Source of the DNA: a virus | Length of the DNA: 28,047 bases | Direction: 5' to 3' (one strand) | IMG/VR virus record: IMGVR_UViG_3300036792_000016 | Location: 1-28,047 of that record | In this document: in pieces, positions 1 through 28,047 of the stretch | Layout: every line of letters starts with the position of its first letter | How positions within the stretch are numbered: position 1 is the first letter of the stretch | The notes under the pieces: model-generated | What the model saw: only the letters and a program-made list of their open reading frames with translations | Database searches by the model: none | What the model was told of the DNA's origin: nothing | Position numbers and translations under genes: made by a program

Positions 1-1
1 G

Positions 2-265
2 CTCTCGGAACTGTTGGCCCCCAAGCGCACCATATTCCTACCCCCACACGGCGGTTGGTATGGCGCCTCGGCCGAGGAAATCTACAACGACATAACGGCG
101 TTGTTCGCCAAGCTGTTGGAACAGTCTAGCCCGATACCGTACACCAACGAAGGTTATCGGCTTGTAACGGAGTCGTTCGAGCGTGCGATTGTTCGTTACT
201 ACGGCGAGACCGACGCGCAGTTACGCGCTCGTATGGCTTCCTCGATACGCGTGCAACTTGCCTAA
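2..265 (+). CDS. C-terminal fragment, probable portal protein
   Basis: The reading frame is open at the left edge of the window, so only the last 88 codons are present. The fragment is a soluble, mixed-charge sequence (it contains FLPPHGGWYG and AIVRYYGETDAQLRAR) with no motif I can assign. The functional guess rests on position: it lies directly upstream of, and overlaps, a Mu F-like head morphogenesis gene, the place where portal genes (often DUF1073) lie in phages with DUF2213 and DUF2184 head genes. The portal would be the dodecameric DNA entry ring. Another head protein is possible. Confidence 0.5.
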   Translation, partial: LSELLAPKRTIFLPPHGGWYGASAEEIYNDITALFAKLLEQSSPIPYTNEGYRLVTESFERAIVRYYGETDAQLRARMASSIRVQLA

Positions 266-1226
266 GCTTCGCAACAACACGAAGACTCCCAAGGTTGTAC
301 GGGCGATTCACCCTAACGCGGGCGTCACCTCGTGGTATGAGGTAGCGTTGCAACGGCTGTTGCGTGAGGCTATCGACGACGCCGTGTTGATGCTCACGCC
401 CTCGTACAGCGAACCGGCCGATGTGGGTATCGTTGCCGTTGACCGCTACGTTACGTTGGTCGATTGGCAAACCCGCACCGAGCGGGCGCATAACTCGTTC
501 GACGATGACGGCAACCCGTACGTGTGGCACGACAGCGTACCCAACGGGCCGCCTATCATCCGCTCGCGCCTAGCCATGGACGCGCCGGCTAAGATCACCA
601 AAGTTGACCGAGTCCTAAAGGCTTGGGGGGACAAATGGGGAAAGAAGTTCAACAAGCTCTCGGCGAAAATGGCCAAAGAGTTTGCGGGTCGTTCGTTCTC
701 ATCAACGGACACGGCCTTGAAGGCAGCGCTAAAAGACGCGGGCTTTACGGTCTCATTCAAACCAACAAAACAAAGCCTCGAAAGCTACAAGCTAGTCGTC
801 GCGGAAAACGTCGGCCTCATCCGTAACTTGCAAGAGTCGCTGTATGCGAAGATTCAACGCGACACGTGGGCGAGCGTTAGGGCCGGCGGAGACATGGCTA
901 CGTTGTCAGCCAAGCTTCATAAATCCTACGGGATTGATGCCGACCGAGCAGCGCTTATCGCGCGTGATCAAAACAATAAGGCGAAAGCTGTCCTTGAGTC
1001 TTCGCGGCGTCAAGAGTTAGGTTTAACCAAGGGCATTTGGCAACACTCCAGCGGTGGCAAGGAACCGAGGCCCGTGCATGTTGCATGGGGCCGCGAGGGC
1101 AAGGTATTCGACCTCGACAAAGGGCTGTTCGATCCTGACGAGGGCGAATGGGTCTTGCCCGGCACGCTCATCAATTGCCGGTGCACCTCCCGTGCGGTCA
1201 TTCCAGGGTTCGACGACGATGAATAG
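258..1226 (+). CDS. Phage head morphogenesis (Mu F / SPP1 gp7-like) minor head protein
   Basis: Minor head protein that in Mu and SPP1 relatives acts with the portal during procapsid assembly and DNA ejection. The C-terminal part has the family signature: VHVAWGREGKVFDL followed by LPGTLINCRCTSRAVIPGF, where the Cys-Arg-Cys pair near the end is typical. The middle is Lys-rich and helical. I chose the TTG at 258 (LPKLRNNTK) because it overlaps the upstream stop by only 8 bp; a GTG at 183 in the same frame would add 25 residues of unlikely composition and a longer overlap. No strong Shine-Dalgarno precedes either start. At this start it is about 322 residues, ordinary for the family. The stop codon lies inside the first copy of the 16-bp palindrome. 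Confidence 0.85.
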   Translation: MPKLRNNTKTPKVVRAIHPNAGVTSWYEVALQRLLREAIDDAVLMLTPSYSEPADVGIVAVDRYVTLVDWQTRTERAHNSFDDDGNPYVWHDSVPNGPPIIRSRLAMDAPAKITKVDRVLKAWGDKWGKKFNKLSAKMAKEFAGRSFSSTDTALKAALKDAGFTVSFKPTKQSLESYKLVVAENVGLIRNLQESLYAKIQRDTWASVRAGGDMATLSAKLHKSYGIDADRAALIARDQNNKAKAVLESSRRQELGLTKGIWQHSSGGKEPRPVHVAWGREGKVFDLDKGLFDPDEGEWVLPGTLINCRCTSRAVIPGFDDDE

Positions 1227-1240
1227 TTCCCACGGGAACT
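1225..1240. promoter_or_regulatory. 16-bp near-palindrome, copy 1
   Basis: AGTTCCCACGGGAACT: 7-bp arms around a central AC, extended to 8 bp by flanking T and A at 1224 and 1241. It overlaps the stop of the head morphogenesis gene and precedes the 45-base gap before the protease-like gene. The identical 16-mer recurs at 10779-10794. There is no T tract, so a classic terminator is unlikely; an operator, processing or recombination site is more plausible. Confidence 0.55.
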
Positions 1241-1285
1241 AGCGCCGATTGACCATAAGGCCGCGCCCGTGCCACACTCGCGGGT

Positions 1286-2059
1286 ATGCCGTTACGTTCT
1301 GGTAAATCGCAAGCCGCCCGGTCGCACAATATCGAGGTAGAAATCGAGGCCGGCAAGCCGCAAAAGCAAGCCGTAGCGATTGCCTACTCGAAAGCGCGTG
1401 GCGACTCCAACCTCGATATCGAGCTTGAAGAAGACGAACTCGACGTTGAGACTGACGACGAGCCGCCCGAGCTTGAGCCGGCGGTAGCGAAGGACAAGGC
1501 AACGTCCCCACGCATTGCGATGGACCGGGCGCCGACGAAGCGCACCAAAGACGTGAACGGTTGGTTGCACGTCAAAGACTGTCGCATTACCAAGGCCAAC
1601 ATTTGCCCGTACATGGGCAAAGAGATACCCGAGTATCAGGCGTTAGGGCTCGACCCCGAGAAGGTCTACAACCTCTACCGCGACGCCTCGGCGCTAGAAG
1701 CTGCGGCGTTCACGTTCGAGCGTATCCCGCTCATGATCGTGCACGTTGCGGTCACTGCGGACCAACCCAACAAGACGAAGATTATAGGGTGCGTATCCAA
1801 CGTGCGTTGGCGCGCGCCTTACCTGATTGCCGACCTAACCGTGTGGGATGGTGAAGGCATCACGGCTATCGAGTCGGAAGAACAAGCCGAGCTATCGCCG
1901 GGCTATCACTACTTGCCCGTCATGAACTCGGGCGTGTTGAACGGCGACCCGTTCGACGGTCGCATGACCCGCATAGCCGCGAACCATTTGGCCATCGTGG
2001 ACGTGGGTCGGACTGGACCGGATGTGATGGTCAACGACGCCTTACCACAGGCGGCTTGA
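1286..2059 (+). CDS. DUF2213 protein, probable prohead protease
   Basis: DUF2213 proteins are encoded beside capsid genes and are thought to act as maturation protease and/or scaffold. The body from about residue 92 (NGWLHVKDCRITKA) to the end fits the domain, including MIVHVAVTAD, VRWRAPYLIADLTVWD and the terminal IAANHLAIVDVGRTGPDV, whose Asn-His-Leu-Ala-Ile-Val segment resembles the His strand of herpes-type prohead proteases. Residues 1-37 carry a separate short motif (GKSQAARSHNIEVEIEAGKP then KQAVAIAYSKAR) seen at the start of many unrelated phage proteins. Residues 45-80 are very acidic. The protein ends where many relatives continue into a scaffold region; here that region is the next gene. 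Protease activity is inferred. Confidence 0.75.
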   Translation: MPLRSGKSQAARSHNIEVEIEAGKPQKQAVAIAYSKARGDSNLDIELEEDELDVETDDEPPELEPAVAKDKATSPRIAMDRAPTKRTKDVNGWLHVKDCRITKANICPYMGKEIPEYQALGLDPEKVYNLYRDASALEAAAFTFERIPLMIVHVAVTADQPNKTKIIGCVSNVRWRAPYLIADLTVWDGEGITAIESEEQAELSPGYHYLPVMNSGVLNGDPFDGRMTRIAANHLAIVDVGRTGPDVMVNDALPQAA

Positions 2060-2066
2060 CGAAATG

Positions 2067-2096
2067 TTGACGCGCCTCGCACTTTTCGCTGATACT
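2067..2096 (+). promoter_or_regulatory. Candidate sigma70-type promoter before the scaffold gene
   Basis: TTGACG (2067-2072), 18 bases, then GATACT (2091-2096), in the 81-base gap between the protease-like and scaffold-like genes. The -35 matches 5 of 6 consensus bases, the -10 matches 4 of 6. This is one of the widest gaps in the window. Judged by eye only. Confidence 0.35.
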
Positions 2097-2140
2097 AAGG
2101 CCCATGCCCTACGTTATGACCAATTACCGCGAGTAGCCCA

Positions 2141-2917
2141 ATGAAGCTTGACGCCGTGCTCAAGGTCGCTGCACCTTTCCTCGCCACCGACAAAAAGCCC
2201 GAAGAGTTGCGCCGTGCGATTCTCGCGGCCGATAAGCGCGGGGGCAAAGACGCCGCCGGCTCGGGCCTCGGTTCTCGCGAACTCGAAGAGAAGGACAAGC
2301 CGGGCGCACAGGACAAGGCCATGGACGAACGCGAGGCCGCGTGCGACGAGCGCGAGGAAGCCATGGACTCGAAAGAGGATGCCATGGACAAGGCCATGGA
2401 CGAGGCCGAGAAGGAAAAGCAGGAAGCGAAGGACCGCAAGGGTGCTCGCGACAAACGCGCCAAGGATCGCATGGACCGCAAAATGGGTCGCGATGCTCGC
2501 GCGAAAGATCGCAACGACGACCCCGAGCACACCAACGACGAAGACTACACCGAGGGCGCCGACCCCTCGACTCCCGGCGGCAACCGTGCCGGCGGCAAGA
2601 CCGCTGTTGATTCGGCCGAGGTTGACCGTCGCGTGTTGGCGGCCATTACCGCCCGTGACGCGCTCCACGAGGCCCGTACCGATGTCGAGCCCATTCTCGG
2701 CAAGGTAGCGCTCGATAGCGCCGAGGCCGTGTACCGCTCGGCCCTCGACAAGCTCGGTGTTGACCACAAAGGCGTGCACCCCTCGGCGTTGCGCACCATG
2801 GTCGCCCTTGCGAAAGATCGCGCCAACAAGGCCAACGAGCCGACGGGAGTTGCCATGGACTCCGCCGGTATCAAGGGCCTTGAGGCCGCCATTCCAGGCT
2901 ACGGCCGGCTCAAGTAA
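2141..2917 (+). CDS. Scaffold-like head protein
   Basis: Probable internal scaffold of the prohead. Residues about 45-125 are an extremely charged, Asp/Glu/Lys/Arg/Met-rich helical tract with heptad-like repeats (MDEREAACDEREEAMDSKED), predicted to be a long coiled coil. The C-terminal part (VDRRVLAAITARDALHEAR, VEPILGKVALDSAEAVYRSA) matches in style the tail half of longer DUF2213 proteins from other phages. Here it is a separate gene with its own gap and candidate promoter, which would allow scaffold to be made in excess over protease. It is followed 15 bases later by a cement gene. The scaffold role is inferred from composition and position. Confidence 0.65.
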   Translation: MKLDAVLKVAAPFLATDKKPEELRRAILAADKRGGKDAAGSGLGSRELEEKDKPGAQDKAMDEREAACDEREEAMDSKEDAMDKAMDEAEKEKQEAKDRKGARDKRAKDRMDRKMGRDARAKDRNDDPEHTNDEDYTEGADPSTPGGNRAGGKTAVDSAEVDRRVLAAITARDALHEARTDVEPILGKVALDSAEAVYRSALDKLGVDHKGVHPSALRTMVALAKDRANKANEPTGVAMDSAGIKGLEAAIPGYGRLK

Positions 2918-2932
2918 CATACGGGAACCCAC

Positions 2933-4099
2933 ATGCAAGGCGATTTCCAAAGCGTCGTAAACGACTTCCAGGCACCCGGTGTTGAGGGTGACTTCGCGAG
3001 CACGAACCCGTACTCGACCGTGCTTGCGGGACCCGGCGGGCTCGTTGCCCCGGCCGGCGGCTTGCAGGTTGGCAAGTTCTTTTGGGTTGGTCCGCAAGGC
3101 CAGTGTTCACAGTCCTTTGTTGCCGGCTATCAGGTTGCATTCCTGGGGCGGAACCAACAGGGTCTCATCACTGTGTTCCTCGAATCCAACACGCTCGGCG
3201 TGCCCGAGGGGTTCATGGTTACCGGCTTCAACGGCGGCGACTTTTGGGCTCGCTTCCCGGCCGGCGGCACCGTGGGCCAGAACGTGTACGCGGACCCGAA
3301 CGACGGTACACCGCTCGCGGGGGCCACGGCGCCCACGCTCGGCACCGTCACGGCGGTTACCGGCTTCACGGGCACCGCGACGTTGGTTCTCAACTCGGCG
3401 GTTCTCACGGTGGTTACGGCGACCCGAGGCCCGTTGAATGTTGGTGATACGGTCGCCGGCACGGATATCCCGAGCGGCACGACCATCCTGAATCAGCTTA
3501 CCGGCGACGCGGGCGCGGTCGGCACCTACACCATGTCGGCCGAAGCGACGGCCACCGTGGGTAGCGCCGAGGCGATCACCGCCACCAGCGTAGGCATGCT
3601 CGTTACGGCGGTCGCCGACGGGGCACTTACGGTAGGAGACCAGCTAACCGGCACGGGCGTCACAGCCGGTACGTCCGTCCTGTCACAGGTACAGCCGTTC
3701 AAGGGCGTTGCCACGGTCGGCACCTTGCCGAGCACGCCGAGCACCGCGTTGAACGTGACCTCGGTACAGCCGGGCACCGACCTCTTGCGCGTTGGCGCGA
3801 GCCTCGTCGGCGCCGGTATCCCCGCCGGTACGACGATTTCGTCGCAGACCAGCGGTACGCCGGGCGGCGTGGGCGTGTATGTCATGTCGGCCAATTCCAC
3901 GGCGGAAGCGGCGGGCGTGCCTATCACGACCACAGACTCGGCGGGCGGCACGGGCCTGTACGTCGTGAGCAACGCGCAAAGCTTCGCGTCCACGACGGTA
4001 ACCGTACCGGGCACCGCACAGGCTACCGGGTTCACGTTGACGGGCAGCTACAGCCCGTTCGACAACGAACTCGGCAAAATTAGCGCCAAGGTTTCGTAA
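2933..4099 (+). CDS. Structural cement/decoration protein A with inserted repeat modules
   Basis: Resembles phage capsid cement proteins, which bind the outside of the mature head. Residues 1-125 form the cement-like part (FQAPGVEGDFASTNP, LQVGKFFWVGPQGQ, FWARFPAGGTVGQNVYADP) and the last 25 residues (ATGFTLTGSYSPFDNELGKI) look like its closing strand. Between them, residues 146-355 hold up to three related Thr/Gly/Val-rich modules with the motif VGDTVAGTDIPSGTTI and variants (LTVGDQLTGTGVTAGTSV; VGASLVGAGIPAGTTI). At 388 residues it is about twice the size of the simple paralogue at 5187-5735. It lies just upstream of the major capsid gene. The cement call is by resemblance, and the modules are seen directly. 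Confidence 0.7.
   Translation: MQGDFQSVVNDFQAPGVEGDFASTNPYSTVLAGPGGLVAPAGGLQVGKFFWVGPQGQCSQSFVAGYQVAFLGRNQQGLITVFLESNTLGVPEGFMVTGFNGGDFWARFPAGGTVGQNVYADPNDGTPLAGATAPTLGTVTAVTGFTGTATLVLNSAVLTVVTATRGPLNVGDTVAGTDIPSGTTILNQLTGDAGAVGTYTMSAEATATVGSAEAITATSVGMLVTAVADGALTVGDQLTGTGVTAGTSVLSQVQPFKGVATVGTLPSTPSTALNVTSVQPGTDLLRVGASLVGAGIPAGTTISSQTSGTPGGVGVYVMSANSTAEAAGVPITTTDSAGGTGLYVVSNAQSFASTTVTVPGTAQATGFTLTGSYSPFDNELGKISAKVS
3368..3580 (+). repeat. GTDIP module, copy in cement protein A (repeat 1)
   Basis: Codes for residues 146-216 of cement protein A: an LVL.SAVLTV strand, then VGDTVAGTDIPSGTTI, then GTYTMSAEATATVGSAEAIT. The same module is found in the sheath (9042-9257) and baseplate J (17524-17718). 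DNA GGCACGGATATCCCG at 3458-3472 is identical to 17614-17628. Confidence 0.75.
3743..3928 (+). repeat. Diverged GTDIP module, copy in cement protein A (repeat 3)
   Basis: Codes for about residues 271-332, with VGASLVGAGIPAGTTI and GGVGVYVMSANSTAEAAGVP aligned to the GTDIP module. A shorter, more degenerate copy (LTVGDQLTGTGVTAGTSVLS) lies between it and repeat 1, so this protein carries a small array. Confidence 0.6.
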
Positions 4100-4125
4100 C
4101 TTCTGACACGTCATACCGAGACACC

Positions 4126-5178
4126 ATGACCACACGTGCAAATTTGCGGCTCGCGCTCGACGACTTGAACCGTCGCTACGGTATTCATTTCATGCGCGGG
4201 CTCGGCGAGGAACTCAAGGGCTCGTTGCTCGTCATGGACCGCGCAAGCGGTATGGCGCTCGACGCGCAGCCGCAGCTTGTGACGGCGGCGAACTCGGGTA
4301 TCCCGTCGCTGTTCACGACCTACGTTGACCCCTCTATCATCGAAGTTCTGGTGCGCCCCACGAAGGCCGCCGAACTCTACGGTGAGACCAAAAAGGGTAC
4401 GTGGGTCTCCGACACCATCATGTTTATCATGGCGGAGCGGACGGGCGAGGTTTCCAGCTACGGAGACTTCAGCAATGACGGCATGAGCAATGCCAACATC
4501 AACTTCCCGCAGCGCCAGTCGTACCACTACCAGACCAACACCCGTTGGGGTGAGCGCGAGCTAGCCCGAGCGGCCGAGGCGAAGGTCGATTGGGCGAACC
4601 AAGTCAACATGGGCTCGGTGCTGGCGCTCAACAAATACCAGAACTTTGCGTACCTGTTCGGTATCGCCGGGTTGCAGAACTACGGCGGCACCAACGCGCC
4701 GCAGCTTCCCGCGCCCATTGCGCCGACCTCTTCATGGTTCGGTGCCGACGGCGCGGTTGTCTACGCCGACGTACAGCGGCTCGTACAGCAAATGATTCTG
4801 CAAGGCAACGGCCTTGTCGATGCCGAGACCGCGTACACCATGGGCATCAGCCCCGGCAACGTGGTCAACTTCAACAACACGAACATGTACAACGTGAACG
4901 TGTTCGACCAAATCAAGAAGAACTTCCCGAACCTCAAGATTGTGACGGTTCCCGAGTTCGCGGTTGACGGGGGCGGCGGCCAAGGCGGCACCGAACTCGT
5001 ACAGCTTATCGCCGACAACGTTGAAGGCAAGCGTACGTGCGAGGCCGCCTTCACGGAGAAGATGCGCGCCCATGCGATGGTCGTCAAAACCTCGTCGTGG
5101 GAACAGAAGAAGTCGCAAGGCACCTGGGGCGTTGTGTTCTACCGCCCCGTGTTCGTTGCGCAAATGTTCGGCGCGTAA
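4126..5178 (+). CDS. Major capsid protein (DUF2184-like)
   Basis: Forms the head shell, presumably with the HK97 fold. The 350-residue length and features fit DUF2184 capsid proteins: an N-terminal region with RASGMALDAQPQLVTAANSG, IPSLFTTYVDPSIIEVLVRP, then FSNDGMSNANINFPQRQSYH, a central helical ALNKYQNFAYLFGIAGLQNY, and a C-terminal QGTWGVVFYRPVFVAQMFG. There is no obvious long delta domain to be cleaved. It sits between two cement paralogues, downstream of protease and scaffold, as expected for a head-shell operon. Confidence 0.85.
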   Translation: MTTRANLRLALDDLNRRYGIHFMRGLGEELKGSLLVMDRASGMALDAQPQLVTAANSGIPSLFTTYVDPSIIEVLVRPTKAAELYGETKKGTWVSDTIMFIMAERTGEVSSYGDFSNDGMSNANINFPQRQSYHYQTNTRWGERELARAAEAKVDWANQVNMGSVLALNKYQNFAYLFGIAGLQNYGGTNAPQLPAPIAPTSSWFGADGAVVYADVQRLVQQMILQGNGLVDAETAYTMGISPGNVVNFNNTNMYNVNVFDQIKKNFPNLKIVTVPEFAVDGGGGQGGTELVQLIADNVEGKRTCEAAFTEKMRAHAMVVKTSSWEQKKSQGTWGVVFYRPVFVAQMFGA

Positions 5179-5186
5179 GGCATGCG

Positions 5187-5735
5187 ATGTATGAGGGCGC
5201 GTTCGCTTCGAGGGTTCTAGGCCAAAACCTAGAAACCCTCGCGCCCTTCCGATCACTGCCCGCCGGCCCCGGCGCGTGGCGAGCGGGTCAAGGCGGCGTC
5301 CTTCAAGGCCGGTTCGGTTGGGCTAACCCCACGACCGGCCAAGTTCTCAACACCCCCACGACGCCGCAAGACGGCCTCGGTGTTGTAATCCCCCTTCAGA
5401 GTGTCAACGGTGCCAATGGTGCCGTTATAGGCGGCCCCGCGAGCTACGGCGGCCCCCAAGCCCGTTGGACGTGGCAGACCTACGACCGTGTGTACAAAGC
5501 CTGGAGGATGCGCGCGGGCATCGTTTGTACGGTCATGCCCGCCGGCAACTTTTGGTTGCGGTTTGCGGGCGGCGCAAATTACGGGGATACTGTCTACGCA
5601 CTCACGGACGGCTCGGGGCTAGCGGTCTCGGGAGCTTACGCCGGGGCGGTTGAAACGCCTTGGAAGGTTTGCAGCCCAACACCGCCCGGTCGTCTAGCGA
5701 TGGTTTCCACTACTGCACAATTTGGAGGTTCCTAA
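5187..5735 (+). CDS. Structural cement/decoration protein B
   Basis: A 182-residue protein that looks like a simple paralogue of cement protein A: GVLQGRFGWANP matches LQVGKFFWVGP, and NFWLRFAGGANYGDTVYALT matches DFWARFPAGGTVGQNVYADP in the same order. It lacks the GTDIP modules. I chose the ATG at 5187, preceded by AAGG at 5177-5180; upstream codons in this frame overlap the capsid gene and have the composition of a shadow frame. Its place right after the major capsid gene supports a head-surface role. Confidence 0.7.
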   Translation: MYEGAFASRVLGQNLETLAPFRSLPAGPGAWRAGQGGVLQGRFGWANPTTGQVLNTPTTPQDGLGVVIPLQSVNGANGAVIGGPASYGGPQARWTWQTYDRVYKAWRMRAGIVCTVMPAGNFWLRFAGGANYGDTVYALTDGSGLAVSGAYAGAVETPWKVCSPTPPGRLAMVSTTAQFGGS

Positions 5736-5736
5736 C

Positions 5737-6219
5737 ATGGCTGATGCACGAGAAGAAGTTGTTTCTGTTGGTTGCCGCCTTCCGGCGGGTCTCATTCTGG
5801 AGGTCGGCTTACAGACGACCATTCAGGACCCGTTGAGCCGGCGCCCTATCACGATGGTCGCACAGACCTCGACCTATCGCCGGTTCGCCTTGCGCGGAAC
5901 CCACGAGCACAGCCGCCCGTTGCGTGCACAGGGTATTCAGGTTCCCGCGATTCGCAACCCGCAACCTTTCATCAACCGCAACGTGCCCAAGGCACTGTGG
6001 GAAGAGTGGTACAAGAATAACAAGGAAAAATGGGCGTGCCGCAAGGGGCACGTGTACCTCGCCGCCAATGGTGACAGCAACACCAAGGCACAGACACTCG
6101 ACGTAATGGGTCGCGGTGACGCGCCGTTGAACCCGCTCGACAAAGACAAGAAAATGAAGTTCGGCGAAGACACCATCGAACCGGCACAGTTCGAGGAACA
6201 GGAAGCGGTAAAGGACTAA
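5737..6219 (+). CDS. Small phage structural-region protein with GC-LP-GL motif (paralogue 1)
   Basis: Function unknown. The start at 5737 has a strong GGAGG at 5724-5728, 8 bases away. Residues 10-25 contain VSVGCRLPAGLILEV, a motif seen in small phage proteins encoded near head-tail connectors, followed by a region ending RRFALRGTHEHSRPL. The C-terminal half (residues 75-160) is highly charged and adds WEEWYKNNKEKWACRKGHVY, similar to sequences thought to sense or exclude residues in connector proteins, but I cannot assign it. The gene at 6736-7035 is a shorter paralogue. The two flank the DUF4054 gene. Confidence 0.55.
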   Translation: MADAREEVVSVGCRLPAGLILEVGLQTTIQDPLSRRPITMVAQTSTYRRFALRGTHEHSRPLRAQGIQVPAIRNPQPFINRNVPKALWEEWYKNNKEKWACRKGHVYLAANGDSNTKAQTLDVMGRGDAPLNPLDKDKKMKFGEDTIEPAQFEEQEAVKD

Positions 6220-6223
6220 CGCC

Positions 6224-6736
6224 GTGCCTGTTGTCCCATGTCCTACGCCGTGCCCCCCGATAACTCGGGGGGTCGTGCAATTCAGCGCCGAAGAGTTCGT
6301 TGCGCTGTACCCCGAGTTTACGGGGTTGACAAACATCGTAATGATGAATTCATTCAACGATGCAACGCTGTTGCTCGACAACTCTTGCGCCTCGGCGGTC
6401 CAAGACGCCAACAAGCGCTTACTGTATCTGTACACGCTCACCGCGCATTGTCTGTTGATAGATCGCGGCACGAACGACGGCGAGGGCGATGTTGGAACGG
6501 CACAAGGTATCGTCGGAAGGATTGATAACGCGGCCGAGGGCTCGGTTAGTGTCTCGGCTTCCTACAACAACGACGTTAGCCAAAGCGAAGCGTATTTCAT
6601 CCAAACGAAGTACGGGGCCAAGTTCTGGCAACAGACTGCCTCGTATCGGGCCGGCGGTGTGTATGTTGGGGCGCCTTCCTTTGGCCCGAACGGCCCCGGT
6701 TTCCCATTCGGCTACGGTATCGTAGAGGTCGAGTAA
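6224..6736 (+). CDS. DUF4054-like head-tail connector protein
   Basis: 170 residues, GTG start. FSAEEFVALYPEFTGLTN followed by helices LLLDNSC... and LLYLYTLTAHCLLIDRGT, then GIVGRIDNAAEGSVSVSASY and a C-terminal AYFIQTKYGAKFWQQTASY, fit the DUF4054 adaptor pattern (helical bundle with a Ser/Val-rich loop and a Tyr-rich helix). Such proteins form a ring below the portal. The stop overlaps the next start by one base (TAATG). Confidence 0.75.
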   Translation: MPVVPCPTPCPPITRGVVQFSAEEFVALYPEFTGLTNIVMMNSFNDATLLLDNSCASAVQDANKRLLYLYTLTAHCLLIDRGTNDGEGDVGTAQGIVGRIDNAAEGSVSVSASYNNDVSQSEAYFIQTKYGAKFWQQTASYRAGGVYVGAPSFGPNGPGFPFGYGIVEVE

Positions 6737-7035
6737 TGAATGCGGGCGTAATCAACATCGGCTGTTCACTACCCCACGGGCTCGTGTTGACCTCGGGGCA
6801 CCCGACTGTTGACCCCAAAACGGGCAAGCTTTCGCCTCAGTACCAAGCCGTCGAGTTGAACGGGCTGAGCAAGGCGAAGAAGCCGCGCAAGTACGGCGTG
6901 ACGCTTGTGCCCGTGGCCACGTGGGTAATGTGGGTAGGGGAAAATAACACGCTTCGTTACGTCGTAGATGGCTCGGTGTTTATTGTCGATGGACAGAAAT
7001 GCTTGCATGCCCTAACGTTGAAGCCGTTGAAGTAA
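6736..7035 (+). CDS. Small phage structural-region protein with GC-LP-GL motif (paralogue 2)
   Basis: A 99-residue protein of unknown function. INIGCSLPHGLVLTSG aligns with VSVGCRLPAGLILEVG of the gene at 5737-6219, and both continue with a DP...LS.RP/SP stretch and a short basic loop. The C-terminal half (WVMWVGENNTLRYVVDGSVF) is beta-rich. It is translationally coupled on both sides by 1-base TAATG overlaps. It probably acts in head-tail connection, judged only from its place between DUF4054 and HK97 gp10-like genes. Confidence 0.55.
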   Translation: MNAGVINIGCSLPHGLVLTSGHPTVDPKTGKLSPQYQAVELNGLSKAKKPRKYGVTLVPVATWVMWVGENNTLRYVVDGSVFIVDGQKCLHALTLKPLK

Positions 7036-7604
7036 TGGCCACGTCGTTCAAACGTAGCGAGGTCAAGGGCGGAGACAAGTTGCAAAAATACTTGTTTCAC
7101 GTCGCACAGCAGCTAGGTACGGGCGGCACGGTGCGGGTAGGGTTCCTCGAAAATGCGATGTACCCATTCACAAACAAGACGGCTCGACTACGCGCGGGCA
7201 TTGCGCGCTTGCAGGCTACGGGACCTCGCAAACCTACGGCTCGGCCGGCTTTCATCGGCCCACGTAAGCAGACTCTTGCGGCGCCTCTTCCGGTAGCGAC
7301 GGTCGCATACTGGAACAACTTCGGTACGGCTCGCGCGAAAGCTCGCCCGTTCTTCTCCAACATGATCGCCGAGAAATCGCCCGGTTGGGGTAAGAAGCTA
7401 GGCAACGTGGCGAAGGCCGCCGGCTACAACACGAAGTTGACCTTGCAGCGTATGGGCGAGGGCATCCAAGGGCAACTCGTCAAGTACATCGTCGATTGGC
7501 CGGCGGATAACGCGCCGTTGACGGTGGCAATCAAGGGGTTCAACAAGGGCCTCGTTGACCAAGGCATCATGCAACGCGCCGTCGGCTACGAGGTGCGGCA
7601 ATGA
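7035..7604 (+). CDS. HK97 gp10-like neck/tail-completion protein
   Basis: 189 residues from the ATG at 7035 that overlaps the previous stop. The diagnostic stretch is VRVGFLENAMYP ... PVATVAYWNNFGTARAKARP followed by FFSNMIAEKSPGWGKKLG, the usual arrangement of HK97 gp10-family proteins. An insertion of about 35 residues (LRAGIARLQATGPRKPTARP) separates the two halves. The C-terminus is helical (LQRMGEGIQGQLVKYI). It likely forms part of the neck between connector and tail. Confidence 0.75.
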   Translation: MATSFKRSEVKGGDKLQKYLFHVAQQLGTGGTVRVGFLENAMYPFTNKTARLRAGIARLQATGPRKPTARPAFIGPRKQTLAAPLPVATVAYWNNFGTARAKARPFFSNMIAEKSPGWGKKLGNVAKAAGYNTKLTLQRMGEGIQGQLVKYIVDWPADNAPLTVAIKGFNKGLVDQGIMQRAVGYEVRQ

Positions 7605-8038
7605 GCATTGGCAACCTACACGGGCTCGTGCGCGGGGCAATCAACTCGGTCAACCCAGATATCAAGGCGCAATGGCTAGTATCGACCGGCAACACGGTTG
7701 ACGACGCCGGGGCCTCGGTTCCGGCGTACGCGGCGGCCGTGCCCGTCAAAGCACAGGTTCAAGCGCTCAAGGGTTCGGACCTCAAGAAATACAACTTCCT
7801 CCAGGCGCAAGGGGTGCACCGGGCCGTGTACATGTACGGCAACCCGGATGCCATCAACCGCGTCGAGTCGAAAGGCGGAGACCTCTTGCAGTTCCCGCAG
7901 TACCCCACGGGTGTTGTTCGCACGTGGCTTATCACGGCGGTTGACGAGCCGTGGACCTCGGGCAACGGCAACCTCGCATGGTGCCGCGTGATCGTTACAT
8001 TGCAGCTTGACCCCAACAACCCGGTGTCGCAAGTGTGA
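7601..8038 (+). CDS. Phage neck/head-closure-type protein
   Basis: 145 residues, ATGA-coupled to the gp10-like gene. The order KAQVQALKGSDLKKYNFLQA, then HRAVYMYGNPDAI, GGDLLQFPQ, VVRTWLITAVDEPWTSG and CRVIVTLQLD is that of small beta-barrel proteins found between gp10-like and tail-terminator genes in contractile-tail phages. A head-closure (stopper) role is likely but assigned mostly from gene order. Confidence 0.55.
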   Translation: MSIGNLHGLVRGAINSVNPDIKAQWLVSTGNTVDDAGASVPAYAAAVPVKAQVQALKGSDLKKYNFLQAQGVHRAVYMYGNPDAINRVESKGGDLLQFPQYPTGVVRTWLITAVDEPWTSGNGNLAWCRVIVTLQLDPNNPVSQV

Positions 8039-8574
8039 GCGGTCTAACACCTAGCATCCTCGAACGACAGTTATATGTTGCGGTCAAGGCGTTTCTCGTG
8101 ACCGTGACCGGGCTCGACCCGTCGTTGGTGTTGCAAGGGCTACCCAACCGCTCGGCGATGCCCCCGGCCTCGCCCGGCTTCGTGACGATGCAACTTACGG
8201 GCGGCACGCGCCTGAATTACAACGTTGACACGTGGGATACGACCGACCCGGCGCCTAGCATCATTTCTTCCGAGACCCATTGGAAGGAAAAGATGCAGGT
8301 TGACTTCTACGGTGCGGGGGCCGGCGATTGGTCGCGAGTCTTCGCCGGGCTGTGGAAGGACGAGACCGCGTGCCTAGCGCTCGAACCGGTGTGCGACCCG
8401 CTGTACGCGAACGACCCCATGCTTGCGCCGCTCGACGATGACGAACAGCAGTACGAATCCCGCTGGACCGTCGAGGCGTTTTTACAATATAATCCAGTTA
8501 CGTCCGTTCCCATGCAATTCGCCGATACGTTCGAAGTCACTCTAATATCCGTTGACGAGGCTTACCCCCCATGA
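8035..8574 (+). CDS. Tail terminator/tail-completion protein (LIC_12616-like)
   Basis: 179 residues, GTG start overlapping the previous TGA. It resembles the phage LIC_12616 family that precedes DUF3383 sheath genes: LQGLPNRSAMPPASPGFVTM, WKEKMQVDFYGAGAGDWSRV and a C-terminal ESRWTVEAFLQYNP. It would cap the tail tube or sheath at the neck. Codons around 8480-8500 are unusually AT-rich and contain a perfect TATAAT. The 3' end overlaps the sheath start (CCATGA). Confidence 0.65.
   Translation: MSGLTPSILERQLYVAVKAFLVTVTGLDPSLVLQGLPNRSAMPPASPGFVTMQLTGGTRLNYNVDTWDTTDPAPSIISSETHWKEKMQVDFYGAGAGDWSRVFAGLWKDETACLALEPVCDPLYANDPMLAPLDDDEQQYESRWTVEAFLQYNPVTSVPMQFADTFEVTLISVDEAYPP
8464..8493 (+). promoter_or_regulatory. 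Candidate promoter inside the tail terminator gene, upstream of the sheath
   Basis: TGGACC (8464-8469), 18 bases, then a perfect TATAAT (8488-8493), 77 bases before the sheath ATG. The local AT-rich codons (Phe TTT, Leu TTA, Tyr TAT, Asn AAT) stand out from the GC-ended codons around them. The -35 is weak (4 of 6). Confidence 0.3.
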
Positions 8575-10331
8575 CCTCCATCCCAATGAGTCAACTTATC
8601 GGATCGACCCCGAGCGTTCTAGGCGCCGGGGGCAATCCGCTATCGCCGAACGGCTTGGCGTTGACGACCGACCCCTCTATCCCAATCGGCGTTGCACAGG
8701 CTTTCGTGAACGACGCCGCCGTGAGCGCATGGTTTGGAGCCAACGCCCCGGAAACCCTCAATTGGGGCAACATCTACTTCGGGGGCTTCATCGGTGCCGA
8801 TTCGCTACCCGGAACGATGTACTTTTTCCAGTATAACGAGGATGACGTTGCGGCGTATCTGCGCGGCGGTTCGCTGGCGACAACGACCCTCACCGAGTTG
8901 CAAGGCTTCTCGGGCACGCTACTGGTCACGGTTGACGGGCGCGCACTGACCTCGGCGAACATCAACCTTTCGAGCGCCACGAGCTTTAGCAACGCGGCCG
9001 GGCTGTTGCAGACTGGCCTACAGAACGTCGGCAACGTCTGGACTGGCACCCTCACGACGGCGACCTCGGAAACGGTCACCATCGACACGACCACGACCGG
9101 ACAGCTACACGTCGGCGACGTACTCGTGGGCACCGATATCCCGGTCGGCGCCACCATCACGGCGTTCGGAACTTACACCCCGACCACGGGTATGGGCACC
9201 GTGACGATTAGCGCGGCGGCGACCGGCACCGTTGGACCCGAGGCCGGTACGGTCACGTACGACCCGACGGTGACTTACGACGCGCTTCGAGAGGGGTTCG
9301 TCATCACGTCGCCCACGACGGGCGTTACAAGCTCGCTTGCCTTCGCCTCGGGCGCGCTCGCGGTCGATCTACTGTTGACCCAAGTCACGGGTGCGGTGCT
9401 CTCTCAAGGCGCCGCAGCCGCCACGCCCGCGAGCGCCATGAACGCGGTGACTCAGGCCACGCAAAATTGGGTGACCTTCTCGCACGTGTTCGACCTCACG
9501 GGCGACGTTCCAACCGCCCTCGGGTTCGCGCAATGGGTCAGCACGGCGAGCCCGGCCGGTCAAGAACGCTTTTTATATGTTGAATGGGACGCGGACTTGG
9601 CCGAGACGACCGGCCCGGCGTCGGAGTCGTTCGGCGCGATGGTCACGGCCGCGAGCTACAACGGCGTCATGCCGAACTTCGACCTCACGAGCGGCCAGAA
9701 AGCGGCGTTCGTCATGGGTGCGATTGCCTCGCTCGATACGAGCGCGACCGGCGGCCGGTTCACCCTTGCGTACAAGGGGCAGAACGGGTTGACCCCCGAC
9801 GTGACCTCGGCGCAGGTTGCCGCGAACCTCGCCGGCACCCCGTACGGCTCGGGCGGCAACGGTTACAACTTCTACGGCGCGTTCGCTACCGCGAATCAGG
9901 CGTTCCAGTTCCTACAGCCCGGCTCCATGCCCGGCCAATGGAAATGGGTCGATGCCTATGTCAACCAAGTGTTGATGAACTCCGACTTTCAACTCGCGTT
10001 GGCCGAGCTTGAGACCAACGTCAAGTCGATTCCGTTCAACACGGCCGGGTACAACCTGATTCGCTCGACGTTGCTCGACCCAATCAACAAGTACATCAAC
10101 TTCGGCGCGATTCAGCCGGGCATACCGCTGTCGGCGTCTCAGGCGCAGCAAGTCAACACGGCGGCCGGCCGGAAGATTGACACCGTACTGTCTACGGTTG
10201 GTTGGTACTTACAGATTCTACCGGCGTCGGCGCAGGTTCGCGGGTTGCGAGGCTCGCCGCCTATGAAGTTCTGGTACACCGACGGCGGCTCGATACAGTC
10301 GTTGTTGCTCGCGACCATCGACATTCAATAA
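8571..10331 (+). CDS. Contractile tail sheath protein (DUF3383-like) with inserted module
   Basis: Forms the contractile tail sheath. The N-terminal half has the family layout (FVNDAAVSAWFGANAPE, YFGGFIGADSLPGTMYFFQY, FSGTLLVTVDGRALTSANIN) and the C-terminal half contains FYGAFATANQAFQFLQPGSM, QWKWVDAYVNQVLMNSDFQL, LLDPINKYINFGAIQPGIPL and the terminal GLRGSPPMKFWYTDGGSIQS. Residues about 158-229 are an extra GTDIP module (LHVGDVLVGTDIPVGATI, TVTISAAATGTVGPEAGTV) placed between a helix and the strand VTYDALREGFVITSP. That position is a loop, so the module is probably exposed on the sheath. At 586 residues the protein is longer than DUF3383 proteins usually are, which matches the insertion. 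Confidence 0.85.
   Translation: MTSIPMSQLIGSTPSVLGAGGNPLSPNGLALTTDPSIPIGVAQAFVNDAAVSAWFGANAPETLNWGNIYFGGFIGADSLPGTMYFFQYNEDDVAAYLRGGSLATTTLTELQGFSGTLLVTVDGRALTSANINLSSATSFSNAAGLLQTGLQNVGNVWTGTLTTATSETVTIDTTTTGQLHVGDVLVGTDIPVGATITAFGTYTPTTGMGTVTISAAATGTVGPEAGTVTYDPTVTYDALREGFVITSPTTGVTSSLAFASGALAVDLLLTQVTGAVLSQGAAAATPASAMNAVTQATQNWVTFSHVFDLTGDVPTALGFAQWVSTASPAGQERFLYVEWDADLAETTGPASESFGAMVTAASYNGVMPNFDLTSGQKAAFVMGAIASLDTSATGGRFTLAYKGQNGLTPDVTSAQVAANLAGTPYGSGGNGYNFYGAFATANQAFQFLQPGSMPGQWKWVDAYVNQVLMNSDFQLALAELETNVKSIPFNTAGYNLIRSTLLDPINKYINFGAIQPGIPLSASQAQQVNTAAGRKIDTVLSTVGWYLQILPASAQVRGLRGSPPMKFWYTDGGSIQSLLLATIDIQ
9042..9257 (+). repeat. GTDIP module, copy in tail sheath
   Basis: Codes for residues 158-229. 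GTDIPVGATI and ISAAATGTVGPEAGTV align with the modules of cement protein A and baseplate J. The DNA GGCACCGATATCCCG here differs from the other two by one base. Confidence 0.75.
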
Positions 10332-10343
10332 GGGCACTGACAC

Positions 10344-10775
10344 ATGGGCACCATTACAACCGCGAACGCAAGCGTTATCATTTCGATTCCCGACGTGTTC
10401 CCCGTTGACCAGATTCTTTCGGGGTTCGCGGCCGACGACGCCTTTACGCAAGGCGCGTTCGACATGACCGAGACCCGCATGGGTGTTGACGGTATTCTCT
10501 CGGCGGGCTACACGCCGAACGAGAAGCCGTTCACCATCACGTTCCAACCCGACTCGCCCTCGATTCTCGTGTTCGACACGTGGGGTGCGGCGATGGAAGC
10601 GGCAAAAGAGGCGTTGCAAGCCTCGATGGTCATCGCCATGCCGAGCATAGGCAAGGCGTTCAACTTCAACGTTGGTTGGCTGAAGAACTTCAAGAAGCTA
10701 CCCGACGCCAAGAAGGTCGCGGAACCGCAGACCTATTCGATTGCATGGCAGGACATTCAGCCGGTTCCGATCTAA
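10344..10775 (+). CDS. Tail tube protein
   Basis: 143 residues located directly after the sheath, the standard site of the tube gene in contractile tails. It is beta-rich with a central helix (LVFDTWGAAMEAAKEAL), starting SVIISIPDVFPVDQILSGFA and including FDMTETRMGVDGILSAGYTP and KPFTITFQPDSPS. It forms the inner tube through which DNA passes. The tube call depends on size, fold pattern and position. The gene is followed by the second 16-bp palindrome. Confidence 0.75.
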   Translation: MGTITTANASVIISIPDVFPVDQILSGFAADDAFTQGAFDMTETRMGVDGILSAGYTPNEKPFTITFQPDSPSILVFDTWGAAMEAAKEALQASMVIAMPSIGKAFNFNVGWLKNFKKLPDAKKVAEPQTYSIAWQDIQPVPI

Positions 10776-10778
10776 GTT

Positions 10779-10794
10779 AGTTCCCACGGGAACT
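10779..10794. promoter_or_regulatory. 16-bp near-palindrome, copy 2
   Basis: AGTTCCCACGGGAACT, identical in all 16 bases to 1225-1240. It starts 4 bases after the tail tube stop and lies in the 49-base gap before the tail chaperone gene. Both copies thus fall at gene ends in gaps, which argues against chance. Confidence 0.55.
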
Positions 10795-10824
10795 CACGGA
10801 CAACAACGCACTGACATATGAGCC

Positions 10825-11337
10825 ATGAGAAAAACAAAACGGTTGACTATTACCGGCGAGGGCCGCGACAAGGGTAAGACGTTCATTCTTACCGAAATGC
10901 CCGCCGACCAAGGCGAGCGTTGGGCGCTTCGAGCGCTCTTAGCCCTCACCAACACGGGCGCGGCCATTCCCGAGGAAGCGTTAGGCGCGGGCATGGCCGG
11001 GCTTGCAGCCGTGGGCGTCCAAGCCCTCGGCATGCTCGACTCCCTACAGGTACAGCCCTTGCTCGACGAGCTTTGGCCGTCGTGTGTGCGCTACGCGCCG
11101 CCGAATGAAAAGCTCATGCCTCAAGAGATTATGCCGGGGGTGAACTCCCAAATTGAAGAGGTCAAGACCCGCGTCGAGATTTACCGGGAGTTGTTGAACC
11201 TCCACACGGGTTTTTTTATGCCCGCCGAACTCCCGACTTCGGCGTTGCCGGATTCGGCGGGCGGCAAGGTCGGTTGGATTTCCTCAATGTCCCACGCATT
11301 GTTGGGACTCTTGTCGCGAATCGGCTTGCGACACTAG
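10825..11337 (+). CDS. Tail assembly chaperone, unshifted product (lambda G-like role)
   Basis: 170 residues, between tube and tape measure, where tail assembly chaperones lie. The N-terminal part (RLTITGEGRDKGKTFILTEM, then WALRALLALTNTGAAIP) and EVKTRVEIYRELLNLHTGFF are typical of the phage chaperone family. In this phage the ribosome can shift -1 at GGGTTTTTTT (11208-11217); without the shift it reads a further 39 codons to the stop at 11335-11337. It should bind the tape measure during tube assembly and be absent from the virion. Confidence 0.75.
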   Translation: MRKTKRLTITGEGRDKGKTFILTEMPADQGERWALRALLALTNTGAAIPEEALGAGMAGLAAVGVQALGMLDSLQVQPLLDELWPSCVRYAPPNEKLMPQEIMPGVNSQIEEVKTRVEIYRELLNLHTGFFMPAELPTSALPDSAGGKVGWISSMSHALLGLLSRIGLRH

Positions 11338-11435
11338 TAGAGTTGCAAACTATTCTCGGCGTAGAGGATGCCTACAACCTGTTAGAAGTCTTCAGCGTCG
11401 AGAACTACAACCGAGCCAAAACGACTAAGCCGTAA
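10825..11435 (+). CDS. Tail assembly chaperone, -1 frameshift product (lambda GT-like role)
   Basis: Product of a probable -1 programmed frameshift: codons 1-131 are read in the frame of the shorter product up to the T run at 11211-11217, then reading resumes at 11217 and continues 72 codons to TAA at 11433-11435, giving about 203 residues. The new C-terminal part contains LATLVELQTILGVEDAYNLL followed by EVFSVENYN, the helical pattern typical of the second half of chaperones in this phage group. This half has no start codon of its own with a convincing context. Its stop overlaps the tape measure ATG (TAATG). The fusion is inferred; the slippery site, stem and open frame are seen. Confidence 0.7.
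11208..11261 (+). promoter_or_regulatory. -1 ribosomal frameshift signal
   Basis: In-frame codons read ACG GGT TTT TTT ATG, so both G GGT TTT (11208-11214) and T TTT TTT (11211-11217) are slippery heptamers. Downstream, CCCGCCGAA (11221-11229) pairs perfectly with TTCGGCGGG (11253-11261), a 9-bp stem starting 6 bases after GGGTTTT. An alternative 7-bp stem, CGCCGAA (11223-11229) with TTCGGCG (11238-11244), is also possible. Confidence 0.7.
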
Positions 11436-13075
11436 TGCCCGCCACGATAATTGACGCCCTAGTTGTTACCCTCGGCCTCGACGGCGGCCCGTACAAGCGT
11501 GCGGCACGTGAGGCCGCGCGCGAGCAAGCGAAGCTCAAAGATTCAGTAAAGAAAGGCGGCGACGAGGTTAGCTCGGCGCTCGCCGAGGTTGGCCGGCAAG
11601 CCGCGTTGCTGTTCATAGGCTTCGAGGGCATCAAGGGTGCAATCAACTTCTTTGCGGGCATCAACGTCGCGACGGCCGACCTTGGCCGCTTTTCCAAGAA
11701 CCTCGGCGAGTCTGCGCACGAGGTCAACACGTGGGACTCAGCGGTAGAACTCGCGGGCGGCTCGGCGAAAGATGCTCAAGCCGACTTGCAAGGGCTGTCG
11801 AATTCCATCACGGCGTTGAAGGCTACGGGCGATGTGTCGCCGCTGTTGCTATTGTTCCAACGCATGGGTGTGTCGATCTACGACGCCCAAGGCAAGACCC
11901 GTAAGCTAACCGACCTCTACAAAGACCTCGGCGACAAGCTACGACAGTACAACCGCGCCGACGCGTTCAACCTCGCGCGCCAAGCCGGGCTTTCCGAGTC
12001 AACATTCAACCTCATCCGCGCCGAGGGCGACGAGCGCGAGCGGCTGTTGCGGCTTGCCGAACAGAACAACACGGTTACGGACGAGTCAACGCAGAAAGCC
12101 GCCGAGTTGCAAGAGGAATGGCGCGGTATCGGCCAGACTGTGAAGGGCTTCGGGCTCACACTGTTGGGTGACATTACCCCGGCCATCAAAGACTTGTTCG
12201 GTTGGGTACAGCGCATATTTACGGGAGTCAAGAACACCGGATTCTTGCAGGGTGTGTTTACGGTCTTGGCCGGTGCCGTGCGAGTGTTGGTTGACCTCGT
12301 AAGGGTCGCATGGTCGGGGCTGTCGCAACTATTCGACTTGTTGGTGAACTCCAAGGCCGGCAAGTTCCTTGTAGGGCTGTTGGAAAAGCTGAAAGGCTTT
12401 GGCAAAGAGTTCGTTGCGCAAGCCGACCGGTTCGCCGACCAGTACGCGCCCGAGGCGAAGACAGCCGCGCCCGCGCCGGCCGCCGCCTTGACGGCTGCGC
12501 AACGTAAGGCCGCGCGCAACAACCCCGGCGACTTGCGGTTCGCGGGGCAGTCTGGCGCGACCAACGAGGGTGGGTTTGCCTCGTTCAAGACTCTCGCCGA
12601 TGGTATACAGGCGTCGAACCGACAACTCGACTTGTTCGCAAAGCGCGGTATCAACACCATTGACAAGATCATTTCCAAATGGGCACCCCCGAACGAGAAC
12701 AACACGCCCGCGTACAAAGCGGCCTTGTCTAAGTTCATTGGTAAGGGGTTGAATGAGGAACTGACAACCGCCGACCGTCAACGGTTGCTGCAAGGTATCT
12801 TTAACCAAGAGGGGGTGAACAAGGTCTCATCGGCACAGATTGCCGGCGTTGTTCAGAATCCTAACGCGCTTTCGGCGGCACAGTTTGCCAACAGCCAAGC
12901 CGTACCGGGGCAGACTGGCGGGGCCGGGGGCAACACCTCGACGACTACGATTGACATAGGCGAAGTCCACGTGCACGCGCCGAACGCTCGCGACGCTAAC
13001 GACATAGCGGCCGAGCTACCCGGTGCGTTGAAGCGCAAGGGCATCGTCGCGCAAGCTGATTCGGGGATGAGCTAA
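11435..13075 (+). CDS. Tail tape measure protein with muramidase-like domain
   Basis: Sets tail length and passes into the cell during injection. The first 340 residues are mostly helical (KRAAREAAREQAKLKDSVKK; LQEEWRGIGQTVKGFGLTLL) with hydrophobic stretches near 55-75 and 268-300. Residues about 359-460 form a distinct domain, RNNPGDLRF ... GFASFKTLADGIQASNRQLD, then GINTIDKIISKWAPPNENNT, matching the NNPGN-type domain of phage virion muramidase/structural proteins. The C-terminus has the TTTIDIGEVHVHA beta motif usual in tape measures. At 546 residues it is short, implying a short tail (roughly 80 nm by the usual 1.5 angstrom per residue rule). Start fixed by the TAATG overlap. Confidence 0.85.
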   Translation: MPATIIDALVVTLGLDGGPYKRAAREAAREQAKLKDSVKKGGDEVSSALAEVGRQAALLFIGFEGIKGAINFFAGINVATADLGRFSKNLGESAHEVNTWDSAVELAGGSAKDAQADLQGLSNSITALKATGDVSPLLLLFQRMGVSIYDAQGKTRKLTDLYKDLGDKLRQYNRADAFNLARQAGLSESTFNLIRAEGDERERLLRLAEQNNTVTDESTQKAAELQEEWRGIGQTVKGFGLTLLGDITPAIKDLFGWVQRIFTGVKNTGFLQGVFTVLAGAVRVLVDLVRVAWSGLSQLFDLLVNSKAGKFLVGLLEKLKGFGKEFVAQADRFADQYAPEAKTAAPAPAAALTAAQRKAARNNPGDLRFAGQSGATNEGGFASFKTLADGIQASNRQLDLFAKRGINTIDKIISKWAPPNENNTPAYKAALSKFIGKGLNEELTTADRQRLLQGIFNQEGVNKVSSAQIAGVVQNPNALSAAQFANSQAVPGQTGGAGGNTSTTTIDIGEVHVHAPNARDANDIAAELPGALKRKGIVAQADSGMS

Positions 13076-13758
13076 TGCCGTCTGTCTTTATTCCCAAGCC
13101 GCCGTTTCCCAACATTCCGTTCCTGTTGGGCGTGCCGCAAATTGTCCGTTCGCTGTTGTTCCAACCGGCGAACCAAGTAACCTTGGGCGCGCAAGCGCAA
13201 CACGGGCTTTGGGCGTCGGCTCAGGTTGCCCCGTCGTGGGGAATCTACGATACCAACGGTAACAAGGTCATCGACCCCGACAATGTGTATGCCTTCGACA
13301 ACCGGGCGGAGTGGCGCGAGTCGGACTATCCCGTTCAACGCGGCGCGTTCGACACCTTCAACAAGGTCATCGTGCCGCCCGAGTCTTCGGTACGCATGAC
13401 GAAAGGCGGCTCGCTGTCGGCTCGTACGGCGTTCCTGAAGTCCATTGACCAGATTGCGGGAGACACCCTTACATACAACATTCTGACGCCCGAGAAGACG
13501 TACTTTAGTCAGAACGTTATCCGCGTCGAGCTTTTGCGGCGTAGCGCCGAGGGTGCGTACTTTGTCGAAATTGATGTGTTCTTTCGCTCTATCATCGAGC
13601 AGAACGCGCAGTATTCCACGACTGCGGCGAGCACGGCGAACGCGGTGAACCCGCCGGCACTTCCGGCCGTGAACCAAGGCAACGTGCAACCTAACTCGGT
13701 TGTACCTAACAGCGTAAAGACTGTTGCGACCAAGGCCATTGCGAGCGCCCCACTATGA
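13075..13758 (+). CDS. Tail/baseplate structural protein
   Basis: 227 residues, between tape measure and baseplate plug, a place taken in related contractile-tail phages by a baseplate-region protein. The N-terminus is Pro-rich and hydrophobic (PPFPNIPFLLGVPQIVRSLL). The middle, NVYAFDNRAEWRESDYPVQR and FNKVIVPPESSVRMTKGG, then FLKSIDQIAGDTLTYNILTP, is conserved in style with this family. The last 50 residues are low-complexity (Ala/Asn/Pro/Val). A role as tube-to-hub adaptor is likely by position, not by motif. Confidence 0.6.
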   Translation: MPSVFIPKPPFPNIPFLLGVPQIVRSLLFQPANQVTLGAQAQHGLWASAQVAPSWGIYDTNGNKVIDPDNVYAFDNRAEWRESDYPVQRGAFDTFNKVIVPPESSVRMTKGGSLSARTAFLKSIDQIAGDTLTYNILTPEKTYFSQNVIRVELLRRSAEGAYFVEIDVFFRSIIEQNAQYSTTAASTANAVNPPALPAVNQGNVQPNSVVPNSVKTVATKAIASAPL

Positions 13759-14099
13759 TGATAGTGCCCCTAAGCGCGGTCGCTTCTCAGACGCTACAGT
13801 TCGTTGCGGGCGGGCAGAACTGCCAAATGTCGGTGTACACTAACGACGGCTACGACTACACGGACCCAACGCTTAGCGAGCCCAAAGAGTACATTGCGAT
13901 TGACTTCGCCTATAACGGCGTGCAAGTCACCAACACTCAGAATTGTTTGAACCGCAAGCGGCTGTTGATTAATCGTCAGTACCTTGGATTCGTCGGCGAC
14001 TTCATGTTCGTAGACACGCAAGGCGTAGACGACCCGCAGTTCGAGGGCTTGGGCGCGCGTTGGCTGTTGCTGTACCTCGAAGCGTCGGACCTCCCATGA
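13755..14099 (+). CDS. Baseplate plug protein (cyanophage Pam3-type family)
   Basis: 114 residues. IVPLSAVASQTLQFVAGGQN followed by CQMSVYTNDG, DFAYNGVQVTNTQNCLNR and LGFVGDFMFVDTQGVDDP, then GLGARWLLLYLE, is the full pattern of the phage baseplate plug family named after a cyanophage structure. It closes the tube lumen beneath the tape measure. ATGA overlaps couple it to both neighbours. Three Cys residues are present. A second Met codon immediately follows the first, so the start may be 3 bases later. Confidence 0.8.
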   Translation: MMIVPLSAVASQTLQFVAGGQNCQMSVYTNDGYDYTDPTLSEPKEYIAIDFAYNGVQVTNTQNCLNRKRLLINRQYLGFVGDFMFVDTQGVDDPQFEGLGARWLLLYLEASDLP

Positions 14100-14980
14100 C
14101 GACGTTCACCAAGAAAGACCTACGCTTTACATTCATACTCGCGAGCAACGCCAAGTTTGCGGGTACTAACTCGAACACCCTGAAAGTCAACGGGCTTCGT
14201 GCTTCGGCGACTATCAAGGGCTCGGGGTTGCCGGCGTTCCCCGAGTCGGACTTGACCATATTCGGGTTGAAGCAAGACGACATGAACGCGCTTACGGCAA
14301 CACAGTTTCAGCCGTTGAGCATGCAACGCAACACCGTGTTAGTCGAAGCCGATAGCGGTCAAGGCTTCTCGACAGTGTTCTCGGGTCAGATTATCACGAG
14401 CGGCCCCGACTACGACGGCATACCGCAAGCGCCGTTGAAGGTACAGGCGCGCGTGCTCGGCTTCGATTCGTTGAATCCGGCCACGGCTACGAGCTACACG
14501 GGCGCGACCAGCGTCGCCAACATCGTGGGCACGATTGCCTCGAAGCTCGGGTACGTGTTGGAAAACAACGGCGTGAACGTCAACTTGAGCAACCCGTATT
14601 TCGGCGGCACGCTCGTTGACCAGCTACGCGCGGTTGCCTCGCAAGCCGGAATCGATGTGTACACCGAGGGCAACGTCATTGCGATATGCCCCAAGGGTGC
14701 GCCCCGGCAACAACAGTCGTTCACGCTCTCGCCGCAATCTGGCCTCGTGGGATACCCCAAGCTCGACTTTCAACGCGGGTACGTCTACACCAAGGCGCTT
14801 TACAACTCGGCCTTTCGCTTCGGCGGCCCGATCACTGTGCAAGGTTCGGACGTTCCGCTAGCCAACGGTAAATGGGTCATCGGTACGATATCCCACGAGC
14901 TTAGCTCGTTGACACCTAACGGCCCTTGGTTCTCTAGCATGCTCTTGTACCCGCCTAACAGCTTGCCGCCGATATCATGA
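14096..14980 (+). CDS. Baseplate hub protein (gp27/late control D-like)
   Basis: 294 residues from the ATG at 14096. It begins FTKKDLRFTFILASNAKF and has the two-barrel hub layout: LKVNGLRASATIKGSGLPAF then FSGQIITSGPDYDGIPQAPL, with a central helical segment SVANIVGTIASKLGYVLENN and the LRAVASQAGIDVYTEGNVIA stretch characteristic of hub proteins. The C-terminal domain (GKWVIGTISHELSSLTPNGP) is the usual closing barrel. It forms the trimeric hub joining tube and spike, and is encoded just before the spike, as expected. Confidence 0.75.
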   Translation: MTTFTKKDLRFTFILASNAKFAGTNSNTLKVNGLRASATIKGSGLPAFPESDLTIFGLKQDDMNALTATQFQPLSMQRNTVLVEADSGQGFSTVFSGQIITSGPDYDGIPQAPLKVQARVLGFDSLNPATATSYTGATSVANIVGTIASKLGYVLENNGVNVNLSNPYFGGTLVDQLRAVASQAGIDVYTEGNVIAICPKGAPRQQQSFTLSPQSGLVGYPKLDFQRGYVYTKALYNSAFRFGGPITVQGSDVPLANGKWVIGTISHELSSLTPNGPWFSSMLLYPPNSLPPIS

Positions 14981-15567
14981 CCCAAGTATTCGGCCAACAA
15001 GACACCTCGACGACGACCGACGATTACAACACGTTGGCGTTTGTGTTTTGGTTGCTTATGCAGAACGTGCAAACGGCGACCATTGTCAAGGTTATATCGT
15101 GCACCAACGACGGCGGCTTGTCGCCCGTCGGTCGCGTCACGGTGCAACCGTGCGTCAATCAAATGACGGGCAACCGGCAAGCCGTGCCGCACGGTCAGAT
15201 TTTCAATTGCCTCTACTCGCGCATGACGGGCGGCGACAATGCAATCATCATGGACCCCAAGAAAGACGACCTTGGGCTTATGGTGTTCTGTTCGCGCGAT
15301 CTAACAGGCGTTATAGCCAACGCGGGGCCGGCGAACCCCGGCTCGTTCCGCAAGTTTGATTGGGCCGACGGCGTTTATATGGGGGGCGTACCTCTCGGAA
15401 AAACTGCAATTCAGTACATGAGGTTTGCCGCCGGCATAGAGTTAGGTTCCCCCGTCGTATCGACTACCGAAAACCTAAGTGTTGGTACGGGAGCCACGGG
15501 AGTCTTTACAACTCCTACCGGACAAACAGTTACGGTGCAAAACGGTATCATCGTGAGTATTGCATGA
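14977..15567 (+). CDS. Membrane-puncturing spike (gp138-like)
   Basis: 196 residues. ATIVKVISCTNDGGLSPVGR followed by VTVQPCVNQ, HGQIFNCLYSRMTGGDNAII, then DLGLMVFCSRDL matches the OB-fold N-terminal domain of gp138-family spikes. The C-terminal 45 residues (SVGTGATGVFTTPTGQTVTV then QNGIIVSIA) are the short beta-prism strands that form the pointed trimer tip. Codons from about 15408 to 15560 are visibly more AT-rich than the OB part, as though the tip had a separate history. It punctures the outer membrane when the sheath contracts. Confidence 0.8.
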   Translation: MTQVFGQQDTSTTTDDYNTLAFVFWLLMQNVQTATIVKVISCTNDGGLSPVGRVTVQPCVNQMTGNRQAVPHGQIFNCLYSRMTGGDNAIIMDPKKDDLGLMVFCSRDLTGVIANAGPANPGSFRKFDWADGVYMGGVPLGKTAIQYMRFAAGIELGSPVVSTTENLSVGTGATGVFTTPTGQTVTVQNGIIVSIA

Positions 15568-15938
15568 CCTCTCCTATCAACGCTGATTATTTCACGGCCC
15601 TTACGGCGCAAGTCAACTTGGCGGGGTCTTGCGCGGAGTTGCAAGCCGTAACTGACGCCGCTATGGAGTCGGTGTTAGCCGCTCAAGCTTCCGCGACGGC
15701 GCAGCTTGCAACTATAACACCCATGTTGGCTTTATTGACGGCGCCAGCGGCGAGCCCGGCGGCTATCGTCACGTACATCAACACTTTGATATCGGCGTAT
15801 CTGACGCCGCAGCTAGCGCCCGCCGTAACTTTGGCCGCGCAATTGGCTGCGCTCACGGCCGCTATCGCAAGCCTTACGGCTGCTATAGAATCGAAGGCGG
15901 CGCAATTCAATTCCTGCACGATAACGGTACCAGTATGA
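15564..15938 (+). CDS. Small Ala-rich helical baseplate-region protein
   Basis: I do not recognise this 124-residue protein. It is overwhelmingly Ala/Leu/Thr with helices such as VTDAAMESVLAAQASATAQL and LAAQLAALTAAIASLTAAIE, which have heptad-like spacing and could form a trimeric coiled coil. A hydrophobic stretch at about 50-75 is too polar to be a clear membrane segment. ATGA overlaps tie it to spike and initiator genes, so a baseplate role, perhaps as a spike-associated or assembly protein, is likely. The ATG at 15564 was chosen; longer upstream readings overlap the spike gene. Confidence 0.5.
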   Translation: MTSPINADYFTALTAQVNLAGSCAELQAVTDAAMESVLAAQASATAQLATITPMLALLTAPAASPAAIVTYINTLISAYLTPQLAPAVTLAAQLAALTAAIASLTAAIESKAAQFNSCTITVPV

Positions 15939-16339
15939 GCGCACCGTTCGACACGATTCTGTTGGACCTCGACACGTGGGATTACGTCGTCGATGCTTCG
16001 GGCAATTGGGCGAAGGCGGCGCCGCCGTACGCGCTCGCGCAAGATGTATCGAGCGCGTGCCGGCTCATCAAAGGCGAGCTTTGGTACGACGACTCGCAAG
16101 GTATCCCGTACTTGAACCTCAACGGCGGCGCGGGCGGCCCGAACAATAATTCGAACGTTCTCGGGCAAACGCCGCCACTATCGCTCTTGCAGGAGTATTT
16201 AGTGCAAGCGGCCTTGACCGTTCCGGGTGTCGTGAAAGCGGTCGCCGTGGTACAGTCTTTCGATGCAAGCACGCGCCGCGTGAACGGTCAAGTCCAATTT
16301 ACCGACGTGAACGGCAACACCGGGACCGTTAACCTATGA
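15935..16339 (+). CDS. Sheath initiator / baseplate wedge (gp25-like)
   Basis: 134 residues. LLDLDTWDYVVDASGNWAKA, YALAQDVSSACRLIKGELWY, then DDSQGIPYLN, PLSLLQEYLVQAALTVPGVV and FDASTRRVNGQVQFTD follow the gp25/DUF2634-type wedge pattern in order. It templates sheath polymerisation at the baseplate. The gene lies immediately upstream of baseplate J, the standard pairing, with a 4-base overlap. Confidence 0.75.
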   Translation: MSAPFDTILLDLDTWDYVVDASGNWAKAAPPYALAQDVSSACRLIKGELWYDDSQGIPYLNLNGGAGGPNNNSNVLGQTPPLSLLQEYLVQAALTVPGVVKAVAVVQSFDASTRRVNGQVQFTDVNGNTGTVNL

Positions 16340-17796
16340 GCGATACCGCAGTAACCCCGCCGATTTTCACGCCGACCGGGCTTGTTATCCCGCCGCAGTC
16401 TCAAACGCTGGCCGAGGTACAGGAAGACGTCAACGCGGCGTTCGGCGGCAATCTCAACTTCGGAACGACGGACCAACCCGGCGGCGCGCCCCCGCAGGTT
16501 CAACAAGCCGCGTCTTATGCGGCCATGGTGTCGGATAACTACAGCGTCTTCGCGGAATTCGTTGACCAAGTAGACCCTGACAACGCCGAAGGGTTCATGC
16601 AAGACGCCATAGGGCGCATTTACTTTCAGAACCGCAAGCCCGGTGTGCCGACCTCGGTACAACTTCTGTGCGTAGGCGCGTTGAATACGCCTATCCCCGT
16701 CGGGGCTCAGGCGCAAGACACGAGCGGCAACATTTACGTGTGTACGCAAGCCGGCACCATCCCGGCGGGCGGTAGCATACTGTTAGCTTTCGCGAACATG
16801 TTACTCGGGCCGATTCCTTGCCCGGCCAACACGGTGACGCGTATCTATCAATCTATTCCGGGTTGGGATACGGTTAACAACCCGAACGCCGGCACGCCGG
16901 GCTCGGATGTTGAAAGCGCGGCCGACTTTGAATTTCGTCGGCAGAACTCCGTTGCGGCGAACGCCCACGGGTCGTTGCCCGCGATCTACGGCGCCGTGTT
17001 CGAGGTCGCCGGGGTGATTGATGCGTTCGTTACCGAGAACGTCACAGACAACCCCATAAGCGGGCCGCTCGGCGCTAACGAGAGCGTGCCTAACAGCACG
17101 AACTACACCCTCGTCGGTCACTCGTTCTATGTTGGTGTGATAGGCGGCGTCGCGGCCGATGTTGCCAACGCCATATGGACCAAGAAGAACGAAGGCTCGA
17201 ACATGAACGGCAACACGACTGTTGTCGTTCAGGACACGAGCGGGTATTCATTCCCGCAGCCGTCCTACAACATCACGTTCAACCGTCCGACCGCGACCGC
17301 GTACAACTTCATAATCAACATAGTCAACACCTCGGCGTTGCCGGCGACGATTGTTGCAGACGTGCAAGCCGCCGTGACGGCGCAGTTCAACGGCACCAAC
17401 GGCGGCCAGCGGGCGCGCATTGGGTCGTTGCTACTTGCCGCGTCGTACTACGGTCCCGTCGCTACGTGCGAAGGGCCGAGCGTGCCCGTACAAGTCTTGT
17501 CGATTTTCCTCGGCTCGGCGTTCGTGGGAACGGGCTCGGTCGTGACCGGCTCGGAAACTCTCACGGTGAACACAACGACCTCGGGCTCGTTGTCGCCGGG
17601 TACGGTTGTCGCGGGCACGGATATCCCGGCCGGTACGACCATCGTGCAACAGCTTTCGCCTACGACGTACCAGATGAGCAAGCAAGCCACGGGTACGGCC
17701 GGCCCCGAAGCCATCACGGGCACGGGCGGCACCGCGCAACAGATAGGCATCGACCAAGCCCCGGTTATCGGAACGGTTACGGTCAACTTGGTGTAG
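16336..17796 (+). CDS. Baseplate J-like wedge protein with inserted module
   Basis: Wedge protein that closes the baseplate ring. Features in order: TGLVIPPQSQTLAEVQEDVN, the QAASYAAMVSDNYSVFAEFV helix, then the domain-swap region with GTPGSDVESAADFEFRRQNS, VAGVIDAFVTENVTDNP and HSFYVGVIGG, typical of family PF04865. The usual ending, SVPVQVLSI ... IGIDQAPVIGTVTVNLV, is split by residues about 397-461, a GTDIP module (SPGTVVAGTDIPAGTTIVQQ; KQATGTAGPEAIT). The insertion is therefore in a loop between the last strands. Otherwise of normal length. Confidence 0.85.
   Translation: MSDTAVTPPIFTPTGLVIPPQSQTLAEVQEDVNAAFGGNLNFGTTDQPGGAPPQVQQAASYAAMVSDNYSVFAEFVDQVDPDNAEGFMQDAIGRIYFQNRKPGVPTSVQLLCVGALNTPIPVGAQAQDTSGNIYVCTQAGTIPAGGSILLAFANMLLGPIPCPANTVTRIYQSIPGWDTVNNPNAGTPGSDVESAADFEFRRQNSVAANAHGSLPAIYGAVFEVAGVIDAFVTENVTDNPISGPLGANESVPNSTNYTLVGHSFYVGVIGGVAADVANAIWTKKNEGSNMNGNTTVVVQDTSGYSFPQPSYNITFNRPTATAYNFIINIVNTSALPATIVADVQAAVTAQFNGTNGGQRARIGSLLLAASYYGPVATCEGPSVPVQVLSIFLGSAFVGTGSVVTGSETLTVNTTTSGSLSPGTVVAGTDIPAGTTIVQQLSPTTYQMSKQATGTAGPEAITGTGGTAQQIGIDQAPVIGTVTVNLV
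17524..17718 (+). repeat. GTDIP module, copy in baseplate J
   Basis: Codes for residues 397-461 of baseplate J. The core VVAGTDIPAGTTI is nearly identical to TVAGTDIPSGTTI of cement protein A, and 15 bases (17614-17628) match 3458-3472 exactly. ATGTAGPEAIT matches ATGTVGPEAGT of the sheath. Confidence 0.75.
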
Positions 17797-17797
17797 C

Positions 17798-18499
17798 GTG
17801 TTAGACACCAACAAGACACTTTGCAGTCAGTATGCCAACAGCCCGTCGCTGTTGCAGCTTCTTGCAAACATGAATCAGTACATGGACCCGCGCGTTAACC
17901 TAATCAACTTCTACAACTATGTGTGGAATGTTGACACGGCGCAAGGGTTCGGCCTCGACATTTGGGGCCGCATCGTGGGCGTCAATCGTATCGTACCGAT
18001 ACCCGGCACCTCGGGCTCGTTCGGCTTCGAGAATGACGACGTACCGTTCGACTGGCAGAACTTCGGAAGCGCGGACACACCGAGCACGGGCGGCCCGTTC
18101 TTTGGTGGGCAGGCAATAACCGGCGGCTTCTCGTTGAATGACAACTCGTTCCGCACGTTGATTCTAACCAAGGCGCTCGCGAACATCGTAGCGACGACCG
18201 CGCCGGCAATGAATCAGCTTATCCGCAATCTGTTTCCGGGTCGCGGGCGCGCGTACACCATTGACCAAGGCAAGTCGAATACCTCGGTCGGCGGCATGCA
18301 AATGACGTACGTCTTCGAGTTCCCATTAAGTACAATCGAGTATGCTATTCTTGCATTTAGTGGCGTACTCCCACACCCGGCCGGTGTCAAGGTTTCTATT
18401 ATAGTCATCCCGACGGGCTCGTTCGGATTCAGGGAACAAGGCGCGATAGTGAAACCGTTCGACTTTGGCACGTTCTACACGCCCCCAACGACGGGGTAA
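17798..18499 (+). CDS. DUF2612-like baseplate protein
   Basis: 233 residues, GTG start 1 base after the J stop. The N-terminal part is typical of DUF2612: LCSQYANSPSLLQLLANMNQ, then NFYNYVWNVDTAQGFGLDIW followed by GRIVGVNRIV, and the SFGFENDDVPFDWQNFGSAD segment. The second half has FRTLILTKALANIVATTAPA, then the terminal SFGFREQGAIVKPFDFGTFY. In other contractile phages it attaches the wedge to fibres, consistent with the two appendage genes that follow. Codons near 18325-18360 are unusually AT-rich. Confidence 0.75.
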   Translation: MLDTNKTLCSQYANSPSLLQLLANMNQYMDPRVNLINFYNYVWNVDTAQGFGLDIWGRIVGVNRIVPIPGTSGSFGFENDDVPFDWQNFGSADTPSTGGPFFGGQAITGGFSLNDNSFRTLILTKALANIVATTAPAMNQLIRNLFPGRGRAYTIDQGKSNTSVGGMQMTYVFEFPLSTIEYAILAFSGVLPHPAGVKVSIIVIPTGSFGFREQGAIVKPFDFGTFYTPPTTG

Positions 18500-18505
18500 G
18501 GCACT

Positions 18506-19876
18506 ATGGGCGCACCTACACCCCCGGTACTTCTCTCGGCTATAGCCTCGGCTGCGGCCGACGGCGGCTCGCCCGGCGACAAGACGAACCCCATGCCCGA
18601 GACCTCGACCGGCTCGAACGCCGCGTCGGTCGAGGGCGGGTTTCCCGCAGTCACAATGCAGAACGAGCTTTCGGGCGGTAAGCCCCCGCTCGGTCAAGAC
18701 ATGAACGGGTTCTTGTTCCTCATTTCGTCGCACACGTTGTACGTCGAATGCGGGCAGGCATACCAATACAACAGCGAGCTTGCCACGGAAATAGGCGGGT
18801 ACCTCGCCGGCACCATTCTCGGCATGACCGACGGCACCGGCCTTTGGCTGTGCACTACGAACGCCAACACCAACGACCCCGACGCGGGCGGCGCGGGTTG
18901 GGCACCCATATCGGCTTACGGTAACTCAGTTGTTACAGGTTTGACGGGCGGTACGGTCACGCTCACCCCGGCGCAAGCGAAGTACGGCGTTGTTATTCTG
19001 CAAGGTGTGTTGACAGGTAACCTAACGGTCAACCTTCCTCAGTACGACAAGGAATGGTTGATTGTCAACGCGACCTCGGGCGCGTTCTCGACTACGGTCA
19101 AGACTGCGGCCGGCGGCTCGACGGGTGTTGTTGTATCGCAAGGCGGGTTCTCGGCACCCACGGGGGTTTATAGCGTTGCAGACGGCAACATTTACCCGAC
19201 GGTCGCGCCGGTCAACCTGCCTATCGACCAGAACCCCACGCCGCTTACCATCGTTCAACGCACCAACGCGGGCTACGTGTTGGCGACGTACTTCAATCAG
19301 AACAGCGGGCTAGAGAATCCAACAATCGGTTCCGTGTTCGTGCAGAACTCGGCGGCCGACGGGTTCTTGCGCAAGATCGGGTTGACGAACTTCGAGGCGC
19401 AGTTACTGTTGCAAGGCATGGGCGGCCAAGTCACTAACGGGCAGGTTCCGTTTAGCGTCATATCGCAATGGGCGTCGGCGTTGTTCTCCAGTCCTTCGTT
19501 TACCGGCACGCCCATAGCGCCGACGGCCGCGATTGGGAGTACCACGGGGCAGCTAGCCACGACTCAGTTTGTGAACCCCGGCTCGCTGTTGACTGGCGGG
19601 GGACCTTGGTACCGTAAGAATCCCGACGGCTCCATAGACCAATGGGGGTCGTTCGTATACGTCACGGCGGGAACAGTCACGCACACAGTCAACTTCGGGA
19701 CTGCGTTCCCGAATGCTTGCCAGAGTGTTGCGTTCACTCCGCAGACTACACCCAATGTTGGTTGGGACACGTGGCTGTTGGGCAAAGGTACGGCGTCCTT
19801 TACGTTCAGCGACGACACGGCTAGCCCTAACCTCGGGCGTAGCGTCACGTTGAATTGGCAGGCTAAAGGAACCTAA
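18506..19876 (+). CDS. Tail fibre/appendage protein 1 with gp53-like C-terminal domain
   Basis: 456 residues. Residues about 40-135 are a baseplate-attachment module (GGKPPLGQDMNGFLFLISSH ... NDPDAGGAGW) shared with the next gene. Residues 140-210 form a beta-rich segment, and the C-terminal domain, WYRKNPDGSIDQWGSF, TVNFGTAFPNACQSVAFTPQ, GWDTWLLGKGTASFTF and LNWQAKGT, matches the phage fibre gp53-like domain that forms a receptor-contact tip. SSPSFTGTPIAPTAAIGSTT with GQLATTQFV, just before it, is the usual fibre collar sequence. The gene follows DUF2612 by 6 bases. Confidence 0.8.
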   Translation: MGAPTPPVLLSAIASAAADGGSPGDKTNPMPETSTGSNAASVEGGFPAVTMQNELSGGKPPLGQDMNGFLFLISSHTLYVECGQAYQYNSELATEIGGYLAGTILGMTDGTGLWLCTTNANTNDPDAGGAGWAPISAYGNSVVTGLTGGTVTLTPAQAKYGVVILQGVLTGNLTVNLPQYDKEWLIVNATSGAFSTTVKTAAGGSTGVVVSQGGFSAPTGVYSVADGNIYPTVAPVNLPIDQNPTPLTIVQRTNAGYVLATYFNQNSGLENPTIGSVFVQNSAADGFLRKIGLTNFEAQLLLQGMGGQVTNGQVPFSVISQWASALFSSPSFTGTPIAPTAAIGSTTGQLATTQFVNPGSLLTGGGPWYRKNPDGSIDQWGSFVYVTAGTVTHTVNFGTAFPNACQSVAFTPQTTPNVGWDTWLLGKGTASFTFSDDTASPNLGRSVTLNWQAKGT

Positions 19877-19877
19877 C

Positions 19878-20615
19878 ATGACAGGACAAGCGCAACCGCC
19901 CCGGTTAGTCGAGCCGTTCGCCAAGAACGCAGTAGTGTGTACGCCCGAGGCACCGGTCGCGGGCGGCAAGACATTCCCGTTTCCGCAGCCCTCGCAAATT
20001 TCCATATTGACCGGGGCCGCGTCGCTCGACGACGGGTTTGTGCCGCTCAACATGACCGACCCGGCCTCGGGCGGCGTGCCGCCGTTCGGCGTCGATATGA
20101 ACGGCATCTTGTTTTATCTGTCGTCATGGTGCGCGTACTTCGCGGCCGGGCAAATTCCGTTCTACGACGCAACGCTGCAAGCGTTCATGGGCGGCTACGC
20201 CGAGGGCGCGGTTCTCTCAAAGGCCGCCATCCCGTGGGAAACATGGACTAGCGTCGCGGACGCCAACATGACCGACCCCGACACGGGCGGCGCGGGTTGG
20301 CTGTCGTCAGTTCCGTTGTACTCGGCGGCGGCCCTTACCGGCGTCAACGATGTTGTGTTGCCCGGCGTCAGTGACTACACGATTGATGTAAACACTACAT
20401 CTAGCTCGCCTAGCTTTACGGGGTTCGTGGCGCAACGCGACGGGCAGACCATCACGTTCCGCAACACGGGTACAGGCACCATAACGTTGGTACCGCTGTC
20501 TACCTCGTCGGCGCACAATCAAATAAGCCTTTCGACGGGCGGCATTACGATCCTACAGAACGACACCTTTACGATTCGCTACGTTACAGCCATCAACCTT
20601 TGGGTACAGGCATGA
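19878..20615 (+). CDS. Tail appendage protein 2 (paralogous N-terminal module)
   Basis: 245 residues. Residues about 50-145 repeat the attachment module of the preceding gene: GGVPPFGVDMNGILFYLSSW, FMGGYAEGAVLS and MTDPDTGGAGW align with GGKPPLGQDMNGFLFLISSH, EIGGYLAGTILG and TNDPDAGGAGW. The C-terminal 95 residues are Thr/Ser-rich and beta (ISLSTGGITILQNDTFTIRY). It lacks the gp53-like tip. A good AAGGA at 19866-19870 precedes the ATG. It may be a shorter fibre or a connector onto which fibres fold. Confidence 0.65.
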   Translation: MTGQAQPPRLVEPFAKNAVVCTPEAPVAGGKTFPFPQPSQISILTGAASLDDGFVPLNMTDPASGGVPPFGVDMNGILFYLSSWCAYFAAGQIPFYDATLQAFMGGYAEGAVLSKAAIPWETWTSVADANMTDPDTGGAGWLSSVPLYSAAALTGVNDVVLPGVSDYTIDVNTTSSSPSFTGFVAQRDGQTITFRNTGTGTITLVPLSTSSAHNQISLSTGGITILQNDTFTIRYVTAINLWVQA

Positions 20616-22417
20616 AAAAGATTCTCGGTTTACTCGCGGCGCTGTTGCTCAGCACGGGCGCGCACGGGCAATTGCTGTCGAAGTTCGGGCCGGTCTCGGG
20701 CGTACTCAAGGGCTCGTCAACAACCAACCCGCAGACTACAGCGGCCGGCATAGCCGATTTTCAAACTGTCTTAAGTCTAACCCCCGGCTTGGTGTTGAAC
20801 GGCGCCACGGGCGGCACCAAGGGCGCGGGCACCATCAACGCAACCGGGCTGTACGTCAACGGCTCGGCGGTAGGCGTGGGCGGCGGCGCAGTCTCTAGCG
20901 TAGGTCTGACCGCGCCCACGTGCTTTGGTGTTACTGGATCGCCTATTACTTCGGCGGGGTCGCTAGGACTGACGTTGACGGGTTCTAGTACGACCGTCGT
21001 ACGTGGGGACGGCACGTGTAGCGCCATAGCGGCGGCCGACATCAACGGGCTGTCTCCCACGCTTACCGGGGTTTGGACTTTTGCCGGTACGTCTGTTCCG
21101 CAAGTAGTGATACAGCCCGCAACCGGCCCGGCTGAAATGAAACTGTTTGCCTCAACGGGAAACAGCGCCTATATGTTTTTTACGGCGGCGGGGGCCGCTA
21201 ACTGGTCATTGGGCGCGACAACGGGCACGGGGGTTTTTGGCATATGCCCTAATACTTCCCTGACGGCGTGCGATCTTTCCATAGCTCCATCTGGTGGCGT
21301 TACGATTGCGGCGCCAAGTAGTGGTGTTGATCTAGTAGCGAATGGCCTTTCAGGGCAGTACACCGCGTCACTTCTTGGGTCTACTACCGGTAACGGCTTG
21401 CGTATTGCGGCCGGTTCAACATCCGCCGACGTGCCGTTAGGTATAGCCAACGGCGCAAGTTCCGCCACATTGGCCGCCGTGTTTGGTGACGGGCATTTCA
21501 CCATGGGGTTCAATGGCTCGGCGGCCACTATGACCGGCAGCGCAGCAGGTGCCGTAGTGGTGACTCCAGCCACGGGGGTGGGGCTAACGGTTAACGGTGT
21601 TGCAAATACCGACACGGTGGACTTCGTTGGTAGCGCCACTACGGGGCAGTCCTTTGGCCCCGGAATACTTGCGGGAACTAACTCATCAGACGCTAGTTTG
21701 CGCGTATTTAATCATGCCGGAACATCTGTGTATTTTAAGATAAACGGTGACGGTAGTTTTGTCCTTGGTAATAACGGCTCCGTGCAGACTATAACAAGCA
21801 ATGCCGCCGGAGCACTTACCGTAGGACCCCCCACGGCGGGTAGCAGTACCGCAACCTTTACGGGGAATACTGGAGGGGGTTTTGCTGGAGTTTTCAACGC
21901 GCAAGGTGTAGCGGGAAATTCCGATGGTGTAGTTATAAACGCGGGAACTAACTCGACAGATTTCCCCCTTCTCGTCCGCAATGCCTCGGCGACGGTGCAA
22001 TACATGGCCGTATTTGGCGACGGCGGAATGACGTTGGGCGCGCCTACGGGCGGCGATAAGGGGCTAGGTTCGCTCAACGTACAATCGTTGTTCGTCAACG
22101 GCTCGGCTGTTGGTGTTGGTGCAACTCTAAACTTTGCGGTGTGCTACGTGGCCGTAAGCGGCACTACTCCGACGTTGGTCAATGGCCGGGGTTGCAACAG
22201 TGTGACCCGAAGCGGCACGGGCAACTATCAGATTAACTATACGGCGGCGGGTTTTACCGCACGGCCGAATTGCGCGATTACGGCTTACGGCGGCGCGTTT
22301 GTTACCTTTTTCAATGATCCAAGCTCTAGTACGGTTGGGCAGTTCGAAACGGCGGCCGTGACTACAGGGTCTCAGGTTGACCCTACCGGCTTTATGATTA
22401 ACTGTGCGGGACTATGA
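20612..22417 (+). CDS. Fibre-like repeat protein with N-terminal signal peptide
   Basis: 601 residues from the ATG at 20612, overlapping the previous stop. The N-terminus MKKILGLLAALLLSTGAHGQ has a basic end, hydrophobic core and an AHG/Q type I cleavage site. The body is Gly/Ser/Thr-rich: VSSVGLTAPTCFGVTGSPIT is a common fibre segment, four repeats of about 88 residues start near 175, 262, 349 and 439, and the C-terminal 95 residues (AVCYVAVSGTTPTLVNGRGC ... QVDPTGFMINCAGL) form a separate Cys-containing beta domain. LYVNGSAVGVG near residue 80 recurs as LFVNGSAVGVG near 493. GC content falls in the repeats (23 of 60 bases at 21721-21780). A signal peptide is unexpected on a virion fibre; it may be an exported product. 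Confidence 0.65.
   Translation: MKKILGLLAALLLSTGAHGQLLSKFGPVSGVLKGSSTTNPQTTAAGIADFQTVLSLTPGLVLNGATGGTKGAGTINATGLYVNGSAVGVGGGAVSSVGLTAPTCFGVTGSPITSAGSLGLTLTGSSTTVVRGDGTCSAIAAADINGLSPTLTGVWTFAGTSVPQVVIQPATGPAEMKLFASTGNSAYMFFTAAGAANWSLGATTGTGVFGICPNTSLTACDLSIAPSGGVTIAAPSSGVDLVANGLSGQYTASLLGSTTGNGLRIAAGSTSADVPLGIANGASSATLAAVFGDGHFTMGFNGSAATMTGSAAGAVVVTPATGVGLTVNGVANTDTVDFVGSATTGQSFGPGILAGTNSSDASLRVFNHAGTSVYFKINGDGSFVLGNNGSVQTITSNAAGALTVGPPTAGSSTATFTGNTGGGFAGVFNAQGVAGNSDGVVINAGTNSTDFPLLVRNASATVQYMAVFGDGGMTLGAPTGGDKGLGSLNVQSLFVNGSAVGVGATLNFAVCYVAVSGTTPTLVNGRGCNSVTRSGTGNYQINYTAAGFTARPNCAITAYGGAFVTFFNDPSSSTVGQFETAAVTTGSQVDPTGFMINCAGL
21134..22039 (+). repeat. Four tandem protein repeats of about 88 residues
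   Basis: Within the fibre-like protein, residues 175-476. Three clear units share (I/V)NAGTNS-type starts, then FGDGHFTMG, NGDGSFVLG and FGDGGMTLG, then GSAAGAVVVTP or SNAAGALTVGP. A first, more diverged unit begins MKLFASTGNSAYMFF. Period 87-90 residues. Divergence at DNA level suggests an old duplication. Confidence 0.65.
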
Positions 22418-22668
22418 ACTCCGAGGGTACAATGGGGTTAGATGAGACAAGCCGCGTAATAGGACAGCTAGAAGCGGCACAGAAAGCAACGCAGTCTGAC
22501 GTTGCCGAGTTGAAAGCCACGACGGCCGATATGAACGACAAGCTCGACACGTTGCTCGCTCGCACCGACCGTATGCGTATCACATTCAAACATTGGGTTA
22601 TTCTGTTGGCCGGCGGGAGTGTTGGCGGCGGCGGCCTCGCTCATGTACTGAGGAAGTTCCTAGAATGA
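22414..22668 (+). CDS. Coiled-coil/transmembrane protein, holin candidate
   Basis: 84 residues. The first 50 are a coiled coil (VIGQLEAAQKATQSDVAELK, TTADMNDKLDTLLARTDR), followed by basic MRITFKHW and a single hydrophobic segment, VILLAGGSVGGGGLAHVL, ending in RKFLE. This resembles XhlA/DUF1515-type phage membrane proteins encoded before endolysins. Two in-frame ATGs exist: 22414, overlapping the fibre stop, and 22432, preceded by GAGGG at 22423-22427. The gene overlaps the endolysin start (ATGA). Holin function is an inference from topology and place. Confidence 0.6.
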   Translation: MNSEGTMGLDETSRVIGQLEAAQKATQSDVAELKATTADMNDKLDTLLARTDRMRITFKHWVILLAGGSVGGGGLAHVLRKFLE

Positions 22669-23198
22669 ACCGCGTCGAATCCATTGCGCTCATGATCCAG
22701 CTAGAGGGTGGATACGCCAACGTCAAGGGCGACCCCGGCGGGCGCACGAAGTACGGTATCACGCAAGCAACCTTGACCACGTTTCGAGGCACGGGGCACC
22801 CCGACTTCGACACGTGGCCGACCGACGTTAAAGACCTCACGCCCGAGCAAGCCGTGTTGATTTACGAGGCCGTCGATTGGGAACAGATACACGGCGATGA
22901 CTTGCCGGGCGCGCTCGCGCCGCTGGTGTTGAACTCAGCCGTCAACCAAGGCGAACCCACGGCGGTTGCGCTGTTGCAAGAGTGTGTCGGCGTGCCCGTC
23001 GATTTCCGCATGGGACCGCACACCCTCGAAGCGGTCAAGGCTTGGCGCTCGCCGTACATGCCCGAGCAAACGCTCGCCGAGGAATACGCGGCGCACGTGG
23101 GTGTGAAGTACGCCTCGCTGTACGCCAAAGAGGGGCAGTTCGAGCTAGGTTGGCTACGCCGCCTTTTTCGGGTATATACTCTCGCCGTTTCGTCCTAA
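22665..23198 (+). CDS. Endolysin, glycoside hydrolase family 108
   Basis: 177 residues. The N-terminal LEGGYANVKGDPGGRTKYGI followed by T is the GH108 signature; Glu14 in EGG is the expected catalytic acid. It continues with LTPEQAVLIYEAVDWEQIHG, LAPLVLNSAVNQGEPTAVAL and a C-terminal GWLRRLFRVYTLAV that fits the partner PG_binding_3-type helix. It cleaves the glycan strand of peptidoglycan at the end of infection. No signal peptide is present, so it needs a holin. ATGA-coupled to the upstream membrane gene; upstream readings to 22593 are shadow frame. Confidence 0.85.
   Translation: MNRVESIALMIQLEGGYANVKGDPGGRTKYGITQATLTTFRGTGHPDFDTWPTDVKDLTPEQAVLIYEAVDWEQIHGDDLPGALAPLVLNSAVNQGEPTAVALLQECVGVPVDFRMGPHTLEAVKAWRSPYMPEQTLAEEYAAHVGVKYASLYAKEGQFELGWLRRLFRVYTLAVSS
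23150..23178 (+). promoter_or_regulatory. Candidate promoter at the end of the endolysin gene
   Basis: TTGGCT (23150-23155), 17 bases, then TATATA (23173-23178), followed by CT so that TATACT at 23175-23180 is an alternative with a 19-base spacer. It would drive the gene at 23220, which has GGAG at 23208-23211. Both boxes are only partial matches. Confidence 0.3.
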
Positions 23199-23219
23199 TC
23201 GCACAATGGAGTTCGCACT

Positions 23220-23888
23220 ATGAATGCTTTGAAGTCCGCGTTTACCTCGTACCTCTCGCACCTCTCGGGGTACATCATTTCGGGGGCGACCATCGTATCG
23301 ACCCTCGCGCCGGGCACCTTCCCGCCCAAGTACGCTTTCGTTACGGCCGTTGCAACGTTCGTCGCTACCGCGTTTTCCCACGGGCAGGCTGTGCAGGCTA
23401 ACGCCGGTTCGATTGTAGCCGCTGTTGCCGACGCCGCTACCGCCGCCGTGACCAACGCCGCCAAGGTCGCCCCGGTGCTGCTCGCCGTTCTCATGCTGCC
23501 TTTGTTTCTGACCCTGCACGGCTGCGCCTCGGTGCAATCGTTCCTCGGTTCGCCGACGGGTGAGGCCGTTACGATTGCTGGCGTCAAGGTCGCCGTCACG
23601 ACTGCCGAGTCGAAGGGCATCACGGCGGCTCAGATTAACCGTGTTGCAAAGGCTGTCATCGCCGACGTGTCAAACTCGACGGTGACTGTTGCGACGCTAT
23701 CCTCGGCGCTCAACGGTGAGCTACTGAAGCTCGGTATTCCGTCGGGCGATGTTGAAGCCTTCCAAGGTCTCGAACTGGCGTTCGACGCCTATGTGATCGC
23801 CAAGTACGGCAACAACGCAACGGTTGGGAACTTGCAGGCAGACATTACGCTGTTCTGCACGCAAGCCGTTATCGACACCGGGGGCTAA
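23220..23888 (+). CDS. Membrane protein: holin-like N-terminus fused to lipoprotein
   Basis: 222 residues. The first half has two hydrophobic segments (GYIISGATIVSTLAPGTF; YAFVTAVATFVATAFSH) and an Ala-rich linker, as in small holins. Residues 83-102, VAPVLLAVLMLPLFLTLHGC, look like a lipoprotein signal with lipobox-like LHGC and Cys102, normally found at the N-terminus. The remainder is soluble and helical (ITAAQINRVAKAVIADVSNS). Met92 (ATG at 23493) could start a separate lipoprotein, but only 10 residues before the Cys, too short for a signal peptide. It may be a lysis protein of spanin-like role. Fusion is inferred from sequence. Confidence 0.6.
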   Translation: MNALKSAFTSYLSHLSGYIISGATIVSTLAPGTFPPKYAFVTAVATFVATAFSHGQAVQANAGSIVAAVADAATAAVTNAAKVAPVLLAVLMLPLFLTLHGCASVQSFLGSPTGEAVTIAGVKVAVTTAESKGITAAQINRVAKAVIADVSNSTVTVATLSSALNGELLKLGIPSGDVEAFQGLELAFDAYVIAKYGNNATVGNLQADITLFCTQAVIDTGG

Positions 23889-23894
23889 GCCAAC

Positions 23895-24284
23895 ATGAAG
23901 CGTATCCTCTCGGGCTTACTGGTCGCCCTTCTTGCCAGTGTTGCAGTAGCGGCCCCGCCGACGTGTGTCGTGGGGTCCAACAAGGTCGCACCGGTCGCGA
24001 GCATTTCGTTTGTAGCGCCTACGCTGCAATCGGACGGCACCGCGTTGACTACGGCCGTGACATACAACATTTACCAAGGCACCGCGAGCGGCGCCGAGGT
24101 CAAGGTTGCCTCGGGCGTCGGTCCTAACTCGCCGGTCACGGTCACGACCGGGCTTACTAGCGGCGAGACGGTGTATTGGTACCTCACCGCTGTTGACGCG
24201 AGCGGCGAGGGCGCACCGAGCAACGAGGTCTGCAAACAGTTCCCGGCGGCCGTGCCGGGTACCTTCGTCATTACGATAACCTAG
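23895..24284 (+). CDS. Secreted fibronectin type III domain protein
   Basis: 129 residues. MKRILSGLLVALLASVAVAA is a clear signal peptide (cleavage near AVAA/PP). The mature part is one Fn3-like domain: VASISFVAPTLQSDGTALTT, YNIYQGTASGAEVKVASGVG, then VTVTTGLTSGETVYWYLTAV with DASGEGAPSNEV. Cys24 and Cys113 could form a disulfide across the domain. It should reside in the periplasm or outside. It lies 6 bases after the lipoprotein gene and 7 before a hydrolase. No function can be assigned; a role at the envelope is implied. Confidence 0.65.
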   Translation: MKRILSGLLVALLASVAVAAPPTCVVGSNKVAPVASISFVAPTLQSDGTALTTAVTYNIYQGTASGAEVKVASGVGPNSPVTVTTGLTSGETVYWYLTAVDASGEGAPSNEVCKQFPAAVPGTFVITIT

Positions 24285-24291
24285 TGAGTCA

Positions 24292-24924
24292 ATGCGGAAA
24301 TACGGACCTATGAGGGTTCATTTTGTCCATGGCATTTTGGACCCCGTAGGCACGGCCGGCTTGCTGAAGCTAGTACCCTACTTTCGGCAAGCCGGTTTCG
24401 ACGTTCGCGTGCCCGACTACGGGCTTATAACGGCCGTCGAGACCCGCATCGCAAACCCCCTCATCGTTCGCACCCTCACGCCCTACGTCGAGCCCGGCGA
24501 CCTCTACATCGGGCACAGCAACGGGTGTGCGATAGGCTACGACCTCATGAACGCCGGGGCTCGACTCGCCGGGGCCGTGCTCATCAATGCCGCCCTCAGA
24601 CGCGATATAAAGCTCGTGGCGCCGTCGTGGGTTGATGTGTATTACAACGAGGGTGACACCGCGACCGTCGCCGCCGTGGCCGCCGCGCGCCTTGGACTGG
24701 CCGACCCGGTATGGGGCGACATGGGGCACGCCGGTTACTTGGGCACCGACCCGAGCATCGTCAATATCGACTGCGGCAAGAAGTCGAAGGGGCTCGCGAC
24801 GCTACGCGGCACCGAAGACTTGCCGGCCGTCTCGGGGCACGCGGATATCTTCACACCGGGCAAGCTCGAATATTGGGCACCGTACATAGTGCGGCGGGTC
24901 CTGACCCACGTCAGTTTGACTTAA
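24292..24924 (+). CDS. Alpha/beta hydrolase-fold esterase/lipase-like protein
   Basis: 210 residues. VHFVHGI (oxyanion HG) is followed by LLKLVPYFRQAGFDVRVPDY, then the nucleophile elbow LYIGHSNGCAIGYDL with Ser76, and VSGHADIF with His183 as catalytic base. Asp122 (NEGDTATV) is a possible acid residue. No signal peptide is visible. The substrate is unknown; the site after lysis genes suggests an ester in the envelope, like the role of LysB in mycobacterial phages, but no specific resemblance to LysB is claimed. A second ATG at 24310 (MRVHFVHG) is possible. Its 3' end overlaps the opposing gene by 14 bp. Confidence 0.65.
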   Translation: MRKYGPMRVHFVHGILDPVGTAGLLKLVPYFRQAGFDVRVPDYGLITAVETRIANPLIVRTLTPYVEPGDLYIGHSNGCAIGYDLMNAGARLAGAVLINAALRRDIKLVAPSWVDVYYNEGDTATVAAVAAARLGLADPVWGDMGHAGYLGTDPSIVNIDCGKKSKGLATLRGTEDLPAVSGHADIFTPGKLEYWAPYIVRRVLTHVSLT

Positions 24925-25081
24925 GCGTTGCGGTCTTGGCCGCTTTCGCTTCCCGCTTCGTCATACCCCCTAGCCGTTCGCGATACCGAGCCTTTACAGC
25001 GGCGCACCGCTTCGCCCGGTTCTTGGCGTAGTCCCGCCGGCTTGCGGCGCGGCGGGCTTCCGTAGGACCCGTGTAGGGCAT
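24911..25081 (-). CDS. Small basic protein
   Basis: 56 residues, about one third Arg/Lys, with helix-like RRAASRRDYAKNRAKRCAAV and KRYRE-like continuation. Start at 25081 overlaps the helicase stop (TAATG on this strand). This pattern occurs near the DNA-contacting part of HNH nucleases and in small phage DNA-binding proteins, but there is no HNH motif here. The gene may be a nucleic-acid-binding accessory of the helicase. An in-frame reading upstream to 25261 overlaps the helicase and is a shadow. Confidence 0.45.
   Translation of the reverse strand: MPYTGPTEARRAASRRDYAKNRAKRCAAVKARYRERLGGMTKREAKAAKTATLKSN
24923..24951. terminator. Weak hairpin at the convergent junction
   Basis: AAGCG (24923-24927) pairs with CGCTT (24947-24951), and inside it GCGG (24930-24933) with CCGC (24940-24943). 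It starts at the stop codon of the hydrolase and lies where two oppositely read operons meet. No T tract follows on either strand, so terminator function is uncertain. Confidence 0.25.
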
Positions 25082-26691
25082 TACGCGAGCGCCTCGGCGG
25101 GCTCGGCGGCCTTTCCGATCTTGACCCGTACGCGTTCCTCGAACATCACGAGTTCCGACTTCGCGCGCGTGGCCGCGACGTAGCAAAGGTTGCGCTCTTG
25201 CTGTTTCTGCCATTTCTGCCGCGCCCACGAGGCCGGGCACGCCGAGGCATTGAGCCACCAAACGCGGCCGGCTTCAAGCCCCTTGCTCTTGTGGATCGTG
25301 GCGAGCGTGACACCCGAGCGCCGGTCGTTGAACAAGTCGTCGATGGTCGCAATCAGCGCCGGCACGGTGCGGTTGGTTTCCTCCAACCCTTCGATGAGAC
25401 ACAACACGGAGTCGGTCTTGTCGCGAATCGCCTCGGCCCTGGCCTCGGACCCGCGCGCGAGCGCCTTCTCAACTTCGCGTTGCGTGTAGTCTTCGAGCTT
25501 GTCGAGTAGCGCGTCGATGCCCTTGGCGTTCATTTTCTTGACGAGCGCCTTGAGCCCTTCGCCGATATCCTTCCCCATGACGCGGGCCGGGATGCGAGCG
25601 CGCAAGAACTGATAGGCCAACGCTACCAGCGGGCGCGAGGTGCGGCACACAACAAGGTCGGTGCCGAGGAAGTCTTCGTGCTTCCAATCTTGGTCAACGT
25701 TGCGAACGACACCCTCGGCGGCGTTCGGCGCGGCCTCGATGTGGGAAACCCATTGCTTGGCGAAGGTAACAACCGAGGTCGGGCAACGGTAGGTCACGGT
25801 AAGCGGGAGTTGCACGCAACCGAACTCGCTAGCAATCAGGTTCATAGAGTTCGAGTCGGCACCGCGAAAGCCGTAGATAGCTTGCGCCGGGTCGCCCACG
25901 GCTACGAGCCGGGTGTTAGGCTTCATGATCTTGCGCAAGATCGCGCGTTGAATCGCGTTCGTGTCCTGCGCCTCGTCTACGAACACGTAGTCGAACTTGG
26001 GCAAGCTGATGTTGTCTTTCACCGCGAAGTACAGGAGGTCGTCGAAGTCGAGCAACGACGAGCGGTTCGACCACTCCAACAGCGTCATGGCAAGCTCGAT
26101 ACCGCGCTCGATGGTGGCGGCCTCGTTGTCGAGTTCGAGGTCGTGATACTCGACCAACCCTTGCCACACTTGCGGGATGTTCTGACACAGGCAACCGATA
26201 CCGGCGTTGCGGGCAAGACCGACGAGCCGCACAATGAAGTTGCTGTACATTTGCGAGTCGTACCGCGACATGACCGGAATCGGCGGCGTGACCTTCTCAC
26301 CCGTGTGCGTCGTCATGTACCAAGAGCCGTCGGAGTATTGGCTGTAAATCGACTTGGTGTCGGGGCCGACTAACTCCGAAGCCTCTACCGCGCCGTATAT
26401 GATCGTGCGCAGCTTGTTGGAATCGACGTTGTTGACGCCTTTGAAGCGGGTGGCGGGCGAGAAGGTCAGCGAGTGGAAGGTGCGGCCGTTGACGCCGCGC
26501 GACTTCATTTCGTCGGCAATGGCCTTGTTGAAGGCGAGGTAGATATGCGAGCCGTTGGGAATGCGGCGAACCATTTCCTCGCCGGTCGTCGATTTACCGG
26601 AGCCGGCGACGGCCTCGACAATCGCGTTGCCCGTGCCGTTCTCGATGAAATCAAAGCAACCGTTCTGGTAGGTGGACCATACGCGTGTCAT
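25081..26691 (-). CDS. SF1 UvrD/PcrA-like DNA helicase
   Basis: 536 residues. Motif I is AGSGKST at 29-35, Ia at FNKAIADEMKSRG, motif II DEAQD at 239-243, motif III GDPAQAIYGFRGA at 266-278, YRCP at 301-304, motif V TIHKSKGLE at 465-473 and motif VI VAATRAKSEL at 505-514. All conserved ATPase residues are intact. It is shorter than UvrD (about 720), so the 1B/2B subdomains are reduced. It probably unwinds DNA during replication or recombination, encoded next to the polymerase and the small Cys-rich gene. A GGAG sits about 10 bases before the ATG. Overlaps the basic-protein gene at its 3' end. Confidence 0.9.
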   Translation of the reverse strand: MTRVWSTYQNGCFDFIENGTGNAIVEAVAGSGKSTTGEEMVRRIPNGSHIYLAFNKAIADEMKSRGVNGRTFHSLTFSPATRFKGVNNVDSNKLRTIIYGAVEASELVGPDTKSIYSQYSDGSWYMTTHTGEKVTPPIPVMSRYDSQMYSNFIVRLVGLARNAGIGCLCQNIPQVWQGLVEYHDLELDNEAATIERGIELAMTLLEWSNRSSLLDFDDLLYFAVKDNISLPKFDYVFVDEAQDTNAIQRAILRKIMKPNTRLVAVGDPAQAIYGFRGADSNSMNLIASEFGCVQLPLTVTYRCPTSVVTFAKQWVSHIEAAPNAAEGVVRNVDQDWKHEDFLGTDLVVCRTSRPLVALAYQFLRARIPARVMGKDIGEGLKALVKKMNAKGIDALLDKLEDYTQREVEKALARGSEARAEAIRDKTDSVLCLIEGLEETNRTVPALIATIDDLFNDRRSGVTLATIHKSKGLEAGRVWWLNASACPASWARQKWQKQQERNLCYVAATRAKSELVMFEERVRVKIGKAAEPAEALA

Positions 26692-26741
26692 GTGTGCTAG
26701 CTCCGTTAACCGTTAGTGGCCGGTCGCTTGACCGTGAGCCT

Positions 26742-26770
26742 AGTATACTGACGCCTCGGTCAGTCGTCGA
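26742..26770 (-). promoter_or_regulatory. Candidate promoter with operator-like inverted repeat
   Basis: On the - strand TCGACG (26770-26765), 17 bases, then TATACT (26747-26742), 50 bases before the helicase ATG. The -10 matches 5 of 6, the -35 4 of 6. The inverted repeat ACTGAC-6-GTCAGT (26747-26764) fills the spacer. A second small inverted repeat, CGGTC-GCTT-GACCG (26721-26734), lies in the leader. Confidence 0.4.
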
Positions 26771-27026
26771 GACCTACGTCACAGTTCTTGCGGTGCTTGT
26801 CGGCGGGTAGCTGATGCCAGCGGCGCCAGAAACAGCCGCCGGCCTCGATGCAAGCCCAAGGGCCGACGCAATTCACGCCGAAGACTTTACCGGCGTGCAA
26901 GCCGTCGTCACAGACCAAGGTGCAGGGTAGCCGGTTCTTGCGTTCCTCGACGAGCCGCGCGCGGCTGTCAGCGTCGCTAATTGGGGCCGGCGTTGTCACG
27001 CCCTCGGAGTTATTCCCATTTACCAT
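26760..27026 (-). CDS. Small Cys-rich protein
   Basis: 88 residues, unrecognised. The C-terminal half has six Cys: LPCTLVCDDGL, then GVNCVGPWACIEAGGCFW and HRKNC, with nearby His (WRRWHQLP, DKHR). This density could bind zinc, or be a small disulfide-bonded fold. The N-terminus is polar and Arg/Glu-rich. It lies between polymerase and helicase genes; its start overlaps the polymerase end by 17 bp and its stop sits in the promoter region of the helicase. Zinc binding is an inference. Confidence 0.5.
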   Translation of the reverse strand: MVNGNNSEGVTTPAPISDADSRARLVEERKNRLPCTLVCDDGLHAGKVFGVNCVGPWACIEAGGCFWRRWHQLPADKHRKNCDVGLDD

Positions 27027-28047
27027 ATCGGTGCGTCTCGTCCGCGTCGGGGGCTTTGATCGGCCAGCGGCGGCCCCAGTCGTCTACCATCCAGTCATCG
27101 AGCATATTTACGATGCCTAGATATTCTTCCTTGTTGCCCTCGCCGTCTTTGACCTCCGTCACAATTTCGTCGTGTGTATGCATGACGGGCTTGTAGATGC
27201 CGGTACGTTCGAGGCGCACGAGCGCGTTGGCTTGCGGTTGCCGGGCGACGTTGGCTACCGAGTTTTGAGTGAGCACGCCGCCGTAAAGGTCCATGCGGAC
27301 CCAACCGCCCTTGCCCTTCGTTTGGTTGGAATTCCAGCCAACATAACTTAGGTCGAGTTCCCACGCTCGCGCGTACTCTTTGCGGGCTCGTTCGAGGCGC
27401 GGCTCGTGGTACACCAACGGCGCGTAGTCGCCCGGCGGCTTGCAGTACAGCACGTCGTTGTGAACTTGGAAGCGAACCCCGAGCGGCCCTTCGCGGTTGG
27501 TGAAACACACGCCGGGGTTCAACACGGCGTCGATGGCCGCGCCTTCGAGGCCGAAGCGTTGTTGGGTCTCGGGGGCTCGGCGGCCGTAGAGGTCTCGACC
27601 GAACTTGTTACGAGTCTGGCCGCCCCATAGTTCGACGGTCGCGGGGGTCTTGGCTCGCATGGCGAGAATGAGCTTCTTAATCTCGTCGTCGGTCTTGTCG
27701 TCGAGAATGCCTTCCTTATCGAGCTTGCGCCAACCTCCAATCCAAGCACCGAAGCCGTTAGCGAGCGTGGGCACCTTGCCGTATAACTGTCGGTCGTCGT
27801 GATGCTTGCCCGTTTGCTTCCTGTAATCAACATAGAACTGTACCGACTGGCCGGTTAGCATGGCCGCCGTCACGAGGTAGAGTGATTCGTTGTTGTGGAA
27901 CACGTCGAGAACCCAACGCTCGCCGGCAAGGGCTGCGGTCACGACCGCTTGTATAGCGCTGTAGTCCGAAGCAATGAGGCGATGGCCGGGCGCGGCGATG
28001 ATGACCGACCGTAGGCAATGCGTTATAACTTCCAACGCTTCCATGGG
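27010..28047 (-). CDS. Family A DNA polymerase, C-terminal part
   Basis: Partial: the frame is open at the right edge (a Pro codon precedes the first Met). The last 344 residues contain the palm and fingers. Motif A is SDYSAIQAVVTAALAG (Asp27), the finger motif is RQLYGKVPTLANGFGAWIGG (Lys90), and motif C is VMHTHDEIVTEV with HDE at 291-293. RMDLYGGVLTQNSVANVARQ before motif C is typical of phage enzymes of this family. The residue after Ile in motif A is Gln, where nearly all family members have Glu. It replicates the phage genome together with the helicase. Confidence 0.9.
   Translation of the reverse strand, partial: PMEALEVITHCLRSVIIAAPGHRLIASDYSAIQAVVTAALAGERWVLDVFHNNESLYLVTAAMLTGQSVQFYVDYRKQTGKHHDDRQLYGKVPTLANGFGAWIGGWRKLDKEGILDDKTDDEIKKLILAMRAKTPATVELWGGQTRNKFGRDLYGRRAPETQQRFGLEGAAIDAVLNPGVCFTNREGPLGVRFQVHNDVLYCKPPGDYAPLVYHEPRLERARKEYARAWELDLSYVGWNSNQTKGKGGWVRMDLYGGVLTQNSVANVARQPQANALVRLERTGIYKPVMHTHDEIVTEVKDGEGNKEEYLGIVNMLDDWMVDDWGRRWPIKAPDADETHRYGKWE

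Follow-up and report, generated by a model that had tools for sequence, protein, structure and literature searches.

A predicted small beta-barrel module shared by three virion proteins of a contractile-tailed phage: cement, tail sheath and baseplate J

The sequence analysed here comprises positions 1-28,047 of the IMG/VR record IMGVR_UViG_3300036792_000016, and this whole stretch of 28,047 nt is referred to below as the window. PHROG and Pfam searches show it to encode structural proteins of a contractile-tailed phage, with head morphogenesis, protease/scaffold, cement, major head and second cement proteins and a DUF3383 sheath, along with a tape measure protein, baseplate hub, baseplate J protein and tail fibres. 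Three of these proteins, all encoded on the plus strand, are the subject of this work. The cement/decoration protein (2933-4099) matches PF23982 (1.7e-16), PF22758 (2e-10) and PHROG 2122 (9e-32), the tail sheath of the DUF3383, XM1/E217 type (8571-10331) matches PF11863 (1.2e-100), and the baseplate J or wedge protein (16336-17796) matches PF04865 (1.4e-10) and PHROG 6 (1e-51). Each passes the curated Pfam cut-offs, with PF22758 and PF23982 scoring 41.4 and 60.9 bits against 27 for the cement protein, PF11863 scoring 338 bits against 34.9 for the sheath, where the sheath fold is also found, and PF04865 (Baseplate_J) scoring 41.4 bits against 21.1 for J. These matches agree with the cement, sheath and baseplate J identities given in a first-pass annotation of the sequence, and the counterparts of J by sequence are E217 gp44 and XM1 gp16. 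A second cement-family protein (5097-5735, plus strand; PHROG 2122, 1.5e-14) gave no match in profile searches for the module described below, and serves as a module-free internal control.

Other genes in the window have features of their own. The C-terminal third of the tape measure protein (11435-13075; aa 356-519) matches endolysin and injection transglycosylase PHROGs, which suggests a built-in lytic domain. PHROG 2229, a head maturation protease of 428 aa, is split between two consecutive ORFs, with its N-terminal part at 1286-2059 and its C-terminal part at 2141-2917, and protease and scaffold appear to be separately encoded. Two neighbouring tail-fibre-type genes (18858-20300) share 89% identity over 44 nt encoding DPDxGGAGW, a possible point of duplication or exchange. 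Downstream of lysis-type genes, the ORF at 24292-24924 encodes a small alpha/beta-hydrolase-like protein with the motifs HGILDPVGT and GHSNGCA.

A module of ~60-70 residues is repeated three times in tandem in the cement protein, and the sheath and J have a single copy each; the coordinates given here are profile boundaries, and all copies are on the plus strand. The cement protein consists of an N-terminal cement domain (aa 5-150), the three modules and a short C-terminal strand. Copy 1 (3368-3580) is found by single-sequence, profile and leave-out profile searches, while the diverged copies 2 (3581-3742) and 3 (3740-3928) match the profile with iE values of 7e-18 and 1e-22, each obtained with the copy itself inside the profile. 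The sheath module lies at about 9042-9257 and the J module at about 17524-17718, in the loop preceding the last strand (IGIDQAPVIGTVTVNLV). With cement copy 1 as the query, the window yields J at 17527-17718 (58% identity, E 3e-11), the sheath at 9042-9239 (49%, 4.5e-8) and two further stretches of the cement protein, 3758-3913 (3e-8) and 3599-3739 (2e-4). As a guard against self-fulfilling profiles, each host was omitted in turn; the leave-one-host-out profiles still detect the omitted copies, with E-values of 3e-15 for cement, 3.9e-11 for J and 1.2e-7 for the sheath. None of 15,888 shuffled ORFs reached an E-value of 0.01 with a wider profile. At the level of sequence comparison, the copies in cement, sheath and J are thereby shown to share a common origin, as expected from the single GTDIP module of ~65-70 residues that the first-pass annotation had placed in all three proteins. 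The closing motif assigned to the module at that stage, xxATGTxGPEAxT, is present in the sheath and J, but cement copy 1 reads ATATVGSAEAIT and copies 2 and 3 are without this tail. Searches of the module region of the window proteins with Pfam and NCBIfam at E-values up to 1 gave no match, Ig and Big families included, and the module is therefore a domain family without an entry in the Pfam or NCBIfam models searched.

The structure of the module was predicted from 89 aligned copies. Modelled alone, it forms a five-strand beta-barrel-like domain (pLDDT 96.6, pTM 0.83), with the first and last strands at its two ends. The same strand order reappears at aa 156-229 of the sheath model (pLDDT 82), the remainder of which matches the E217 sheath gp31 (8env_A, Z 30.5) and the Pa193 sheath (9b42_S, Z 31.8) over 447 residues. 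Prediction, which covers the module alone and the sheath, supports independent folding of the module. Among solved structures, Arthrobacter phage Bridgette provides the best match with its capsid decoration protein (8eci chain 1), at a Z of 7.6, an rmsd of 1.9 Å over 62 of 73 aa and 37% identity; Foldseek gives the same pair a probability of 1.00 (E 0.035), and 8eci is also the top, borderline match of the sequence profile (E 0.067). The next structural matches are translation-factor-type barrels at Z 5.7-6.4, a range common for small folds. An Ig fold is disfavoured, as antibody Ig domains align poorly in Foldseek (TM 0.25-0.35, rmsd 6-8 Å, E above 1), whereas the barrels align to nearly the whole module at an rmsd of 2.5-3. 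The models therefore lean clearly towards a small barrel rather than an Ig sandwich.

Relatives with and without the module show how it sits in its hosts. The window sheath as a query in IMG/VR identified 10 sheath relatives. In the close relatives among them the module occupies the same position, and close relatives of the cement and J proteins likewise have it at the sites seen in the window. More distant sheaths are without it (L063, L065, L037, L077, L015, L084, L031 and L071), and others contain two copies (L036 and L070) or three (L058). In the alignment of module-free sheaths, L063 and L077 among them, SFSNAAxLIQxxL joins VTYDSxxxAFVITSxTTG cleanly. The same clean join is found in GenBank sheaths from an H. 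pametensis prophage, Aeromonas vB_AsaM-56, Xanthomonas BsXeu269p/3 and Pseudomonas Amjad_SA. Among the 40 listed of 134 related phage records, those with the highest coverage match ~85% of the window sheath, split into 2-3 pieces, as would be expected of sheaths that have no module. The J proteins of L077 and L015 are also module-free, while that of L091 has two copies in the loop before the last strand, and the module-free members of the cement family include L084 as well as the control at 5097-5735. Comparison site by site therefore returned both module-free homologues, for the sheath and J, and close relatives in which all three sites are occupied. The proposal that the module interrupts otherwise complete folds at loops in the sheath and J holds, since homologues without it are intact and joined cleanly at the same points.

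The sheath site can be placed further by alignment to XM1 gp6, for which an insertion domain has been described (PMC10457771), and to E217 gp31, for which the corresponding description is of domain A (PMC10329688); the smaller pyocin sheath is without this region (PMC10457771, PMC10329688). The counterpart of this domain in the window sheath would span 8886-9356 on the plus strand, with approximate boundaries, and on this alignment the module probably falls within it and interrupts it. In the sheath tree, two changes account for presence and absence of the module, the test of a single origin for the sheaths that carry it gives no rejection (p-AU 0.40), and sheaths with several copies group in one supported clade. 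Trees alone cannot separate gain from loss, and gain is the simpler reading because the sampled cultured relatives are without the module.

The module extends well beyond this phage group. IMG/VR scans returned 142 module-bearing ORFs at 112 loci, a figure that counts in three metagenome-assembled genome (MAG) loci and exceeds the number of contigs, since some loci overlap. By PHROG and Pfam assignment, the hosts in the head are cement proteins, SU10-type and PHROG 777 major capsid proteins, connectors and head closure (Hc3) proteins, while those in the tail are tail tube or major tail proteins, two sheath families, nozzle, terminator, minor tail, collar and fibre proteins. Virion structural proteins, an amidase (lysin), a GDSL lipase and Laminin_G/Big_9 proteins complete the range, and seven loci have the module in 2-4 proteins of one contig (L036, L040, L055, L058, L060, L081 and L082). 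Among predicted viral proteins in BFVD there are 307 matches at E <=10, six of them at <=0.001. The matches listed name P22 gp10-like, HK97 major capsid, side tail fibre (Stf-like), tail collar and cyanophage virion proteins, as well as giant-virus collagen-repeat proteins, and include Synechococcus, Bordetella and Arthrobacter phages. A profile search of genome contigs with a narrower alignment gave the three MAG loci only, one of which (L092) has no match with the module profile. Another encodes an Acetobacteraceae protein with three module copies (L090:927-2699); read by eye, the N terminus of this protein resembles a signal sequence and its C terminus a PEP-CTERM motif, and secreted proteins of bacteria may be a further setting for the module. 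Searches of 50,697 phage records by tblastn with single modules and a consensus gave nothing useful or weak matches only, probably owing to the low-complexity filter acting on Thr/Gly-rich sequence, and we make no claim that the module is absent from cultured phages. Taken at its widest, the module would be an uncatalogued non-Ig barrel family that moves among virtually all virion protein classes of tailed phages and reaches giant viruses and bacterial secreted proteins, forming a second general, optional particle coating parallel to Ig-like domains, and we cautiously favour this broad reading.

What the module does for the particle can be approached from its placement and composition. Cement trimers of the same family stand on the capsid surface in XM1 (PMC10457771), as do those of E217 gp24 (PMC10329688), and extra sheath domains sit away from the tube (PMC9230969). 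Together with a sheath site in the insertion-domain region, these structures make outward display likely, and surface exposure of the module is likewise likely given its insertion sites, independent fold and solved homologues. With the first and last strands in one small barrel, the ends of the module should be close together, which would let it drop into a hairpin loop and leave the host fold unbroken. It would then project outward from the cement trimers at the capsid threefold positions, from the tail sheath and from the baseplate. The modules are 61% G/S/T/A, with 3.6% charged and 2.7% aromatic residues compared to 10.3% and 8.9% elsewhere in the host proteins. Conservation falls chiefly on glycines, turns, small Thr/Ser sites and hydrophobic core residues, and a search of the module alignment for a conserved charged or aromatic surface patch found none recognisable. 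This inert composition and the lack of such a patch argue against a specific ligand site, and would better fit weak multivalent contact or shielding. The particle may accordingly wear a dense, Thr/Gly/Ser-rich and almost uncharged coat, which could touch polymers of the cell surface or the extracellular space through many weak contacts, shield the particle, or both. We therefore propose, with a probability of roughly 0.68, that the module is an independently folding beta-barrel domain that acts as a plug-in on virion proteins, probably displayed outward and, more tentatively, serving weak contacts or shielding.

Two other functions have been weighed, stabilisation and a passenger role, and we place them second and third behind accessory display with weak contacts or shielding. 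As stabilisers, the modules would be in contact with one another or with adjacent subunits and strengthen the capsid and sheath in the manner of cement rather than face the outside. The nearest solved structure is a capsid decoration protein, the cement protein has the most module copies in this genome, and extra sheath domains have been proposed to possibly cement the tail (PMC9230969). Homologous cement, sheath and J proteins nonetheless manage without the module, and its hosts among lysins, a lipase, collar and fibre proteins and a bacterial secreted protein have no lattice to reinforce, which makes stabilisation a doubtful, though credible, primary role. As a tolerated passenger, the module would spread because exposed loops accept it without harm, and the phage would gain little or nothing from it. 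The inert composition, the lack of a conserved functional patch and the clean loss or absence in relatives would all suit a passenger, but the same sites are kept across sheaths that are 50-80% identical, the core motif is conserved and tandem arrays have expanded in several hosts, so we consider this explanation unlikely.

How the copies came to occupy three proteins of one genome is a separate question, which the first-pass annotation had answered with spread by copying within the genome. Cement copy 1 and J do share 15 identical bases, with 85% identity over 48 nt, and in L060 a major head protein, a PHROG 779 protein and a major tail protein encoded in a row (L060:3740-7574) carry one module each, the three clustering together in the module tree. 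The 15-base match has a P of about 0.011 given the matched amino acids, before counting alternative stretches, and says little on recent copying because these bases encode the common GTDIP in codons favoured by the genome. Cement and J modules have a mean identity of 0.52 when they come from one genome (n=4) and 0.50 when they come from two (n=167); the corresponding values are 0.46 and 0.44 for cement and sheath and 0.43 and 0.44 for J and sheath. The closest pairs of all, at 0.70-0.75 identity, come from different genomes, cement-J pairs between genomes reach 0.70, and modules in different proteins of one contig, compared over their whole length, do not exceed about 0.60 in nucleotide identity. 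In the module tree (69 columns, 124 rows, many unsupported forks), J copies form one group, and main cement copy 1 and sheath groups form largely by site; all three groups share a single well-supported half of the tree, from which cement copies 2 and 3 are separate. Given the few columns and unsupported forks, only the clustering by site and this large starred split are used here. Relatives also carry all three sites, and recent copying between genes inside this genome is very improbable, disfavoured by both the identity comparison and the tree. Clustering by site with no excess of same-genome similarity indicates instead that each site would have been filled before this phage group diversified, with vertical inheritance thereafter. 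Convergence of Thr/Gly-rich beta-structure, for which the strongly biased composition might speak, is close to negligible as an alternative to common descent, since leave-one-out profiles recover every host's copy, shuffled sequences of equal composition give no matches, the motifs are ordered along about 60 residues and a single fold is predicted.

To our knowledge, nearly all optional domains described from phage particles have Ig-like folds, and what these domains are for is a standing question. Ig-like domains on virion proteins of tailed phages were reportedly described by Fraser et al., and T4 Hoc is an example. Sheaths, too, can carry Ig-like extra domains (PMC9230969). Like these domains, the module is optional and repeated, folds independently, occurs in capsid, tail and fibre proteins alike, is missing from close homologues and is presumably displayed at the surface. 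The likeness in behaviour suggested at first pass is borne out by the IMG/VR scans and BFVD, where the module is optional and recurs in unrelated virion proteins. It differs from Ig-like domains in its predicted small-barrel fold, the lack of any sequence relation and its occurrence mostly as loop inserts. The Bridgette decoration protein has the same fold over the whole module, but there the module makes up a large part of a stand-alone protein of 126 residues, while in this phage three larger proteins carry it as an insert. The insertion domain of XM1 gp6, which is FliD D3-like, is also an accessory domain in the N-terminal domain of a sheath (PMC10457771), and the module would be a second insert nested within the equivalent region. 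Domain-2-type barrels of translation factors (SelB, IF2, aIF5B, eEFSec) align at Z about 6 and an rmsd of 2.5-2.9 over 67-71 aa; with no sequence relation and a Z range common for small folds, this may be merely a common arrangement. Among phage protein profiles, an inner segment of PHROG 21413, 38233 and 17105 matches the module, and in PHROG 21413 and 38233 it lies inside longer proteins; these profiles cluster entire proteins, of unknown function or of tail-fibre type, and are not models of the module. The module has Ig-like habits but, by its predicted fold, looks like another class, and we would place it as a new family within an already known type of element.

A second, structurally different domain family with the same habits permits a comparison with Ig-like domains, in which features of placement, copy number and composition that are common to both families point to purpose, while features that differ do not. 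Natural controls for such work exist in sheath homologues with 0, 1, 2 and 3 copies and in J homologues with 0, 1 and 2. The module also explains unannotated stretches in many structural proteins of environmental phages that databases now label "unknown".

Follow-up and report, generated by a model that had tools for sequence, protein, structure and literature searches.

The window analyzed here is the whole 28,047-nucleotide stretch of viral DNA, and its gene order over these 28 kb is of the myovirus type: a major head protein gene, a DUF3383 tail sheath gene, a gene of the E217_Gp32 type, a tail assembly chaperone locus and a tape measure gene. The virus is a contractile-tailed phage. The features that concern us all lie on the plus strand. 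The gene in the tail tube position (10344..10775) belongs to the E217_Gp32 or phrog_1964 family (PF22764, E=8e-20; phrog_1964, E=3.5e-43), and the gene for the tail length tape measure protein occupies 11435..13075 (phrog_2276, E=1.4e-52). The open reading frame of the chaperone (10825..11337, 170 amino acids) sits between these two neighbors, and the role proposed for its product is that of lambda gpG, or TAC-N. Near its 3' end it contains a candidate slippery site (11208..11217), closely followed by a putative stimulatory stem-loop (11220..11262), and a -1 frame extension (11217..11435) that would supply a C-terminal domain like that of gpGT, or TAC-NC.

The assignment of the 0-frame product rests on a match to phrog_1932, a family of tail assembly chaperones, that covers amino acids 1-135 (E=1.3e-32). 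This was the only phrog family matched by the core of the protein; phrog_1613 was absent. The conserved core consists of amino acids 1-131, and the homology to chaperones stops at the slip site, after which the 0 frame continues for a tail of 39 codons. An AF2 model of the core (pLDDT 87) matches other viral proteins, one of which is named a tail assembly chaperone (E=1.7e-5). Searching the PDB with the core, by fold and by sequence, turned up nothing meaningful, and neither Pfam nor NCBIfam offered a family for the core or for the extension. Some matches to Latrotoxin_C were weak (E=0.03-0.07, below the cut-off) and were dismissed as chance.

In the -1 frame, 72 codons (11217-11432) run without interruption to a TAA (11433-11435) whose last A is also the A of the tape measure ATG at 11435, in the arrangement TAATG. 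A first-pass annotation of the DNA had described this open frame and its overlap with the tape measure start, and had placed in the same frame a helix of the VEDAYNLLEV type; both observations were borne out. The predicted frameshift product has 203 amino acids in total. Translated alone, the extension shows homology to phrog_3976 (E=6e-17) as well as to phrog_4625 (E=9e-8), and its AF2 model consists of three helices (pLDDT 86.8). Matches of this model in a library of viral structures are weak (best E 0.025) and include D4N451 of phage PAK_P1, a protein of 64 amino acids that equals in length the PAK_P1 open reading frame between chaperone and tape measure. When eight close relatives were compared, the differences at -1-frame codon positions 3, 1 and 2 numbered 434, 248 and 131 in the stretch that only the extension uses, and this excess at position 3 argues for selection on the -1 frame. 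The stretch that is read in both frames shows a weak bias (382, 369 and 263 differences at the same positions), as expected since two frames share its bases. Judged by these sequence comparisons, the predicted -1 product is a real part of a protein and is under selection.

The sequence at the junction, GGGTTTTTTT (11208-11217), is read in the 0 frame as GGT TTT TTT ATG, so that the slippery run lies in the frame that the first-pass annotation had given it. It holds two overlapping heptamers, G_GGT_TTT (11208-11214) and T_TTT_TTT (11211-11217), and a slip at either one would yield the same protein, with the junction ...H-T-G-F-F-Y-A-R-R.... The run of seven T is the only one on either strand of the window, compared with 3.55 expected in shuffled sequences. 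A spacer of 5 nt is the usual kind of distance between a slippery heptamer and a stimulatory structure. Since a stem lies 5 nt beyond G_GGT_TTT, this is the likelier working heptamer, with T_TTT_TTT overlapping it.

Relatives of the locus were drawn from annotated phages and from IMG/VR, giving 54 distinct loci with the window included. Because these loci are related, they should not be counted as independent; 44 clusters were left at the cut-off used. A DNA-level search among phages with the window's locus returned no match. The frames of extension and chaperone core differ by -1 in every one of the 54 loci, and near relatives align across the slip site without an indel. The sequence NNT_TTT occupies one shared codon position in 53 of the 54, a count in which the one failure is the test rather than the successes, because a T_TTT close to where the core match ends was used to locate the loci; the in-frame position of the slip codons was fixed by the core alignment. 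A canonical heptamer is found in 46 of the 54, so that the conservation of the heptamer which the first-pass annotation had proposed to check in relatives does hold. G_GGT_TTT occurs in 28 loci and T_TTT_TTN in 26, with nine of these, the window among them, having both, and one further locus (L035) has C_CCT_TTT. The codons at the site are also far more uniform than elsewhere in the same genes, with phylogeny handled in these enrichment counts by clustering alone: glycine is encoded by GGT at 33 of 33 sites, compared with 16% of upstream glycine codons, and phenylalanine by TTT at 53 of 53, compared with 33% upstream.

The eight loci without a canonical heptamer have T_TTT_TC (five), T_TTT_G (two) or C_CCT_TC (one). 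Sites of this kind that are followed by a clear -1 frame extension include GAC CCT TCC near position 1998 of L063, GCT TTT GTA near 1948 of L012 and L013, and TCT TTT TCG near 1996 of L056. At a guess, such loci may slip on the P-site tRNA alone. One of them, L012 (OM835954.1, Klebsiella phage KP12), is labeled Vequintavirinae and carries a chaperone locus much like those of other Klebsiella records, as does a search hit labeled Lambdavirus (H21, OZ035751.1, PDP110P1); both taxonomy labels look doubtful.

Just downstream of the slippery site, GCCCGCCGAA (11220-11229) can pair with TTCGGCGGGC (11253-11262) to form a perfect outer stem of 10 bp, with an inner helix added in the minimum free energy fold. 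The stem begins 2 nt past the T run and 5 nt past G_GGT_TTT; the first-pass annotation was right that a perfect stem is present here but misjudged its length and spacing, having given 9 bp after 6 bases. The local fold of the window is by itself unexceptional (83 nt, z = -1.23, with 27 of 200 shuffles folding as well), and the single-sequence evidence from the window is accordingly weak. The 50 nt that follow the slip fold better than shuffled sequences across the 44 clusters (mean z -1.51), and six control stretches from the same loci do not (z from -0.14 to -0.32; paired p about 1e-5 against the downstream 50 nt). The close relatives L015, L017 and L020 retain 9-10 bp of the stem, and L018 has one mismatch, a conservation that is in part protein conservation because the 5' arm encodes conserved Arg-Arg codons. 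In distant relatives the pairs of the window's stem are not retained and the RNA is predicted to fold with other partners; the family alignment and RNAalifold revealed no compensatory changes or covariation for one fixed stem. A seven-pair RNAalifold consensus was rejected as a credible stimulator, since four of its pairs use the slip-site GGGT; the window's own stem was not recovered by it. Taken across the family, the comparative sequence evidence lifts the frameshift reading far above chance.

The reading that fits these observations best is a programmed -1 frameshift of the lambda G/GT type that yields a chaperone with a C-terminal extension, and we put the probability of this reading at roughly 0.93 on the evidence of sequence comparison. 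The majority of ribosomes would read 10825-11337 and produce the 170-residue chaperone. A minority would pause at the stem-loop and slip back by one base, either on GGT TTT or on the TTT TTT that comes next, and would then read the -1 frame for 72 codons to produce the 203-residue protein, which would have an additional three-helix domain and end at the tape measure start. By analogy with lambda, the short product would coat the tape measure protein, and the extended one, which is the rarer of the two, would also contact the tail tube protein. We infer the shift itself, its efficiency and the role of the products, the last of these by the lambda analogy. A frameshifted chaperone extension had been the central claim of the first-pass annotation, and it gains from the invariant slip codons, the identical frame relation among relatives and the homology to the Pakpunavirus extension (see below); apart from the stem geometry, its choice of heptamer is what we would revise, in favor of G_GGT_TTT.

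Several phage records annotate the extension as a separate hypothetical protein, and it could in principle be a small gene with a start codon of its own, translated by coupling or re-initiation. Past the slip, the earliest start codon that the window offers in the -1 frame is a TTG at 11274, 19 codons past the TAT at 11217; it has a weak AAGG 4 nt upstream and might begin a version of the extension with 53 amino acids. However, the conserved segment GFFxxRRxPDxG begins right at the slip, ahead of this first start, and members throughout the family preserve it in the -1 frame; in most loci the RRxPDxG part precedes any plausible start codon. Moreover, no ATG, GTG or TTG precedes the conserved helices in L010 and L071, and at the codon equivalent to the TTG the near relatives L015 and L017 have CTG. 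A gene with its own start would also leave the invariant NNT_TTT unexplained, and we consider this explanation quite improbable.

Two further explanations turn on the homopolymer at the junction. One added U from slippage of RNA polymerase on the seven consecutive T, a run that occurs nowhere else in the window, would give the same fusion protein by a transcriptional route. The closest relatives nonetheless have merely five T followed by C (GGGTTTTTC) in the same frame relation, and the enriched downstream structure suits a ribosomal pause better than polymerase slippage, which leaves the transcriptional route with very little to recommend it. A homopolymer is also a place where an error of sequencing or assembly might split a single gene in two, but the same -1 relation recurs in 54 distinct loci from independent sources and alignment of the near relatives reveals no indel at the site, so that we give such an error next to no credence.

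Frameshifted tail chaperones are a textbook feature of phages. The -1 frameshift of lambda G/GT is conserved in long-tailed double-stranded DNA phages; in lambda, the N-terminal part common to both products attaches to the tape measure, and the extension attaches to the tail tube protein (PMC5009743). The phage of the window differs from lambda in being contractile-tailed and in its slippery sequence, and it is likened to lambda by arrangement. A closer parallel comes from a 2025 paper on phage Adele, in which a -1 shift was inferred at an invariant GTTTTT in the TAC-N/TAC-NC chaperones of Vandenendeviridae, a motif that is also present in Andersonviridae (PMC12846349). The profile of the extension built here matches the -1 open reading frame of PAK_P1 (E=1.4e-8), and since PAK_P1 belongs to the genus of Adele, the published Vandenendeviridae extension is homologous to that of the window. 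Pakpunavirus, in that family, thus shares with the window a homologous extension (phrog_4625), GTTTTT within the site, the direction of the shift and the gene order. The N-terminal parts differ, however, with the PAK_P1 chaperone matching phrog_1613 and phrog_3840 and that of the window phrog_1932. In addition, most members of the window's family have canonical heptamers, unlike the GTTTTT of the Vandenendeviridae and Andersonviridae.

Among the phages with the locus, Aeromonas vB_AsaM-56, Obolenskvirus LZ35, Pantoea PA-1 and Acetobacter phiAO1 have the core, extension, frame relation and heptamer as in the window, but they are annotated with two genes or without the extension, in contrast to the reading given here. 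Standard ORF calling splits or drops the frameshift product, much as the first-pass annotation had anticipated. A search of the openly available literature found no paper on frameshifting in the phrog_1932 lineage, which is weak evidence of absence. The locus is almost certainly an instance of a known phage trick in a little-annotated lineage, real but ordinary. It would nevertheless account for phrog_3976, a family with no assigned function, which in this lineage would be the C-terminal portion of a tail chaperone made by frameshifting. The locus also connects this domain with phrog_4625, phrog_4774 and phrog_18181.

The extension does not depend on a frameshift everywhere. All 54 loci have it in the -1 frame, but some distant phages encode it within an ordinary unshifted gene, a qualification to the reading of the first-pass annotation. 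The domain forms the C-terminal part of intact proteins of 170-177 amino acids in Bcep781 (gp47), LBL3 (gp38) and Serratia phage SMP, and its C-terminal position in these uninterrupted proteins suggests that fusion to an N-terminal domain comes naturally to it. In Bcep781 (32215-33134 of L073, minus strand) gp47, a protein of phrog_18181, joins a C terminus like phrog_3976 to a different N-terminal part in one frame, and the adjoining gp46 is a phrog_1932 chaperone free of the extension, so that the pair provides a two-gene alternative to the frameshift. In Pbunavirus LBL3, gp38 (2135-2668 of L074) is a hypothetical protein of phrog_4774 whose C-terminal part is the extension domain and whose N-terminal part is different; its gene comes after the tape measure, not before it.

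These lineages, together with the variety of slip sites, make a useful comparative set for asking how phages fix the proportion of short to extended chaperone. As a tentative generalization, and one that we hold with less than even confidence, the slip element across the family might consist of the codon step NNT_TTT and a stem at a roughly fixed distance, with G_GGT_TTT and T_TTT_TTN, one codon apart, interchanging freely. Some members, with T_TTT_TCN, would slip although full re-pairing is open to the P-site tRNA alone, and the Bcep781 and Pbunavirus lineages would avoid the frameshift by means of the ordinary gene. A separate homopolymer was seen in LBL3, where gp40 (3400-4699 of L074) is annotated as a putative frameshift that arises from a G run varying from 9 to 10 in the population.
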